Shown here one piece after another: positions 1-64,000 of a stretch of 64,000 bases of DNA (within the stretch, counting starts at the first letter, position 1; every line of letters starts with the position of its first letter). This stretch comes from Aurantiacibacter sp. MUD11. GTDB lineage: Bacteria; Pseudomonadota; Alphaproteobacteria; Sphingomonadales; Sphingomonadaceae. Position numbers and translations under genes: made by a program. Location: positions 2,170,001-2,234,000 of the forward strand of contig NZ_CP114054.1 of assembly GCF_026967575.1 (NCBI RefSeq). Direction: 5' to 3'. The notes under the pieces were generated by a model. That model saw nothing but the letters and a program-made list of their open reading frames with translations. It had not been told where the DNA came from and made no database searches.

Positions 1-47
1 ATCGTTGCTTTCGTGATTCCCGTAAATGACTGCTTTGCTTGAGTTTG

Positions 48-61
48 TTGATCCTAATCAA
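48..61. promoter_or_regulatory. Inverted repeat upstream of the autotransporter-OmpA gene
   Basis: TTGAT-CCTA-ATCAA is a perfect 5-bp dyad about 80 bases before the start codon at 142, in a locally AT-rich stretch. It could be an operator, or part of the promoter. Seen in sequence only; no regulator can be assigned. Confidence 0.3.
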
Positions 62-141
62 TGTTAGTAACGTCCGTGACGGTCAAATAGCCCTGCCTAA
101 TGTGCGGAGTCTCGCACGCGGAAGACAGGGAAGGAACTCAC

Positions 142-3100
142 ATGAAGACCCGGATTCGATCGACCTTGACGACAAGCGCTTCGGTGCTGTCGTTGTGCAT
201 CGCCAGTACGGCGCTGGCCAACGGGGGAACGCAGACCGTCGTGCCCGGTGAAGACCTTCCCGCCGATGCCACGCTGGAAGCCGGGGAGACGTTGGAGACC
301 GGTGTCACGACCACCGGATCGCCTTCCGCCGAGTCCTTCGTGATCGATGTACCCAGTGGCACCTTCACCCAGCACCTGATGGTCGAGGACGAGGATCACG
401 ATCACACTGTCACGGTGCAGGCGCTCGAGCCCCCGCTTTCCCTCAGCCTGGTCAATGACGGCACGCTCAGCATCATTGCCGACTCCACCGCGGTCTCGGG
501 CGAGGGGACTCCGGCTTCGGCGGTCGCCTATGTCGAAGATGCGGTAAGCCAGATCCTGACCGCACCCGAAGCCGACCTTGATATCTATCTTGCCAACAAC
601 GGTTCGCTCACGGTCGGTGCCCTGGCCTTGGCGCAGGGCAATGACGGGCAGTCGGCCACTGCCAATGCCGAGGTCGACGGCGCCTTGCACCAGGAAGCCA
701 CGGTCGAGGGCGGCGGCAACGGTACCGCACAGGTGACCGGGGTAAACACCGGCACGTTCGAAACCTTTGCCGATGCCACGGCTACCGCCGACGGCGAAGC
801 AGTTGCCACCGCCGATGTGCGGGAAGCGCTGTTCATGCGCGCGCAGGCCAATGGTGCCGGCGATGGTGCGGTCAGCACCGACTACAGCAATTCGGGCAGC
901 GTGACGGCCTGGAGCAGTGCGCTGGCTACCAGCAACGATGCCGATGCCTATGCCCAGGCTACCACGGGCGGCGGCGAGCACGGCCTCGTGCATGTCCGCG
1001 GGGCCGCCAACGGCGTCGGCCTCGATTCGGCCGATGTCACCTTCACCAACGAGAGCGGCGGCACGTTCGACGCGATGGCCACTGCCGTGGCCACTGCGCC
1101 GGGCTTTGCCGAAGCCTTCGCCATTGGCGGCGATGCCTTCTCCGGCGAGCACGACGAAAAGGGTGGCGGCATCGTCATGAAAGCCCAGGCCAGCGGTCAG
1201 GACGACGGCACGATGACGGTCACGCTGGTCAATGACGGCGCGATGTCCTTCGCCTACAATTCGACGGCCACGTCCACCGGCATCCCGGTGCCGGATGACA
1301 CCGCGACAACGCAGGATGTGATCCCGGACAATAGCGGTGCCCTGGCGGTCAGCTACGCCAATGGCGCGATCCACCAGATCGTCGAGGCCGGCGGACCGGA
1401 AAGCTTCATCGGCCGCACCGGCGTTGCCAGCATCGACAACGGCGGCAGCCTGAGCTTCAACGCCTCTGCCACCGCCACCTCTGTCGCCTTCAGCGAGGCC
1501 GTTGCCTTTATCGGCGGCGCCGTCGTGCAGCAGGGCGAGATCAGCGGAGAAGCGACGCTCGACTTCGGCAACACCGGCGATTTCTCCGTCGGCACCAATG
1601 CCGTTGCGGATGGTGCGGTCGGCCTCGCCTATGCCGAAGCCATCGGCGTGGTGCAGGAAATGATCGCCACGGTCGGGGCCAATTCGGTCTTCGGCAACGG
1701 CGGTGATTTCGCCGTCGATGCAACGGCAACTGCGACCGGCACCGAGGGTGCCTTTGCCGGCGCCGAAGCCATCGGCTTTACCGCGACTGCCGAACCGCTG
1801 GCGATTTCCGCCGACAATTCGGGAACCTTCACCGTAACTTCGACTGCCACGTCGGATGGCTTTGCCGAGGCATTCGCCGGCGGTCTCGGCTTCTTCGCCG
1901 ACATCGACCCGACGCAGCTGCCGCCCGATGAGGGTTCCGGCCACGGCGGTGGCCACGGCGGCGGCGGCGGCCAGGGCGGCGGTGGCGGCGAAGGCCATGA
2001 CGGCGATGAGCCTGACGATCCGTGGGAAGCCTGGACCAACGCCCTGTCCGGCACCGTCGTCAACAGCGGCACGATCGACGTGACCGCGACCGCCACCGGC
2101 GGAGACCTGGCCGGCGGCATGGTGATGACCACGCAGGACGTTGGCGAGCCCAACGCCTTCGCAGAAGCCATCGGCCTCTATTTCGTCTCGGTGTCGAACA
2201 ACGTCGCGCTCACCAACTCGGGCACGATCAGCGTGTCGGCGGTGACCGATGGCGGCGTCTCCGAGGCGACCGGCATCCTTGTCGAAACCTTCGAGGACTC
2301 GCCGCTGGTACCGGGTGAGATGGACCTGATGTCGATCACCAGCGATGGTGGCACCATCATCGCTCGCGAGAGCGTGGATGGCGGGGCGACCTGGCAGCAC
2401 GGTACGGCGATCGACGTGCAGGACGCACCGGTTCCCGTCGCGCTCGCCTTCTCCGGTAGCAGCCACGTCTATGGCGACATCCTGCTGAGCGACGACGATA
2501 CGATCACCGTTGCCGGTGGCACGCTGTTCCTCGACGGCACGGTGAACCCGCCGGAAGAAACCAACGGCGTCGACTTCGACACCATCACGGCCAGCATCGA
2601 TCGCGACATTATCGCTGCGGCCGGTCCGGTCGGACCACTGGTGGGCAGCCTGTCGGTTGCCAGCGACGGTACGCTGCACCTGGCAGACCAGCCGAACAAC
2701 AACCCGTCCTACAGCGGCCCGTCGTCGGTCAACGTCGACAGCTTCTCCATCGCGAGCGGCGGTACGCTGGCCCTGCAGCTGCCCAGCTCCACGATGGCGG
2801 CGGACGCTGAGGTGGCATACCCCTATGTCAACGCCAACACGGCCGACATCGACGGGGCGAACCTGGTCCTCGACGTGAATACGCCGAACGGCCTGTTCGA
2901 TGATCTCTATGTCTTCAACGACATCATCGACGCAGTGTCGCTGTCGGGTGCCTTCGCTTCGGTGACGACGGATACCGGCTCGATCTTCCTCGATCCGGCG
3001 GTCACCTATGACGATGCCGACAATGTCGACCTGTCGCTGACGCGGATCCCCTTCGGTGACTCCGGCTTCGGGCTGAACCCGAACCAGCAGTCGGCCGCCA

Positions 3101-4632
3101 ACGGCATCGAGGGCGTCTACTCCCCCATGCTGACCGGTGACTTCGCTGACATGCTGGCCGAGATGTTCCTGATGAGCGATGTCGGCACCTACGGCTCGGC
3201 ACTCAGCAGCATCCACGGGGCGCAATATGCGACCTACCTCCAGTCGCTCGGCTGGATGGGTGCCCGCTTCAACGGCCTGTTGTCCGACATGGGCGGCTGC
3301 GCCGCGCTGGAACTGGCCGACGGCACGCTGTCCTGCCGCCGCGATAGCAGCGTCGGCATCTGGGCGACCGCCAACTATGCCAAGGAGGACATCGACACCG
3401 ATCCGGCACAGGATGCGACTGGCCTGAATGGCGAGCAGCTCTACATCGCTGGTGGTTTCGACTTCACCGTCGGTGAGCACGGCGTGATCGGCCTGGGCGG
3501 TGGTTACGTCCAGAACGAGGCCGAGTTCGACCTGTGGGGCGGACAGCTGGATGCGGACGGTTTCCAGGTCGGCGGTTATGCTGCCTACGATCCGGGCACC
3601 TTCTACCTCCGCGGTGCGGTCAGCTATTCCGAGCTGAGCGGCGATGCCACCCGCACGATCGTGGTGGGCAACATCACCGGTGCGGCCGTCGCGCAGCCCG
3701 ATGCCAACATCTGGGCCGCCGGCGCGGAGATCGGCTATCGCCTGCCGCTGGGTGAGGCAACGCTCACGCCCTATGCCGCGCTCGACTATGTCTCGGCCGA
3801 GCTGGAAGGCTTCACGGAAAGCGGCCCGACCGGCGGCAACCTCGTCGTCTATGATGCCGAGGACGACTATGCCACCGGTGAGGTCGGCCTGAAGCTGGGC
3901 CTGCCGATGGGCGACTTCTTCCCCGAAGCGCGCGTCGGCTGGCGTCACCAGTTCGAGGATGCCCCGACCAGCTTCCTCGCCTCCTACGCCGCGCAGCCGG
4001 GGTCGACCTTCTCGATCCTTGGCCCGCAGCGTGACGAGGATGCCATCACCGCGGGGCTGGGCCTTGCCTTCGGGCTGGGCGAGAATGCCTCGCTGCGCCT
4101 CGATTACGAGGGCTGGATCGGCGACCAGCACCAGGTGCACTCGGGCGGGCTGACGCTGCGGATCGGCTTTGGTGGCGAGGAGCCGGCTCCCCCGCCGCCG
4201 CCCCCGCCGCCTCCGCCTCCGCCGCCTCCGCCTCCCCCGCCGCCGCCCCCGCCGCCGCCGCCTCCCCCGCCGGCACCGGTGTGCGAGCAGGGTCCCTACA
4301 TCGTGTTCTTCGATTGGGATAAGTCGGACATCACGCCGGAAGCAGCCACGGTGCTGAACAGCGCGATCACGGCCTATGGCGACTGCGGTACCGCTGCCAT
4401 CATGCTGGCCGGTCACACCGACCGTTCGGGCAGCGAGGAGTACAACATGGGCCTGGCGGCACGCCGCAACGCCTCGGTGCAGGACTACCTCACCGCACGT
4501 GGCGTCCCGGCAGCCCGCATCTCCACCGAGGCTTTCGGCGAGAGCATGCCCCGCGTGCCGACCGCCGACGGTGTGCGCGAACTGCAGAACCGCCGTGTCG
4601 AGATCACCTACGGCCCGGGATCGGGCATGTAA
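142..4632 (+). CDS. Autotransporter-like surface protein with C-terminal OmpA peptidoglycan-binding domain
   Basis: Predicted outer-membrane surface protein of 1496 residues. The ATG at 142 is chosen because AAGGAA lies 6-11 bases before it and a signal peptide follows (about residues 1-26, ending ALA). Residues about 30-1060 form a low-complexity passenger of recurring Asn-(S/G)-Gly strands and Ala/Thr-rich segments typical of beta-helix autotransporters, interrupted by a Gly/His-rich linker near residue 600-620. Residues about 1070-1347 resemble the autotransporter beta-barrel, whose last strand ends LRIGF. Unusually, the protein does not stop there: 28 consecutive prolines (residues 1350-1377) lead into an OmpA_C domain (about 1383-1496) with FFDWDKSDIT and GHTDRSGSEEYN, carrying the Asp and Arg that contact diaminopimelate in this family. 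I infer a surface passenger whose barrel is tethered to peptidoglycan. A strong terminator follows. The ligand or role of the passenger is unknown. Confidence 0.85.
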   Translation: MKTRIRSTLTTSASVLSLCIASTALANGGTQTVVPGEDLPADATLEAGETLETGVTTTGSPSAESFVIDVPSGTFTQHLMVEDEDHDHTVTVQALEPPLSLSLVNDGTLSIIADSTAVSGEGTPASAVAYVEDAVSQILTAPEADLDIYLANNGSLTVGALALAQGNDGQSATANAEVDGALHQEATVEGGGNGTAQVTGVNTGTFETFADATATADGEAVATADVREALFMRAQANGAGDGAVSTDYSNSGSVTAWSSALATSNDADAYAQATTGGGEHGLVHVRGAANGVGLDSADVTFTNESGGTFDAMATAVATAPGFAEAFAIGGDAFSGEHDEKGGGIVMKAQASGQDDGTMTVTLVNDGAMSFAYNSTATSTGIPVPDDTATTQDVIPDNSGALAVSYANGAIHQIVEAGGPESFIGRTGVASIDNGGSLSFNASATATSVAFSEAVAFIGGAVVQQGEISGEATLDFGNTGDFSVGTNAVADGAVGLAYAEAIGVVQEMIATVGANSVFGNGGDFAVDATATATGTEGAFAGAEAIGFTATAEPLAISADNSGTFTVTSTATSDGFAEAFAGGLGFFADIDPTQLPPDEGSGHGGGHGGGGGQGGGGGEGHDGDEPDDPWEAWTNALSGTVVNSGTIDVTATATGGDLAGGMVMTTQDVGEPNAFAEAIGLYFVSVSNNVALTNSGTISVSAVTDGGVSEATGILVETFEDSPLVPGEMDLMSITSDGGTIIARESVDGGATWQHGTAIDVQDAPVPVALAFSGSSHVYGDILLSDDDTITVAGGTLFLDGTVNPPEETNGVDFDTITASIDRDIIAAAGPVGPLVGSLSVASDGTLHLADQPNNNPSYSGPSSVNVDSFSIASGGTLALQLPSSTMAADAEVAYPYVNANTADIDGANLVLDVNTPNGLFDDLYVFNDIIDAVSLSGAFASVTTDTGSIFLDPAVTYDDADNVDLSLTRIPFGDSGFGLNPNQQSAANGIEGVYSPMLTGDFADMLAEMFLMSDVGTYGSALSSIHGAQYATYLQSLGWMGARFNGLLSDMGGCAALELADGTLSCRRDSSVGIWATANYAKEDIDTDPAQDATGLNGEQLYIAGGFDFTVGEHGVIGLGGGYVQNEAEFDLWGGQLDADGFQVGGYAAYDPGTFYLRGAVSYSELSGDATRTIVVGNITGAAVAQPDANIWAAGAEIGYRLPLGEATLTPYAALDYVSAELEGFTESGPTGGNLVVYDAEDDYATGEVGLKLGLPMGDFFPEARVGWRHQFEDAPTSFLASYAAQPGSTFSILGPQRDEDAITAGLGLAFGLGENASLRLDYEGWIGDQHQVHSGGLTLRIGFGGEEPAPPPPPPPPPPPPPPPPPPPPPPPPPPPPAPVCEQGPYIVFFDWDKSDITPEAATVLNSAITAYGDCGTAAIMLAGHTDRSGSEEYNMGLAARRNASVQDYLTARGVPAARISTEAFGESMPRVPTADGVRELQNRRVEITYGPGSGM
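4189..4272 (+). repeat. Run of 28 proline codons
   Basis: Twenty-eight consecutive CCN codons encode residues 1350-1377 of the autotransporter-OmpA protein and join the barrel to the OmpA domain. The mixed use of CCC, CCG and CCT reduces slippage compared with a pure repeat. A polyproline II rod of this length could reach from the outer membrane to the cell wall (inference). Confidence 0.9.
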
Positions 4633-4657
4633 GCGCTCTCAGCACGCGCCAAGATGG

Positions 4658-4690
4658 AAGGGCCGGGAGCGATCCCGGCCCTTTTGCTTT
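4658..4690 (+). terminator. Rho-independent terminator after the autotransporter-OmpA gene
   Basis: A perfect 11-bp stem (AAGGGCCGGGA at 4658-4668 with TCCCGGCCCTT at 4673-4683) with a GCGA tetraloop is followed by a T-rich run. Confidence 0.85.
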
Positions 4691-4736
4691 CGGAACCTGG
4701 CCCGGCTCTTGCGGGTTTATCGAGCAAAGGAGATAC

Positions 4737-4958
4737 ATGATGATTGGCAAGCTAATCGGCGCCGGTGTTGGCGCTGCGCTCAGCAAGGAAACCCGCAAGT
4801 TCGGCGGTGCGACCGGAGCCGTACTCGGGGCGCTCGCCGTGCCTGTGGTCAGCCGCCTGCGCCTACCCGTGTTGCTGGCACTGGCCGGTGGTGGCTACCT
4901 GGCGAAGAAGCTGTCGGACAAGGGCAAGGCCCCGGAAGACCCCTCCGCAAGCACCTGA
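4737..4958 (+). CDS. Small hypothetical membrane-associated protein
   Basis: A 73-residue protein that I do not recognise. The ATG at 4737 has a good AAAGGAG site at 4725-4731. The N-terminal half is Gly/Ala-rich with GxGxGxA spacing (residues 6-14), and residues about 22-56 alternate hydrophobic stretches with a few basic residues, suggesting one or two short membrane-inserted segments. The C-terminus is hydrophilic (KKLSDKGKAPEDPSAST). It sits alone between two terminators, so it is probably transcribed on its own. Function unknown. Confidence 0.6.
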   Translation: MMIGKLIGAGVGAALSKETRKFGGATGAVLGALAVPVVSRLRLPVLLALAGGGYLAKKLSDKGKAPEDPSAST

Positions 4959-4983
4959 CACGGGCCAGAAATTCGCAAATGTG

Positions 4984-5013
4984 AAGAGCAGTCCATAAAG
5001 GGCTGCTCTTTGC
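4984..5013 (+). terminator. Terminator after the small membrane protein gene
   Basis: AAGAGCAG (4984-4991) pairs with CTGCTCTT (5003-5010) across an 11-base loop and is followed by a short T-containing tail. It separates the small gene from the Tat-exported SnoaL-like gene. Confidence 0.65.
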
Positions 5014-5074
5014 ATCTGGGCGCTGGACTCGCAGCCCATTCGACCTAGTCTCCCTGCCCGAGGGGAGAGACATC

Positions 5075-6931
5075 ATGAAAGTTGCACGCCGTTCTTTGCT
5101 GGTGGGCGGGGCCGCCGCCGCTGCCGGAGCCGTCACCGGTCCGGCCATGGCGCAGGGTTCCGCCAGCTCGTCTGCCGAGCCCTGGGTGGAGGAGACGCCC
5201 ATCGTCGCTACGCGCGAGCAGCTCGAAGCGATCTGCGATGCTTATTGCGCGGCGCTGGTGGCGGGCGATCCCGCACGCGCACCGTTCCACCCCGAGTGCA
5301 TCTTTGCCGAGAACGACCAGGTGCTGCCGTTGGGCGAGGCCGCGTGGAAGACGACCACGCGTTTCGGCAGCTACAAGCACTACTACGCCGATCCGCAGCA
5401 TGGCGAAGTGGGGCTGGTCGCGAACAGCTACGAACAAGGTGGCGGCTGCGTCTTCGTGCTGCGGCTGAAGGTGGACGCGGACCACCGCATCACCGAGGCT
5501 GAACAGTTCATCGCCCGTGATCCCAACGGTGCCGCCGCCTACGAACGGCTGGGCGCGCCCGACCCGGTCTGGCTGGAGCCGATCCCGCCTGCCCAGCGGC
5601 AGAGCCACGAGGCACTGCAGGCGGTCAGCTGGATGTATTTCCAGGCCCTGGAGCGCAACGACGGCGCAGGCGTCTACCCTTTCCGCCCCGATTGCGAGCG
5701 GATCGAACATGCCCGCCCCACAGTGGCCCAGCCACAAGTGGAGAATTACGGCCATTCCGATGCCACCACCCGCTTCATCACGCTGGAGGCCAAGGCGCAG
5801 TACGAGCTGGGACTGATGGCCTTCGTCACCAAGATCCGCGACCGCAAGACGCTGGTGGTGGACGTGGAGCGCGGCGCGGTGCTGGGCAGCGGCTTCTACG
5901 ATTTCGACGGCGCGCTGGAGACGATCAACTTCGACGACGGCACCGTGTGGGACTTGCCGCCCTACTTCCGCACGCCGCGCAGCCACCATGCGAACGAAGG
6001 CTTCAAGATCATCAACGGCAGCTTCCGCTATGTCGAGATGACCTTCATCGAAGTGCCTTTCGGCACCCGGCACGTCTTCCCCGGCAGCAGCATGACGGTC
6101 AGCCTCGACTACACGCCGGCCAAGCCCGCTGCGCAGCCGGCACGCGTGGCCACCCCGGCAGAGCACGACGCGCTGACCGACCGGATTGTCGACGCCATGG
6201 CGCGCAACTGCCCTTGCGACCTGCCGCTGGCGCATGATGCGCGTTACACCGAGAACGGCGTTCCGGTGAAACTTGGCACCGGCAACTGGTGGACCTTCGA
6301 CGGCAAGCGCGACTGGCAGGTGCACCTTGCCGATCCGGCAAGCGGGCAAGGCGGCTGGATGGGCGCGATCGACGAGCGCGGCCTGTTCGCGCAGATGGCG
6401 CTGCGCTGGAAGATGGTCGATGGCCTCATCACCGAGCTGGAAACGGTGACGGGCCGCCCGCAGGCACCCTCGCAAGGGCGCGACCTTGCGGAGGCGACCT
6501 ACACCATGTTCTGGCCGCCGCTGGTGCGCGACGTTCTGGCCGAGGGCTACACCGGCACGCCCGACGTGTTCCGCGCGCCGACCCCGGCCGACCGGCTGGC
6601 GCTGGAAAGCGCGGTGCGCGACATGGAAGCGACCGGCAATGACCGGGTGAACGGCCATGCGGTGGACGACCTTGCCGCCCTGCATGCAGGCCTAGTCTAT
6701 GGCGGGATGCGCCCGTGGCTGGTGGACGAGGCGCGCGGCCTCGGCCTCGGCCTGTCGCTGTGGTCTAATTCGGGCGTGGGCAGCTTTGCCGAAGAGCACC
6801 GCCACCCGCGCTCCTCACCCTGGACGGACCTGCACGCCCGGCTGGTGAAGCTGGCGCACGGCAACGCTGCGACGTCGGAGGAACTGGTGGTGCGCGTCCC
6901 CTTTGGTCAGGGAAGCGGTTGGGACGGTTGA
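5075..6931 (+). CDS. Tat-exported SnoaL/NTF2-like protein of unknown function
   Basis: A 618-residue protein with a twin-arginine signal (ARRSLLVGG at residues 4-12, cleavage probably after AMA near residue 26), so it is exported folded. I see no named catalytic motif. Residues about 45-155 and about 350-470 both look like SnoaL/NTF2-type cone folds: helical openings with aromatic and acidic residues, then strands with WKMVDGLITELETV. The protein may therefore be a fusion of two or three such modules. The start at 5075 follows GGGGAGAGA at 5062-5070. The ribosome site lies in the 3' arm of a short potential hairpin (CTCCC at 5050-5054 with GGGAG at 5063-5067). It stands alone upstream of trxB. 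Possible roles are periplasmic binding or cofactor-less chemistry; neither can be decided from sequence. Confidence 0.7.
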   Translation: MKVARRSLLVGGAAAAAGAVTGPAMAQGSASSSAEPWVEETPIVATREQLEAICDAYCAALVAGDPARAPFHPECIFAENDQVLPLGEAAWKTTTRFGSYKHYYADPQHGEVGLVANSYEQGGGCVFVLRLKVDADHRITEAEQFIARDPNGAAAYERLGAPDPVWLEPIPPAQRQSHEALQAVSWMYFQALERNDGAGVYPFRPDCERIEHARPTVAQPQVENYGHSDATTRFITLEAKAQYELGLMAFVTKIRDRKTLVVDVERGAVLGSGFYDFDGALETINFDDGTVWDLPPYFRTPRSHHANEGFKIINGSFRYVEMTFIEVPFGTRHVFPGSSMTVSLDYTPAKPAAQPARVATPAEHDALTDRIVDAMARNCPCDLPLAHDARYTENGVPVKLGTGNWWTFDGKRDWQVHLADPASGQGGWMGAIDERGLFAQMALRWKMVDGLITELETVTGRPQAPSQGRDLAEATYTMFWPPLVRDVLAEGYTGTPDVFRAPTPADRLALESAVRDMEATGNDRVNGHAVDDLAALHAGLVYGGMRPWLVDEARGLGLGLSLWSNSGVGSFAEEHRHPRSSPWTDLHARLVKLAHGNAATSEELVVRVPFGQGSGWDG

Positions 6932-7007
6932 GAAGCCAGCGGCTTCGCTTGAACCGAATCGGCGGGGTTCCTAACTCGGTCGCTCCACCAGCGAATCGAG
7001 ACGTTAC

Positions 7008-7979
7008 ATGACCACCCATCGCACCCGCATGCTCATCATCGGCTCCGGCCCTGCCGGCTATTCCGCCGCCATCTATGGCGCGCGCGCGGGGATGGAGCCC
7101 ATCGTCGTGCAGGGCCTGCAACCCGGCGGCCAGCTGACCATCACCACCGATGTCGAGAACTATCCCGGCTTTGCCGACGTGATCCAGGGCCCGTGGCTGA
7201 TGGAACAGATGCAGAAGCAGGCCGAACATGTCGGCACGCGCATGATGTGGGACACCATCGTCGAGGTGGACCTCGAGGGCGGCAGCCCCTTCCGCGCCGT
7301 GGGTGACAGCGGTGACGAATACATCGGCGACGTGCTGGTGATCGCCACGGGCGCGCAGGCCAAGTGGCTGGGCGTGCCCGGCGAACAGGAACTGGGCGGC
7401 AAGGGCGTTTCAGCCTGCGCCACCTGCGACGGGTTCTTCTATCGCGGCAAGAAGGTGGCCGTGATCGGCGGCGGCAATACCGCCGTGGAAGAGGCGCTCT
7501 ACCTTACCAACCATTCCGACGACGTGACCTTGATCCACCGCCGCGACGAGCTACGCAGCGAGAAGATCCTACAGGATCGCCTGTTCGCCAACGAGAAGAT
7601 CACGCCGCTCTGGAACAAGACCGTCGAGCGCTTCGTGGCGGGCGAGGACGGCAAGCTGCACCACCTCGAGCTGGTCGATACCGTCACCGGCGAGAAGTCG
7701 ACGCTGGAGTGCGACGGGGCCTTCGTTGCCATCGGCCACGCCCCGGCGACCGAGCTGTTCAAGGGCAAGCTGGAGATGGATGCGGGCGGCTACCTGGTGG
7801 TCGAACCCGGCACGCCCAAGACTGCCATCCCCGGCGTCTTTGCCTGCGGCGACGTGATGGACCACACCTATCGCCAGGCGGTGACGGCGGCGGGCACCGG
7901 CTGCATGGCCGCGCTGGATGCCGAACGCTTCCTTGCGACGCTGGAACACGCCGCCAAGGAAACCGCCGCGGCGGAGTAG
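7008..7979 (+). CDS. trxB: Thioredoxin-disulfide reductase
   Basis: Cytoplasmic FAD/NADPH enzyme of 323 residues that reduces thioredoxin. It shows the FAD-binding GSGPAGYSAA motif at residues 12-21, the redox-active CATC at 137-140, the NADPH-binding GGGNTAVEEA motif, and the C-terminal FACGDVMDHTYRQAVTAAG FAD signature. The length is typical of low-molecular-weight TrxB. It converges with tyrA on the opposite strand with only three bases between the stops. No thioredoxin gene is adjacent. Confidence 0.96.
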   Translation: MTTHRTRMLIIGSGPAGYSAAIYGARAGMEPIVVQGLQPGGQLTITTDVENYPGFADVIQGPWLMEQMQKQAEHVGTRMMWDTIVEVDLEGGSPFRAVGDSGDEYIGDVLVIATGAQAKWLGVPGEQELGGKGVSACATCDGFFYRGKKVAVIGGGNTAVEEALYLTNHSDDVTLIHRRDELRSEKILQDRLFANEKITPLWNKTVERFVAGEDGKLHHLELVDTVTGEKSTLECDGAFVAIGHAPATELFKGKLEMDAGGYLVVEPGTPKTAIPGVFACGDVMDHTYRQAVTAAGTGCMAALDAERFLATLEHAAKETAAAE

Positions 7980-7982
7980 TTC

Positions 7983-8891
7983 TTACTCGTGATCGTGGCG
8001 GCCGAAGTCCGGCCGTGCGTCGTCCTGGCCTTGCTCGACGATCCGGCGACGGATCGCGCGGGTCTTGCTGAACAGGTCGAACATGGTTTCGCCGTCTCCC
8101 GCGCGAATGGCTTCGCGCATCAGGGCGAGGTCCGACAGGAAGCGGTCCATCATTTCCAGCACCGCCTCGCGATTGTTGAGGAAGACATCGCGCCACATGG
8201 TTGGGTCTGATGCGGCAATGCGGGTGAAATCGCGGAAGCCGCCGGCAGAGTACTTGATCACCTCGCCCCGCGTCACCTCTTCCAGGTCGCTGGCGGTGCC
8301 GACGATGGTGTAGGCGATCAGGTGGGGGATGTGGCTGGTAACGGCCAGTACCAGGTCATGGTGCTCGGCATCCATGATCTCGACGGTCGAGCCCAGCGCT
8401 TCCCAGAACGCGGAGAGTGCCTCCACCTTGTCGGCGGGCGCGTCCTCCGACGGTGTGATGATGCACCAGCGGTGGTGGAACAGCGTGGCGAAGCCTGCTT
8501 CCGGACCAGATTGCTCCGTCCCCGCGACGGGGTGGGCGGGGATGATCGTGTGACGTGGCAGGGCCGCGGCCAGCCCGCGCGACACGGTCAGCTTGGATGA
8601 GCCGACGTCGCTGATGACCACGTTTTCCCCCAGGCCCGGAGCGACGGCCGCCGCCGCGGAGCCCATGGCGCCGACCGGCACGCAGAGGATGACGAGGTCG
8701 GCCCCGCGCACGGCATCGGCGGCGTTTTCGCTGACCGTGCCGACCAGACCCAGCTCGCGGGCCTTGTCGCGCACTTCGGGATCGGCATCGAAGCCGCTGG
8801 TGGCGACCCCGGGCAGGTGTTCCTGCACGGCGAGGCCGATCGAACCGCCCAGGAGGCCGAGGCCGATGATGGCGACGTGGTTGAAGCTCAT
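7983..8891 (-). CDS. tyrA: Prephenate/arogenate dehydrogenase
   Basis: Tyrosine biosynthesis enzyme of 302 residues oxidising prephenate and/or arogenate with NAD(P)+. The N-terminal Rossmann motif GLGLLGGS, the central [10 protein letters not shown] and the helical C-terminal domain are characteristic of TyrA/TyrC. There is no chorismate mutase or ACT domain, as is usual in alphaproteobacteria. I start it at 8891 rather than the longer frame, because that ATG overlaps the hisC stop as ATGA, which indicates translational coupling. Pairing with an HisC-type aminotransferase fits a shared role in aromatic amino acid synthesis. Confidence 0.93.
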
Positions 8892-10003
8892 TGTGCCGCC
8901 TCGCACAGCTGGCGCAGCACGCTGGCGACTTCGTCCATCTGCGCGTCGGTGCCGATGGTGATGCGCAGCGCCTGCGGCAGGCCCTGTCCCGGCAGGTGGC
9001 GCACGGCATAGCCGGCATCGGCGATGGCGGCCTGCGCCGCCTCGGCGCTTACGCCACCTTCGAACAGCACCAGCACGAAATTGGTCTCGCTCGGCACGAC
9101 CGAGAGGCCGTGGTTGCCCAGCGCCTCCACCGCCGCGACGAAGGCGGCGCGGGCCCTGGCATTGTGCTCGCGGCTACGCTCCACGAAGTCCTGGTCCGCC
9201 AGTGCCGCGACGGCAGCGCGCTGGCCGCTGCCGGTGACGTTGAAGGGGCCCCGGATGCGGTTCAGGGCGTCGACAAGGTGCGGCGCGCCGGTCGCCCAGC
9301 CGATCCGTTCGCCGGCAAGGCCGTAGATCTTGGAGAAGGTGCGGGTGACCAGCACGTTCTCGGCGCTCGCCGCCAGCTCCATCCCGCCATCGTCCATCCC
9401 CGGCGCGACATATTCGGCATAGGCCTGATCCAGCACGAGCAGCACATGCGGCGGCAGGCCCGCATGCAGGCGCTCAACTTCGGCGCGCGGCATGTAGGTG
9501 CCGGTGGGATTGTTCGGATTGGCGAGGAAGACAACCTTGGTGGTCTCGTCCACCAGCTTCAGCAGGGCATCCACATCGGTGCCGTAATCGGCGTCCGGCG
9601 CAACGACCACCTCCGCCCCGCAGCGGCGCGTGGCGATGTCGTAGACGGAAAATCCGTAGCGCACGTGGATGATGCTGTCGCCCGGCCCGGCGAAGGCCTG
9701 CGCGGCGAGGTTCAGCAGTTCGTCCGATCCGGTGCCGCAGACAATGCGTGCAGGGTCGATTCCGTGCAGCTCGCCAAGGGCGGCGCGCAGCTGCGTCGAG
9801 TCCGGGTCGGGGTAGAATTGCGGCTGGCCCGTGCCCTCCAGCGCCGCCAGCGCCTGCGGCGATGTGCCCAGCGGGTTTTCGTTGGCGGACAGCTTCACCA
9901 GCGGCTTGCCATCCGCTGCCTTTGCCTTGCCAGGCACATAGGCATGGATTGCAGCCACATAGGGCTTCATCACGGGGCGGTCGGAGGCGCTTTCCTTGGT
10001 CAC
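8888..10003 (-). CDS. hisC: Histidinol-phosphate / aromatic aminotransferase
   Basis: PLP-dependent class I/II aminotransferase of 371 residues. The pyridoxal lysine lies in [11 protein letters not shown], and the conserved [17 protein letters not shown] and PNNPTGTY motifs are present. HisC converts imidazole-acetol phosphate to histidinol phosphate. In this family, copies next to tyrA often also transaminate phenylpyruvate or 4-hydroxyphenylpyruvate, so the substrate could be aromatic here (inference). The frame opens with GTG at 10003; an in-frame ATG at 9970 ([14 protein letters not shown]) is an alternative start. It overlaps tyrA by four bases and is divergent from metX. Confidence 0.9.
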
Positions 10004-10044
10004 GGAAAGGGCGCATAGCGGCCCTTAACGACGATTGACAGCCT

Positions 10045-10070
10045 GCAAAGCGTCGCCCAAGTCGCTTTGC
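10045..10070. promoter_or_regulatory. Dyad element directly upstream of metX
   Basis: GCAAAGCGTC (10045-10054) and GTCGCTTTGC (10061-10070) form an inverted repeat matching at 9 of 10 pairs with a 6-base spacer. It ends 7 bases before the metX ATG, where a ribosome site would be expected and none is obvious. It may act as an operator shared with hisC or as an mRNA hairpin controlling metX initiation. Confidence 0.4.
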
Positions 10071-10077
10071 GAAAACC

Positions 10078-11181
10078 ATGGCCCCATCCAGCGCAACTTC
10101 CTTTCGCTCGCTGAAGCTCGATACCCCGCTGCACCTCGACAGCGGGCGCGAGCTTGCGGGCGTCGAAATCGCCTATGAAACCTACGGCGAGCTGGCGGCG
10201 GACAAGTCCAACGCGGTGATGGTGTTCCATGCGCTGACGGGGGACCAGTTTCTCGCCAGCACCCATCCCGTCACCGGCAAGCCCGGCTGGTGGGAACGCA
10301 TGGTCGGTCCCGGCAAGCCCATCGATACGGATCGTTTCCACGTGATCTGCGCCAACGTGATCGGCAGCTGCATGGGCTCCACCGGCCCCGCCAGCAGCAG
10401 CGCAGATGGCACGCCTTACGCCATGCAGTTCCCGGTCATCACCATTCGCGACATGGTGCGTGCGCAGATACGCCTGCTCGATGCGCTGGGAATCGAGCGG
10501 CTGCACGCGGTCGTCGGCGGGTCCATGGGCGGGATGCAGGCGCTGTCCTGCGCGGCCAATTTCCCGGAGCGGACCGGACGCGTGCTGGCGATTGCCACCA
10601 CGGCCCGCCACTCGGCGCAGAACATCGCCTTCCACGAGATGGGGCGGCAGGCGATCATGGCCGATCCCAACTGGCGCGGCGGCGACTATTACGATGGCAA
10701 TAGCCCGGACAAGGGGCTGGCCGTGGCCCGCATGGCGGCGCATATCACCTATCTTTCCGAAGAAGGGCTGACCGAGAAATTCGGCCGCCGGCTGCAGGAT
10801 CGCGAGGCCAAGAGCTTCGGCTTCGATGCCGATTTCCAGGTGGAAAGCTACCTGCGCCACCAGGGCATCAGCTTCACCGACCGCTTCGATGCCAACAGCT
10901 ATCTCTACATCACCCGCGCCATGGACTATTTCGACCTGGCCGAGGAAGCGGACGGTCTGCTGGCCGATGCCTTCGCGGGGGCCAAGGACACGCGCTTCTG
11001 CCTCGTCAGCTTCGATACCGACTGGCTCTATACCACCGCCGACATGCGCGAGGTGGTGCATGCGCTGAACGCGGTCGCCGCGCCGGTCAGCTTCGTTGAA
11101 CTGAGCGCGCCGTATGGCCACGACAGCTTCCTGCTCGACGTGCCTGCGCTGGACCGCGTGGTGGAGGGCTTCCTCGGATGA
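10078..11181 (+). CDS. metX: Homoserine O-acetyltransferase (or succinyltransferase)
   Basis: Alpha/beta-hydrolase-fold acyltransferase of 367 residues that activates homoserine for methionine synthesis. It has the nucleophile elbow [10 protein letters not shown], the oxyanion-region HALTGDQF, the Asp in SFDTDWLY and the catalytic His in YGHDSFLLD. MetX proteins differ in using acetyl- or succinyl-CoA and this cannot be told from sequence alone. The stop overlaps the metW start as ATGA, the standard alphaproteobacterial metXW arrangement. Confidence 0.94.
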
Positions 11182-11783
11182 CCAAGCCCGTCACCTTCGA
11201 CCTGCGCCCCGACCTTGCCAAGATCGCGTACCTCGTTCCCTCCGGCTCGCGCGTGCTCGATGTCGGCTGTGGCGAGGGCGACCTGATGGAGGCGCTGCAA
11301 TCGCAGAAGGGTTGCGACGCGCGCGGCATGGAGATCGACCCGGAAGCAGTGGCCAAGGCCGTGTCACGCGGGCTTTCCGTGGTGCAGGGCGATGCCAACC
11401 GCGACCTTGCCGACTATCCGGACAAGGCCTTCGACGTCGCTATCCTCAGCCAGACGCTGCAGACGGCCGAGCGTCCCGAGTGGCTGCTCGACCAGCTGCT
11501 ACGGATCGGTGGCCAGGCTTTCGTCAGCTTCCCCAATTTCGCCTACTGGCGCATGCGCCTGTCGCTGCTGGTCAACGGCCGCATGCCGGTGACGCGGCAC
11601 CTGCCGGTGAGCTGGTACGAAACGCAGAACATCCACCACCTGACGGTGGACGACTTCCGCCACCTGATCGCGCAAAAGGGCGTGAAGGTGGAGGGCAGCT
11701 GGTTCTTCGCAAACGGCAAGGAAATCGGCGGCACGAGCGCGAACTGGCGCGCCGAGCACGCGGTATTTCAACTGAGCCGCTAG
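11178..11783 (+). CDS. metW: Methionine biosynthesis protein MetW
   Basis: SAM-dependent methyltransferase-fold protein of 201 residues. The motif I glycine loop [11 protein letters not shown] and the [19 protein letters not shown] region are diagnostic of MetW. MetW partners MetX and is needed for its activity in several proteobacteria. The four-base overlap with metX implies stoichiometric co-translation. The gene converges with the VTT membrane protein. Confidence 0.94.
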
Positions 11784-11784
11784 G

Positions 11785-12270
11785 CTAGATGGCCGATCCC
11801 GCCAGTACGGCGAGACAGATTCCGGGAAGCATGCCCAGCAGGCTGGCGGCGAGGAAGGCGCGGGCGCTGATCGGGGTGGCGGCACAGCCTGCGGTAACGA
11901 CGGCATGCGGCACTGCGCCCAGCCTTGCCCCGACGACATAGATCGGACCCTTGCGCGCCAGGTGCTCCTGCACGCCCTGCAGGCGCTCGCCGAACTGGCG
12001 CTGCATCCGCTCGCCCAACCAACGGCGGGTGACGAGGAACAGCAGGTGGCTGCCAGCCAGGACACCAAGCGAGACGACGAGGATTCCGGCCACGCCCAGT
12101 ACCAGTCCGCTGAGGAACGACATGGCGTTCACCGCGCCCGGCACCGAGAAAGCGACCAGCGACGCGGTCACCGTGGCCAGCAGCGCGGGCAGCGCCAGCG
12201 GGCCGAACGGCGTCGCGGCGATGCTTTCCAGCATGCTCATGGGCAGGATTGAGGAGACGAACGCATCCAT
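11785..12270 (-). CDS. VTT-domain (TVP38/DedA-like) membrane protein
   Basis: A 161-residue integral membrane protein with about four hydrophobic segments (residues about 20-45, 50-75, 118-135 and 140-160). The cytoplasmic middle contains RRWLGERMQRQFGERLQG, followed by VGARLGAVPHAVVTAGCAATPIS, resembling the re-entrant loop (R-x-x-P/A-x-P type) of VTT/SNARE-associated proteins. Transport of lipid or small solutes is likely but the substrate is unknown. An internal ATG at 12240 is an alternative start. A second, similar-sized membrane protein of this type lies at 56145. Confidence 0.7.
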   Translation of the reverse strand: MDAFVSSILPMSMLESIAATPFGPLALPALLATVTASLVAFSVPGAVNAMSFLSGLVLGVAGILVVSLGVLAGSHLLFLVTRRWLGERMQRQFGERLQGVQEHLARKGPIYVVGARLGAVPHAVVTAGCAATPISARAFLAASLLGMLPGICLAVLAGSAI

Positions 12271-12358
12271 GCTTACCTAGTGTCGAATTCCCGAACCGGT
12301 TCCAAGCTATATATTCTTTACTGCTATTCGGTTGCCGTGACGCTCGGCACAGGCAGCG

Positions 12359-13135
12359 TCATGCAGCGCCATCGTTGACGCAAAGCACGCTGTCGTCGCG
12401 GGCCAGGCACCACAGGCTGAGGCCCGCTGCCTTTGCCCGCTCAACCGCCATACTGGTAGGCAGCGAGATGGTGACCAGTCGCGTCGCCCCGGCGCGCACG
12501 GCCTTCTCGACGATCTCGTACGAGCAGCGCGCGCTGGAAAGGATGAAGCCTGCGCTCGCATCCTGCCCTGCCGCAGCCAGCGCGCCGACAAGCTTGTCCA
12601 TGGCATTGTGCCGCCCGACATCCTCGCGCGCGTGCATGATGGCGCCATCGGGCGCGCAGAAGGCTGCGGCATGGGCAGCCCCCGTCTCGCGGGTGAGCGG
12701 CTGGTGCTCGCGCAGCTTGGCCAGGGCGGCAAAGATGGCTTGCGGGTCAACCGCACTGTGCGTGGGTACCCTGGGCAGCGGCTGCGACACCGCTTCGAGG
12801 TTTTCGATTCCGCACAGGCCGCAGCTCGATTCCGCCACGCGTGCCCGCACCCGCTCGGTCAGCTTGTCGATGCCGAGGCCGGTCAATTGCGCACGGGCGA
12901 TCCAGCCGTGTTCGACTTCGGCAATGGCGATGTCCGAAATGTCCGAGGGGGCCTTGGCCAGCCCTTCGGTCAGCGCGAACCCGCGCGCGAAGTCCTCCAG
13001 GTCCGATGGCGTTGCCATCATCACCGCATAGGACAGGCCGTTGTATTCCAGCGCGACAGGAACCTCGGGCACCCAGCTGCGCTCCGCCGGGCGCGACGTG
13101 CCGTCCTTGCGGACTTCGATGGGCTTATCCGGCAT
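12359..13135 (-). CDS. fdhD: Formate dehydrogenase accessory sulfurtransferase FdhD
   Basis: A 258-residue sulfur carrier protein that passes cysteine-desulfurase sulfur to the molybdenum cofactor of formate dehydrogenase. The conserved Cys pair lies in SSCGLCGIENL, and GREDVGRHNAMDKL (here AREDVGRHNAMDKL) and SSARCSYEIVEKA are family signatures. The start at 13135 (MPDKPIEV) gives the normal length and overlaps the 3' end of fdsD by 11 bases; the longer frame only adds an Arg/Ser-rich shadow of fdsD. It is the last gene of the fds operon. Confidence 0.94.
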   Translation of the reverse strand: MPDKPIEVRKDGTSRPAERSWVPEVPVALEYNGLSYAVMMATPSDLEDFARGFALTEGLAKAPSDISDIAIAEVEHGWIARAQLTGLGIDKLTERVRARVAESSCGLCGIENLEAVSQPLPRVPTHSAVDPQAIFAALAKLREHQPLTRETGAAHAAAFCAPDGAIMHAREDVGRHNAMDKLVGALAAAGQDASAGFILSSARCSYEIVEKAVRAGATRLVTISLPTSMAVERAKAAGLSLWCLARDDSVLCVNDGAA

Positions 13136-13409
13136 CCGAGTTGTGCAGCCCGCCGTGCTTGGAGAAGTCCGTGGCGCGGGTCTGCGTGCCGGGGTGGCCC
13201 TTTTCGAGCAGGTGCTCGATCGCTTCGGCGGCGATATCGTCCAGGCCACTGCGATCGCCGGTGAAGATGGCCTTCTTCATCCGGGGATCCCAGAAGCTTT
13301 CGATATGGTCGGCCGTCGCCAGTACCGCCTTGTCGTGGCCGATGGCGACGAAGTTCTTGGCGATCTGGTTGGCGAAACGCACCAGCGTGGCTTGGGTATC
13401 CTTGCTCAC
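13125..13409 (-). CDS. fdsD: Formate dehydrogenase delta subunit
   Basis: A small 94-residue protein of the FdsD family, required for assembly or activity of soluble NAD-dependent molybdenum formate dehydrogenase. Typical family features are VRFANQIAKNF near the N-terminus and the FWDPRMKKAIF motif, with a helical tail. The start overlaps the fdsA stop (ATGA) and its end overlaps fdhD, so translation of the three genes is probably coupled. Confidence 0.93.
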   Translation of the reverse strand: MSKDTQATLVRFANQIAKNFVAIGHDKAVLATADHIESFWDPRMKKAIFTGDRSGLDDIAAEAIEHLLEKGHPGTQTRATDFSKHGGLHNSDAG

Positions 13410-16261
13410 TCGGCCGGCTCCATTTCGTCTTCACCGGCAATGCGGCGGCTGCGTTCGGCCAGCTCGGCATAGTCTTCCTGCCAGTCGGTCGGACCGTTGG
13501 AAGGCGTCACCTGCACCGCCGTCACCTTGTATTCCGGGCAGTTGGTTGCCCAGTCGGAGAAGTCGGTGGTGACCACGTTGGCCTGCGTCGCCGGGTGGTG
13601 GAAGGTGGTGTAGACCACGCCCGGAGCCACGCGATCGGTAACCTTCACCCGCAGCGTCGTCTCGCCGGTGCGGCTGGCCAGCTTGGTCCAGTCGCCGTCC
13701 TTCAAGCCGCGGTTCTCGGCATCGACCGGGTGCATTTCCAGCAGGTCTTCCGGGTGCCAGACGGTGTTCGCCGTGCGCCGCGTCTGCGCACCGACGTTGT
13801 ACTGGCTGAGGATACGGCCGGTGGTGAGCAGCAGCGGGAAGCGCGGCCCGGTCTTCTCGTCGGTGGGGACGTAGTCGGTGACCACGAACAGCCCCTTGCC
13901 GCGCACGAAGCCCTCGATGTGCATGACGGGCGAGCCGTCCGGATGCTTCTCGTTGACCGGCCACTGCACGCTGCCGCGTTCCTGCAGCATCTCCCAGCTG
14001 ACGCCGGCGAAGCTGCCGGTGAGGCGGGCGATTTCGGCCAGGATTTCCTTCGGGTGGCTGTAGTTCCAGCCAGCGCCAAGCGCATTGGCGAGCAGCTGGG
14101 TGACTTCCCAGTCCTCGTAGCCGTTGGCCGGTTCCATCACCTTGCGCACCGGCTGGATGCGGCGCTCGGCATTGGTGAAGGTGCCGTTCTTCTCGAGGAA
14201 GGTGGAACCCGGCAGGAAGACGTGCGCGTAGTTGGCCGTCTCGTTGAGGAAGAGGTCGTGCACGATCACGCATTCCATGGCGGACAGGCCGTCGGCCACG
14301 TGCTGGGTGTTCGGATCTGACTGCAGGATGTCCTCGCCCTGGATGTAGATGGCCTTGAAGGTGCCATCGACGGCGGCATCGAGCATGTTGTTGATGCGCA
14401 GGCCCGGGTTCGGGTCGATCGAGACGCCCCAGTCCTTCTCGAACAGTTCGCGCGTGGCACCGTCCGACAGGTGGCGATAGCCGGGCAGTTCGTGCGGGAA
14501 CGAACCCATGTCGCAGGCGCCCTGCACGTTGTTCTGGCCGCGCAGCGGGTTCACGCCCACGCCCGGGCGACCGATGTTGCCGGTGCACATGGCGAGGTTG
14601 GCGATGGCCATCACGGTCGACGAGCCCTGCGAGTGCTCGGTCACGCCGAGGCCGTAGTAGATCGCCGCATTGCCACCGGTGGCGTAGAGGCGAGCGGCGG
14701 CGCGCAGGTCTTCGGCCGGAACCCGGGTGACCGGCTCCAGCGTTTCGGGCGAATGCCGCTCGTCGGAAACGAAGCGGGCCCACTCCTCGTAAGCGTCGAC
14801 TTCGCAACGCTCCTGGATGAACTTGTCGTCGGTCAGCCCTTCGGTGACGATGACATGCGCCATGGCAGTGAGCACGGCGACATTGGTGCCCGGCTGCAGC
14901 GGCAGGTGATGCGCGGCCTCGACATGCGGGGTGCGCACCAGGTCGATCCGGCGCGGGTCGATGACGATCAGCTTGGCACCTTCGCGCAGGCGCTTCTTCA
15001 GGCGGCTGGCGAAGACCGGGTGGCCATCGGTCGGGTTGGCGCCGATCACCAGCGCGACGTCGACGTGCTGCACGCTGTCGAAATCCTGCGTGCCGGCGCT
15101 GGTGCCGAAGGTCGTCTTCAGGCCGTAGCCGGTCGGCGAGTGGCAGACGCGGGCGCAGGTATCGGTGTTGTTCGAGCCGAACACGGCACGGATCAGCTTC
15201 TGCACGAGGAAGGTTTCCTCGTTGGTGCAGCGGCTGGAGGTGATGCCGCCCAGCGCCATCGGGCCATGTTCGGCCTTGATCGCCTTGATCTTGTTGCTGG
15301 TGAATTCGAGCGCTTCTTCCCAGCTTACTTCGCGCCAGGGCTGGTCGATGGAATCGCGCACCATCGGGCTGGTGATGCGATCCTGGTGGTTGGCATAGCC
15401 ATAGGCGAAGCGGCCCTTCACGCAGGAGTGGCCGCGGTTGGCCTTGCCGTCCTTGTAGGGGACCATGCGCACCAGCTGTTCGCCGCGCATTTCGGCGCGG
15501 AAGGTGCAGCCGACGCCGCAATAGGCGCAGGTGGTGACGACGCTGCGTTCGGGCAGGCCGATTTCCTTGACGCTCTTTTCCTGCAGCGTGGCGGTGGGGC
15601 AGGCCTGCACACAGGCGCCGCAGCTGACGCATTCGCTGGAGAGGAAGTTGTCCTCGTCCTGCCCGGCCGAGACCATGCTGGCGAAGCCGCGACCGTCGAT
15701 GGTGAGCGCGAAGGTGCCCTGCACTTCGGAGCAGGCACGCACGCAGCGCGAGCAGACGATGCACTTCGACGGGTCGAAGGAGAAATAGGGGTTGGAGGTG
15801 TCGGTCTCGAGACCGAGGTGGTTTGCCCCTTCATAGCCGTAGCGCACGTCGCGCAGGCCGACGTTGGCGGCTTCTTCCTGCAGTTCGCAATCGCCGTTGG
15901 CGGAGCAGGTGAGGCAGTCCAGCGGGTGGTCGGAGATGTACAGCTCCATCACGCCCTTGCGCAGCTTTTCGAGGCGCGGGGTCTGCGTCTTGACCACCAT
16001 GCCTTCGGCAACCGGCGTGGTGCAGCTGGCGGGCGTACCGCGGGCGCCTTCGATTTCCACCAGGCACAGCCGGCACGAGCCGAAGCTCTTCACGTTGTCG
16101 GTGGCGCACAGCTTGGGGATCTTGCCGCCCGAAACCGAGGCCGCGCGCATCACGCTGGTGCCGGCGGGCACGGTGACTTCGCGACCGTCAATGGTCAGCG
16201 TGACTTTCTCTTCCGACTCCACAGCCGGAGTTCCGAAATCCTTGGGGGCTTCATATCCCAT
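13406..16261 (-). CDS. fdsA: NAD-dependent formate dehydrogenase, molybdenum catalytic subunit
   Basis: A 951-residue subunit oxidising formate to CO2 at a bis-MGD molybdenum centre in the cytoplasm. In order: [2Fe-2S] ligands C52, C63, C66, C80; the His/Cys cluster HPLDCLTCSANGDC (112-125); two ferredoxin-like clusters at C167-C177 and C211-C221; the [4Fe-4S] cluster CAYCGVGC (245-252) with C280; and the molybdenum ligand C373 in RVCHSPTGYG, where other FDHs use selenocysteine. The C-terminal molydopterin domain follows. Length matches FdsA of Rhodobacter and Cupriavidus. It overlaps mobA by 11 bases and fdsD by 4. Confidence 0.96.
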   Translation of the reverse strand: MGYEAPKDFGTPAVESEEKVTLTIDGREVTVPAGTSVMRAASVSGGKIPKLCATDNVKSFGSCRLCLVEIEGARGTPASCTTPVAEGMVVKTQTPRLEKLRKGVMELYISDHPLDCLTCSANGDCELQEEAANVGLRDVRYGYEGANHLGLETDTSNPYFSFDPSKCIVCSRCVRACSEVQGTFALTIDGRGFASMVSAGQDEDNFLSSECVSCGACVQACPTATLQEKSVKEIGLPERSVVTTCAYCGVGCTFRAEMRGEQLVRMVPYKDGKANRGHSCVKGRFAYGYANHQDRITSPMVRDSIDQPWREVSWEEALEFTSNKIKAIKAEHGPMALGGITSSRCTNEETFLVQKLIRAVFGSNNTDTCARVCHSPTGYGLKTTFGTSAGTQDFDSVQHVDVALVIGANPTDGHPVFASRLKKRLREGAKLIVIDPRRIDLVRTPHVEAAHHLPLQPGTNVAVLTAMAHVIVTEGLTDDKFIQERCEVDAYEEWARFVSDERHSPETLEPVTRVPAEDLRAAARLYATGGNAAIYYGLGVTEHSQGSSTVMAIANLAMCTGNIGRPGVGVNPLRGQNNVQGACDMGSFPHELPGYRHLSDGATRELFEKDWGVSIDPNPGLRINNMLDAAVDGTFKAIYIQGEDILQSDPNTQHVADGLSAMECVIVHDLFLNETANYAHVFLPGSTFLEKNGTFTNAERRIQPVRKVMEPANGYEDWEVTQLLANALGAGWNYSHPKEILAEIARLTGSFAGVSWEMLQERGSVQWPVNEKHPDGSPVMHIEGFVRGKGLFVVTDYVPTDEKTGPRFPLLLTTGRILSQYNVGAQTRRTANTVWHPEDLLEMHPVDAENRGLKDGDWTKLASRTGETTLRVKVTDRVAPGVVYTTFHHPATQANVVTTDFSDWATNCPEYKVTAVQVTPSNGPTDWQEDYAELAERSRRIAGEDEMEPAE

Positions 16262-16781
16262 TGGTCTGCTCCATCGCCGCCAGGTCTGCGGGCGTATTTA
16301 TGTTTGCAGGCGCGTAAGACGCTCTTACCGGCCGCGCATTGGCGGCCTTTGCAAAAGCGAGCATCGAGTGGCGTCCTTCACTCTGGAGGATGGCCGAAAC
16401 CGTCGATGCGGCGCTGCTTTTCCAATGCCCGATTACGGGCTGCGTTTCAAGATAAGCGGAGGGTGGTGAAAGATCCGACAAGAGGCTGTCGGGCAGGTCG
16501 ACAGAATCGACCCCGCAAGTCAGCACGCTGTCGAAATCCTCGTCCTCGGCATGGCGCAGGGCGGCGGCAATCCCGCCCAGCGGCCCCATGTCGGCTCGCG
16601 GCCAGTCGGGCAGGGTCGGGGCCGGCGCGGTTTCGCGGCCCACCACCACCACATGATCGCAGAAGCCGGACAAGGCATCCACTGCGCGGCTGATGAGCGT
16701 ATGCCCTCCCAGCTCGGCCAGCGCCTTGTCGCTGCCGAAACGTGAGGACTTGCCGCCCGCCAGGACCGCGCCGAGGATCAT
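16251..16781 (-). CDS. mobA: Molybdenum cofactor guanylyltransferase MobA
   Basis: A 176-residue nucleotidyltransferase that attaches GMP to molybdopterin to make the MGD cofactor. The N-terminal MILGAVLAGGKSSRFGSDKAL motif is the LAGGxSxRxGxDK signature, and DMGPLGGI follows. I start at 16781 because this ATG overlaps the fdsB stop (ATGA); the longer frame is a shadow of fdsB. Its 3' end runs 11 bases into fdsA. Placement between the fdsB and fdsA subunit genes ties cofactor supply to enzyme synthesis and is unusual compared with the fdsGBACD order known elsewhere. Confidence 0.92.
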   Translation of the reverse strand: MILGAVLAGGKSSRFGSDKALAELGGHTLISRAVDALSGFCDHVVVVGRETAPAPTLPDWPRADMGPLGGIAAALRHAEDEDFDSVLTCGVDSVDLPDSLLSDLSPPSAYLETQPVIGHWKSSAASTVSAILQSEGRHSMLAFAKAANARPVRASYAPANINTPADLAAMEQTNGI

Positions 16782-18298
16782 GCCTTGGTGAAGTCCTCGG
16801 GCCAGTGCTTGAGCGCGCTCATCACCGGGTAGGGGGTGAAGCCGCCCAGCGCGCAGAGCGAGCCGAACTTCATCGTTTCGCACAGGTCGGTCAGCAGGCC
16901 GATCTCGTCACCCGTGTCGCGTCCGGCGTCCTTGGGCGCATTGTGCATCTGCGGAGCCAGCTCGATCCGGTCGCGCTTGCGGCCACCTTCGCGGATGCGG
17001 TCCAGCAGCTCGGTACCGCGCACGGCACCGATGCGGCAGGGCGTGCACTTGCCGCAGCTTTCCTCGGCACAGAAATGCATGGCGAAGCGGGCCATTTCCA
17101 GCATGTCGGCGGTATCGTCGAACACGGTCACGCCGGCATGGCCAATCAGGGCATCGGCCTCAGTGAAAGTCTCGTAGTCGAAGACGATATCGAACTGGTC
17201 GGGGTGGATATAGGCGCCCAGCGGGCCGCCCACCTGCACCGCCTTGACCGGACGGCCCGAAGCGGTGCCGCCGCCGATCTCATTGACCAGCTCGCCCAGC
17301 GTGATGCCGAAGCCGATCTCGTAGAGGCCGCCATGCTTGATGTTGCCGGCCAGCTGGATCGGCATGGTGCCGCGCGAACGGCCGAACCCTGCATCCTTGT
17401 AGGCAGCGGCGCCGCCTTCGGTGAGGATGTGCGGCACGGCGGCCAGGCTGAGCACGTTGTTGACCACGGTCGGGCGGCCAAGGAAGCCTTCCAGCGCGGG
17501 CAGCGGCGGCTTGGCGCGCACTTCGCCGCGCTTGCCTTCGAGACTGTTGAGCAGCGAGGTCTCCTCGCCGCAGACATAGGCACCCGCACCCACGCGCACT
17601 TCGCACTTGAACGGGGCGATGATCTCTTCGCAAAGTTCCAGCGCGGCGTTCATCTTGCGGATCGCATCGGGATATTCGCTGCGCAGGTAGACATAGCCCT
17701 GCGTGGCGCCGACGGCCTCACCGGCAATCGCCATGCCTTCGATCAGGGCGAAGGGATCGCCTTCCATCACGGCACGGTCGGCAAAGGTGCCGCTGTCGCC
17801 TTCGTCGGCATTGCAGACGATGTACTTCTGGGGGCCTGCCGCCTTGCGCACGGTTTCCCACTTGATGCCGGTGGGGAAGCCCGCACCGCCACGGCCGCGC
17901 AGGCCGCTCTCGGTGACTTCGGCCACGATCTGCTCGCTGCCGATCTGGCGCGCCCGCTTCAGGCCTGCCCAGCCGCCGGTCGCTTCGTAGTCTTCCAGGC
18001 TCAGCGGACGGGTCTTGCCGGCGCGGGCGAAAGTGTAGCGGACCTGGCTGGCGATGAAGGGATGTTCGGCAATCGCGCCGATGCCCTTGTCGGAAGAACC
18101 ATCGAGGATGGCATCGACATCGTCGAGCGTGGCCGGGCCGAAGCCCTTGCCGTCGATCTCTACCAGCGGCTCCAGCCAGTGCATGCCCCAACTGGAGGTA
18201 CGGTGCACTTCGCAGCCCTTCTTTTCGAAGGCGGCGGCCAGCTTGTCGGCACCTGCCGCGCGGGCGAGGGCATCATCGGAAATCTTTACGAGGGTCAT
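16778..18298 (-). CDS. fdsB: NAD-dependent formate dehydrogenase, diaphorase subunit
   Basis: A 506-residue NuoF-like subunit that passes electrons to NAD+. The N-terminal part is a thioredoxin-like module, then FMN/NAD-binding GLRGRGGAGFPTGIKW (about residue 133), YICGEETSLLNSLEG-type motif (here YVCGEETSLLNS) and the [4Fe-4S] motif ESCGKCTPCRIG near residue 420. It overlaps fdsG and mobA by four bases on either side. Confidence 0.95.
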   Translation of the reverse strand: MTLVKISDDALARAAGADKLAAAFEKKGCEVHRTSSWGMHWLEPLVEIDGKGFGPATLDDVDAILDGSSDKGIGAIAEHPFIASQVRYTFARAGKTRPLSLEDYEATGGWAGLKRARQIGSEQIVAEVTESGLRGRGGAGFPTGIKWETVRKAAGPQKYIVCNADEGDSGTFADRAVMEGDPFALIEGMAIAGEAVGATQGYVYLRSEYPDAIRKMNAALELCEEIIAPFKCEVRVGAGAYVCGEETSLLNSLEGKRGEVRAKPPLPALEGFLGRPTVVNNVLSLAAVPHILTEGGAAAYKDAGFGRSRGTMPIQLAGNIKHGGLYEIGFGITLGELVNEIGGGTASGRPVKAVQVGGPLGAYIHPDQFDIVFDYETFTEADALIGHAGVTVFDDTADMLEMARFAMHFCAEESCGKCTPCRIGAVRGTELLDRIREGGRKRDRIELAPQMHNAPKDAGRDTGDEIGLLTDLCETMKFGSLCALGGFTPYPVMSALKHWPEDFTKA

Positions 18299-18723
18299 GC
18301 GCTTTCCACCAGCTTGGCGATGGAGGTTTCATCGAGGCGGACGTGCAGGTCGTCGCCCGTGCGGGCGGCCGGACCGGCACTGCAGAGGCCGAGGCAGTAA
18401 ACCGTCTCGATCTTCACCCGTTCGCCGGCGGCCTTGTTCGCGTGGTCGATTATCTTCTCGACGCCGCGAGCCTTGCAGGCCTCTGCGCGGCACACCTGCA
18501 CGACGGGGCGCGGGTCGGCCTTGCTCTTGTAGTCGTGATAGAAGCTGACCACGCCATGCACGTCGGCGCGGCTGAGGTTCAGGCCCTTGGCGATCATCGC
18601 CTCGCTCTCCGCATCGACGCAGCCGAATTCGGCCTGTACGTCGTTGAGGATCGGCAGCAAGGGGCCTTCCTTCTCGTGGTGGCGGGCGATGATGTCGCCC
18701 AGGATGTCGGATTTGTCGCTCAT
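18295..18723 (-). CDS. fdsG: NAD-dependent formate dehydrogenase, gamma subunit
   Basis: A 142-residue NuoE-like thioredoxin-fold [2Fe-2S] protein. The four ligands are C78, C83, C110 and C114 (VCRAEACKARG and YCLGLCSAGPA). It pairs with FdsB in electron transfer to NAD+. Its start overlaps the fghA stop by four bases, physically coupling the formyl-glutathione hydrolase to the formate dehydrogenase subunits. Confidence 0.95.
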   Translation of the reverse strand: MSDKSDILGDIIARHHEKEGPLLPILNDVQAEFGCVDAESEAMIAKGLNLSRADVHGVVSFYHDYKSKADPRPVVQVCRAEACKARGVEKIIDHANKAAGERVKIETVYCLGLCSAGPAARTGDDLHVRLDETSIAKLVESA

Positions 18724-19559
18724 GCTTTGAGCCTCTTTGCGTGCCAGGCGACATGCTCGGCAATGAAGGTGGAAACGAAGAAATAGGAGTGGTCGTAACC
18801 CTCCTGCAGGCGGATGGTGGCATCCATCCCGGCCTCGCGCACCGCTTCTTCCAGCAGGTGCGTCTTGAGCTGTTCGTCGAGGAAATCGTCGGCGCGGCCC
18901 TGGTCCACCAGCAGGTCGGGCAGGCGGGCGCCGTCGGCAATCAGCGCGCAGGCATCGTATTCGCGCCAGGCATGGCGGTCATCGCCAATATAGCCGGTCA
19001 GCGCCTTCTCGCCCCAAGGGCAGTGCAGCGGGCTGACGATGGGGGCAAAGGCGCTGGTCGAGCGGAAGCGTCCGGGATTGCGCAGCGATACGGTCAGTGC
19101 GCCGTGGCCGCCCATCGAGTGGCCGGAAATGCCTTGCCGTTCCATGTCGACGGGGAAGTTCTTGGCCACCAGCGCGGGCAGTTCGTCCTCGACATAGCTG
19201 CGCATGTGGAAGTGCTTTGCCCACGGGTCTTGTGTCGCGTTGACGTAGAAGCCGGCACCCTGGCCGAAGTCGTAAGCCTCGTCATCGGGCACGCTCTCGC
19301 CGCGCGGGCTGGTGTCCGGGCCGACGAAGATCACGCCATGCTCGGCGCAGGCCTGGTGGTAGTGGCACTTGATCATCGCATTTTCATGCGTGCAGGTCAG
19401 GCCCGACAGCCACCACAGCACGGGCAGCTTCTCGCCCGGCGTGTGCTCGGGGACGAAGACCGCGAAGGTCATGTCCGTGCCGGTGGCTTCGCTGGCGTGC
19501 TTGTACACGCCCTGCTTGCCGCCGAAGCACTTCGTTTCGCTGACCGTTTCGATGCTCAT
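18720..19559 (-). CDS. fghA: S-formylglutathione hydrolase
   Basis: A 279-residue esterase-D-type alpha/beta hydrolase that splits S-formylglutathione into formate and glutathione. The catalytic Ser lies in GHSMGGHGAL, and the family motifs LSGLTCTHENAMIK and FVGPDTSPRG are present, with the catalytic His in EGYDHSYFF. Length is typical. It hands formate to FdsGBAD encoded immediately downstream and takes its substrate from AdhC. Confidence 0.95.
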   Translation of the reverse strand: MSIETVSETKCFGGKQGVYKHASEATGTDMTFAVFVPEHTPGEKLPVLWWLSGLTCTHENAMIKCHYHQACAEHGVIFVGPDTSPRGESVPDDEAYDFGQGAGFYVNATQDPWAKHFHMRSYVEDELPALVAKNFPVDMERQGISGHSMGGHGALTVSLRNPGRFRSTSAFAPIVSPLHCPWGEKALTGYIGDDRHAWREYDACALIADGARLPDLLVDQGRADDFLDEQLKTHLLEEAVREAGMDATIRLQEGYDHSYFFVSTFIAEHVAWHAKRLKA

Positions 19560-19572
19560 TCAGTCGCTCCCG

Positions 19573-19953
19573 TCACGCTACCCGGTGCAGGGCGCACAGC
19601 TTGTGCCCGTCCGGATCGCGCAGGTAGGCCAGCCACAGCTTCACCGCGCCCATGTCGCGCACGCCCGGCGGGTCCTCGATGGCGGTGCCGCCGGCAGCGA
19701 GACCGGCAGCATGCCAGGCCTCGCCCTGTTCCGGGCTGTCCATCTCGAAACCGATGGTTGAACCGTTTGCCACGCAGGCCGGCTCCCCGTCGATCGGCTT
19801 GGTCACCAGGAAGGTGGCGCCCTTGTGCACATAGCGCACGCGGCCCTTGGGATCGATGAAGCCGGGTTCGGCTCCGACGGCTGCGAACAGCGCGTCATAG
19901 AAGGCCTTGGACTTTTCCAGGTCGTTCGAGCCGACCATCATGTGGCTGAACAT
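19573..19953 (-). CDS. VOC (glyoxalase-fold) protein, copy 1
   Basis: A 126-residue vicinal-oxygen-chelate protein with two beta-alpha-beta-beta-beta halves. The first half opens MFSHMMVGSNDLEKSKAFYDAL, giving the usual first-strand His; the end YLRDPDGHKLCAL lacks the Glu that normally follows GN/GHK in metal-dependent glyoxalases, so metal binding may differ. It is one of three tandem paralogs (shared WHAAGLA-GGT and YLRDPDG motifs) lying between adhC and fghA. Function is not known; placement suggests handling of glutathione-aldehyde adducts. Confidence 0.85.
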   Translation of the reverse strand: MFSHMMVGSNDLEKSKAFYDALFAAVGAEPGFIDPKGRVRYVHKGATFLVTKPIDGEPACVANGSTIGFEMDSPEQGEAWHAAGLAAGGTAIEDPPGVRDMGAVKLWLAYLRDPDGHKLCALHRVA

Positions 19954-19959
19954 GTGTAC

Positions 19960-20349
19960 CTACTCCCCAACGTTGATGGTGAAAGCGCCCAGCTTGTTGC
20001 CGTCCGGGTCGCGCAAATAGGCGGCATAGATCTTTTGCTCGCCATAATCCCGTCGGCCCGGTTCGCCTTCGCAGCTGCCGCCATTGGCGAGACCGGCCGC
20101 ATGCCAGGCGTCGACTGCGGCCTGGTCCGGTGCGTTCAAGCCGATGGTGCCGCCATTGGCGTGTGTGGCCGGCTCGCCATCGCGCGGCGTGCCGACCATG
20201 AACATGCCGCTGGGCGGCTGGCCATAGTAACCGCCATGCTCGTGGCGGTTACACTCCACACCCAGCGCACCAAAGGTCGCGTCATAGAAGACTACGGCCT
20301 TTTCTGGGTCGTTGGTGCCGACCACTACGTGGGTGAGGAGATGGTTCAT
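19960..20349 (-). CDS. VOC (glyoxalase-fold) protein, copy 2
   Basis: A 129-residue paralog of the flanking VOC genes, opening MNHLLTHVVVGTNDPEKAVVFYDATFG with a first-strand His. It differs from copy 1 by an insert of Gly/Tyr residues (HEHGGYYGQPPSG) and by EGEPGRRDYGEQKIYAAYLRDPDGNKLGAF at the end, again without the terminal Glu ligand. It is separated by 6 bases from copy 1 and 3 bases from copy 3, so all three are co-transcribed. Confidence 0.85.
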   Translation of the reverse strand: MNHLLTHVVVGTNDPEKAVVFYDATFGALGVECNRHEHGGYYGQPPSGMFMVGTPRDGEPATHANGGTIGLNAPDQAAVDAWHAAGLANGGSCEGEPGRRDYGEQKIYAAYLRDPDGNKLGAFTINVGE

Positions 20350-20352
20350 GCC

Positions 20353-20733
20353 TCAGCCTTCGGCGTTGGGGCAGAAGGCGCAGATCTTGTTGCCGTCCGG
20401 ATCGCGCAGATAGGCGCCGTACATCTGGCCGGGGCTGTTCGGACGCACGCCGGGAGCACCTTCGTCGGTGCCGCCATTGGCGAGACCGGCAGCGTGCCAG
20501 GCGTTCACTTCGTCGTAGTTCTTGGCCTTGAGGCCCAGCGTCGCGCCGTTGGAAACCGTGGCGGCTTCACCGTTGGCGGGCTTGCCGACGGCAACCGCGC
20601 CGCCTTCGTTCGCATAGACCGTCAGGTGCGGATATTCGCCGACAGCCTGCACTCCGATGGCGCCCATGGTGGCGTTGTAGAACTGGCGCGACTTTTCGAC
20701 GTCGTTGGTGCCGAGAAACACGTGATTGAGCAT
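20353..20733 (-). CDS. VOC (glyoxalase-fold) protein, copy 3
   Basis: A 126-residue VOC protein (MLNHVFLGTNDVEKSRQFYN start) with a first-strand His and the shared WHAAGLANGGT and YLRDPDGNKICAF motifs. I start at 20733 because GAGAGG lies just upstream and the longer frame only adds sequence outside the fold. It is the first gene of the VOC-fghA-fds block and follows a 27-bp palindrome at 20800-20826. Confidence 0.85.
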   Translation of the reverse strand: MLNHVFLGTNDVEKSRQFYNATMGAIGVQAVGEYPHLTVYANEGGAVAVGKPANGEAATVSNGATLGLKAKNYDEVNAWHAAGLANGGTDEGAPGVRPNSPGQMYGAYLRDPDGNKICAFCPNAEG

Positions 20734-20799
20734 GGCTGGGTTTCCTCTCTTGGGGGCGCACGGCTTGACCTCGCCGAACGCGATTCTTTCTTGTTTCAT

Positions 20800-20826
20800 C
20801 ACATAGCTGAAATTTTCAGCAATGTG
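20800..20826. promoter_or_regulatory. 27-bp palindromic operator candidate upstream of the VOC-fghA-fds operon
   Basis: The two 13-base arms begin CACAT, then GCTGAAA, and mirror around position 20813, matching at 12 of 13 pairs (only 20805/20821 mismatched). The centre is 80 bases upstream of the first VOC start, a normal operator position. The AT-rich dyad contrasts with its GC-rich surroundings. No binding protein can be named. Confidence 0.6.
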
Positions 20827-20839
20827 AAAGAATGAATGA

Positions 20840-20868
20840 CCTGCCGGGCGGATTTTTCGCCAGGCAGG
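20840..20868 (-). terminator. Hairpin after adhC
   Basis: On the minus strand CCTGCCTGGCG pairs with CGCCCGGCAGG (11 pairs, one wobble or mismatch) around an A-rich loop, starting 14 bases after the adhC stop. There is no clear U tract, so it may be an attenuator or an mRNA 3'-end stabiliser rather than a full terminator. It separates adhC from the VOC-fghA-fds genes. Confidence 0.45.
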
Positions 20869-20881
20869 CTTCAGTTCGGGG

Positions 20882-21988
<1,107 letters not shown>

Positions 21989-22023
21989 GTCAAACAGTCT
22001 CCCGAAGGAATGGTAGTGTCAGG

Positions 22024-23397
22024 TCAGGTTTCGGCCTTTTCGGCCAATTCTGCCTTCAGCGCTTCTTCGTCGGCATCGCGGATCGGCATGATCCACAGCA
22101 GGAACATGGCGATCACCGAACCCGCGCTCATGATCGCGGAAACGATGAACACTTCCTGGTTGCCGAAGTAGTCGAACAGCGCGCCTGCCACGATGGGCGA
22201 GCCCGCCGCACCGAAGCGCCCGACGCCCAGCACGAAGCCGGTGCCGCTGGCGCGGGCATAGGCCGGGAAGCTGAGCGCGAAGGCGGCATAGTAGCCGACG
22301 ATGGCGGCGTTGAGGAAGAACATGGTCAGCAGCGCGGCAATACGCCACTCCCACAGGCTCTCGTGCCCGATGCCGAAATACAGCACCGCGCCAACGCCCA
22401 GCAGCAGCGCGGCGATGGTCGGGCCCTTGAGGCCGAACTTCTTCAGGAAGAAGCCGAAGATCGCACCACCGATGGCTCCGCCGATATTGGCATAGGTCAG
22501 GCTGCTGGCACCCTCCGCCGGGCTGAAGCCGGCCAACGCCACGATCGTCGGGGCGTTCTTGAGGATGTAGTAGAAGGTGAAGGTGTGGGCCATGTAGCCG
22601 AAGGCCAGCAGCAGCGTGATCGGCCGCAGCTTGGCATCGCCCAGGATGTCGGTCGCCTTGGGCTTGGGCCCGGTTTCCTTGAGCGCGGGCAGCTCTTCGA
22701 TCGGCGGCTTGCCGAAGGCGGCCAGCGAACGGTTGATCTTGGCCACCGCGTCGGCCGGGCGGCGCGCCGCGTAGTAGGCCGGCGTTTCCGGAACCAGCAG
22801 CAGCACCAGCGGGATCATCAGCGCGGTGACGATGGCGCCGAAGATGAAGACGGCCTGCCAGTCATACTGCACCAGCAGCCATTCCTGCGCGGCGAAACCG
22901 CCGATCACGCCGCCCACCGGATAGCCGATGACGTAGAAGGCCATCGACAGGCTGCGGCCGTTCTTGCTGGTGGTTTCCGCGACCACGGCGTTGGTGGAGG
23001 CAAGCATGCCGCCGATGCCGAGGCCGGTGATGAAGCGCCACACCGTCATGATGGTCACGCCGTCGGCCTGGCTGGCCATGTACATGCCGACCGCCATGAC
23101 CGCGAGACAGGCCAGCATGGTCGCCTTGCGGCCGTACTTGTCGGCCGCACCGCCGAGGATGACCGAGCCGAAGCCCATGCCGACCAGTTCGGCGGACAGG
23201 ACCACGCCCAGTTCGGTGCGGGTGATGCCCCAGTCTTCCATGATGCCCGGTGCGGCAAAGGCGCTGGACAGCACGTCGAACCCGTCGAGCGCGTTGAGAA
23301 GCACCATGAGGATCACGACAATGAACTGCCGTGCGCCCATCGGCGTATCGTTGATCACGTTGATGGGGTTCGCGCCCCCGCTGCTCGGTCCGGCCAT
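22024..23397 (-). CDS. MFS transporter, aromatic acid:H+ symporter type
   Basis: A 457-residue 12-helix major facilitator. The first helix carries LLNALDGFDVLSSAFAAPGI, with the DGxD motif of the AAHS family (PcaK/BenK/VanK), and the loop 2-3 motif GGAADKYGRKATML is the MFS signature. It lies 30 bases downstream of marR with a strong GGGAGAGGA site. Context suggests uptake of a lignin-derived aromatic acid. The substrate is not decidable from sequence. Confidence 0.88.
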   Translation of the reverse strand: MAGPSSGGANPINVINDTPMGARQFIVVILMVLLNALDGFDVLSSAFAAPGIMEDWGITRTELGVVLSAELVGMGFGSVILGGAADKYGRKATMLACLAVMAVGMYMASQADGVTIMTVWRFITGLGIGGMLASTNAVVAETTSKNGRSLSMAFYVIGYPVGGVIGGFAAQEWLLVQYDWQAVFIFGAIVTALMIPLVLLLVPETPAYYAARRPADAVAKINRSLAAFGKPPIEELPALKETGPKPKATDILGDAKLRPITLLLAFGYMAHTFTFYYILKNAPTIVALAGFSPAEGASSLTYANIGGAIGGAIFGFFLKKFGLKGPTIAALLLGVGAVLYFGIGHESLWEWRIAALLTMFFLNAAIVGYYAAFALSFPAYARASGTGFVLGVGRFGAAGSPIVAGALFDYFGNQEVFIVSAIMSAGSVIAMFLLWIMPIRDADEEALKAELAEKAET

Positions 23398-23427
23398 TTT
23401 GACTTTGTCCTCTCCCTGGAAGGGCCC

Positions 23428-23880
23428 TTATTCGTGGATTCGCGCGAGCATTTCCACCAGTTTTTCGACTTCTTCGTCGGTAAACCGGCTTTTTAGCCAC
23501 GCTTCGTGTTCGGCAATGCAGCTTTTGGCCTGTACCAGCGCGGCGCTGCCTTCGTCCGTCAGGTGCAATGCCTGCTTGCGTCCGTCGCTGGAGGAGCGCT
23601 CGCGCCGCAGGTAGCCGCGCGACTGCAGGCGGTTGACGATGGTCATGGTCGTGGCCCGGTCCATTCGCAGGCGGGTGCCCACTTCGATCTGTGCGATGCC
23701 GGGGTTCTCGCCCACCAGCCACAACACGCTGACCTGCTTCTGCGTCAGCCCCAGTTCCACGAATGTATCGGTGAAGTGGCGATAGACGGCACCATGCGCC
23801 AGCCGGATATGGAAGCCGACGATCTCGTCCAGTTCCCCGTATTCGGGCGCTTTGTCCTCGGTCAATGCGGCTTCGGCCAA
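23428..23880 (-). CDS. MarR-family transcriptional regulator
   Basis: A winged-helix regulator of about 150 residues. The core runs from LTQKQVSVLWLVGENPGIAQIEVGTRLRMDRATTMTIVNRL (helix-turn-helix) to the wing RGYLRRERSSSDGRKQALHLT. The frame has an ATG at 23946, but that would sit only four bases from the divergent dioxygenase start and place the operator inside this gene. I prefer the in-frame TTG at 23880 (another TTG is at 23865). Members of this family usually repress divergent catabolic genes and release DNA on binding a phenolic ligand. The conserved 22-bp element at 23908-23929 is its probable site. Confidence 0.85.
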   Translation of the reverse strand: MAEAALTEDKAPEYGELDEIVGFHIRLAHGAVYRHFTDTFVELGLTQKQVSVLWLVGENPGIAQIEVGTRLRMDRATTMTIVNRLQSRGYLRRERSSSDGRKQALHLTDEGSAALVQAKSCIAEHEAWLKSRFTDEEVEKLVEMLARIHE

Positions 23881-23899
23881 TGTCCTGCTTTCGTCTGCC

Positions 23900-23928
23900 T
23901 TGTCGAGATTGTTAGTAGAGCATACAAA
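23900..23928 (+). promoter_or_regulatory. Candidate promoter of the lignostilbene dioxygenase gene
   Basis: TTGTCG (23900-23905) and TACAAA (23923-23928) are spaced by 17 bases and lie upstream of the AAGGAGA ribosome site at 23936-23942. The operator overlaps the spacer and -10 region, which fits repression by occlusion. Inferred from position and weak consensus match. Confidence 0.4.
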
Positions 23929-23929
23929 T
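23908..23929. promoter_or_regulatory. Shared operator, copy 1 (marR / lignostilbene dioxygenase promoter)
   Basis: The 19-bp core TTGTTAGTAGAGCATACAA (23909-23927) has TTGT/ACAA ends separated by 11 bases. The surrounding 22 bp match the element at 43507-43528 at 19 of 22 positions, in the same orientation relative to the gene it precedes. This is the likely binding site of the divergent MarR protein (inference). Confidence 0.7.
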
Positions 23930-23950
23930 ATCCGCAAGGAGAGCATTGCC

Positions 23951-25432
23951 ATGGCCCATTTCCCGGACACGCCCAATTTCACCGGCTTCAACACCCCCAG
24001 CCGGATCGAGGCGGATATCGAAGACCTGCTGCACGAAGGCGAAATCCCCACGGAGATCGACGGCGCCTTCTTCCGCGTGCAGCCAGATCCGCAGTTTCCG
24101 CCGCTGCTGGGCGATGACATCGCCTTCAACGGCGATGGCATGATCACCCGCTTCCACATCCACGATGGCCAGGTGGATTTCAAACAGCGCTGGGCGAAGA
24201 CCGACAAGTGGTTTGCCGAGCGCAAGGCCGGGCGCGGCCTGTTCGGGAAGTATCGCAACCCGACCACTGACGATCCCTCGGTGAAGGGCATGATCCGTTC
24301 CACCGCCAACACCAATGCCTGGATCTACGCCGGCAAGCTGTGGGCGATGAAGGAGGACAGCCCGTCGCTGATCATGGACCCGGTGACGATGGAAACCGAC
24401 GGGTTTGAAACCTGGGAAGGCGCGATGAAGAGCGAGACCTTCACCGCGCACCCGAAGATCGACCCGCACACCGGCAACATGGTCGCCATCGGCTATGCCG
24501 CCAGCGGCCTGTGCACCGACGATGTCGCCTACATGGAGGTCGACAAGGACGGCAAGCTGGTGCGCGAGAAGTGGTTCAAAGTGCCGTACTACTGCATGAT
24601 GCACGACTTCGCGATCACCGAGGATTACCTCGTGCTGCATATCGTGCCCTCGACCAGCAACTGGGACCGCCTCAACGCGGGTGAAATCCACTTCGGCTTC
24701 GACACCACGCTGCCGGTCTACCTCGGCGTGATCCCGCGCCGCGACGACCTGACCGACGAGGACATCCGCTGGTTCAAGCGCGACAACTGCTTCGCCAGCC
24801 ACGTCGTCAACGCCTGGCAGGATGGCAGCAAGGTGCACTTCGTGATCCCCGAAGCGAAGAACAACATGTTCCCCTTCTTCCCGGACATCCACGGCGCGCC
24901 GTTCAACGGTGCCGAAGCGATGAGCAAGCTCACCCGCTGGACGGTCGACCTTGCCAGCAATGGCGACGAGTTCGACGAGATCGTCCCGCTGACCGAGACC
25001 GCCAGCGAATTCCCGCGCATCGACGATCGCTTCACCGGCGTGAAGACGCGCTACACCTGGGGGCTGGAGATGGACATGCGCCGCCCCTGCGAGCTGAAGG
25101 GCGGCAGCGCCGGCGGCTTCCTGATGAACTGCCTGTTCCTGAAGGACCTGGAAACCGGCGAGGAAAAGCACTGGTGGTGCGGCCCGGTCTCGAGCCTGCA
25201 GGAGCCGTGCTTCGTCCCGCGCACGCCGGACGCGTCCGAAGGCGACGGCTGGATCGTGATGCTGTGCAACCGGCTGGAGAACAAGAACACCGACCTTCTG
25301 ATCTTCGATGCTCTCGACATCGAGAAAGGCCCGGTGGCGACGGTGCATGTGCCGATCCGTCTGCGCTTCGGCCTGCACGGCAACTTCGCCCGCAGCGAGG
25401 ACATCGGGCTGAAGGCGCCCGAACCGGCCTGA
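23951..25432 (+). CDS. lsd: Lignostilbene-alpha,beta-dioxygenase (carotenoid-cleavage-oxygenase family)
   Basis: A 493-residue non-heme iron enzyme that cleaves the central double bond of 4-hydroxystilbenes to two aldehydes. Counting residues from the ATG at 23951 puts histidines at 167, 218, 284 and 476, the four iron ligands I recall for the Novosphingobium stilbene dioxygenase NOV1. The 4-hydroxyphenyl-binding residues F59, Y101 and K134 of NOV1/LsdA fall at the same numbers. This makes stilbene cleavage far more likely than carotenoid cleavage. A strong AAGGAGA site precedes it. Divergent from marR and downstream of the shared operator. Typical products would be vanillin plus a second aromatic aldehyde. 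Confidence 0.93.
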   Translation: MAHFPDTPNFTGFNTPSRIEADIEDLLHEGEIPTEIDGAFFRVQPDPQFPPLLGDDIAFNGDGMITRFHIHDGQVDFKQRWAKTDKWFAERKAGRGLFGKYRNPTTDDPSVKGMIRSTANTNAWIYAGKLWAMKEDSPSLIMDPVTMETDGFETWEGAMKSETFTAHPKIDPHTGNMVAIGYAASGLCTDDVAYMEVDKDGKLVREKWFKVPYYCMMHDFAITEDYLVLHIVPSTSNWDRLNAGEIHFGFDTTLPVYLGVIPRRDDLTDEDIRWFKRDNCFASHVVNAWQDGSKVHFVIPEAKNNMFPFFPDIHGAPFNGAEAMSKLTRWTVDLASNGDEFDEIVPLTETASEFPRIDDRFTGVKTRYTWGLEMDMRRPCELKGGSAGGFLMNCLFLKDLETGEEKHWWCGPVSSLQEPCFVPRTPDASEGDGWIVMLCNRLENKNTDLLIFDALDIEKGPVATVHVPIRLRFGLHGNFARSEDIGLKAPEPA

Positions 25433-25452
25433 CCACAGTGGCTTGATTTGAG

Positions 25453-25488
25453 CCCTCCGCTGGGCAAGACCTGTCGCCCAGGGGAGGG
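25453..25488 (+). promoter_or_regulatory. RBS-sequestering hairpin between the dioxygenase and serine hydrolase genes
   Basis: CCCTCCGCTGGGC (25453-25465) pairs with GCCCAGGGGAGGG (25476-25488) at 12 of 13 positions with a 10-base loop. The 3' arm contains the ribosome-binding GGGGAGGG of the gene starting at 25495. It could limit translation of the hydrolase or act as a weak terminator for the dioxygenase. Confidence 0.45.
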
Positions 25489-25494
25489 ACGATC

Positions 25495-26748
25495 ATGAAA
25501 TTCCGTGTTGCTGCCGCGCTTGCCACGCTGGCCCTGGTCGGCTGTGAGGCCGCATCGGACGTTCCGGTTACGGAACCGCATCCGTTTTCCCTCGCAGAGA
25601 CCGCGGGAAGCGAGCCACCTTCGGCTGCGACAATCGCCATGCGCTGGCAATGGCTCAACCCGGAGGTCAATTCCTTCACCTTCCGCAACACGCATGAGGT
25701 GTTCGCCTTTCGCGAGGTGGATGCCCCGGAAAGTACCGGGGAACTGGCGCGCCGCTCCGCCCTGTCCATGCCCGCCGGCGCGTTCGCCGGCGAGAATGTG
25801 ACCTACGACGAATGGGCGGAGCGCACCTTCACCAACGCCTTCATCGTGCTGCGCGACGGCGAGATCGTGTTCGAGGACTATCGCAACCGGATGACGGCAG
25901 ACACGCCGCACATCGCCTTCTCCATGTCGAAGACGATTACCGCCATGCTGATCGGGCAAGCGCTGGAGCGGGGCGAAATCGCTTCGCTGGATGACCCGGT
26001 CAGCAGCTATGTGCCTGCCCTGGCCGAAGGCGGATATGGCGAGGCGACGATCCACAACCTGCTCGAAATGCGCTCCGGCGCGGCGATCGAGGAGCGTTAC
26101 GACTTCGGCGACAACCCCAGCCTCGCGGGACTGATCCATCAGCAGGCCATCGTCGAGAACGTGCGCCGTTTCGCCGAATTCGGCGTGGGCATCGACTCTC
26201 GCGAGGCACCGGGGGGCGAGTTCAACTACGCCACGCTGGACACCGCGGTGCTCGGCTGGGTGCTGGAAGAGGCGACCGGCGAGCGGATCGAGGACCTGAC
26301 CGAGACCCGCCTGTGGCAGCCGATGGGCGCCGAGTTCGACGCGCACTGGCTGGCGGACGGACCGGTCGGCACGGGCAGGGCGCTCAACGGCATGGGCTTC
26401 AATGCCGCGCTGCGCGATTTCGCGCGGCTAGGCCAGCTCATGCTCGACGACGGCATGGTCGGCGAAACGCGGGTGCTGCCGGAAGGCTGGCTAGCGCAAA
26501 TGACCACCATGCGTCCGCTCGACCCCGAAAGCCCAAGGCCCGGCTACGGCCTGCAGACCTGGCAGTTCGGCGACGAGGAGGGCGCTTACGCCGCTGTCGG
26601 ACTGGCAGGCCAGTACATCTATGTGCATCCCGCCAGCCGCACCGTGGTGGTGAAGCTCAGCTACTATCCGCCGGGCGCGGAGCTCGACGGCGAAGTGGCC
26701 GATTATTTCGAGACTATCGCCCGAACTTCCACGGAGACAACGCCATGA
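25495..26748 (+). CDS. Lipoprotein serine hydrolase (beta-lactamase class C / NylB-like fold)
   Basis: A 417-residue predicted lipoprotein: signal MKFRVAAALATLALVGC with the lipobox Cys at 17. The penicillin-binding-like catalytic domain has SMSK (Ser-x-x-Lys) in AFSMSKTITAMLIG near residue 143 and a Tyr-bearing second motif in GGEFNYATLDT. The third K/H-T-G motif is not obvious. Family members are esterases, amidases such as 6-aminohexanoate hydrolase, or DD-peptidases; a beta-lactamase role is not implied. Downstream of the dioxygenase and overlapping the DUF3237 gene by four bases. Could release aromatics from esters outside the cytoplasm (inference). Confidence 0.82.
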   Translation: MKFRVAAALATLALVGCEAASDVPVTEPHPFSLAETAGSEPPSAATIAMRWQWLNPEVNSFTFRNTHEVFAFREVDAPESTGELARRSALSMPAGAFAGENVTYDEWAERTFTNAFIVLRDGEIVFEDYRNRMTADTPHIAFSMSKTITAMLIGQALERGEIASLDDPVSSYVPALAEGGYGEATIHNLLEMRSGAAIEERYDFGDNPSLAGLIHQQAIVENVRRFAEFGVGIDSREAPGGEFNYATLDTAVLGWVLEEATGERIEDLTETRLWQPMGAEFDAHWLADGPVGTGRALNGMGFNAALRDFARLGQLMLDDGMVGETRVLPEGWLAQMTTMRPLDPESPRPGYGLQTWQFGDEEGAYAAVGLAGQYIYVHPASRTVVVKLSYYPPGAELDGEVADYFETIARTSTETTP

Positions 26749-27218
26749 TAGATCCTCCTGCACCTCCCGGCCTCGAATTCGTCTACGAAGCAGGCGGCCA
26801 ACTCGAGGAGCCGCGCCAGATCGGCGAGACCTATGATGGCACGCGGCGGATCATCCCGATCATCGCCGGCGGTTACGTGAAGGGACCGAAGATCAGCGGC
26901 AAGCTGATGGGCAATTCGGCGGACTGGCAGGTGACTCGGCACGATGGGGTGACGGTGGCCGACGCCATCTATGCCATCGAGACCGATGACGGTGCGCTGA
27001 TCCAGATCCGCAACAAGGGCCTGCGCCACGGTCCGGTCGAGGTGATGCGGCGGCTGGTGGCCGGCGAGGATGTCGATCCGTCTGAGTACTATTTCCGCAC
27101 CGTGCCCGAATTCATCGCGCCCGACGGCCCGTACGACTGGCTCAACAGGTCGATCTTCATCTGCTCGGGCGCACGCTTTGCCAGCTCGATCAAGCTGTGG
27201 GTCTGGCGCGTGACCTAA
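26745..27218 (+). CDS. DUF3237 (UPF0311) family protein
   Basis: A 157-residue cytoplasmic protein of the DUF3237 beta-barrel family. Family features are IAGGYVKGPKISGKLMGNSADWQ near residue 42, YAIETDDGALIQIRNKG, and the C-terminal YDWLNRSIFICSG. No signal peptide. The start overlaps the upstream hydrolase stop (ATGA). Function of the family is unsettled. Its recurrent appearance near sphingomonad aromatic-degradation genes, as here next to a stilbene dioxygenase, suggests a catabolic lyase or decarboxylase role, which I regard as speculative. Confidence 0.85.
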   Translation: MIDPPAPPGLEFVYEAGGQLEEPRQIGETYDGTRRIIPIIAGGYVKGPKISGKLMGNSADWQVTRHDGVTVADAIYAIETDDGALIQIRNKGLRHGPVEVMRRLVAGEDVDPSEYYFRTVPEFIAPDGPYDWLNRSIFICSGARFASSIKLWVWRVT

Positions 27219-27240
27219 CCTGCCGGGGCTGACAGCCGGA

Positions 27241-27286
27241 CAAGGAAAAGGCGCGGCGGGATTGCTCCGGCCGCGCCTTTTCCTTG
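27241..27286. terminator. Bidirectional terminator between the DUF3237 and adhesin genes
   Basis: A perfect 17-bp stem (27241-27257 with 27270-27286; core AAAAGGCGCGGC) around a 12-base loop. The A run at the start and T run at the end of the arms let it work on both strands: after the DUF3237 gene and after the adhesin gene. Confidence 0.88.
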
Positions 27287-27378
27287 TCCATTTTCCTAGG
27301 CCCGAAATGGATGGGGACGGCCTCTCGGCCGCCCCCAAGGCTCCCCAGTTCGAGGGAGGATCGTTAAGCCGTAACGGC

Positions 27379-30300
27379 TTACCAGGTGACCTGGAAGCCG
27401 GCGCGGGCGCCAACTTCGCCTTCTTCGAAGCCGATGCCGAAGCCACCGGTGAATTGGGCGTTGTCGCTGATCCGGGCGGCGAAGCTCGCCGAACCCGCGA
27501 CACGGTCGTTGTAGTAGCCGAAGCCGCCGGCGATGCCGAAGCTGTCGGTCGGCATCAGGACCGGCGATTCCATCGCCAGGGCCATTGCGACACCTTCGTT
27601 CGCCTCACGGACGCCGCGAGCATTCTCGGCGGTGAGGTCGAACAGGGTGGCCGTCTGGCCCTGCAGGACGCCAATCGCTGCCGCGTTGGCCGCGATATTG
27701 GCGGTGTTGGTGGCGATCAGGCCCGAGTTGACGGCAATCGCTGCGGTGTTGGCCGCGATGTCCGCGCGCACGGTCGGGTCGACCCCGATGGTGCCATTGG
27801 CATCGATGGTCATCACCTCGCCGGCATCGATCTGCGCAGCAGTGCTGGCAGCGATGTCGCCGATGCGGACCGAGCTGCCTGCGCCGCCCAGAGCCACTTC
27901 GTTGACTGCCGATGCCGTGGCACCGAAGCCGATCGCGGTCGAACCGTCGAAGGCTGCGCTGGCCTGGCCGCCCAGGGCCACCGCCGAAGCGCCGGCCGCC
28001 GAAGCGTCCCAACCGATAGCCACAGCGCCGATCGAGGATGCCGTTGCACCGGTACCGTTGCCGTCGACATCACCACCCAGGGCGATGGAGAAGGCACCGG
28101 CCGCGCTGGAGGCGGTACCGCCAGCGAAGCTGTTGGCACCGGTCGCATTGGCGAACTGGCCCACCGCGGTGGAGTTGTCGCCGGTCGCGTTGGCATCTGC
28201 ACCCAGGGCGGTTGCATCCTCCCCGGTTGCTTCGGCGGCGTCACCGATCGCGGTCGAGTTGAAGCCCGAAGCCGTGGCAAACGCACCGATTGCCGTCGCG
28301 AAGGTATCGCTGGCGACACTGTTGGCACCGAGCGCAGTGGCGCGGTTCGCGGTTGCAGCCGCACTGTCGCCCAAGGCCGACGAGTTGGTGTTCGTCGCCG
28401 ATGCGGCCAAGCCGACCGCGACAGCACCGTCACCCGAAGCAGTCGAGCCGGTACCGAGCGCCGTCGAAGCAGCACCCGAAGCCGTGGCGCTGTCACCGAA
28501 GGCGGCCGACGCATCGCCGGATGCCACGGTGTTCACACCGACTGCGGTCGAGTCGACGCCGCTGGCAGCAGCCAGGGCACCGATGGCCGACGAGCCGACC
28601 CCCGAAGCAACCGACTGCGCACCGAAGGTCGATGCCCCGAGCGCGCTAGCCACGCTCGATTCACCGAAGGCGGAGCTGTTGTCGCCGCTGGCCGTGGCGG
28701 CAAAGCCGCTGGCCGTCGACTGGGCACCCGATGCGCTGGCCGACTGGCCGTAAGCGCTCGACTGGAAGCCGCTGGCCGAAGCCTGGCGACCCGTGGCCGT
28801 CGACTGGCCGCCGGTGGCAGAGGTCTGCCAGCCAACCGCCGTATCACCGGCACCCGAGGCGACCGATTCGGCACCCAGGGCAGTCGAGTGGAAGCCCGTG
28901 GCCGCCGCGAGGTCACCCAGGGCGACCGCGTCTTCGTCGCTGGCGACTGCCGCGTTACCGAGCGCAACCGAGGTCAGGCCCGAAGCGCTGGCACCGACAC
29001 CACCGGCCAGCGACTGGTCGCCTGCTGCCGAGGTGTTGTTGCCCAGTGCCGTCGATTCGACACCTGCGGCCGAAGCCCCGGTGCCAAAGGCGCTGGCATT
29101 GTCGCGTACGGCCACTGCGCCGGAGCCAACCGCCGTCGTTCCGGCATTGTTGGCGATGGCGAGGTGACCCATGGCGGTCGAGTTGGTGCTACGCGCTTCG
29201 GCGAAGGCACCCACTGCGGTCGCGAAGTCGGCCTGTGCCTCGGCATCGGCACCGATGGCCGTGGCCTCGATCCCGACAGCGCGGGCGTCTGCGCCAAAGG
29301 CCGAGGAGTCGACCGCCGTGGCGATCGAGTTCGAACCCGTGGCGGTTGCCCCGTCTTCCGAAGCAGCTGCGCCGAAGCCGACTGCCGTGGCATTGGCTTC
29401 GGTGGCTGCTGCGTCGGCACCCAGCGCGGTCGAAGCTTCGAACGAAGCCAAGGCGCTTTCACCCACGGCGGTGGAGTTGAGCCCCGATGCCGCGGAGTTG
29501 GCACCCAGCGAGGTCGAGTCCGCACCGGTGGCCGCCGCGTTCACACCCAAGGCACTGTCATTGGTACGCAGGGCCAGCGAGTCGGCGCCGATCGTGGTCG
29601 TGCCGACGCCGTTGGCGATGGAGTTGTTACCAACTGCCACCGTGTTGACGCTGCGGGCCTCCGACGAGCCACCGACCGCGGTTGCGAAGTCCGCACGAGC
29701 GTCCGCATCGGCACCGAGGGCCGAGGACTGGACGCCAATGGCGCGAGCATCGGCACCGAAGGCCGAGGAGTCGACGTTGGTGGCGAGAGTGTTGGAACCC
29801 GTCGCCGTGGCACCGTCTTCCGAGGCGAGGGCCGAGAAGCCGAGCGCCGTGGCGTCGGTTTCAACAGCCTGCGAGTCTGCACCCAAGGCAGTCGCGCCGC
29901 CGAAGTTGGCCAGCGCCGATTCACCGACCGCCGTGGTGTCCGTTGCGCTCGCGGTGGAGTTCTCACCCAGCGCCGTGGCGTCGGCAGCAACTGCCTGGGC
30001 ATTGGCACCGAAGGCCGCGGTGTTGGCACCGATGGCCGACGAACCCGCACCGACTGCTGTCGAACCGTCAGCCGTGGCACCGTCACCGATGGCCACTGCC
30101 CCGGTCGACAGCGCGTTGGAGTTGCGGCCGATAGCTACCGTGCCTTCTTCCGCCGCATTGGCGTTGGTGCCGCCTGCGAAGGAGTCGAGACCGGCACCGG
30201 TAGCACCAGTACCCACCGCCACACTGCCCACAGCAGCGGCGATGGCGCCGGTGCCCGTAGCGATGCTGTCAGCCCCACTGGCAGCTGCGCCCGTACCGAT

Positions 30301-33300
30301 TGCGCTGGCGTTAGAACCGGAAGCGTTCGAGAACGAGCCGATAGCATTGCTGTTCGCTCCGGATGCCGAGGCAACCGTACCGATCGCATTGGCCTGGACG
30401 CCGGTCGAACTGGCCAGCGTGCCGATGGCAAGGCTGTTCAGGTCGCTGGCGCTAGAGGCCACACCGAACGAAGCAGATTGCAAGCCGCTTGCGGTGCTGG
30501 CGAGGCCGACGGCAGTCGACTGGTCACCAGATGCTGTCGTGTCGTTACCAAGAGCGGTCGAGAAATTGCCGCTGGCGGTGGCGGAGTCACCGCCGGCGAA
30601 CGAACTGATGCCGCTGGCGCTCGTGTCGGTACCGATAGCAGTGCTGTCCGCGCCGGTGGCCCTGGCCCGCGAGCCGGTTGCCGTGGCGTCGGTCGCGCTG
30701 GCAGCCGAGTCAGTACCGAGAGCGGTGCTGTCCTCACCCGAAGCGTTGGCCCGCGAGCCGGTTGCCGTGGCATCGGTCGCGCTGGCTGCCGACTGCTGGC
30801 CGACGGCGACACTGTCGGTGCCCGAAGCGTTGGCTTCGTTACCCAAGGCGGCGCTGGCTACGCCGGAAGCCGACGTGTTGCTGCCGATGGCGGTTGCCCG
30901 GTCAGCCGAAGCATTAGCCCCGGTGCCGTTGGACGTTGCGCTTTCACCCGATGCCTGGGCGTTGAAGCCGGTTGCCGTGGCGTTAGTACCCGAAGCGACC
31001 GAGTTGCCGCCGGTTGCCGTGGCACCGTCAGCCGAGGCACTGGCGAGTTGGCCGACCGCAATCGACTGCACTCCGGAAGCCGACGACTGGCCGCCCACCG
31101 CAACCGCACCGTCGGCGGTCGAGGACGAGGTGCCACCCACGGCCACCGATTCGAAGGCCGTTGCCTGCGAAATCGGGCCGATAGAGGTCGATCCGACGCC
31201 CGAGGCTGTAGCGAGGGTACCGAAGGCTGCCGCTGAATCGCCGCTAGCCGTTGCACCTGAACCAACCGCAGCTCCCGCGAAGCCCGAGGAAGCCGCACCG
31301 TTACCGACGGCGGTGGCTTCGACGCCAGAAGCATTCGCAAGGAAGCCGCCGGCGAACGAGAGATCACCGCTGGCTACCGAGTTCGGGCCAACTGCCGTCG
31401 CGACAAAGCCGCTGGAAACAGCGTCGCCGCCGAAGGCTGCCGAGCCGAGACCCGACGAATCCGCCCGAATGCCGACCGCAGTCGACTGTTCGCCACCCGC
31501 AGAAGCCAGCTGGCCCACCGCGGTGCTCTGGAACGCAGCGCTGGTATTGTTGCCAACAGACGTCGCGCCGTCGGCATTCGCTTGTGCGCTAACACCGACG
31601 GCGGTCGCTCCCGCGCCGCCTGCGAGAGAATTCACGCCGAATGCCGAGGCGTCAGCCGTGACGGCCCCGGCTCCGACGCCGACGGCCGTCGAATTCTCGC
31701 CGCTCGCTACGGAATTAACACCAACAGCGGTCGAGAAATCACCGACCGCATTGGACGTCTGACCGACTGCGGTACCGAAGACACCCGTAGCGTTCGAGAG
31801 GAAGCCGACGGCTGTCGAAGCGCCACCGGTCGAAGTGGCCAAGGCGCCGACGGCAGTGCCGGTACCTGTCGAAACGGCGGACGCACCAAGTGACGTGCCG
31901 CCAAAGCCCGTTGCCGAAGCATCGTCACCCAAGGCCGTGGAGTCATCGCCCGTTGCTTGGGCATTCTGGCCGACTGCGGTGGAATCGGCGCCCGTGGCAT
32001 CCGAGTTTTCACCCAGCGAGGTGCTGTCGTCGCCCGAAGCCGTGGCGTTCATGCCGAAGGCTGCCGAGTTGGCACCCGTGGCAGCTGCGCCGCCGCCCAC
32101 TGCGGTGGAACCGCTGGCGATGGCATTTTCACCGATGGCAACCGACTGGGTGTTGGTTGCCTGGGCATTGTTACCCATGGCAACCGCGCCCGAGGCAGTG
32201 GCCTGTGCGTTGATACCAACGGCCACCGAATTATCGCCTGTGGCGTCAGCACTAAAGCCGTTAGCAGTCGAACCTTCGCCGCTGGCGACCGAACCTTGGC
32301 CAGTGGCCGTGGAGTTGTTGCCCAGCGCCTGAGCGTTGTTGCCGGTCGCGGTAGATGCGCTGCCGGAGGCTATGGCACTATTGCCAAAGGCACTTGAAGC
32401 TATGCCTGAGGCGCTGGAGGCTGCGCCCACAGCGGTGCTAAAGTCCCCTGTTGCCGAGGCGCCTGAACCGTTGGCTGTTGAGCCTACACCACTGGCGGTG
32501 GAGGATAGACCAGTCGCCGTCGAGAAGTCTCCGCTAGCAGTTGAAAATACGCCGGTCGCCGTTGAGCCCGCGCCGCTGGCCGTGGCGGCGCCACCGACCG
32601 CCGTCGACACTGGGCCGGTCGCCTGCGAGAGCGGGCCGAGTGCAGTATTGCCGCCGGAAGTAGCAGTGGCCTGATCACCCACGGCAACTGACTGGACCCC
32701 ACTAGAGATCGAGTTGCTGCCAATGGCGACGGTATTCTCACCGCTCGCGGCAGCGCCCACGCCACCGGCAAATGAGCCAATACCACTAGCCGCCGAGTCG
32801 GCACCTACGGCAGTACTGTCTTCACCACTCGCATTGGCGCGAGCACCGGAGGCCGTGGCGTCCGTCGCACTTGCCTGGGCGAAAGTGCCCGTCGCGGTAC
32901 CATCGGTTCCCGAAGCAGCTGCGCCGAAACCGGTGGCGGTGCTGGCGACGCCGCTGGCCGAAGAGAATGCGCCGGATGCACTGGAATTCTGACCGCTAGC
33001 CGAAGAGTTGAAGCCCGAAGCGGTACTGGTCTCTCCGCTGGCATTGGCGAACACACCAGTTGCCGTTGAATTAACGCCGGTTGCGGAGGAAAACACGCCA
33101 ACGGCTGTGGAGTTTGCTTCCAGTGCCTGCGAACCACCGCCGACTGCAGTGGAGTTTTCCTGCTGCGCCAGCGCATTGGCACCCAGCGCGGAGGAGTTCG
33201 CATCACGCGCAATGGAGTTATTGCCAACTACCGTTGTGAATTCGCCCTCGGCGATCGTTTCCTGTCCGATGGCAATCGAGAAGTCGGTCCGTGCGTCGGC

Positions 33301-34083
33301 ATTCTGACCAATTGCGGTTGAACCCTCACCGATGGCCGAAGCTTCGTGACCCAGAGCCGTCGAGTTCTCACCATTGGCCAGCGAGTTCGCGCCCACAGCG
33401 GTCGAACTGGGGCGGCGAGCGATCGAGCCACCGCCGAGGGCAGTGGTGCCGTCATTGCCGGCAAAGGCTTCGAAGCCCAGCGCGACCGAGCGACTGTCCG
33501 TAGCGACCGAATAGGCGCCTACGGCGGTCGATTCCGCGTTGCGCGCGTCGGCGTGGTCACCAACGGCCACCGCGCTGGCGCCAGAGGTGCTGGCGTTCGA
33601 GCCAACCGCAACGGCCTGCGAGCCTACTGCGCGGGTGCGGTTACCGATGGCGACGGTGCCATCCGAAAGTGCTTCGGTGTCGTTACCGACGGCCGTGGAA
33701 TTGGTGCCCGATGCCTCTGCGTCGGAACCTGTCGCAATGGAGCCGTCGCCCGATGCGGTGGCGTTCTCGCCACAAGCCAGCGAGCCCGTACCGCTGCCGG
33801 AAGCGCCGCCGGTCGTGTCCGGCGTTGCCGTCGTTCCGAAGTTGGTATTGCTCTCGTCCGCATCCAGCGCGCTGACGACGTTGCCTTCATTGGGGTAAGT
33901 TGCGCCCGAGCCGAAGCCGGCAACGACGTTGCCCGCCCCATTATCCAGGAGACATTCTTCCGCCGAAGCCTGATTCGGCGTGGCGCCGACCATGGCGACT
34001 GTGGCGATTGCGAGTCCCGACGCGGAAAGCGTCAGGGCGCTGATCTTGCCGAAGGACTTCGGCGCGGTTTTCGAACTGGGCAT
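27379..34083 (-). CDS. Giant YadA-like trimeric autotransporter adhesin
   Basis: A 2234-residue trimeric autotransporter. The ATG at 34083 has a perfect AGGAGG nine bases upstream. A long signal peptide ends near residue 41 (NQASA). From about residue 60 to 2060 the head is built almost wholly of 14-residue YadA-head repeats of the form STAxGxxAxASGxx, on the order of 140 copies. A short region (SSVRIGDIAAS near 2070) leads into a coiled-coil-like stalk rich in IAANTAAI units (about 2090-2140). The C-terminal YadA anchor of about 75 residues ends in GFQVTW with the terminal aromatic needed for barrel assembly. Very long head, very short stalk. Likely surface or cell-cell adhesion. It has its own promoter region (34084-34362) and terminator. 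Confidence 0.92.
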   Translation of the reverse strand: MPSSKTAPKSFGKISALTLSASGLAIATVAMVGATPNQASAEECLLDNGAGNVVAGFGSGATYPNEGNVVSALDADESNTNFGTTATPDTTGGASGSGTGSLACGENATASGDGSIATGSDAEASGTNSTAVGNDTEALSDGTVAIGNRTRAVGSQAVAVGSNASTSGASAVAVGDHADARNAESTAVGAYSVATDSRSVALGFEAFAGNDGTTALGGGSIARRPSSTAVGANSLANGENSTALGHEASAIGEGSTAIGQNADARTDFSIAIGQETIAEGEFTTVVGNNSIARDANSSALGANALAQQENSTAVGGGSQALEANSTAVGVFSSATGVNSTATGVFANASGETSTASGFNSSASGQNSSASGAFSSASGVASTATGFGAAASGTDGTATGTFAQASATDATASGARANASGEDSTAVGADSAASGIGSFAGGVGAAASGENTVAIGSNSISSGVQSVAVGDQATATSGGNTALGPLSQATGPVSTAVGGAATASGAGSTATGVFSTASGDFSTATGLSSTASGVGSTANGSGASATGDFSTAVGAASSASGIASSAFGNSAIASGSASTATGNNAQALGNNSTATGQGSVASGEGSTANGFSADATGDNSVAVGINAQATASGAVAMGNNAQATNTQSVAIGENAIASGSTAVGGGAAATGANSAAFGMNATASGDDSTSLGENSDATGADSTAVGQNAQATGDDSTALGDDASATGFGGTSLGASAVSTGTGTAVGALATSTGGASTAVGFLSNATGVFGTAVGQTSNAVGDFSTAVGVNSVASGENSTAVGVGAGAVTADASAFGVNSLAGGAGATAVGVSAQANADGATSVGNNTSAAFQSTAVGQLASAGGEQSTAVGIRADSSGLGSAAFGGDAVSSGFVATAVGPNSVASGDLSFAGGFLANASGVEATAVGNGAASSGFAGAAVGSGATASGDSAAAFGTLATASGVGSTSIGPISQATAFESVAVGGTSSSTADGAVAVGGQSSASGVQSIAVGQLASASADGATATGGNSVASGTNATATGFNAQASGESATSNGTGANASADRATAIGSNTSASGVASAALGNEANASGTDSVAVGQQSAASATDATATGSRANASGEDSTALGTDSAASATDATATGSRARATGADSTAIGTDTSASGISSFAGGDSATASGNFSTALGNDTTASGDQSTAVGLASTASGLQSASFGVASSASDLNSLAIGTLASSTGVQANAIGTVASASGANSNAIGSFSNASGSNASAIGTGAAASGADSIATGTGAIAAAVGSVAVGTGATGAGLDSFAGGTNANAAEEGTVAIGRNSNALSTGAVAIGDGATADGSTAVGAGSSAIGANTAAFGANAQAVAADATALGENSTASATDTTAVGESALANFGGATALGADSQAVETDATALGFSALASEDGATATGSNTLATNVDSSAFGADARAIGVQSSALGADADARADFATAVGGSSEARSVNTVAVGNNSIANGVGTTTIGADSLALRTNDSALGVNAAATGADSTSLGANSAASGLNSTAVGESALASFEASTALGADAAATEANATAVGFGAAASEDGATATGSNSIATAVDSSAFGADARAVGIEATAIGADAEAQADFATAVGAFAEARSTNSTAMGHLAIANNAGTTAVGSGAVAVRDNASAFGTGASAAGVESTALGNNTSAAGDQSLAGGVGASASGLTSVALGNAAVASDEDAVALGDLAAATGFHSTALGAESVASGAGDTAVGWQTSATGGQSTATGRQASASGFQSSAYGQSASASGAQSTASGFAATASGDNSSAFGESSVASALGASTFGAQSVASGVGSSAIGALAAASGVDSTAVGVNTVASGDASAAFGDSATASGAASTALGTGSTASGDGAVAVGLAASATNTNSSALGDSAAATANRATALGANSVASDTFATAIGAFATASGFNSTAIGDAAEATGEDATALGADANATGDNSTAVGQFANATGANSFAGGTASSAAGAFSIALGGDVDGNGTGATASSIGAVAIGWDASAAGASAVALGGQASAAFDGSTAIGFGATASAVNEVALGGAGSSVRIGDIAASTAAQIDAGEVMTIDANGTIGVDPTVRADIAANTAAIAVNSGLIATNTANIAANAAAIGVLQGQTATLFDLTAENARGVREANEGVAMALAMESPVLMPTDSFGIAGGFGYYNDRVAGSASFAARISDNAQFTGGFGIGFEEGEVGARAGFQVTW
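27900..33780 (-). repeat. Tandem 42-bp coding repeats of the adhesin head
   Basis: Degenerate tandem repeats of about 42 bases encode successive 14-residue head turns (STAxGxxAxASGxx). Copies have diverged in sequence but keep the invariant Gly and Ala codons. The array is prone to recombination between copies, so head length may vary between strains, and assembly errors are possible here. Confidence 0.85.
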
Positions 34084-34257
34084 GTGAGTTTTCCTCCTGT
34101 TATCCGAACCGGACTGCGGCCGGCGGATACGACGCGAAGGAAGGAATAACCCTGGTAGCCATATGCCCCCTCCCCTGTGCGCCGCGATCCCCCGATCGCA
34201 ACAATTGCCCGATTCTGGGCAATCACCACGCTACGGATTTTTTTACGATTTGCACCC

Positions 34258-34277
34258 CTCGAATCCGAAATTTCGAG
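34258..34277. promoter_or_regulatory. Inverted repeat upstream of the adhesin gene
   Basis: CTCGAA (34258-34263) and TTCGAG (34272-34277) form a perfect 6-bp dyad with an 8-base spacer, about 180 bases upstream of the adhesin start. The surrounding 34084-34362 stretch is AT-rich compared with the window and contains no convincing gene. It is the best place for the adhesin promoter; the dyad may be an operator. Confidence 0.35.
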
Positions 34278-34362
34278 AAAAAGTGCCGAGTTACGCCAGA
34301 ATCCGTAGGTAAATTACGTGATTAATGGCGCGGGAAGGATAGTTAAGTTTACTTTAAAGCAG

Positions 34363-35916
34363 TTATTTGATGCGTAGGTCGAGCAGAGTCGGCCCCGACG
34401 ACTCGAAGGACCAGCACAGCGCCTCATCCAGTTGGCCGACGTCGTCGACCCGCCGGGCTGCAATTCCTTGTCCATTCGCCATGTTCACGAAGTCGAGGCC
34501 GGTGAGGTCGCAACCCGGAACGCTGTTCATCCCGAACTCGCCGGAGAAGCCCATCAGCGCGGCATAGGCCGAGTTGTTCATGATCAGGAAGCTGACAGGC
34601 AGGCCCTCCTGCATCGCCGTAAACAACCCCTGGATCGTGTACATCGCCGCCCCGTCGCCGAGGATGGCGATGACCTTGTCTCCCTTGCCACCGTTCTTCT
34701 CGTGCATGGACACGCCCAGCGCGCCCGGCAGCGAATAGCCGAGGCCGCCACTGGCGCAGGAATAGAAGCCGCCTTCGCGAACGATCGGCAGCGTCTGGTG
34801 CTCGGGCCCGCGTGCGGTCGGCGCTTCCTCGACCACGATCGCACCGTCCGGGCGCAGTTCGGCAACGCGGCTGAGGACGTAGGCGGCGGTCATCTCCGCC
34901 TCCGGCTTGATGAACCGGTGCGTCGGGCCGGTGTAGTCGCGCGCGTTGGTACGCTCGCACAACTGCGTCAGGCCTTCGTTCACATCGCCCAGCACGCCGC
35001 CACCGCCGGGCAGGGCGGCCAGGTGCTGCGGATCGTCCGACAGCGCCATCAGCTTGGCGTGTTCCGGCCAGTGCGGGCCTTCGCCCTCGACGTGGTAGGT
35101 GAACACCGGCGCCCCGGCGACGAGGATGGCATCGAAGGGATCGAGCGCGTCGCGAATCTGGTCGCGCCAGGCATTGAGGAAGCCGGCGAAGTGCGGGTGG
35201 TTTTCCGGGAAGGTCTCGCGCGCGGCATAGGGCGCGGCGAAAACCGCGCAGCCGGCTTTCTCCGCCAGCGCGATGGCAGCGTTCCAACCCCCCGCATTGG
35301 CGACCCCGGTGCCCAGTACCAGCGCGGGCCGTTCGGCCCGGTCGAGCATGGCGGCAAGCCGCTCGATGCCGGTGGCCGATGGCACGGCGAGAGCGTCAAT
35401 ATCGGGCAAGCCGGGCATCTCGCATTCGCGTTCCCAGTCGTCGACCGGGATGGACACGAAGACCGGGCCCATCGGCGGTGTCAGTGCGGTGACGAAAGCG
35501 CGGATCAGCGCCTGCGGCACGTCTTCCGCGCGCGCAGGTTCCACCGAGTACTTCACGTAGGGTCGCGGGAATTCGCTCGGCCGTTCGGCGTAAAGGAACG
35601 GGTCGAAGGGCAGGATCGAGCGCGCCTGCTGGCCCGCAGTCACCACCACCGGCGCGTTGTTCTTCCACGCGGTGAAAAGGTTGCCGAGCGAGTGGCCGGT
35701 GCCCGCCGCGCTGTGCAGGTTCACCAGCGCGGGCTTGCGGCTGGCGCGGGCATAGCCGTCGGCCAGGCCGACGACGACCGCCTCGTTCAGTCCCATCACA
35801 TAGGGAAAGGGCATACCCTTGAGCATGGGCAGCTCGGTGCTGCCGGGATTGCCGAACAGGCGATCGACACCGAAATGTTCGAAGACGGCGAAGGCCGCGT
35901 CACGTACGGTGGGCAT
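34363..35916 (-). CDS. Benzoylformate-decarboxylase-like ThDP enzyme
   Basis: A 517-residue thiamine-diphosphate enzyme. S26 (GNPGSTELP), E45, H68 (LHSAAGTGHS) and H275 (VFTYHVEG) correspond to the active-site Ser26, Glu47, His70 and His281 that I recall for benzoylformate decarboxylase. The ThDP motif GDGAAMYTIQG...NN lies near residue 427. It should decarboxylate an aryl-2-oxo acid (for example a vanilloylformate-type compound) to the aldehyde, or lyse an aryl diketone. Last gene of the seven-gene catabolic operon, three bases after the MFS gene. The exact substrate is unknown. Confidence 0.85.
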   Translation of the reverse strand: MPTVRDAAFAVFEHFGVDRLFGNPGSTELPMLKGMPFPYVMGLNEAVVVGLADGYARASRKPALVNLHSAAGTGHSLGNLFTAWKNNAPVVVTAGQQARSILPFDPFLYAERPSEFPRPYVKYSVEPARAEDVPQALIRAFVTALTPPMGPVFVSIPVDDWERECEMPGLPDIDALAVPSATGIERLAAMLDRAERPALVLGTGVANAGGWNAAIALAEKAGCAVFAAPYAARETFPENHPHFAGFLNAWRDQIRDALDPFDAILVAGAPVFTYHVEGEGPHWPEHAKLMALSDDPQHLAALPGGGGVLGDVNEGLTQLCERTNARDYTGPTHRFIKPEAEMTAAYVLSRVAELRPDGAIVVEEAPTARGPEHQTLPIVREGGFYSCASGGLGYSLPGALGVSMHEKNGGKGDKVIAILGDGAAMYTIQGLFTAMQEGLPVSFLIMNNSAYAALMGFSGEFGMNSVPGCDLTGLDFVNMANGQGIAARRVDDVGQLDEALCWSFESSGPTLLDLRIK

Positions 35917-35919
35917 GGG

Positions 35920-37539
35920 TCAGACCTCCTCGCCGCCCGCACGGGCGCGATCGAGCATGGAACCCTCGTCCTTGCCATAGCGCATCAGGACCACGACCAG
36001 CAGCACGACGATCACCGGACAGACCCACATCAGCGAGATCAGGGCAGCGGCAAGGTCGTTGCCATTCTGGTCGGAGATGATGCCGACGACGTAGGGGCCA
36101 AGGCCCTGGCCGAGCAGGGTCATGATGACGAGGTAGGTGGAGAAGACGATCCCGCGCATTCGCGGCAAGGCCAGGCCAAGCAGTAGGGCATAGGTCGGCG
36201 GCAGCCACAGCGTCAGGATCAGCGAGAATATCGTGTAGCGAATATAGAAGTCGGTCAGCACCTCGGCGCTGTAGGTCCAGATGCCGAAGAAGGGCGAGAT
36301 GCCCAGCGACAGCAGCACCAGATAGATCATGCCGCGCGTCCCCATCTTGTTGCCCAGCCAGTCCGCCAGCGGGCCAGCCACCAGCGCGCCGATCGTCGCC
36401 AGCAGGGCCGAGAGCAGGCCGAACTGTAGCCCGACGTCCGCCATCGACAGGCCGAACTGGCGGATCAGGATCTGCGGGCTGGCGAACATCACGCCGTAAT
36501 TGATCGCGGTCTGCAGTCCGCCCATCACCATCAGCAGGATCAGCGAGGGGTTGAGGGTGACGTTGAAGGTGGGCTTGTCGGTCAGCCGGAAGTTCTGGAA
36601 CAGGTTGAGCACCACGAAGGCGCCGAAGCCGAACACGCTCCATTGCAGCACGTGCGGATCGAGCGTGAAGCCGCCGAAGTCGAGCGGCGGGCGGGGGGAG
36701 AAGTCACTCGTGACCTTCACCATCAGCGTGCAGAAGCCGACGATCACGGCGAGACCGATGAAGTTGATCGCCCACTGCCGCGCCCCGGCATCGTGGCGCC
36801 ACAGGTTCATCCAGTTGGTGCCCGGCGTCACCGCGCCGAGCACGCCGGCGCTGGCCTTGAACGGGGCAGGATCGGGCTTGGTCTTGATGCCGTCCATCGC
36901 TCCGCGTTCGGGTTCGCGCAGCTTGTAGATCAGCCAGGCCAGCGGGAAGCCGGGCAGGGCGGCGACGAGGAAGGCGAACTGCCAGCCGGTAAAGCCGAAG
37001 CTGGCCCCGCCCGCCGCCACGCGGTTGTCCCACCATTCGGCGGCAATCCCGCCGAGCGCCATCGACAGGCCGAGTCCGAGCGCGAGGCCCACGCCAAGGC
37101 CACCCATGGCGATGCCACGGCGGCCCTTGGGCAGGCTGTCGAACAGGATCGAATTGGCCGCCGGCTGGGTCGCGCCCTCGCCGATACCGACGCCGAGGCG
37201 CGAAATCGCCAGCAGCGTGAAGCCCTGCGCGAAAGCGGAAAGCCCGGCGAAGAAGCTCCACCCGGCGAGGCAGATTGCGAGCAGCTTGGTGCGCACCCAG
37301 CCATCCACCAGCCGTCCCAGCGGCAACGAGAACAGCGCGTAGAACAGCGCGAAGACGGTACCGTAGAGCAGCCCCATCTCGGCATCGCCGATGCCCAGGT
37401 CGTTACGGATATCGTTGGCCAGGATGGAGAGGATCTGCCGGTCGAGCAGGCTCATCATCTGTGCCGAGGACATCAGGATAATGGCATGCCAGCCATAGCG
37501 GCTGATGCGATTGTCGCTCGCCTGGTCGCCGGTGCTCAT
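35920..37539 (-). CDS. MFS transporter (spinster-like)
   Basis: A 539-residue 12-helix transporter. The first helix has LDRQILSILANDIRNDLGI and the loop carries GRLVDGWVRTKLL; R-x-G-x-G motif SRLGVGIGEGATQPAANS is typical of the spinster-like subfamily common in sphingomonad aromatic clusters. I start at the ATG 37539, with GGGAGAG upstream; a TTG two codons earlier is possible. A large hydrophilic loop near residues 200-250 splits the halves. Probable importer of a lignin-derived dimer or monomer. Confidence 0.88.
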   Translation of the reverse strand: MSTGDQASDNRISRYGWHAIILMSSAQMMSLLDRQILSILANDIRNDLGIGDAEMGLLYGTVFALFYALFSLPLGRLVDGWVRTKLLAICLAGWSFFAGLSAFAQGFTLLAISRLGVGIGEGATQPAANSILFDSLPKGRRGIAMGGLGVGLALGLGLSMALGGIAAEWWDNRVAAGGASFGFTGWQFAFLVAALPGFPLAWLIYKLREPERGAMDGIKTKPDPAPFKASAGVLGAVTPGTNWMNLWRHDAGARQWAINFIGLAVIVGFCTLMVKVTSDFSPRPPLDFGGFTLDPHVLQWSVFGFGAFVVLNLFQNFRLTDKPTFNVTLNPSLILLMVMGGLQTAINYGVMFASPQILIRQFGLSMADVGLQFGLLSALLATIGALVAGPLADWLGNKMGTRGMIYLVLLSLGISPFFGIWTYSAEVLTDFYIRYTIFSLILTLWLPPTYALLLGLALPRMRGIVFSTYLVIMTLLGQGLGPYVVGIISDQNGNDLAAALISLMWVCPVIVVLLVVVLMRYGKDEGSMLDRARAGGEEV

Positions 37540-37570
37540 GTGCAATTCTCTCCCTTGGTGCCGAGCGTCG

Positions 37571-38584
37571 TCATGTCGGGACGGCCTCGAGCAGGTGGTG
37601 GTTGTCGGACAGCTCCACCATGCGTGTCAAAGCCAAACCGCCGTGCGCCAGCAACTCGGCAAATTGCGAGCGGGTGCGTTCGCGCCCGTCCCACAGCATC
37701 ATCGTCATGTCGCCATAGAGCGCCACGGCATGGCCGGGATCGGCCTCAACCTTTTCCGGCATGACCTTCTCGATCACCACCACCGTGCCGCCCGATGCGC
37801 GCGCGGCCTCGCCCACGCGCTGCACGATTTGCCGGGCAGGTTCCTCTGCCCAGTCGTGAAGGATGTACTTGAGCACGTAGCAATCGGCCGTTTCGGGCAG
37901 CGGTTCGAAAAAGCTGGCGGTGACGAAGCGCGCGCGGTCGGCCACGCCTTCGCGGGCGAAATAGGCTTCCGCCCCGTCGCGCGCATGGGCCATGTCGAGC
38001 ACGCAGCCCCGCGCCTGCGGGGCCGCCTGCAACAGTGTGGCCAGCACGGCGCCGTAGCCGCCGCCGACGTCCATGATGCTGGCGAAGCGGGCGAAGTCGT
38101 AAAGCTCGGCCGCCTGCGCCGCGAACCGGCGCGAATTGTCGACCATGGCCTGGTTGAACACGGCGGCAGCCTCAGCGTCTTCGTCCAGTCCGGCGAAACC
38201 TTCGGGCCCGTACTTGATATGTGCGGGCGGCTTTCCCTTGGTCACGCACTCGTGCAGTTCGGCAAAGGCCGGGGAAAGCTGGGTGCCGACATGCAGTGCC
38301 ATGCCCTTCAGGCTTTCCGGATGATCCGCCCGCAGGCGCTCTCCCATCGGCGTCAGCGCGAAGCTATCGTCGCCCAGGTCGCGCACCAGCCCGATCGAGG
38401 CGAGAGCGCGCAGGAAGCGGGCCAGCGCCTCCGCATCGGCACCGATGGCGGCGGCAAGGCCGGCGGCCTGGCAGCCGCTGTCGTCCATCGCATCGGCTAC
38501 CCCCAACCTCGCGGCGGCAATGGCCATGTGCGGTTTCCAGTAGCCCGCGATCAGGTTGCGCAGATCGTCTTGCGCTGCGCTCAT
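37571..38584 (-). CDS. Class I O-methyltransferase (hydroxyneurosporene/plant-OMT type)
   Basis: A 337-residue SAM-dependent O-methyltransferase: N-terminal winged-helix dimerisation domain (residues about 10-110), SAM motif SIMDVGGGYGAVLATL near residue 170, and the catalytic His in LKYILHDWAEE with a later VVVIEKVMPE strand. It should methylate a phenolic or enolic hydroxyl. This is surprising in a degradative operon, where demethylation is expected. Start overlaps the ligW stop by four bases, so it is a genuine operon member. Confidence 0.87.
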   Translation of the reverse strand: MSAAQDDLRNLIAGYWKPHMAIAAARLGVADAMDDSGCQAAGLAAAIGADAEALARFLRALASIGLVRDLGDDSFALTPMGERLRADHPESLKGMALHVGTQLSPAFAELHECVTKGKPPAHIKYGPEGFAGLDEDAEAAAVFNQAMVDNSRRFAAQAAELYDFARFASIMDVGGGYGAVLATLLQAAPQARGCVLDMAHARDGAEAYFAREGVADRARFVTASFFEPLPETADCYVLKYILHDWAEEPARQIVQRVGEAARASGGTVVVIEKVMPEKVEADPGHAVALYGDMTMMLWDGRERTRSQFAELLAHGGLALTRMVELSDNHHLLEAVPT

Positions 38585-39636
38585 ATGCCGAACAGCTTTT
38601 CCGCGTTGGTCTGGAAGAACTTGACCTTCTGTTCGTGCGGGATGTCCATCGCGTCCAGCAGGCGGACCTCATCGGGCACGAACTGGTAGGGATAGTCCAT
38701 CGCGTAGCAGACGCGGTCCTCGCCCATCACTTCCATCATCAGCTTGATCGAGGCGGGCGAGGGCAAGCCGGAATTGGTGCCCCACAGGTTGTTGCGCAGA
38801 TAATGGTGCAGGCTGTGCTGCAACGGCTTCAGGCGCGGGTAGCGGTTGGAGCGCACGCCGGCGTTGAACATGTAGTTGAAGCGGTCGATCCAGAACGGCA
38901 CCCCTTCGCAGCCGTGGCCCAGCACCAGCTGCAGCGAGGGATAGCGGTCGAACACGCCCGTCGTCAGCAGGCGCAGCGCGTGATAGCTCGTCTCCATCGC
39001 GAAGCCGAAGATCGCGCCTTCGAGCCCGGCATCCACCATGCCGCCGATCATGTCGTCGGGCGGGCCCTGCGGGTGGATGTAGAGCGGGATGTCCATGTCC
39101 GCACAGGCGCGCAGGATCGGGTCGAACTGTTCCTCGTCGAGGTAGTGCCCGTGGGTGTGCGAGTTCACCTGCACGCCGACGAAGCCGAGTTCCTCCTTGC
39201 CGCGCCGCAGTTCCTGCGCCGACCATTCGGGGTCCTGCGGGCAGATCGCGGTCATGCCGATGAAGCGATCCGGATGACGTTCGCAGGCGGTAGCGAGATG
39301 GTCATTGCCGCGGGTGACGATGCCCTTCGCCTCGTCGAGGTCGAACAGCGACTGCACGCCGGGACTGGTTATCGCCAGCACCGCCTTGTCGATGCCGCTT
39401 TCGTCCATGGCCGCCAGGCGCAGTTCGCCAAGGTCAAGCAGGCGTTCGCGGATGAAGGTGGTGCGCTCGGACGGGCTGGTGCCGTAGAAGCCCCACAGCG
39501 AAACCGTGCCCTTGTCGGCACGGCCTTCCTTCACCAGCCGGAGGATTGCATCCAGCTGCTCGGCGGTGCCGAAGGCTTCCTCGGTGGCAATGCGCAGATA
39601 GCCGTGCTGGCCGCCGGTCTTCAGTTCAGTCGTCAC
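38581..39636 (-). CDS. ligW: LigW-type 5-carboxyvanillate decarboxylase (amidohydrolase superfamily)
   Basis: A 351-residue metal-dependent TIM-barrel decarboxylase. Counting from the ATG at 39636 gives E19 (ATEEAF), H188 (LYIHPQ) and D314 (YAMDYPYQ), which are the Mn ligands and base I recall for LigW, plus R58, H241 and R252, which in LigW contact the substrate carboxylate and ring. The N-terminal YLRIATEEAF and SLWGFYGTSPSER blocks are LigW-like. LigW converts 5-carboxyvanillate to vanillate, late in biphenyl and phenylcoumaran catabolism. A related gamma-resorcylate-type substrate remains possible. Co-operonic with OMT and VAO-type oxidase. Confidence 0.87.
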   Translation of the reverse strand: MTTELKTGGQHGYLRIATEEAFGTAEQLDAILRLVKEGRADKGTVSLWGFYGTSPSERTTFIRERLLDLGELRLAAMDESGIDKAVLAITSPGVQSLFDLDEAKGIVTRGNDHLATACERHPDRFIGMTAICPQDPEWSAQELRRGKEELGFVGVQVNSHTHGHYLDEEQFDPILRACADMDIPLYIHPQGPPDDMIGGMVDAGLEGAIFGFAMETSYHALRLLTTGVFDRYPSLQLVLGHGCEGVPFWIDRFNYMFNAGVRSNRYPRLKPLQHSLHHYLRNNLWGTNSGLPSPASIKLMMEVMGEDRVCYAMDYPYQFVPDEVRLLDAMDIPHEQKVKFFQTNAEKLFGI

Positions 39637-39639
39637 GTG

Positions 39640-41184
39640 TCACCTCATGTTCGCGGGCCAGATGCCCTGCTTGCCCGGCGACAGGATGCCGTTGGGATCG
39701 AGGCAGTCCTTGATCTTCTCGGCAAAGCGCCGCTGGGCGTTGTTGTTGAAATCGTAGAGACCGGCGACCTCGTCCATGAAATCGAGGTGGCTGCGATACT
39801 CGCCGTAGCCAAGCTTGGCGGCCGGTTCGAGCATGGCCTTGGTCGCGGCATAGGCCTCGCGCGTCTGCGCCTCGTTCTTGGTGTCGAACACGATCAGCGC
39901 GACGTGGATCATCGCCCGCTTGCCGACGATGATCGCCGCGGAATAGTCGAGGTTGCGCTCGTTCAACACCTTGCGGGTGAGATCGCGGATGGCGATCCCG
40001 TCCTTCCCGGCAATCGGCATGGCGCAGGAAAAGCCGATGTGTCCGCCTTCCTCGCCGCCGTACCAGCGCGTCATCTGGTCGAGCGCCATCGAGGGGATGC
40101 CCGCCTGCACCACGTGGTGCGGGTTGGTCATCTCGGGCAGGTTGTGGCCATCGTATTCCTCGAACACCACGCTGGCGCCGGGAATGGTGGCGAAGGCCGC
40201 CTCGATCTTGGCGCGGTTGTGCGCGACGACCGGCGCATCGCCCTGCACCGCAAAACGCATCACCCAACGGCCGAAGCCGGGGGTGGCGGCGATCCTGTCG
40301 ATCACTTCCTCGGGGATCGAATCCTCGCCCTCGTACCATTCCTTGCGTTCACCAAAGGCGCTGGCGGCGCAGACGGCGTTGATGATCATCGGCTGGTTGG
40401 AAATCGTCCCGTCGATCATCAGCGGGCGCAGCACCTCGAGGAATTTGCCGTAGTTCTCCTCGTTGTCGAGCATGAACCAGCCGGGGCAGTAGACCTCCGG
40501 CGCGTGCATCAACGCGACGCCCATCTTGGTGACGATGCCGAAGTTCGACTGGGTGAAGATGCCGTCCCAGCTTGGTCCCGCCGAATGCGGGTAGACCAGC
40601 CAGTTGTGCGGATTGCTCATCCCGCCCATGCCGGTGCGCAGCAGGTCGCCATCGGGCAGCACGACCTCGAGGCCGCAATGCTGGCCCCAGTGGTCGCCAA
40701 GCGGGGTGTAGCCCACGCCATGCTCCAGCGCGTTGCCGATGATGGAGCCGCCGCCAAGGTCGGGGCAGGACATCCACAGCTTGGAGCCGGTGGCCTTGAG
40801 GTGATCGTAGAGGTCGAAGAAGCGCACGCCGGGTTCGACCAGCGCCATGCAGTTTTCCTCGTCCACCTCCAGCACGCGGTTCATCCGGCGCAAGCTGACC
40901 GTGAAGCTTTCCGACACGCGCGGCGCTCCGCCGCCATAGCCCTTGTTGCGGCCCTGGCTGCTGGTCCAGATCGGAGTGCCGTGCTCGTTCGCGATGCGGA
41001 CGACAGCCTGCACTTCCTCCACGCTGCCCGGCATCAGCACCGCGCCGGGGCGATACCATTCGCCCGGCGGGCCCATGGGATCGCCATGGTCCGCCATCTG
41101 CTCTTCGGTGGTGAGGACATGCTCGCTGCCGAGTGCGTCCTGCATCGCCTGAAGCGCTGCGCTGGTGATCAACTGGCTCGCCAT
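39640..41184 (-). CDS. Vanillyl-alcohol-oxidase-type FAD enzyme (4-hydroxyphenyl oxidase)
   Basis: A 514-residue flavoprotein of the VAO/eugenol oxidase/4-cresol methylhydroxylase family. It has the PP-loop WTSSQGRNKGYGGG (about 73-86), CPDLGGGSIIGN with D142 at the place of VAO Asp170, GVGYTPLGDHWGQHCGLEVVLPDG, H382 (GGHIGFS) at the position of the covalent FAD His422, and GEYRSHLDFMD matching the VAO substrate-site Tyr/Arg. A covalent His favours an oxidase over the cytochrome-dependent cresol enzyme (which uses Tyr), and no cytochrome subunit is adjacent. Likely oxidises a 4-hydroxybenzyl or 4-hydroxyphenylpropanoid alcohol to aldehyde. Confidence 0.88.
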   Translation of the reverse strand: MASQLITSAALQAMQDALGSEHVLTTEEQMADHGDPMGPPGEWYRPGAVLMPGSVEEVQAVVRIANEHGTPIWTSSQGRNKGYGGGAPRVSESFTVSLRRMNRVLEVDEENCMALVEPGVRFFDLYDHLKATGSKLWMSCPDLGGGSIIGNALEHGVGYTPLGDHWGQHCGLEVVLPDGDLLRTGMGGMSNPHNWLVYPHSAGPSWDGIFTQSNFGIVTKMGVALMHAPEVYCPGWFMLDNEENYGKFLEVLRPLMIDGTISNQPMIINAVCAASAFGERKEWYEGEDSIPEEVIDRIAATPGFGRWVMRFAVQGDAPVVAHNRAKIEAAFATIPGASVVFEEYDGHNLPEMTNPHHVVQAGIPSMALDQMTRWYGGEEGGHIGFSCAMPIAGKDGIAIRDLTRKVLNERNLDYSAAIIVGKRAMIHVALIVFDTKNEAQTREAYAATKAMLEPAAKLGYGEYRSHLDFMDEVAGLYDFNNNAQRRFAEKIKDCLDPNGILSPGKQGIWPANMR

Positions 41185-41223
41185 CGTCCTCTCCCCCGAC
41201 TTTCAGCCCTCGCTCTCTCGGGG

Positions 41224-42654
41224 TCAGCCCTCGTGGACTGCCTTGACGACCATGCAGGCCTTCACGCCTTCGGGGCCGTCCTCGCTGCCGTGGCCGGACC
41301 ATTGCACGCCCTGGAACGGGGCGTCGGGGCCGGCGATCATGTGGGTGTTGAGGCCCATCATGCCGACCTCGATCTCGTCCGCCAGGCGGCGCTGGCGCAT
41401 CACGTCGTTGGTCCAGGCGAAACCGGCCAGGCCATAGGGCAGGCGGTTGGCCTCGGCGATCATGTCGTCCTCGCTGCGGAACGGGTTGATCAGGGCGAGC
41501 GGGCCGAACGGCTCCTCGTTCATCACCTCGGCATCCAGCGGAACTTCGCTGAGCACGGTCGGCTGGAAGAAATAGCCCTGGTTGCCGATGCGTTCACCAC
41601 CGGTGTTGACCCTGGCACCCTTCGCCTTCGCGTCGGCGACGAATTTCTCCATCGCATCGGGGCGGCGCGGGTTGGCCATGGGGCCCATCTGCGTACCTGC
41701 TTCGAGGCCGTCGCCAACCTTGGTGGCGGCAAGCCGCTGGGCCATGCCGTCGCGGAACTTCTCGAAGACGTTTTCCTGCACGATGAAGCGCGTCGGGCTG
41801 ACGCAGACCTGCCCGGCATTGCGCGTCTTGCCGACGGCAGCGGTTTCCAGCACGCGGTCGACATCGACATCGTCGAACACCAGCACCGGGCCATGCCCGC
41901 CCAGTTCCATGGTGGTGCGGATCATGTTGTCCGCCGCCAGCTTGGCAAGGTGCTTGCCGACCACGGTCGAGCCGGTGAACGACAGCTTGCGGATGATCGG
42001 CGAGGACAGCAGGTGGCGGCTGACTTCATCAGGCACGCCGAACACGGCCTGCGCGACTTCCTTGGGCAGGCCCGCATCGTACAGCGTCTGCAGGATGCCG
42101 AGCGCCGAAGCCGGGGTTTCCTCGGCACACTTGAGGATGATCGAGCAGCCCGCGGCTACCGCCGCGCCCAGCTTGCGGCTGGGGTTGCCAAGCGGGAAGT
42201 TCCACGGGGCGAAGGCGGCGACGGGGCCGACCGGCTCCCATCGCACCACGCTGCGCTGGCCCACCGGGCGCACCAGTTCGCGGCCGTAGATGCGCTGGCA
42301 CTCGCCCGCGGCGAAATCGAACCAGCCGGCAGAGGCCATGCATTCCATCTTCGCTTCGGGGAAGGGCTTGCCTTCTTCCATGGTGGCCACTCGAGCGAGG
42401 TCGTCGGCGCGTTCGCGGATCAGCGCGGCGGCCTTGTGGAGCACTGCGGCGCGTTCCGCCGCGGGCGTGTAGCGCCAGATCTTGTAACCCTTCTGCGCCA
42501 CCTCCAGCGCCCGGTCGAGGTCCGCCGGGTCTGCCAGCGGCAGTTCGGCCAGCGTTTCACCGGTGACGGGATTGACGACATCGAAGGTGCGGCGGCCGCC
42601 GCCCGAAACCTTCTCGCCGTCGATGATCATGTGGAGGCTGGGATATTGGGTCAT
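41224..42654 (-). CDS. NAD(P)-dependent aldehyde dehydrogenase
   Basis: A 476-residue ALDH superfamily enzyme. The catalytic Glu lies in TMELGGHGPVLVFDDVD and the nucleophile Cys in NAGQVCVSPTRFIVQ; FAPWNFPLGNPSRK and the FTGSTVVGKHL cofactor region are present. I start at 42654 (MTQYPSLHM) because GGAG lies seven bases upstream. Succinate-semialdehyde dehydrogenase-like in sequence, but context points to an aromatic aldehyde such as vanillin or formylferulate. Second gene of the operon, about 96 bases after the NTF2-like gene. Confidence 0.92.
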   Translation of the reverse strand: MTQYPSLHMIIDGEKVSGGGRRTFDVVNPVTGETLAELPLADPADLDRALEVAQKGYKIWRYTPAAERAAVLHKAAALIRERADDLARVATMEEGKPFPEAKMECMASAGWFDFAAGECQRIYGRELVRPVGQRSVVRWEPVGPVAAFAPWNFPLGNPSRKLGAAVAAGCSIILKCAEETPASALGILQTLYDAGLPKEVAQAVFGVPDEVSRHLLSSPIIRKLSFTGSTVVGKHLAKLAADNMIRTTMELGGHGPVLVFDDVDVDRVLETAAVGKTRNAGQVCVSPTRFIVQENVFEKFRDGMAQRLAATKVGDGLEAGTQMGPMANPRRPDAMEKFVADAKAKGARVNTGGERIGNQGYFFQPTVLSEVPLDAEVMNEEPFGPLALINPFRSEDDMIAEANRLPYGLAGFAWTNDVMRQRRLADEIEVGMMGLNTHMIAGPDAPFQGVQWSGHGSEDGPEGVKACMVVKAVHEG

Positions 42655-42750
42655 CAAAATCTCCATTCGTCCCCGGCTGGCCGGAGAGGCATTGGCGCAG
42701 TCGTGCCCGCGCTTGTGGCGGGCACGATCAGTTGGCAGCTGGAAAGGGCC

Positions 42751-43491
42751 TTAGCCCTTCGCCTTCTCGCGCGCCACATCGCCTTCCCAGCGATCCGCCT
42801 TCATTTCCTCACCCGTGATCGGGTGCTTCATGTGGAAGGGTAGCAGCTTGTGGGTCGGCCACAGCCAGTGGTCGTCGATCAGCGCGTCCGGACCGGACGG
42901 GTCTTCGGGATAGAGCACCTTGGGGAAGGGCACGTATTCGGCCTCGGTATAGGCCCAGCCCTTTTCGAAGTCGGCGTGCCAGTGCGGGAAGTAGTTCAGG
43001 ACGTGGATGCGCCACTTGCCGTCTTCACCCTTCTTGTAGGTGTTCTCGTAGAGGCCGCCTTCCCACCACTGGCGGACCTTCAGGTGCGGCGCGTCACCCT
43101 GGTAATCGACATGGCGACCGGCCTGCATCGTGGAACGGCCGCGCAGGCGCGCGGTCTTGCCGTCGGGATCGATGTCGATGATCGTCTGGATCTGCGGGTG
43201 ATCCAGCAGGAAGCCGTCGATCGGGCCGTTGTTGTTGTAGGTGAAGCGCTTGCGGAAGCGGTCGACATAAAGGCGGCGGACGCCTTCCTTGCCCTTCCAC
43301 ACCCCGCCGAAGAAGCGCACTTCGCCATCGTCGGTGAACAGGTCCACCACCTGGTCGTACATGCATTTGTCGATGAGGTAGCCGTAGAGGTACTGCAGCT
43401 TCTTGACGTCCAGCTCGTCCTCGCGCTGGGTCAGGCGCTTGTCCATCTCCGCCAGCTTCGCTTCGAGCGCGGCGATACGATCGTCCGACAT
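42751..43491 (-). CDS. NTF2/SnoaL-like protein, candidate cofactor-independent lignin-dimer lyase
   Basis: A 246-residue protein: N-terminal coiled segment (DDRIAALEAKLAEMDKRL), then an NTF2-like fold from about residue 25 (LYGYLIDKCMYDQVVDLFTDDGEVRFFG), with an extended C-terminal part rich in His, Trp and Pro (FPHWHADFEKGWAYTEAEY). I start at 43491 because GGGAGAGA precedes it and the upstream codons run through the operator. From memory, sphingomonad LdpA, a diarylpropane gamma-formaldehyde lyase, is an NTF2-family protein of similar size that makes lignostilbene. This gene could be an LdpA-type lyase or a related decarboxylase. First gene of the catabolic operon, right after the shared operator. 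Confidence 0.75.
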   Translation of the reverse strand: MSDDRIAALEAKLAEMDKRLTQREDELDVKKLQYLYGYLIDKCMYDQVVDLFTDDGEVRFFGGVWKGKEGVRRLYVDRFRKRFTYNNNGPIDGFLLDHPQIQTIIDIDPDGKTARLRGRSTMQAGRHVDYQGDAPHLKVRQWWEGGLYENTYKKGEDGKWRIHVLNYFPHWHADFEKGWAYTEAEYVPFPKVLYPEDPSGPDALIDDHWLWPTHKLLPFHMKHPITGEEMKADRWEGDVAREKAKG

Positions 43492-43506
43492 ACCGATTCT
43501 CTCCCA

Positions 43507-43528
43507 ATTTGTATGTTCCACTTACAAT
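43507..43528. promoter_or_regulatory. Shared operator, copy 2 (catabolic operon promoter)
   Basis: On the minus strand the 19-bp core is TTGTAAGTGGAACATACAA (43509-43527), a TTGTA-N9-TACAA inverted-repeat form here with symmetric ends. It matches the element at 23908-23929 at 19 of 22 positions. It lies 16 bases upstream of the NTF2-like gene start and also 50 bases upstream of the divergent gene at 43580. Confidence 0.7.
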
Positions 43529-43579
43529 TGCGGAGAGGTGCGAATAGAGTCAATGTCGATTGCTCTGGGGGAGGATGCA

Positions 43580-44107
43580 ATGACACGATATTCCGACAGC
43601 TACGCGCAGGACCGCGCGGAGATCGAAGACCTGATGGCGCGCTACCTGTTCGCCATGGACTGGAACGATTTCGATACCTACGCCGACACCTTCACCGAGG
43701 ACGGCACGCTGGAATTCGCGCGCGGCGCGGTGACCGGGCGGGAAAACATCCGCGCGGCGGCCAAGGGCTTCAAGGAAGCGGTGGCGGACATCTACACCGA
43801 TGTCGATGGCAACCCGGCGGTGTTGCGGCACATCCTCTGCCACTCGGCCATCCGGGTGGAAGGCGACAGGGCCTGGCACACCGGCATGTGGTTCGAAACC
43901 GCGAACGACGGCCCGCGCACGCCTGACGGCAGCCGCCTCACGCCCACGCTGGGCACCTTCGGCATCTACGAAGACGAGCTGGTGCGGGTCGATGGCGAGT
44001 GGAAGTTCTCCTATCGCAACATCCGCAACGAGTTCCTGCCGGGCCGCGCGTCCCCGGCCGAGAATCCCGTCGCGCTGATGGATCGCAAGGCGGATGGTGC
44101 AGGTTAA
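43580..44107 (+). CDS. SnoaL/NTF2-like protein
   Basis: A 175-residue single-domain NTF2-like protein (MTRYSDSYAQDRAEIEDLMARYLFAMDWNDFDTYADTFTEDGTLEF). Helices 1-2 with Tyr/Asp pattern, then the strands with RHILCHSAIRVEG and a His pair that could line the cone. A strong GGGGGAGGA site precedes the ATG at 43580. Divergent from the first NTF2-like gene across the shared operator, so probably in the same regulon. Possible cofactor-less isomerase, lyase or dehydratase; activity unknown. Confidence 0.8.
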   Translation: MTRYSDSYAQDRAEIEDLMARYLFAMDWNDFDTYADTFTEDGTLEFARGAVTGRENIRAAAKGFKEAVADIYTDVDGNPAVLRHILCHSAIRVEGDRAWHTGMWFETANDGPRTPDGSRLTPTLGTFGIYEDELVRVDGEWKFSYRNIRNEFLPGRASPAENPVALMDRKADGAG

Positions 44108-44132
44108 GGTTCGACCCGCTAGGAAGGACCGC

Positions 44133-44501
44133 ATGAACCGGATTGTCCTTGCTCTCGCGCTTGCCGCTACCGCCGTCAGCGCGCCGCCCCCCGTGCTGGC
44201 GCAGCAGGCAGACCTGCCGCAGGTGAGCCTGGACCATCGCATGCTGCTGCGTTGCTCCGCCGCCTTCGCGCTGGTCGCCTTCGCGCAAGCCTCGGGCAAC
44301 GAGACGGGCACGCGCTATCCCGACGTGACGGAAAGCGGGCGCGAGTTCTTCGTGCGCGCCTCGGCCCAGGTGATGGACGAGGCCGGGCTCGACCGCACGC
44401 AGATCGAGGCGCTGCTCAATGCCGAAGCGCAGGCGCTGTGGGACGAAGGCTCGATCGACCAGGTCATGCCGGTCTGCCTGCCCATGCTTCCACCGGAATA
44501 A
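44133..44501 (+). CDS. Small exported protein of unknown function
   Basis: A 122-residue protein with a signal peptide (MNRIVLALALAATAVSA, cleavage near 17-24) and a mature part of about 98 residues containing two Cys (C42 region LLRCSAAFALVAF and MPVCLPMLP), possibly disulfide-bonded. AGGAAGGA precedes the ATG at 44133. It follows the NTF2-like gene by 25 bases and may be co-transcribed. I do not recognise a family. Confidence 0.65.
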   Translation: MNRIVLALALAATAVSAPPPVLAQQADLPQVSLDHRMLLRCSAAFALVAFAQASGNETGTRYPDVTESGREFFVRASAQVMDEAGLDRTQIEALLNAEAQALWDEGSIDQVMPVCLPMLPPE

Positions 44502-44555
44502 TTGCCTGCGGCGCTGCGTCCGCTGGACCCTTTGTGCATGTTGCTGCATTAGCGA

Positions 44556-45236
44556 ATGGCAACCATGTGGCAGCTCTATTACTTTCCGCTCTGTCCGTTC
44601 AGTCGCAAGGTGCAGCTTGCGCTGAGCGAGAAGAAGGTGCCCTTCACCCTGAAGCTGGCATACCCGTGGCATGACGACGAGGAATTCCACTCGCGCGCGC
44701 CCACGGGCCGCACCCCCGTGCTCGACAATACCGAACGCCGCCTGACGCTGGTCGATAGCCAGGTCATCTGCGAATATTTCGAGGAGACCGAGGACAAGAG
44801 CCCGCTGCTGCCCGGATCGGCCGCCGCGCGTGCGGAAATCCGTCGGCTGGTGGCCATGTTCGACGATGCCCTGTTCGGCGATGTCACCGGGCCGCTGCTG
44901 CACGAGAAGATGAAGAAACGCCTGATCCTGCGCCAGTCGCCTGACAGCCGCGTGCTGCGGCAGGCGACGCGGCTGCTGCACGATCATCTCGACTACATCG
45001 ACTGGCTGATCGACAACCGCCGCTGGCTGGGCGGCGCGCAATTGAGCCTCGCCGATTTCGCCGCCGCCGCGCAGCTTTCGGTGATCGACTATCTCGACTG
45101 CATGGATTGGTCCGGCCACGAACAGGCGCGCGGTTGGTACCGCGTGATGAAGAGCCGCCCCAGCTTCGCTCCGCTGCTGACCCAGAAGATGGAAGGGCTG
45201 CCGGCGCCGAGGCATTATGCGGATGTAAACGCCTAG
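44556..45236 (+). CDS. fzlA: Glutathione S-transferase-fold protein, FzlA-like
   Basis: A 226-residue GST-fold protein: thioredoxin-like domain [20 protein letters not shown], then [26 protein letters not shown], and an all-helical C-terminal domain with [22 protein letters not shown]. The PLCPFSR opening and the C-terminal tail RHYADVNA resemble FzlA, the FtsZ-binding GST homolog that drives constriction in Caulobacter. An ordinary GST cannot be excluded. It precedes msrB by 10 bases, so they probably share a transcript. The start may be 44556 or the ATG at 44565. Confidence 0.75.
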
Positions 45237-45246
45237 GAGAGCAACG

Positions 45247-45657
45247 ATGCCATCCAAGATCACCCTGACCGACGAAGAATGGCGCGAGAAGCTGACGCCG
45301 GAACAATATGCCATCCTGCGGCAGGCGGGCACCGAACGCGCCTTCACCGGCAAGTACGAGAAGAACAAGGCTGCCGGCGAATACAAGTGCGCCGGCTGCG
45401 GCCAGCCGCTGTTCGAAAGCGATGCCAAGTACGACAGCGGTTCGGGCTGGCCGAGCTTCACCTCTCCCGCCGCGGCCGATGCGGTGGAGATGCACCAGGA
45501 CCAGACCCACGGCATGGTCCGCACCGAGGTCGTCTGCTCCCGCTGCGAGGGACACCTGGGCCATGTTTTCCCTGACGGGCCGGGGCCCGATGGCCTGCGC
45601 TATTGCATCAATTCCGCGGCGCTGGATTTCGAACCGGAGGAAAACCCGGGCAACTGA
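45247..45657 (+). CDS. msrB: Peptide-methionine (R)-S-oxide reductase
   Basis: A 136-residue MsrB. Zinc cysteines lie in CAGCGQPLF and [15 protein letters not shown]; the catalytic Cys is in [21 protein letters not shown] sequence (here [13 protein letters not shown]) is the substrate site. Repairs methionine-R-sulfoxide using thioredoxin. The matching MsrA gene lies 13 kb away at 58258. Confidence 0.96.
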
Positions 45658-45762
45658 ACGCGCTTGTCGTTCACGCTGGATTACGTTTCGCCTATGCAAC
45701 ATGGGCGTAAATGGGGACATGACAGGGCGCGCATCGCGCTCGCATTGGGAATTTAGCGGCTT

Positions 45763-47988
45763 ATGGCCAGACGGCGGAGCACGGGCTCCAGCAAGCGAGG
45801 ATACCGGTCGCGCAAGGCTGCGTCCGAGAGGCGGGACCGCGATCGGGCGGCGCGCGGCTGGAAGGCCGTGTTCTGGAAATGGACGAAGCGCCTTGCCATC
45901 GGCGGGGCCTTCGCGGCGGTGCTGGGCGCTATCGCGCTGGCGACGGCGGTCTATTTCGCCTCGCGCAGCCTCCCTTCCTATTCCGCCTTGCGGCAGAGCC
46001 AGCATGGCCAGACCATCCTGGTGCGCGCGCGCGACGGGTCGCAGATCGTCGAACTCGGCCCGAGCTACGGCCAGTGGCTGACCGAGGACGAGATTCCTGA
46101 CGTGATGAAGCAGGCGATGATCTCGGTTGAGGATCATCGCTTCCGTTCGCACTTCGGCATCGATCCGGTGCGCCTGACCGGTGCGATCATCGAGGGCTTC
46201 ACCGGTGACGACCGGATCGGCGGCACCTCCACCATCACCCAGCAGCTGGCGCGTAATATCTTCCTCAATTCCAACCGCACGCTGGATCGCAAGCTGCGCG
46301 AGGCGGTGCTGGCGATGGCGCTGGAATGGCGCTTCTCCAAGGAACAGATCCTCGAGCTGTACCTGAACAAGGTCTATTTCGGCGGCGGCGCCTACGGCAT
46401 CGATTCCGCCAGCCGGAAATTCTTCAGCCATTCCGCGCGCGAGCTGACCCTGGAAGAGGCGGCGATCATCGCCGGTCTGGTCAAGGCCCCCAGCCGCTAT
46501 TCGCCGACCGCCGATATCGACGCCGCGGTCAGCCGTGCGAATGTCGTGATCGGACAGATGGTGACCTATGGCGGGCTCGACCCCGCGGTGGCACGCCGGG
46601 TCGACGTGGATTCGGTCAACCTGCGCGAGGACGCGGGCCAGAACTCGATGCGCTATTTCACCGACTGGGCGCTGCCGCAGCTCGACCTGCTGCTGCCCAA
46701 CGAGACCTTCGAGCCGATCGAGGTGTGGACCACGCTGGACGTGGGCATGCAGCGCGCGGCCACCGCTGCGATCCAGTCCAACGTGCCGGACGGGGCGCAA
46801 GGAGCGATGGTCAGCGTCGATCGCGACGGAGCGATCCTCGCCATGGTCGGCGGCACCGACTACGTCACCTCCAATTACAACCGCGCGACCGATGCCATGC
46901 GCCAGCCCGGTTCTTCGTGGAAGCTGTTCGTCTACCTGGCGGCGCTGGAAGCGGGCTACACGCCGGATGACCGGGTGCAGGACGTGCCTGTCACCATCGA
47001 TGGCTGGAGCCCGCGCAACTCGGGCGATTCCTATGCCGGCGAAATCGATGTCCGCAGCGCCTTTGCCTATTCCAAAAATACGGTGGCGGCGCAGCTGGGC
47101 AACGAGGTCGGCTTCTCCAACGTCGCCAGCATGGCGCGCCGGTTCGGCATCACCACGCCGATCTCCACCTATCCGGCCATGGTGCTGGGCACGTCCGAGG
47201 TGCGCCTGATCGACATGACCCGCGCCTTTGCCGCGGTTTCGGCGCGCGGCCAGTCGGTCGAGCCTTACGGCATCCTGCGCGTCACCACCGCCGATGGCGA
47301 GGAACTCTACAGCCACCGCGATGCGCGGCCCTACACGCTGGTTCCCGACTACGTCTCCGCCGGCATTACCGACCTGCTGCAGACCGCCGTCGCCACCGGC
47401 ACCGGTCGCGCGGCACAGATCGGCCGTCCCGTGGCGGGCAAGACGGGCACCACCAATTCCAACCGCGACGGCTATTTCGTCGGCTTCTCCAGCGGCATCA
47501 CCACCGGCGTATGGATGGGCCGGGACGACAATGGCCGGGTTGCCGCCCTGCAAGGCGGCGCCGCGCCCGCGCGCGCCTTTGCCGCTTACATGCGCTACGC
47601 CGTGCGTGACCGGCCGGTGGAGGAATTCGACACCGACCTGCAACTGCCCGAATGGCAGCTCGAACCCGATGACGAGTTCTATTTCGGCGAGGACGACGAC
47701 TATTACTTCTACATCGACGAACAGGGTAACCTGGTCGAACCGCGCGGTAGCGGTGGCGATCCGCGCATGCAGGATTTCGATGTCGAGGGTGAAGGCGAAA
47801 ACGTGGTGCGCGAAGCGATCACCCCGCGCCGAGACGAGCGGCCTTCGGTGCCCCCGTCATCCAGCAGGGAGGCTCCAGCCGCCGCCAGCGACGATTTCCT
47901 GGAACGTGCGACCGGGAGGGAGATCCCCGAAGACCCGCCACCCTCACGGGCCCCGCGCAACAACGCCATCAACGAACAGCGGTTCTGA
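45763..47988 (+). CDS. Class A penicillin-binding protein (transglycosylase/transpeptidase)
   Basis: A 741-residue inner-membrane cell-wall synthase. A basic cytoplasmic N-terminus (about 1-42) and one membrane helix (about 45-68) precede the GT51 transglycosylase domain with SVEDHRFRSHFGID and GTSTITQQLARN. The transpeptidase domain has SxxK in PGSSWKLF, SxN in YSKNTVAAQ and AGKTGTTNSN. The C-terminus is an acidic, tyrosine-rich low-complexity tail (DDEFYFGEDDDYYFYID) followed by a Pro/Arg/Ser-rich stretch. Makes and crosslinks peptidoglycan. Terminator follows. Confidence 0.95.
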   Translation: MARRRSTGSSKRGYRSRKAASERRDRDRAARGWKAVFWKWTKRLAIGGAFAAVLGAIALATAVYFASRSLPSYSALRQSQHGQTILVRARDGSQIVELGPSYGQWLTEDEIPDVMKQAMISVEDHRFRSHFGIDPVRLTGAIIEGFTGDDRIGGTSTITQQLARNIFLNSNRTLDRKLREAVLAMALEWRFSKEQILELYLNKVYFGGGAYGIDSASRKFFSHSARELTLEEAAIIAGLVKAPSRYSPTADIDAAVSRANVVIGQMVTYGGLDPAVARRVDVDSVNLREDAGQNSMRYFTDWALPQLDLLLPNETFEPIEVWTTLDVGMQRAATAAIQSNVPDGAQGAMVSVDRDGAILAMVGGTDYVTSNYNRATDAMRQPGSSWKLFVYLAALEAGYTPDDRVQDVPVTIDGWSPRNSGDSYAGEIDVRSAFAYSKNTVAAQLGNEVGFSNVASMARRFGITTPISTYPAMVLGTSEVRLIDMTRAFAAVSARGQSVEPYGILRVTTADGEELYSHRDARPYTLVPDYVSAGITDLLQTAVATGTGRAAQIGRPVAGKTGTTNSNRDGYFVGFSSGITTGVWMGRDDNGRVAALQGGAAPARAFAAYMRYAVRDRPVEEFDTDLQLPEWQLEPDDEFYFGEDDDYYFYIDEQGNLVEPRGSGGDPRMQDFDVEGEGENVVREAITPRRDERPSVPPSSSREAPAAASDDFLERATGREIPEDPPPSRAPRNNAINEQRF

Positions 47989-48005
47989 CAGACCGATAAA
48001 GAGAA

Positions 48006-48036
48006 GGGCCGCCACGGCAATCCGGGGCGGCCCTTT
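48006..48036. terminator. Bidirectional terminator between the PBP and degP genes
   Basis: GGGCCGCC (48006-48013) pairs perfectly with GGCGGCCC (48026-48033), flanked by an A-rich run on the left and TTT on the right, so it can end both the PBP gene and, on the other strand, degP. Confidence 0.82.
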
Positions 48037-48060
48037 CTGCGTCCGGGGTTGTCGCCCGGA

Positions 48061-49644
48061 TCAGTTGTCCATGAAGCGGACCGGTACCGACTGAGCCACT
48101 CCGCCGCGAGCACGGACCCGCAGCAGCACGGCTTCGCGTCCGGCATCGCGCGCGTCGCTGAGGATGGCCTCCAGTTCTTCCACGGTGCCGATCGGGCGGC
48201 CGTTGGCGGACAGGATCATCACTCCGCGTGCAAGGCCGCGACGGGCGGCATCGGAGTTGCCGGCCACCGCCGTGATCGCAAGGCCGCTGGTGTCGTCCGA
48301 CACGCCCAGCTGGCGGGCGATGTCGGGCGTGATCGGGATCGCTTGGATGCCGAGCAGCTCTTCCATCAGGCCGCTGCCCTTGCCGTTGGTTTCCGGTGCG
48401 GGCGCGCTTTCGTCATCGCCCTGGAACATCTGCTGGCGGGCCAGTTCCTCGTCACTCGGGCGGCGACCGACGGTCAGGTTGACGCGGCGACGCTCGCCAT
48501 CGCGAATGTAGGCGAGCGGAACAGTGGTGCCCGGGGCGATATTGGCGACGATGCGCGACAGCGTGTTGTCGGGCGTCACATCCTGGTTGTTGACCGAGAC
48601 CACCACGTCGCCTGCCCGCAGGCCGGCGTTCTCTGCCGGTTCGCCTGGCTGGACGCTCTGGATCAGTTCGCCGCGACCTTCCTCGATGCCCAGGGCTTCG
48701 GCGATATCGTCATCCACCGGCTGTATCAGCACGCCGATGTAGCCGCGCAGGATTTCCTCGCCGCTGATCAGCGAGCGCACGATCGGTGCGGCGTCCTCTG
48801 CCGGAATGGCAAAGCCCACGCCCACGCTGCCGCCCGACGGCGAGTAGATGGCGTTGTTGATGCCGATGACGTTGCCCTGCATGTCGAACAGCGGACCGCC
48901 GGAGTTGCCGCGGTTGATGCTGGCGTCGGTCTGGATGTAGCGGTCGAAGGCGCCGCCACGACCGGTGGAACGCTGCACCGCCGAGACGATGCCGCTGGTC
49001 ACGGTGCCGCCCAGGCCGAAGGGGTTGCCGATGGCAATAACCCAGTCGCCCACGCGGGCTTCCGAACTGTCACCGAAGTTGACGAAGGGGAACGGCTCGG
49101 CGCGCGAGATCTTCAGCACGGCAAGGTCGGAAGAGGGGTCGGTGCCGACCACCTCTGCCTCGTATTCCTGTCCATCAGGCAGGGTCACGGTCACCTCTTC
49201 CAGCTGCGCCCGCTGGTCGGGCGAGATGACGTGGTTGTTGGTGACGACATAGCCGTCGGCCGAGATGATGAAGCCCGAACCCAGCGAGGTCGCCTCGCGC
49301 GTGGTCGGGCCATTGTTACCGCCGCGACGATTGAAGAACTGGCCGAAGGGCGTGCCTTCGAACGGGTTCTGCTGCGCGGGGATGGTGATCGATTGCCGGG
49401 TGGAGATGTTCACCACCGCCGGCTGCAGGACTTCGGTCAGGTCGGCAAAGCTGGCGGGAGCTCCGGCGACCGGCACGGTGTTCTGCATCTGGATGCGATC
49501 GTTCTGCGCAACTTGCGCACCGGCGGGATAGCCGGTCATCAGCGAGATGGCTGCCCCGCCTACCAGCAGGGCCGATGTAATACCGTAGGAATAGCGCACT
49601 GGCTTCACGTCCTCTTTATCCTCTAACTTTTCCGCTCTGCCCAT
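48061..49644 (-). CDS. degP: Do-like serine protease DegP/HtrA
   Basis: A 527-residue periplasmic protease/chaperone. The N-terminal hydrophobic segment (about residues 20-42) is a signal sequence or anchor. The catalytic triad is His in VVTNNHVIS, Asp in SSDLAVLKI and Ser in GNSGGPLFD. Two PDZ domains follow (first near GYIGVLIQPV, second near LGVSDDTSGLAITAV). I start at 49644; a GTG start further in (VKPVRYSYG) is possible. It follows hflC by about 105 bases; HflKC and DegP are functionally linked in membrane quality control. Confidence 0.93.
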   Translation of the reverse strand: MGRAEKLEDKEDVKPVRYSYGITSALLVGGAAISLMTGYPAGAQVAQNDRIQMQNTVPVAGAPASFADLTEVLQPAVVNISTRQSITIPAQQNPFEGTPFGQFFNRRGGNNGPTTREATSLGSGFIISADGYVVTNNHVISPDQRAQLEEVTVTLPDGQEYEAEVVGTDPSSDLAVLKISRAEPFPFVNFGDSSEARVGDWVIAIGNPFGLGGTVTSGIVSAVQRSTGRGGAFDRYIQTDASINRGNSGGPLFDMQGNVIGINNAIYSPSGGSVGVGFAIPAEDAAPIVRSLISGEEILRGYIGVLIQPVDDDIAEALGIEEGRGELIQSVQPGEPAENAGLRAGDVVVSVNNQDVTPDNTLSRIVANIAPGTTVPLAYIRDGERRRVNLTVGRRPSDEELARQQMFQGDDESAPAPETNGKGSGLMEELLGIQAIPITPDIARQLGVSDDTSGLAITAVAGNSDAARRGLARGVMILSANGRPIGTVEELEAILSDARDAGREAVLLRVRARGGVAQSVPVRFMDN

Positions 49645-49749
49645 GCTTTCGCACGAACGGCGGATCTGGTTCCGTCCCAAGGCGCGTGTTGCAGCCGAAA
49701 GCGGCTGAACGCGCCTTTAACGACAAGTGTAGTCGTGCGTTCCGGGCGA

Positions 49750-50586
49750 TCAACGACCGCCGCGGAACTGGCGCAGGTACTCGTTGTCCGGGCTCAGGAT
49801 GATTGCGCTCTCGCCTTCGCCCGTCTCGAACGTGGTCTGGTACGACTGCATGGCGCGGTAGAAATCGTAGAAGTCCGGGTCCTGGTTGAAGGCTTCCGCG
49901 TAGATGCGGGCGGCTTCGGCCTCGGCCTCTGCACGGATGATCTGCGCGTCGCGGCGACCGCCTGCACGGATCGTCTCCGCCTCTTCCTGACGGTCCGACC
50001 GCATGCGGTTGAACGCGGCGGTCAGCGGCGTGCCCTGCGGCAGGTCGGCGCGCTTGATGCGCACGTCGAGCACCTGCGCGCCATAGGTCCGCGCTTCCTC
50101 GTCCAGCGTTTCGCGGATGCGGGTCATGGCGTTGCCGCGCTCCGGCGTCAGCAGGCTGGCGAAAGTACGGCGACCCAGTTCCTGCCGCAGTTCCGAGGTC
50201 AGGATCGGCTCCAGCTGGTTCTGCAGCTGGTCCTCGCTGCCAGCGCGTTCAACGAACAGCACCGGGTCGAAGATGCGATACCGCGCATAGGCGTTCACTT
50301 CGAGGCGCTGCTGGTCACGCGAGAGCACGGTCTCGCCTTCCATGTCGAGGTCGAGGATGCGGCGGTCGACCATCTGCACCCGTTCCAGCAGTGGGATGCG
50401 CCAGCTGACGCCCGCCCCGGTGCTGCCATAGGGGGCGTCGGGATTGAACTGGTTGATCACGCGCTGCGGTTCACCGGTCCGGATCACCACGCCCTGGTGG
50501 GTTTCCGGCACGATCACAATCGTGCTCATGGCCAGCACCACCAGCACGGCAATGGCGATCAGCGGCTTCTTGAAATCCTGCCACAT
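49750..50586 (-). CDS. hflC: Protease modulator HflC
   Basis: A 278-residue SPFH/prohibitin-family protein anchored by an N-terminal helix (KPLIAIAVLVVLAMSTIVIV). It shows ETHQGVVIRTGEPQRV, the SPFH domain, and the coiled helix with GGRRDAQIIRAEAEAEAARIYAEAF typical of HflC. It forms the HflKC ring around FtsH. It begins one base after the hflK stop. Confidence 0.95.
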   Translation of the reverse strand: MWQDFKKPLIAIAVLVVLAMSTIVIVPETHQGVVIRTGEPQRVINQFNPDAPYGSTGAGVSWRIPLLERVQMVDRRILDLDMEGETVLSRDQQRLEVNAYARYRIFDPVLFVERAGSEDQLQNQLEPILTSELRQELGRRTFASLLTPERGNAMTRIRETLDEEARTYGAQVLDVRIKRADLPQGTPLTAAFNRMRSDRQEEAETIRAGGRRDAQIIRAEAEAEAARIYAEAFNQDPDFYDFYRAMQSYQTTFETGEGESAIILSPDNEYLRQFRGGR

Positions 50587-50587
50587 C

Positions 50588-51733
50588 TTACTGCCCTCCC
50601 TGCTGGCCGGGCGTGATGGTCACGGTCGGCTGGCTGGCGCGGCTGCGCCGCTGCACTTCGGGAAGCGGCAGATAAGGCGTCACGCCGTCTGCCTCGATGA
50701 TGGTCTTGTCAGTATCGCGCAACACGCGCTCCATGGTCTCGTAATACAGGCGGCGCCGCGTCACTTCGGGAGCGAGCCGGTACTGCGCATAGATTTCGTT
50801 GAACTCGGCCGCGCTACCCTGGGCCTGGGCAAGCAGCTGCTGCTCGTAGCGGCGCGCTTCGTTCAGGCTGCGCTCGCGGTCCTGCCGGGCGGCGAGCACG
50901 TCGTTGAAGGCCTCGATAACCTGCTGCGGGGCTTCCGTCCGGGCGATTTCCACGCCCTGCACGTTGATGCCCGCGTCATAGACGTCGAGGATGGCCTGCA
51001 TCCGGCTGCGCACGCGCGACTGCACCTGCTCACGGCCGGCACCCGACAGCACGGTGTCGAGATCGGTTTCCGCAACCGCGGCGCGCATTGCGGCCTCGGC
51101 CACTTCGCGCAGCGTCTCTTCCGGCTCGGCCAGCTCGAACTTGTACTGGACGAGGTCGTTGATGTTCCAGCGCACGAGGTAGGAAAGGTCGACCAGCGAC
51201 TGGTCGCCGGTAAGGATCAGGTTTTCCGTACCGTCGCCGATGGTCTCACGCCGGATCTGCGAGACGTTTTCGACGTCCACCGTCTGGATCGGCCAGGGGA
51301 AGGTCCACTCGGTGCCGGGATTGAGCGTGCGCGAGTACTTGCCGCCCAGCCAGGTCACCACGGCCTGTTCGCGTGGCTGGATGAAGTGCAAAGAGGTGGC
51401 CAGCACCCAGACGCCGACGATGGCCGCCATGGCGATGGGGAACCAGCTGCCGCCGCCAGGGCGTTCGGGCAGGCGGAAGCTCGGGCCGCCACCGCCGCGT
51501 CCGCGACGCGGGCCTTCAGGACCGCGGTTCTTGAAGATGTCCTCGATATTTGCGGAACGGCGTCCACGGTCGTCCCCGCCGCCACCCGGCAGCCAGGGGT
51601 TGCGCGGCCCGCGCGGAGGAGGAGATTCGCCCCCGCCGCCGCTTTCCGGCGCGTCGTCACTGCCGCCGCCGCTGTCGTCTCCACCACCACTTCCGCCCGG
51701 GGGCTTGCCCCAGGGATTGCGATTGCCAGCCAT
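50588..51733 (-). CDS. hflK: Protease modulator HflK
   Basis: A 381-residue SPFH-family partner of HflC. The N-terminus (NRNPWGKPPGG onward) is Gly/Pro-rich, followed by a membrane helix (WFPIAMAAIVGVWVLATSLHFI) and the HflK signature QPREQAVVTWLGGKY. An upstream ATG at 51775 would add 14 residues; I prefer 51733, which gives the usual MAxNxNPWG opening. Operon hflK-hflC-degP. Confidence 0.94.
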   Translation of the reverse strand: MAGNRNPWGKPPGGSGGGDDSGGGSDDAPESGGGGESPPPRGPRNPWLPGGGGDDRGRRSANIEDIFKNRGPEGPRRGRGGGGPSFRLPERPGGGSWFPIAMAAIVGVWVLATSLHFIQPREQAVVTWLGGKYSRTLNPGTEWTFPWPIQTVDVENVSQIRRETIGDGTENLILTGDQSLVDLSYLVRWNINDLVQYKFELAEPEETLREVAEAAMRAAVAETDLDTVLSGAGREQVQSRVRSRMQAILDVYDAGINVQGVEIARTEAPQQVIEAFNDVLAARQDRERSLNEARRYEQQLLAQAQGSAAEFNEIYAQYRLAPEVTRRRLYYETMERVLRDTDKTIIEADGVTPYLPLPEVQRRSRASQPTVTITPGQQGGQ

Positions 51734-51869
51734 TGCGAGGCCAAACCTTTCGAAAAACCCGCCCAAAATTCTCATGTCCCTTTCTATAGGTGCCGTTCGC
51801 GCAAAAAACAGGGGGTCTAAGGGGCATTATTGCTGACCAGCGGCGCGCAAGGCGCTAACTGCCCTTGCC

Positions 51870-52838
51870 ATGAGTAGCGATACAGCCATCAAGAATGCCA
51901 TTCCCGCAGAGCTTTCCGGCATGGTCCGGTCAACGAAGTTCGCGGACGGAATTGCCACCATCATCGCCGATGCCGGCGGCCTTGGCCGCAGCGCCGCGGC
52001 GCAATTGCAGCGCGAGCTGGAAGAGGCCGTTGGCGCGGTCGAGGGCGTGAACGAGGTTCGCGTCGCGCTGATGGCGGACAAGGTGCAGCGCAAGATCATC
52101 GTCGTCGGTTCGGGCAAGGGCGGGGTCGGCAAGTCGACCCTGACCGCCAACCTCGCCGTTGCCCTGGCCAACCAGGGCCTGAAGGTGGGCGTTGTCGATG
52201 CCGACATCTACGGGCCTTCGCAGCCGCTGCTGCTGGGCACGGCCAACGAAAAGGTTCGCGCCGAGGGGCAGACGCTGATCCCGACGCAGAGCGAATTCGG
52301 TGTGAAGGTGCTGTCCATGGGCCAGCTGGTCGAGCCGGGCCGGGCGATCGCCTGGCGCGGGCCGATGGTCGGCCAGGCGCTGGGCCAGCTGATGGACGCC
52401 GACTGGGGCGATGCCGAAGTGCTGCTGGTGGATCTGCCGCCGGGCACGGGCGACGTGCAGCTGACCATGCTGCAGAAGTTCAAGCCGGCCGGCGCGGTGG
52501 TCGTCTCCACCCCGCAGGACCTCGCCCTGATCGACGCGACGCGCGCCATCGACCTGTTCCGCCAGGCCGAGATCCCGATTGTCGGGCTGGTGGAGAACAT
52601 GGCGGGTTACCTGTGTCCCGAATGCGGCGCGGTCAGCAATCCGTTCGGGCAAGGCGGCACCGAAGCCGCCGCGCAGGCGCTGGGCGTACCTTTCCTTGGC
52701 CGCGTGCCGCTGGCGATGGAAATTCGGGTAGCCAGCGATACGGGTCAGCCGCCCACCGCCAACGATACCGAACACGGTCCGCATTTCGCCGGCATCGCCG
52801 GACAGCTGGGCCAGTTCCTCGGTGGGGGACAGGGCTAG
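51870..52838 (+). CDS. mrp: Iron-sulfur carrier P-loop ATPase Mrp/ApbC
   Basis: A 322-residue protein with an N-terminal MIP18-like domain (about residues 10-85) and a ParA/MinD-type ATPase domain: deviant Walker A GSGKGGVGKSTLT, DADIYGPSQP, and CPEC in GYLCPECGAV for the bridging Fe-S cluster. Carries Fe-S clusters to target proteins. Divergent from hflK. Confidence 0.94.
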   Translation: MSSDTAIKNAIPAELSGMVRSTKFADGIATIIADAGGLGRSAAAQLQRELEEAVGAVEGVNEVRVALMADKVQRKIIVVGSGKGGVGKSTLTANLAVALANQGLKVGVVDADIYGPSQPLLLGTANEKVRAEGQTLIPTQSEFGVKVLSMGQLVEPGRAIAWRGPMVGQALGQLMDADWGDAEVLLVDLPPGTGDVQLTMLQKFKPAGAVVVSTPQDLALIDATRAIDLFRQAEIPIVGLVENMAGYLCPECGAVSNPFGQGGTEAAAQALGVPFLGRVPLAMEIRVASDTGQPPTANDTEHGPHFAGIAGQLGQFLGGGQG

Positions 52839-52842
52839 GACG

Positions 52843-55098
52843 ATGCAGGTCTCGCGGCGCGGAGTGCTGGCAGGGGCCGCGGTAGGCGGTGGTCTGCTGG
52901 TGGCCTGGAGCCTGATCCCGCGCAGCTTCGACAATCCGCTTGCGCCCGGTCCCGAAGAGATTGCCGTCGATGCCTGGCTGAAGATCGCCGCCGATGGTGT
53001 GGTGACGGTCGCCGTGCCCCAGTTGGAAATGGGGCAAGGTGTGATGACCGTGCTGCCACAGGTCGTCGCCATGGAAATGGGGGCGGACTGGCGGCAGGTC
53101 GCGGTCGAGCCCGCGCCGGTGAGCGGGGCCTATGCCAATGTGCCGCTGGCGGAGCATTGGGCGCCGTTGTGGCGACCGCTGATCGACAATGACAGGCTGG
53201 TGCGCAGCTGGGCGCAGGACAACCGCTTCAACGTCACCGCGCGGGGCACCTCGCTGGCCGCTTACGAGCAGGCCTGCCGCGAAGCGGGTGCCAGCGCGCG
53301 GGCCATGCTGGCCATGGCCGCGGCCGAACGGTGGGACGTGCCGTGGGAACAGTGCCGGGCGGAGAACGGCGTCATCTACCATGACGAGCACTCCGCCAGC
53401 TTCGCCGAACTGGCGCTGGAGGCTGGCCGTTTCACTCCGCCCGATCCCCCGCCCTTGCGGCCCGATCCGCCGTCCGAAGCAGCCCCCCTGCCGGGCACCG
53501 AGGCAGGCGATATCCCGCTGTTCTATCCGCGCCTCGGCCTGCCTTCGCGCGTCGATGGCAGCCAGGTCTTCGCGGGCGACGTGCGACTGCCGAACATGGT
53601 CTACGCCGCGATCCGCCACGGCCCGCACGACAAGAGCGAACTGCTCGATTTCGACGAGGCGCTGGCGCGCGGGCAGCGCGGCCTGATCAAGCTGGTGCGC
53701 GGCAAGCGCTGGCTCGCCGCCATTGCCGAGAACTGGTGGGCCGCCGAACAGGCATTGCAGCGCATCGCCCCGCGCTTCGCCGTGGATCGTCCGGTCTCCA
53801 GCGCGGAGATGGAGGAAACGCTGGACCGCGCGCTGCGCGAGGACGGCGGGCGCGTGATCGAAAAGCGCGGCAATGGCGTGGAGGGTTATACGCCCGACCT
53901 CGCCCTGCGCTACGATGTCGCTCCCGGGGTCCACGCCACCATCGAGACGAGCAGCGCCACCGCCCGGCTGATGGACGGCACACTGGAACTGTGGCTGCCG
54001 ACGCAGGCGCCCGAGGCGGCCAGGCAGGCAGCTGCCAAGGCATTGGACATGAGCGCGGCCAATGTCGTGCTCTACCCGGTGGCGGCGGGGGGCAGCTTCG
54101 ACCGGCGGCTGGACAACCAGATCGCCATCGAAGTCGCCTTACTGGCGCGCGAGGCCGGCCGGCCGGTGCAGCTGACATGGTCTCGCTGGGAGGAGATGGC
54201 TGCCAGCTATCCGCGCCCCCCTGCCGCCGGCCTGATGGCCGCCGAGACCGACGACAGCGGGAACATCCGCCGTCTGCGCGCGCGCCTCGCCAGCCCGCCG
54301 ACCATGCGCGAATTCGGTCGCCGCCTGTTCGAGAACGAAGTGAGCTGGGCCGCGATCGACGCCCTGGAAGGGGACGCAGACCCGATGGCCGTCTCCGGCC
54401 TTGCGCCGCCTTATGGCATTGTCGATGTCTCGGTGGAGCACGCGCCCGCCACGCTGCTGCTGCCCACCGCGCCGATGCGCGGGCAGGCCGACGGCTACAC
54501 CTGCTTCATGCGCGAGAGCTTCATCGACGAGCTGGCCCTGCGGTACGAGCGCGAGCCGATGAGCTATCGCATCGCCATGCTGGGGCAGGACGCGGAGCTG
54601 GCCGACGTGTTGCAGCGTGCCGCGCGGCTGGCGTCGTGGGATGGCGGGACCCCCGGCAGCGGGCAAGGCATTGCCTGCCACCGCATGGACCTGGGCGATG
54701 CAACTGGCCGGATTGCCCTGGTGGGCGAAGCCAGCGCGGGCGAAGGCGGAGTACGGGTGCGCCGCCTTTATGCCGCGGTGAATATCGGCCGCGTGGTTAA
54801 TCGCGACGTGGCCCTGCAGCAGATCGAGGGCGGGCTTGTCTTCGGCCTCGGCATGGCGCTGGGCTGTGCCACCGAATATGCCGAGGGCGTGCCGACCCAC
54901 CAGCGGCTTGCCGCGCTGGGAGTACCCGTGCTGGCGGATTGCCCGGAAATCGAGATCGAGCTGATCGAGAGCGATGCGCCGCCGTTCGATCCGGGCGAGA
55001 TCGGCGTGCCGCCTGTCGCGCCCGCCGTTGGCAATGCCTTCTTTAGTGCAACTGGCCTTCGCTTGCGCCGCCTGCCATTGCTATCGGCACTACCATGA
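52843..55098 (+). CDS. Isoquinoline 1-oxidoreductase-like molybdopterin subunit, Tat-exported
   Basis: A 751-residue protein of the xanthine-oxidase family large subunit (IorB/CoxL type). A twin-arginine motif VSRRGVLAG opens it (start 52843 chosen; the frame upstream adds only shadow codons), so the mature enzyme faces the periplasm. Mo-cofactor regions are VPQLEMGQGVMTVLPQ, GGSFDRRLDNQIAIE and the C-terminal GEIGVPPVAPAVGNAFF, where the Glu in GEIG is the usual catalytic residue. The [2Fe-2S] alpha subunit (IorA) normally beside it is absent from this window. Substrate unknown; an aldehyde or N-heterocycle is likely. Stop overlaps hemH by four bases. Confidence 0.85.
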   Translation: MQVSRRGVLAGAAVGGGLLVAWSLIPRSFDNPLAPGPEEIAVDAWLKIAADGVVTVAVPQLEMGQGVMTVLPQVVAMEMGADWRQVAVEPAPVSGAYANVPLAEHWAPLWRPLIDNDRLVRSWAQDNRFNVTARGTSLAAYEQACREAGASARAMLAMAAAERWDVPWEQCRAENGVIYHDEHSASFAELALEAGRFTPPDPPPLRPDPPSEAAPLPGTEAGDIPLFYPRLGLPSRVDGSQVFAGDVRLPNMVYAAIRHGPHDKSELLDFDEALARGQRGLIKLVRGKRWLAAIAENWWAAEQALQRIAPRFAVDRPVSSAEMEETLDRALREDGGRVIEKRGNGVEGYTPDLALRYDVAPGVHATIETSSATARLMDGTLELWLPTQAPEAARQAAAKALDMSAANVVLYPVAAGGSFDRRLDNQIAIEVALLAREAGRPVQLTWSRWEEMAASYPRPPAAGLMAAETDDSGNIRRLRARLASPPTMREFGRRLFENEVSWAAIDALEGDADPMAVSGLAPPYGIVDVSVEHAPATLLLPTAPMRGQADGYTCFMRESFIDELALRYEREPMSYRIAMLGQDAELADVLQRAARLASWDGGTPGSGQGIACHRMDLGDATGRIALVGEASAGEGGVRVRRLYAAVNIGRVVNRDVALQQIEGGLVFGLGMALGCATEYAEGVPTHQRLAALGVPVLADCPEIEIELIESDAPPFDPGEIGVPPVAPAVGNAFFSATGLRLRRLPLLSALP

Positions 55099-56117
55099 CC
55101 TGGAAACCACAACAGCTTCCCCACGACCACCCGCCGGTGAAGAGCGGCAAGGTCGGTGTTCTCGTCGTCAACCTCGGCACGCCCGAGGCGCCGGAGACCG
55201 GCCCGGTGCGCCGCTACCTGGCCGAATTCCTGTCGGACCGGCGCGTGATCGAGATCCCGCCGATCGCCTGGCAGCCGATCCTGCGCGGCATCATCCTCAA
55301 CGTGCGCCCGAAGAAGAGCGCCGCCGCCTATCGCGAAGTGTGGACCGACAAGGGCTCCCCGCTCGCGGCTATTACCGCGGAACAGGCTGAGAAGCTGCAG
55401 CAGCGGCTGGGCGATGCGGTGACGGTCGACTGGGCCATGCGCTACGGCAAGCCGTCAATTCCCGAGGCGCTGGAATCGCTGATGGACAGCGGCTGCGAGC
55501 GCATCCTGCTTGCCCCGCTCTATCCGCAGTACTCGGCGGCGACGACGGCCACCGTGGTCGACAAGGCGGCGGACTGGCTGCGCGAACGGCGCTGGCAGGC
55601 GAGCCTGCGCACCCTGCCGCCCTACCATGACGATCCGGCCTATATCGATGCACTGGCCCGGGACATCGGCAGCCAGCTCGACGCGCTGTCCTTCCAGCCA
55701 GAGGTGCTGCTGCTGAGCTTTCACGGCATGCCGCAGCGCACGCTGGAGCTGGGTGATCCCTACCATTGCCACTGCCGCAAGACCGCGCGCCTGCTGGAAG
55801 AGAAGCTGGCGCGGCCTGACGTGCGCATGGTCACCACCTTCCAGAGCCGTTTCGGCCCGGCCAAGTGGCTGGAGCCGGCCACCGATGCTACGCTGGCTGA
55901 AGAGGCACAGAAGGGCACCAAGCGCATCGCCATCGCCGCGCCGGGTTTCTCAGCCGACTGCCTGGAGACGCTGGAAGAGCTGGCGATCCAGGGCAAGGAA
56001 CAGTTCATCGAAGCAGGCGGAGAAGAATTTGCTGCGCTGTCCTGCCTCAACGCCGGGGAGCCGGGGATGGACATGCTGGAGGCGATCATTCGCCGCGAAC
56101 TGGGAGGATGGATCTAG
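55095..56117 (+). CDS. hemH: Ferrochelatase
   Basis: A 340-residue enzyme that inserts Fe2+ into protoporphyrin IX in the last step of heme synthesis. The metal/porphyrin His lies in LLLSFHGMPQR, and TFQSRFGPAKWLEP and PGFSADCLETLEE(L) are family signatures. Translationally coupled to the upstream molybdoenzyme gene by an ATGA overlap. Confidence 0.96.
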   Translation: MTWKPQQLPHDHPPVKSGKVGVLVVNLGTPEAPETGPVRRYLAEFLSDRRVIEIPPIAWQPILRGIILNVRPKKSAAAYREVWTDKGSPLAAITAEQAEKLQQRLGDAVTVDWAMRYGKPSIPEALESLMDSGCERILLAPLYPQYSAATTATVVDKAADWLRERRWQASLRTLPPYHDDPAYIDALARDIGSQLDALSFQPEVLLLSFHGMPQRTLELGDPYHCHCRKTARLLEEKLARPDVRMVTTFQSRFGPAKWLEPATDATLAEEAQKGTKRIAIAAPGFSADCLETLEELAIQGKEQFIEAGGEEFAALSCLNAGEPGMDMLEAIIRRELGGWI

Positions 56118-56144
56118 CGGCATCGGCCGCTGCGTGATGCCGTG

Positions 56145-56741
56145 ATGACCGAATACCTCATCCTCTTTGCAGTTGTATTCGGCATCAACCTGCTGCCTGC
56201 TTTCGGCCCGCCGACGTGGTCCATTATCGTGCTGTACGGTTTCCATTCCGACATGCCGGTGCCGGCCATCGTGCTCACCGGTGCCGTTGCCGCAGCCTCC
56301 GGTCGGTTTCTCCTTGCCCATGGCTTCCGCCACCTGGCGCGATACGTCTCGGAAAAGACCAAACGGAACCTGGCCGCGGCGCGGGCAGCCTTCCTGCGCA
56401 AGAAGCGGCATGGCATCGCCGGCCTTGCCCTGTTCGCCGTCTCGCCCTTGCCGTCGGCGCAATTGTTCGCAGCGGCGGGCCTCGCCAGTGTGCCCCTGCT
56501 GGGTTTCACCCTCGCCTTCTTCGGCGGCAGGCTGGTGTCCTATTCCTTCTATGCCGGCTCGGCGCAGCTGATCGAACATTCGACGATAGGCGACACCTTT
56601 CGCGACTCGCTGACCAGCCCCGCCGGGATCGCCTTGCAGATCCTGTTGCTGGTGGCGCTGATCGCCTTTGCCCGGATCGACTGGGAACGCATTTTCGGCC
56701 CCGCGCCGGAACATGCCGACCCGGAAGGCGAGCAGGACTAG
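56145..56741 (+). CDS. Small multi-pass membrane protein (VTT/DedA-like)
   Basis: A 198-residue integral membrane protein with about five hydrophobic segments. It has FGPPTWSIIVLYGFHSDMPVP near the start and a basic loop (RYVSEKTKRNLAAARAAFLRKKRHG), then ALFAVSPLPSAQLFAAAGLA, which resembles the proline-containing re-entrant motif of VTT-family proteins. I start at the ATG 56145, not the GTG one codon earlier. It converges with the DUF1674 gene, overlapping it by four bases. Function unknown. Confidence 0.75.
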   Translation: MTEYLILFAVVFGINLLPAFGPPTWSIIVLYGFHSDMPVPAIVLTGAVAAASGRFLLAHGFRHLARYVSEKTKRNLAAARAAFLRKKRHGIAGLALFAVSPLPSAQLFAAAGLASVPLLGFTLAFFGGRLVSYSFYAGSAQLIEHSTIGDTFRDSLTSPAGIALQILLLVALIAFARIDWERIFGPAPEHADPEGEQD

Positions 56742-56893
56742 AAGTCGATAGCGATGCCCTTGTGCACCCAGTCGCCATAGCGGGTGGGGCTGAGCTCCTC
56801 GTCCACCTTCGTCTGCTCCGGCTTGGGCGGCGGATCGTTGGTCCAGTGGGCCGGCTTGGTGAAGCCTGCAGGGCGTTTGGTGGCGCGTTTCAT
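56738..56893 (-). CDS. DUF1674 small protein (SdhAF4-like succinate dehydrogenase assembly factor)
   Basis: A 51-residue protein whose end, LSPTRYGDWVHKGIAIDF, is the characteristic (E/P)PTRYGDWE.KG...DF tail of DUF1674, the family of mitochondrial SDH assembly factor 4. In alphaproteobacteria these short proteins are thought to help flavinated SdhA assemble. The ATG at 56893 gives a normal length; the long open frame beyond it is antisense to rsmB and not real. It overlaps the 3' end of the convergent membrane-protein gene by four bases. Confidence 0.85.
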   Translation of the reverse strand: MKRATKRPAGFTKPAHWTNDPPPKPEQTKVDEELSPTRYGDWVHKGIAIDF

Positions 56894-56950
56894 GATGCCT
56901 GCAACATGGGCGCTCTGGCGCTGCGGCGCAACTGGCCCTAGGGCCAGCCC

Positions 56951-58198
56951 ATGGCCAAGACCCCCGGACTCCCGCCGCGCCGTGCGGCGCTCAAGATGCT
57001 CGACGCGGTGCTGCGCCGGGGCGAGACGCTGGAGCAGGCAGGCGGTGCGGCCAACGCGCTTCCCGTCTTCTCCGACCGGGCGCTGGCCCGCGCCATCGCG
57101 GGCGAGGTGCTGCGCTGGCTGACCGACCTCGACGCGCTGATCGACAGCGCCACCAGGCAGCCGCTGCCCGACGACGCCAAGCCGCGCATGGTGCTGCGCA
57201 TGATGCTGGCGCAATGGCTGCGGCTGGAGACGCCGCCGCACGCCGTGGTGGCCACCGCGCTGCCACTGCTGGTGGGCGGGCCAAAGCGGCTGGCGCACGG
57301 TGTCTTCGCCACGCTGACGCGTCAGGAAGTTTCGCTGCCCGAGGTGCCCAGCCTGCCGCCGCAAGTGGCGGAGCGCTGGGGCGAACGGGTGCCTGCCATC
57401 GCCGCCGGTATCGCCGCGCCACCGCCGCTCGACCTGCGCCTGAAGGCTCCCGAAAACACGGCGGAGATGGCGAAGATGATGGGCGCGACCAGCCTTGCGC
57501 CCGGCCATCTGCGCTTGCCGCGCGGCGCGAATGTCAGCGACCTTCCCGGCTATGACGAAGGCAGCTGGTGGGTGCAGGACCTTGCCGCCAGCATCCCTGC
57601 CAGCCTGCTTGGCGAAGGTGAGGGCCGCCGCGTGCTCGACCTTGCGGCAGCTCCCGGTGGCAAGACCATGCAGCTCGCCGCTGCCGGCTGGGACGTGACC
57701 GCGCTCGACGTGCATGCCAAGCGCATGATGCGCCTCCGCGAAAATCTCGGCCGGGTGGGGCTGGATGCGCACACCGTCATTGCCGATGCACTGGAGTGGG
57801 AGCCGGAGGAAAAGTTCGACGCGATCCTGCTCGACGCGCCTTGCACCGCCACTGGCACCTGCCGCCGCCATCCCGAAGTCATCCACCGCATCGGCCCGCG
57901 CCAGATTGCCGAGATGGCCGAGCTCCAGCGCGCCCTGCTGGATCGAGCCAGCGGCTGGCTGAACCCGGGCGGGAGGCTGGTCTATGCCACCTGCTCGCTG
58001 GAGCGCGAGGAGGGCGAAGAGATCGCCGTCACTTGCCGGCTTGCTCCGGACCCGATCAACGCGGACGAGCTTCCTGAGGGTTTGCAGCCGACCGCCGAGG
58101 GTTGGCTGCGCACCGATCCCGGAATGCTTAACGAAGCAGGCGGCTTGGACGGCTTTTTCGTCGCCCGCTGGCGCAACTCCGCTGCCGCTGACGGTTAA
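56951..58198 (+). CDS. rsmB: RsmB-family rRNA (cytosine-C5) methyltransferase
   Basis: A 415-residue protein with an N-terminal NusB-like RNA-binding domain (about 1-130) and a SAM methyltransferase domain: LDLAAAPGGKTMQLA (motif I), the catalytic Cys pair in LDAPCTATGTCRRHP and VYATCSLEREEGE. It probably methylates 16S rRNA (C967 in E. coli). Convergent with msrA. Confidence 0.92.
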   Translation: MAKTPGLPPRRAALKMLDAVLRRGETLEQAGGAANALPVFSDRALARAIAGEVLRWLTDLDALIDSATRQPLPDDAKPRMVLRMMLAQWLRLETPPHAVVATALPLLVGGPKRLAHGVFATLTRQEVSLPEVPSLPPQVAERWGERVPAIAAGIAAPPPLDLRLKAPENTAEMAKMMGATSLAPGHLRLPRGANVSDLPGYDEGSWWVQDLAASIPASLLGEGEGRRVLDLAAAPGGKTMQLAAAGWDVTALDVHAKRMMRLRENLGRVGLDAHTVIADALEWEPEEKFDAILLDAPCTATGTCRRHPEVIHRIGPRQIAEMAELQRALLDRASGWLNPGGRLVYATCSLEREEGEEIAVTCRLAPDPINADELPEGLQPTAEGWLRTDPGMLNEAGGLDGFFVARWRNSAAADG

Positions 58199-58257
58199 CT
58201 CAAGTTAGCCTCAGCAATTTCACAAGCGTTAACAAACCCTTGGGCGGGTGGCCGGAG

Positions 58258-58788
58258 CTAACCCTTTACCTTGTCGGCAAAGCTCTTGCGCAGCTTCATC
58301 AGCTTGGGCGGGATCACCGCCAGGCAATAGGGGTTTCGCTGGCCTTCGCCGTCCCAGTATTCCTGGTGGTAGTCTTCCGCCGGATACCAGGTAGCCGGGC
58401 CCTCGATGGTGGTGACGGCGCTCTGGTCGTGGCTGTCATTCCAGCGGGCGATGGCAGCTTCGGCCTCGGCCCGCTGGGCATCGTCGAGCGGGAAGATCGC
58501 GCTGCGATACTGCGTGCCCACGTCGTTGCCCTGCCGGTTGAGCTGGGTCGGATCGTGCGTGCCCATGAACATGTCGTAGATTTCGGGCAGGCTCACCGTG
58601 GCAGGGTCGAAGGTGATCTTCACGGCCTCGGCATGGCCGGTGTCGCCATTGCACACCTGCTTGTAGGTCGGATTCTCGACCGTGCCGCCGATATATCCGC
58701 TCTCGACGTCGGCTACGCCGATCACGTCCTTGAACACGGCCTCGGTGCACCAGAAGCAACCGCCAGCGACAATCGCCTGTTCGTTCAC
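58258..58788 (-). CDS. msrA: Peptide-methionine (S)-S-oxide reductase
   Basis: A 176-residue MsrA with the catalytic Cys11 in AGGCFWCTEAVF and GYIGGTVENPTYKQVCNGDTGHAE. It repairs methionine-S-sulfoxide. The start is a GTG at 58788 with AGGAG seven bases upstream; the longer frame is a shadow. The C-terminal part (NPYCLAVIPPKLMKLRKSF) is typical. MsrB is encoded separately at 45247. Confidence 0.95.
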   Translation of the reverse strand: MNEQAIVAGGCFWCTEAVFKDVIGVADVESGYIGGTVENPTYKQVCNGDTGHAEAVKITFDPATVSLPEIYDMFMGTHDPTQLNRQGNDVGTQYRSAIFPLDDAQRAEAEAAIARWNDSHDQSAVTTIEGPATWYPAEDYHQEYWDGEGQRNPYCLAVIPPKLMKLRKSFADKVKG

Positions 58789-58889
58789 ATCGAATCTCCT
58801 TCGCGGCCCCACATGGGGGTCTTTGGTCCGCTTGTCATCCGTGCCTTTGGGGCTAGGGTGTCCGGCAACGAAATTCCGGGAGATTTTCG

Positions 58890-59714
58890 ATGCGTATTGC
58901 CCCCCTATTCGCTGCCGCTGCGCTGGCGGTTTCCGCGCCTGCGCTGGCTGACCACCACGCCGAGGCGCTCTCGCTCGAATCCGTGCTGGCAAGCGAGCAC
59001 CGCGCTGCCGACAGCGCGCGCGACCAGTATCGCCATCCGGCCGAGACGCTCGCCTTCTTCGAGGTGGAGCCGGACATGACCGTGGTGGAATATGGCCCCG
59101 GCGGCGGCTGGTACGCCCGCGTGCTGGCGCCGTGGATCAGCCCGCAGGGCACCTACATGGCGATGAACCGCGATTCCGATGGTATCGCCTGGCCCAACCG
59201 TGCCGCCGAAGCGCGCGGCAAGGGCTGGACCGAAAGCTTCACCGCCACCGCGCGCCAACTTGGCAGCTTTGCCGATGACGAAGTGATTGCCTTCGAAAGC
59301 GACGAGATACCTGAAAGCGTGGCCGGCACGGTCGACCGGGTGCTGGTCTTCCGCTCGATTCACGGCATGCTCAATGCCGAGGCGGCCGATACCGAGCTAC
59401 GCGCCATCCGCCGCCTGCTGGCGGACGATGGCATGGTCGGCGTGGTGCAGCACCGCGCGCCCGAGGATGCGAGCTATGATTATGCCAACGGCAGCCGCGG
59501 CTACCTGCGGCAGGCGGATGTCGTCCGCCTGTTCGCCATCAACGGTTTCGAGCTGGTCGCCGCCAGCGAGATCAATGCCAATCCGGACGATCCGGCGAAT
59601 TGGGAAGGTGGCGTCTGGACGCTGCCGCCCGTGCTGGCAGGCGGTGATGACGAACGCCTGCGGGCGATCGGCGAAAGCGACCGGATGACCCTCTTGTTCA
59701 GGAAGGCTGACTGA
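58890..59714 (+). CDS. Exported SAM-methyltransferase-like protein, copy 1
   Basis: A 274-residue protein with a Sec signal peptide (MRIAPLFAAAALAVSAPALA, residues 1-20) before a class I methyltransferase fold: VVEYGPGGGWYARVLAPWI (motif I), then VDRVLVFRSIHGML and a final ESDRMTLLFRK strand. The combination of export signal and SAM-binding loop is odd because SAM is cytoplasmic. Paralog of the next gene, whose start overlaps its stop (TGATG). Sphingomonads carry several such genes; function unknown. Confidence 0.82.
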   Translation: MRIAPLFAAAALAVSAPALADHHAEALSLESVLASEHRAADSARDQYRHPAETLAFFEVEPDMTVVEYGPGGGWYARVLAPWISPQGTYMAMNRDSDGIAWPNRAAEARGKGWTESFTATARQLGSFADDEVIAFESDEIPESVAGTVDRVLVFRSIHGMLNAEAADTELRAIRRLLADDGMVGVVQHRAPEDASYDYANGSRGYLRQADVVRLFAINGFELVAASEINANPDDPANWEGGVWTLPPVLAGGDDERLRAIGESDRMTLLFRKAD

Positions 59715-60652
59715 TGCGTATTACCTCGATCATTGCCGCCGCCGCGGCACTCGCCGTCACTACCCCCGCACTGGCCCAGCAACAGCAGGAAGAACCCTCG
59801 CGCGGGGAACAGATCCTGCGCGGCGTGCTCGACGTGCTGACCGGGCGTGACCAGCAGCAGGAACAGCCGCAGCAGGCAGACCCGGTCGCGGTGCCTCAAG
59901 GCAGCCTCGAAGCCGTGCTGGCGCATCCGCGACGTGACGCGGACCGGGCGCGCGATGCCTATCGCCACCCTGCCGAAACGCTGGAGTTCTTCGACGTCCG
60001 GCCGGGCATGACCGTGGTCGACTACATGCCGGCGACCGGCTGGTACTCGCGCGTGCTGATCCCCTACCTCGGGCGGGAGGGCAATTACATCGGCCTCAAC
60101 CCGGAACTGCATCCGGACCTGACCGGCTACTGGGACATGTATCGCAATGCCTCTTCGCGCATCCCGTCGGACGCGCGCGATTGGGTCGGGCTGGAAGGTG
60201 CGCGGGTCTATGGCCTCAACACCGATGACGAGCTGGCCAGCTTCGCCGGCACGGCGGACCGGGTGCTGATCTTTCGCGAAATCCACAATATGCGCCGGTT
60301 CGGCTGGTTCCACGATTCGATGGTCGCCATCCGCACCCTGCTGAAGGACGATGGCCTGCTGGGCGTGGTGCAGCACCGGGCGCGTGCCACGGCGCCGGTC
60401 GACTACACCCTGGGTGACAACGGTTACCAGCGGCAGGAAGACGTCATCAGGCTGATGGCGGTCTATGGTTTCGAACTGGTCGCGGCGAGCGAGATCAACG
60501 CCAACCCGCGCGACCCCGCCGATTGGGAACGTGGCGTCTGGTCGCTGCCGCCCAGCTATGCCGGAGCTGCGGAGGGCAGCCGCGAACGCACCCGCCGCGC
60601 CGAGATCGGCGAGAGCGACCGCATGACGCTGCTGTTCCGGAAGGTCAGCTGA
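59714..60652 (+). CDS. Exported SAM-methyltransferase-like protein, copy 2
   Basis: A 312-residue paralog of the preceding protein, also with a signal peptide (MRITSIIAAAAALAVTTPALA) and then a Gln-rich stretch (residues about 22-60). The SAM loop is degenerate: VVDYMPATGWYSRVLIPYL replaces the Gly-rich motif of copy 1, so SAM binding may be lost or altered. It shares QHRA, ASEINANP and ESDRMTLLFRK with copy 1. Overlaps neighbours by one base on each side. Confidence 0.82.
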   Translation: MRITSIIAAAAALAVTTPALAQQQQEEPSRGEQILRGVLDVLTGRDQQQEQPQQADPVAVPQGSLEAVLAHPRRDADRARDAYRHPAETLEFFDVRPGMTVVDYMPATGWYSRVLIPYLGREGNYIGLNPELHPDLTGYWDMYRNASSRIPSDARDWVGLEGARVYGLNTDDELASFAGTADRVLIFREIHNMRRFGWFHDSMVAIRTLLKDDGLLGVVQHRARATAPVDYTLGDNGYQRQEDVIRLMAVYGFELVAASEINANPRDPADWERGVWSLPPSYAGAAEGSRERTRRAEIGESDRMTLLFRKVS

Positions 60653-61125
60653 TGCGCCTCGTGGCGCCTGCCCTGGCGCTGCTGCTGGCGGCCTGCGCGC
60701 CCGATGCCGATGTCGGCTCCCAGGAACCGGAGAGCGTTGCCGCGCCCCAGGTCGCCGATATCGAGGCGGTGATGCAGGACAGCGCGGTCGGGTGGAACGA
60801 GGGCGACATGGATCGCTTCCTCGCCATCTACTCGGAAGCACCGGAAACCAGCTTCGTCGGCTCCGACGGTCTGGTGCGCGGACGTGCGGCGATGGAGGAA
60901 CGCTATCGCGACGCCTACGACTGGTCGCAGCCGGATCCGGCAGAGCGCGGCATGCTCTCCTTCGAGACGGTCGATTTCCGGCCGCTGGGCGATGGCCATG
61001 CGCTCTACATCGGTCGCTACATCCTGACCTATCCCGATGCCCGCGAACCGGCGACCGGGCTGACAAGTCTTGTGTTTGCGCGGGAGGACGGTAGCTGGCG
61101 GATCATTGCCGACCATTCGAGCTGA
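60652..61125 (+). CDS. SnoaL/DUF4440-like lipoprotein
   Basis: A 157-residue predicted lipoprotein with a lipobox (LALLLAACAP, Cys at about 15). The mature part is an NTF2/SnoaL-like domain (EAVMQDSAVGWNEGDMDRFLAIYSEAPETSFVG, ending TSLVFAREDGSWRIIADHSS). The ATG at 60652 overlaps the stop of the exported methyltransferase-like gene. Function unknown; co-transcribed with the two exported proteins. Confidence 0.85.
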   Translation: MRLVAPALALLLAACAPDADVGSQEPESVAAPQVADIEAVMQDSAVGWNEGDMDRFLAIYSEAPETSFVGSDGLVRGRAAMEERYRDAYDWSQPDPAERGMLSFETVDFRPLGDGHALYIGRYILTYPDAREPATGLTSLVFAREDGSWRIIADHSS

Positions 61126-61132
61126 TTTGCCC

Positions 61133-61992
<860 letters not shown>

Positions 61993-61996
<4 letters not shown>

Positions 61997-62490
61997 GCAA
62001 GCACGGCTACATCGTCGCGCTGGGTTCGAACCAGCGACATCCCCACTTCGGCGCGCCGCGCGACGTGGTGGCCGCGGCGATGGAAATCATCGACGAGACG
62101 CTGGGCAAGGTCCGCGCCCGGTCCCCCATCATCGACAGCGCCCCGGTCGGCCCGTCGCAACGGCGCTATGCCAACGCCGCGCTGGTGCTGGAGAGCAAGC
62201 TGGCGCCCACGGGCCTGCTGCACTGCCTGCAGGAAGCCGAGGCCGCCTTTGGCCGCGTCCGTCGTGGACAGCGCTGGCGCTCGCGCCCGCTAGACCTCGA
62301 TATCGTGCTGTGGAGCGGGGGCATCTTCGCTTCGCCGGAGCTGCTCATCCCGCACCCGCTGTTCCGCGAACGCGACTTCGTGCTCGGACCCGCTGCAGCG
62401 GTGGCACCCGGCTGGCGCGACCCCGTCAGCGGCCTCACGCTGAAACACCTGCATGCACGCTTGACCCGCCGCCGCCCGGTGCCTAGGTGA
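61993..62490 (+). CDS. folK: 2-amino-4-hydroxy-6-hydroxymethyldihydropteridine pyrophosphokinase
   Basis: A 165-residue folate enzyme that pyrophosphorylates 6-hydroxymethyl-dihydropterin. It has YIVALGSNQRHPHFGAP, GPSQRRYANAAL, and the ATP/Mg-binding RRGQRWRSRPLDLDIVLW (conserved R-x3-R-x3-R and DLD). The only sensible start is TTG at 61993 in a TTGA overlap with the aguB stop. There are no other pathway genes nearby. Confidence 0.93.
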
Positions 62491-62528
62491 GCGCCCGCAG
62501 CACAGCGCTGCCACTCCCAATCCCTTGG

Positions 62529-62604
62529 GGGCCCTTAGCTCAGTCGGTAGAGCAACTGACTTTTAATCAGTAGGTCGCTGGTTCGAGCCCAGCAGGGCTC
62601 ACCA
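62529..62604 (+). tRNA. tRNA-Lys (anticodon UUU)
   Basis: A 76-base cloverleaf including the encoded CCA. The acceptor arms GGGCCCT and AGGGCTC pair with one G-T; the anticodon arm ACTGA/TCAGT surrounds loop CTTTTAA with anticodon TTT; the T-loop is GTTCGAGCC. It lies between folK and cheA on the same strand. Confidence 0.97.
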
Positions 62605-62773
62605 TCTTCTCCCTTAATTCCCGTCAGTTCTTCCTGATCCTCGGCAATGCTGGCCGTGTGGACAGGGCGTGCGCGAGCCAATCTGCCAAGGGCCTGACCT
62701 TGCAGCACAATCCCTAAGGCGATTGTTAACCATTCCCGTTCATAGCCACAGTCCGAAGGCTTGGGGCGCGTAT

Positions 62774-64000
62774 ATGGAAGATCTGATTACCGAATTCGTC
62801 GCCGAGACCCAGGAGATGGTCGAGGCGCTGGGCAGCGAGATTGTCGCGTGGGAGGCAGATCCCACCGATAGCGAGCGCCTGAATTCGATTTTCCGCTTCG
62901 TCCACACGGTGAAGGGCAACTGCGGATTCTTCGATTTCGCCCGCCTCGAACAGCTCAGCCACGCCGCCGAAGACGTCCTTTCGGACCTGCGCGAAGGACG
63001 CCGCGAGGCGGATCGTCCCGTCGTCAGCGCCGTACTGGCGGTGATCGACCGGATTTCCGAGATTACCGAGGACATTGCGGCCAGCGGAAGCTGCCCGCCG
63101 GGTGACGATTCCCGCCTCATCGCGGCCCTGCGCGGCGAAAAGATGGAGGATCTGGACTCCGGCGACGGGGGTGAGGGCACGGTCGAGAAGATCACTTCCA
63201 AGCCGGTGGCCGTACGCTCGGTACGCTTGCCGGTCGACCTGCTCGACCGCGTGATGAGCGGCGTTTCCGACGTCGTGCTCGCCCGCAACGAACTGACCCG
63301 TCAACTCAACGACCTGGGCGCCGACCACGTGCTGCGCGCGCCGTTCGATCGCCTCTCTGCCCTGATTACCGAAGTGCGCGATTCCATGACGCGAACGCGC
63401 ATGCAGCCGATCGAGACGCTGTTCACCTCGCTGCCGCGCATGGTGCGCGACCTGTCCAGCCAGCTCGACAAGCTGGTGATGATCGAGACCGATGGCGGCG
63501 ACGTGGAGCTGGACCGCGAGATGATCGAGGTCATCCGCGACCCCATCGTCCACCTGATCCGCAACAGCATCGACCACGGCATCGAACTGCCCGCCGAACG
63601 CAAGGCCGCCGGCAAGCGCGAAATCGGCCTGATCAAGATTTCCGCCCGGCAGTCGGGCAACAAGATCATCGTCGAGATCAACGACGACGGCCGCGGCGTG
63701 GATGCCAGCAAGCTGGTGGCCAAGGCCATTTCCGCCGGAATCATCACCGAGGCCGAGGCCGCCGAGATGACCAGCGAGGAAAAGCACATGCTGATGTGCG
63801 AGGCCGGCCTGTCCACCGCCGACCGCGTGACCGAGATTTCCGGCCGCGGCGTGGGCATGGACGTGGTGCGCGCCAACGTGGAGCATATCGGTGGCACGCT
63901 GGAGATTGATTCCATCGTCGGCACCGGCCTGCGCGTGCTGCTACAGCTGCCGCTGACCCTGTCGATCACTCCGGCCGTCACCGTCACCGTTGGCGGTCAG
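62774..64000 (+). CDS. cheA: Chemotaxis histidine kinase CheA (5' part, cut by window end)
   Basis: The first 409 residues of a CheA protein with no stop before the window end. Phosphotransfer domain with H44 in FVHTVKGNCGFF (about 1-105), a 45-residue acidic linker, dimerisation P3 region (about 150-215), and the ATP-binding domain with HLIRNSIDHGIE (N box), NDDGRGVD (G1) and ISGRGVGMDVV (G2). The start of the CheW-like P5 domain (LSITPAVTVTVGGQ) is visible. No separate CheY-binding P2 domain fits in the short linker. ATG at 62774. The rest of the locus, presumably with cheW/cheY, lies outside. Confidence 0.93.
   Translation, partial: MEDLITEFVAETQEMVEALGSEIVAWEADPTDSERLNSIFRFVHTVKGNCGFFDFARLEQLSHAAEDVLSDLREGRREADRPVVSAVLAVIDRISEITEDIAASGSCPPGDDSRLIAALRGEKMEDLDSGDGGEGTVEKITSKPVAVRSVRLPVDLLDRVMSGVSDVVLARNELTRQLNDLGADHVLRAPFDRLSALITEVRDSMTRTRMQPIETLFTSLPRMVRDLSSQLDKLVMIETDGGDVELDREMIEVIRDPIVHLIRNSIDHGIELPAERKAAGKREIGLIKISARQSGNKIIVEINDDGRGVDASKLVAKAISAGIITEAEAAEMTSEEKHMLMCEAGLSTADRVTEISGRGVGMDVVRANVEHIGGTLEIDSIVGTGLRVLLQLPLTLSITPAVTVTVGGQ

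Follow-up and report, generated by a model that had tools for sequence, protein, structure and literature searches.

A predicted common switch for lignin-dimer cleavage and formaldehyde disposal in Aurantiacibacter sp. MUD11

Aurantiacibacter sp. MUD11 carries genes for a PcfL-LsdD-FerD-LigW route and for formaldehyde disposal by AdhC, FghA and an Fds formate dehydrogenase, and the two sets are probably derepressed together through one repressor of the Saro_0803 family. The window, meaning the whole stretch of DNA analysed, comprises 64,000 nt of the forward strand (assembly GCF_026967575.1, contig NZ_CP114054.1, positions 2,170,001 to 2,234,000). All genes named by a first-pass annotation are present according to family models and structure matches, and their linkage is real. 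The interval it gave, 23428..44107, holds the dimer half and is too short for the formaldehyde half, which runs from 23397 down to 12359. Its proposal of a stilbene-forming formaldehyde release and a full formaldehyde-to-CO2 module around one marR promoter appears sound on sequence comparison. A 2234-aa YadA-head protein (27379-34083) separates the two halves. The formaldehyde genes, the regulator and the stilbene dioxygenase are arranged as follows.

12359..13249, minus strand: fdhD, formate dehydrogenase accessory sulfurtransferase, start probably inside (TIGR00129 above cut-off)
13125..13409, minus strand: fdsD, formate dehydrogenase delta (PF11390 above cut-off)
13406..16261, minus strand: fdsA, NAD-linked formate dehydrogenase alpha (TIGR01591 above cut-off)
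16263..16778, minus strand, ends approximate: mobA-like molybdenum cofactor guanylyltransferase (PF12804 above cut-off; NCBIfam MobA below)
16778..18298, minus strand: fdsB, NuoF-like formate dehydrogenase beta (NuoF family below cut-off; placed between fdsG and fdsA)
18295..18723, minus strand: fdsG, formate dehydrogenase gamma (NF004638 best, below cut-off; PF01257 above)
18720..19559, minus strand: fghA, S-formylglutathione hydrolase (TIGR02821 above cut-off)
19573..20802, minus strand: three tandem VOC/glyoxalase-superfamily genes at 19573-19953, 19960-20349 and 20353-20802 (PF00903 above cut-off)
20882..21988, minus strand: adhC, S-(hydroxymethyl)glutathione dehydrogenase (TIGR02818 above cut-off)
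22024..23397, minus strand: MFS transporter, nearest the aromatic-acid/H+ symport family (TIGR00895 best, below cut-off; PF07690 above)
23428..23880, minus strand, start approximate: marR, Saro_0803-family regulator (NF053777 equivalog, 248.7 bits, cut-off 200)
23909..23927, between marR and nov1: predicted 19-bp operator from the motif search, TTGTTAGTAGAGCATACAA
23951..25432, plus strand: lsdD/nov1, lignostilbene dioxygenase (NF053778 equivalog above cut-off; 5J53 match)

After marR and the MFS gene the order is adhC, the VOC genes, fghA, fds, the mobA-like gene and fdhD, all divergent from nov1; the genes from marR to fdhD form a putative tight operon. AdhC, FghA, FdsA and FdhD pass their NCBIfam cut-offs and FdsD its Pfam cut-off, as in glutathione-dependent formaldehyde oxidation with Fds; FdsB, FdsG and the MobA-like protein fall below their NCBIfam cut-offs. 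AdhC is a class III alcohol dehydrogenase by its equivalog score (621.7, cut-off 543.95). From family membership, AdhC, FghA and Fds would carry formaldehyde to CO2, with the mobA-like gene and fdhD presumably serving maturation of the formate dehydrogenase. Unlike usual AdhC/FghA/Fds sets, this module stands behind marR in an aromatic-catabolism locus and includes the three VOC genes.

A stilbene dioxygenase with NOV1-type ligands and substrate residues had been claimed, and this holds. The protein aligns without gaps to the NOV1 structure 5J53, has the four His iron ligands and exceeds the equivalog cut-off. H167, H218, H284, H476, Y101 and K134 are present at NOV1 numbering, with residue numbers and roles that are presumably those of NOV1. 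The second operon lies at the far end of the dimer half.

34363..35916, minus strand: benzoylformate-decarboxylase (BFD)-like ThDP enzyme that closes the pcfL operon (NF005485 equivalog above cut-off)
35920..37545, minus strand: MFS transporter of the pcfL operon (PF07690)
37571..38584, minus strand: O-methyltransferase, accessory (PF00891; in 3 of 21 related loci)
38581..39636, minus strand: ligW, 5-carboxyvanillate decarboxylase type (508 bits to 4inf)
39640..41184, minus strand: VAO/eugenol-oxidase-type flavoprotein, accessory (in 5 of 21 related loci)
41224..42666, minus strand: ferD, aldehyde dehydrogenase (PF00171; 72% to the gene that follows pcfL in comparison genome G144)
42751..43491, minus strand: pcfL, phenylcoumaran gamma-formaldehyde lyase orthologue (74% to G144 PcfL; PcfL clade)
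43509..43527, minus strand: predicted 19-bp operator upstream of pcfL from the motif search, TTGTAAGTGGAACATACAA
43580..44107, plus strand: another NTF2-like gene, on the far side of the common operator and divergent from pcfL (PF13577 on the longer ORF 43403-44107)

The NTF2/SnoaL protein that heads this operon (ORF 42751-43521, minus strand; true start probably 43491) had been taken for an LdpA-type diarylpropane (beta-1) deformylase. LdpA, a diarylpropane gamma-formaldehyde lyase, belongs to the same family and likewise deformylates to a stilbene, and the window protein has 42% identity to the LdpA structures 8abt and 8abv and a histidine in common with them. It is nevertheless 74.3% identical to the PcfL and 42.4% to the LdpA of G144 (74% to N. 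aromaticivorans PcfL). A quick tree, which carried long-branch warnings, places it inside a 60-row PcfL clade (SH-aLRT 99), separate from the LdpA clade, from which it differs at 25 clade-specific columns. The genome also has its own LdpA orthologue (77% identity) at position 1593702, 0.6 Mb off. The LdpA assignment is thus very improbable, and the protein is treated as PcfL. His108 of the 256-aa ORF is common to 83 of 84 alignment rows. The histidine altered in the LdpA structure 8abu is kept in the window PcfL and would have a catalytic role.

The solved structures nearest to the window LigW are annotated as 5-carboxyvanillate decarboxylases (4inf, 508 bits; 4qs5, named Ligw2, 506), which points to the same activity; no NCBIfam model matched it. 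The BFD-like enzyme conserves in alignment the Ser, Glu, His and His of P. putida BFD, presumably with their roles in that enzyme.

The dimer pathway itself is not new, as the beta-5 route PcfL-LsdD-FerD-LigW of N. aromaticivorans was published in 2024 (PMC11323797). That report describes formaldehyde as a product of PcfL, more extracellular formaldehyde in an fdhA mutant, and FdhA among the candidates from screens. The window has orthologues of all four enzymes in the same order, pcfL-ferD-ligW, with nov1 likewise near pcfL and adjoined by MarR and MFS genes; it adds the BFD, VAO and O-methyltransferase genes. By orthology with the steps demonstrated in N. aromaticivorans, PcfL would convert a phenylcoumaran to a stilbene and one formaldehyde, LsdD/NOV1 would cleave the stilbene to vanillin and 5-formylferulate, and FerD and LigW would turn 5-formylferulate into ferulate. 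In N. aromaticivorans the formaldehyde genes are elsewhere (Saro_0874, 2822 and 0732-0735), with adhC about 76 kb from nov1, whereas those of the window follow marR.

The marR family is not new either, since Saro_0803 has already been studied (PMC10046596). As far as the available text of that paper goes, Saro_0803 binds the nov1 promoter and is released by resveratrol, and it has one target and another inverted repeat, GCAATA-TATTGC. The window regulator is its equivalog by score, sits in the same divergent position and has a site upstream of nov1; what is conserved between genomes in this analysis is instead the palindrome TTGTNNGN5CNNACAA, with further predicted targets. A protein search with MarR (E up to 1e-30) gave no functional lead among the best 120 of 3306 proteins.

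DesR of Sphingobium SYK-6 is also of MarR type. The available text gives its targets as desB, ligM and desR and its effectors as vanillate and syringate, and names no stilbene or formaldehyde genes for it (PMC6888825); ligM is a predicted target in the present system too. Its gene, SLG_12870, is next in number to SLG_12860, which is LSD4/LsdD (PMC8191317), and the likeness consists in gene position and operator fit. All three published DesR repeats fit the core GTNNGN5CNNAC, although this loose core by itself has 15 matches in the window; the repeats are identical to the five sites of the MUD11 genome at 10-12 of 15 positions.

Those five sites came from an early form of the motif, searched in the whole genome at up to 3 mismatches (reversed-pattern control, 0). 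The fixed inner bases of this form excluded many sites of the Novosphingobium group, so the palindrome took its place and was scanned, at up to 1 mismatch, in upstream regions of selected genes; the regulon may have more members beyond these. It precedes nov1/marR in 62 of 62 distinct regions, pcfL in 39/57, ldpA in 11/17 and ligM in 4/4, compared with 0/314 control regions. Among the 18 pcfL regions without a site, 11 belong to one clade of the PcfL/LdpA tree. Because the sites at nov1 and pcfL supplied the motif, which was broadened once the five genome sites had been seen, neither the nov1 and pcfL counts nor the MUD11 sites at ldpA and ligM are independent of it; ldpA, ligM and adhC of other genomes are. 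For most controls the upstream region is coding, because the gene lies inside an operon, and shuffles of the tested regions themselves gave 0.00-0.25 expected sites. The gene ntf31 (site in 4/14) was left out of the controls because it has the pcfL promoter in common, and voc15 was also left out. Outside the control count, ligK and its divergent neighbour have a site in 1/2 each, and all adhC upstreams in 6/39 distinct regions.

Where adhC is not beside nov1, the palindrome occurs in 7 of 50 upstream regions, 4 exactly, against a mean of 0.18 and a maximum of 2 in shuffles (exact matches, mean 0). Six of the seven sites end 27-38 bp ahead of the start. Operator control of adhC is not general, since the other 43 regions have no site at up to 1 mismatch and neither has the adhC upstream of N. 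aromaticivorans.

Both side-chain cleavage and O-demethylation had been proposed as sources of the formaldehyde. The first agrees with the PcfL orthologue. A VanA-type demethylase was rejected as an unlikely source, because a profile search found no VanA_C match in the MUD11 genome and a LigM equivalog is present instead. A role of the formaldehyde and formate genes in handling C1 units from vanillate O-demethylation, rather than from side-chain cleavage, is improbable. LigM passes the methyl group to tetrahydrofolate, so that its product is methyl-THF and not free formaldehyde; formate could, for its part, derive from formyl-THF. Shorter versions of the locus, with linkage defined by adhC, retain adhC and not fds, which also speaks against this source, while the operator at ligM and the published response of DesR to vanillate and syringate speak for it.

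In the preferred reading, with side-chain cleavage as the source, a Saro_0803-family repressor would act on the nov1/marR operator, where its own operon carries the formaldehyde genes, and on the pcfL operator. A stilbene or vanillate-type acids may be the effector, relieving repression of both halves. Given one repressor and matching operators, formaldehyde release and removal would be derepressed together, and such co-induction is probable in the organism of the window.

Linkage was defined by adhC, which neighbours nov1 in 29 of 82 nov1-bearing genomes that are related to one another; the linkage exceeds chance, though it is counted among relatives. No case of fdsB beside nov1 without adhC was found in the first group of genomes compared. 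The neighbourhood is present in, for instance, Alteraurantiacibacter aestuarii and absent in N. aromaticivorans. Descent of a synteny block among related genomes, with no functional meaning, is an unlikely explanation of the linkage. The named linked genomes are all Sphingomonadales, which would suit descent, yet all 28 linked regions examined keep marR, mfs and adhC closely spaced and opposite nov1, and the operator precedes adhC in some genomes where adhC lies elsewhere. A shorter block of nov1, marR, mfs and adhC, with no fghA or fds seen in it, also occurs in 9 of another 56 genomes with nov1, from the Novosphingobium group. The AdhC tree had too little resolution to test for a single origin (25 of 55 inner branches open): strong branches force only 3 changes of the linkage label and the best tree has 11, with one row (G126) labelled unlinked although its nov1 and adhC are 2 kb apart. 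The first-pass annotation thought the linkage possibly undescribed, and a literature search found no published description of it, nor of a marR-led formaldehyde operon divergent from nov1, nor of the predicted operator at these target genes. A viral contig search gave no result.

Since ldpA, ligM and lig genes carry the operator, the regulon is wider than the formaldehyde-releasing steps. A broader model is offered tentatively, its chances being somewhat short of even. A single Saro_0803/DesR-type repressor would run a lignin-dimer regulon (the pcfL operon, lsdD, ldpA, ligM and lig ring-cleavage genes), and some Sphingomonadales would have captured the formaldehyde-to-CO2 genes in cis, or in trans through an operator. 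The aromatic product, either stilbene, formed 1:1 with formaldehyde, or vanillate, would then be a proxy for formaldehyde load, pre-arming detoxification without a formaldehyde sensor. The predicted regulon suggests that Saro_0803 and DesR, studied with different effectors (resveratrol and vanillate), are the same switch.

Toxic formaldehyde is expected from lignin-linkage cleavage, and the same predicted switch sequence precedes both gene sets. The gamma-formaldehyde lyases suggested for use in lignin-upgrading strains also give off formaldehyde as a by-product. If the reading is correct, a natural cassette joins a lyase to stilbene cleavage and formaldehyde oxidation, all controlled by one switch, and would be a ready design. 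The predicted regulon supplies a testable target list. The MUD11 genome has two more MarR homologues, both distant, which might bind some of the operator sites.

The genome that contains the window, G000, is a single contig of 2.79 Mb. The locus has two halves, listed here with their neighbours and named by family matches.

Features of the locus (window positions)
43580-44107: second NTF2-like gene, divergent from pcfL, with a predicted operator in common
43491 down to 34363, minus strand: tight pcfL operon (gaps -4 to 84 bp), in the order pcfL, ferD, VAO-type oxidase, ligW, O-methyltransferase, MFS transporter, benzoylformate-decarboxylase-like gene (BFD, 34363-35916)
27379-34083, minus strand: YadA-head protein of 2234 aa with 26 matched repeat stretches, probably a trimeric surface adhesin; it lies with a serine-hydrolase gene between the two halves
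23951-25432, plus strand: lsdD/nov1, about 9 kb beyond the pcfL operon
Divergent from nov1: marR, MFS transporter, adhC, three tandem VOC genes (19573-20802), fghA, fdsG, fdsB, mobA-like gene, fdsA, fdsD, fdhD; intergenic spacing of -4 to 79 bp from marR through fdsB

The nearest family of the MFS transporter after marR is an aromatic-acid one. Erythrobacteraceae genus names are found on 14 of 21 related loci, and a homologue of the second NTF2-like gene adjoins pcfL in many of them.

The first-pass annotation recognized a stilbene dioxygenase with NOV1-type ligands and substrate residues, and this identification holds. The protein scores 845.5 bits against the NCBIfam lignostilbene dioxygenase equivalog (cut-off 800), aligns without gaps along NOV1 5J53, and keeps the residues that bind iron together with two that contact the substrate. 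Five RPE65-family dioxygenases are encoded in the 2.79 Mb of G000.

The NTF2 protein had been read as one of the LdpA kind (diarylpropane gamma-formaldehyde lyase), but it groups with PcfL (phenylcoumaran gamma-formaldehyde lyase). In a quick 84-row tree it lies inside a 60-row clade (99 SH-aLRT) with PcfL of G144, to which it is 74.3% identical, compared with 42.4% for G144 LdpA. We take G144 to be N. aromaticivorans, since identity is 100% both between its LsdD fragment and 5J53 and between its LdpA and 8abt. The tree program warned of meeting long branches, also at the junction of the PcfL and LdpA groups; this touches the way in which the two groups connect, and the percentage identities agree with the PcfL placement. 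At 25 columns the clades are fixed for different residues, and 83 of 84 rows retain the histidine that is altered in structure 8abu. G000 has its own LdpA orthologue elsewhere, at 1593702 (77% identity). A third NTF2 subfamily falls between PcfL and LdpA (L051, L036 and rows at 50-54% identity), and genome G046 has one member of each within about 28 kb.

The PcfL-LsdD-FerD-LigW pathway is already known. According to PMC11323797, it turns derivatives of dehydrodiconiferyl alcohol into vanillin and ferulate, PcfL releases formaldehyde, and an fdhA mutant accumulates more of it; the enzyme steps and the fdhA effect have thus been shown outside the window genome. There the formaldehyde genes are at Saro_0874, 2822 and 0732-0735, apart from pcfL (0796) and lsdD (0802). 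This work is also reviewed in PMC12997858. Linkage of the two modules in one locus, proposed earlier as perhaps undescribed, was not found among the literature matches listed, from which subscription papers are mostly absent; only PMC11323797, as excerpted, treats lsdD/pcfL with formaldehyde genes, at separate loci.

Two sources of formaldehyde had been suggested, side-chain cleavage and O-demethylation. A profile search for VanA_C gave no match in G000 and a match in 15 of the 20 genomes searched, all 20 of which have LigA. LigM, of which G000 has an equivalog, hands methyl groups to tetrahydrofolate. Because of these two points, free formaldehyde in G000 likely comes from PcfL and LdpA, by the first of the two routes; O-demethylation of the VanA or LigM type is an unlikely source.

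Linkage was counted in 82 genomes with a nov1 orthologue of at least 65% identity, after removal of three duplicate pairs in the first set, three genomes common to both sets, and G137 (best match 57%). In 29 of them adhC adjoins nov1: 20/26 in the first set, which was picked for having PcfL and is not random, and 9/56 in the second, a group around a Novosphingobium. No adhC, or only part of one, was found in eight (2 + 6). In all 28 linked regions inspected (G126 was left out), nov1 stands opposite marR-mfs-adhC; the gaps measure 22-196 and 9-143 bp. The fds genes come next in 17, and some of the rest end too early to judge. In 27 of the 28, adhC is followed by one VOC gene or more, including regions where fghA/fds are not seen. 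Thirteen regions, the window among them, combine pcfL, nov1 and adhC; in three genomes (G046, G002 and G071) pcfL and nov1 are together and adhC is elsewhere. In N. aromaticivorans, by contrast with the window, about 76 kb separate adhC from nov1.

A 19-bp near-palindrome is common to the nov1 and pcfL intergenic regions (23909-23927 and 43509-43527). A pattern built from the two sites matches only those two in the window, with 0.01 expected. The looser palindrome TTGTNNGN5CNNACAA also occurs at these two sites only, exactly in both cases; shuffled windows give 0.03 exact matches and 0.8 at one mismatch or fewer. Across G000, allowing three mismatches or fewer, TTGTNAGTNGANCATACAA matches five sites, and the reversed control none. 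The nov1 and pcfL sites have 0 mismatches each. Of the other three, with 3 mismatches each, one is 22 bp ahead of the LdpA orthologue and one 44 bp ahead of the LigM equivalog; the last separates divergent lig genes in the neighbourhood of LigK, LigA and LigB matches. The second lignin locus (L240/L241; G000:1583901, 1593658 and 1608019) comprises lig ring-cleavage genes, the LdpA orthologue and LigM, each group preceded by the predicted operator.

The scan was then extended across genomes, over 150 bp upstream, allowing up to one mismatch and counting distinct regions. The palindrome was found at nov1 in 62/62, marR in 50/50 (the nov1 site), pcfL in 39/57, ldpA in 11/17 and ligM in 4/4, where nov1, pcfL and G000's own sites are not independent tests, since the palindrome was shaped after inspecting earlier sites including the genome-wide five. 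Shuffled, these regions gave 0.05, 0.25, 0.20, 0.00 and 0.00, respectively. Control regions of 19 other genes gave 0/314 (8/314 at up to two mismatches), although the shuffles are the fairer control because most control genes sit inside operons. Where adhC is not beside nov1, the palindrome precedes it in 7/50 regions from 48 genomes, four of them exact (shuffled mean 0.18, maximum 2); the unlinked adhC of G124 and G002 has it at two mismatches. No site was found at N. aromaticivorans adhC, and sites were found at its pcfL, nov1 and ldpA. Operator-like sites also occur near its pcfL-nov1 locus at G144:844265 and G144:857296 (L117, L118; 0 and 1 mismatch), the latter a few hundred bases ahead of a VOC-like gene. 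This distribution, like the orthology and linkage, is what the analysis itself shows.

The window marR matches the Saro_0803 equivalog (248.7, cut-off 200). Saro_0803 has been shown to bind 22 bp at the -10 box of nov1, and resveratrol releases it (PMC10046596). In SYK-6, DesR is SLG_12870 (PMC6888825) and LsdD is SLG_12860 (PMC8191317); since the two are neighbours, DesR seems to hold the position of the window marR, beside lsdD. All three published DesR repeats match the operator core. One of them is within the SLG_12860-desR intergenic region, and the effectors are vanillate and syringate (PMC6888825). From position and operator we infer that the window MarR, Saro_0803 and DesR form one orthologous group. 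The DesR-lsdD-Saro_0803 tie may already be in print, as a 2020 DesX/DesR paper is among the references of PMC10046596 and a 2021 SYK-6 lsdD paper is known through the reference list of PMC8191317. Among the literature matches listed, as excerpted and with subscription papers mostly outside their scope, neither Saro_0803 nor DesR is joined with pcfL or ldpA. The new part is the gene arrangement and the wider predicted regulon.

In the mechanism proposed as most likely, one repressor would silence nov1, the pcfL operon and its own operon, in which the formaldehyde genes lie, until a stilbene or aromatic acid lifts repression. PcfL yields one formaldehyde per stilbene, so a response to the product would bring up formaldehyde oxidation as formaldehyde is released. 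For the window genes, we infer the co-regulation, the effector and the single transcript.

Of the 21 related loci, 17 carry BFD as the last gene of the pcfL operon. Three of the remaining loci stop short of its position; the fourth, L021, also shows no ferD or ligW. The N. aromaticivorans cluster shows no BFD, and no known-pathway step requires the enzyme. Its catalytic residues are kept in the alignment.
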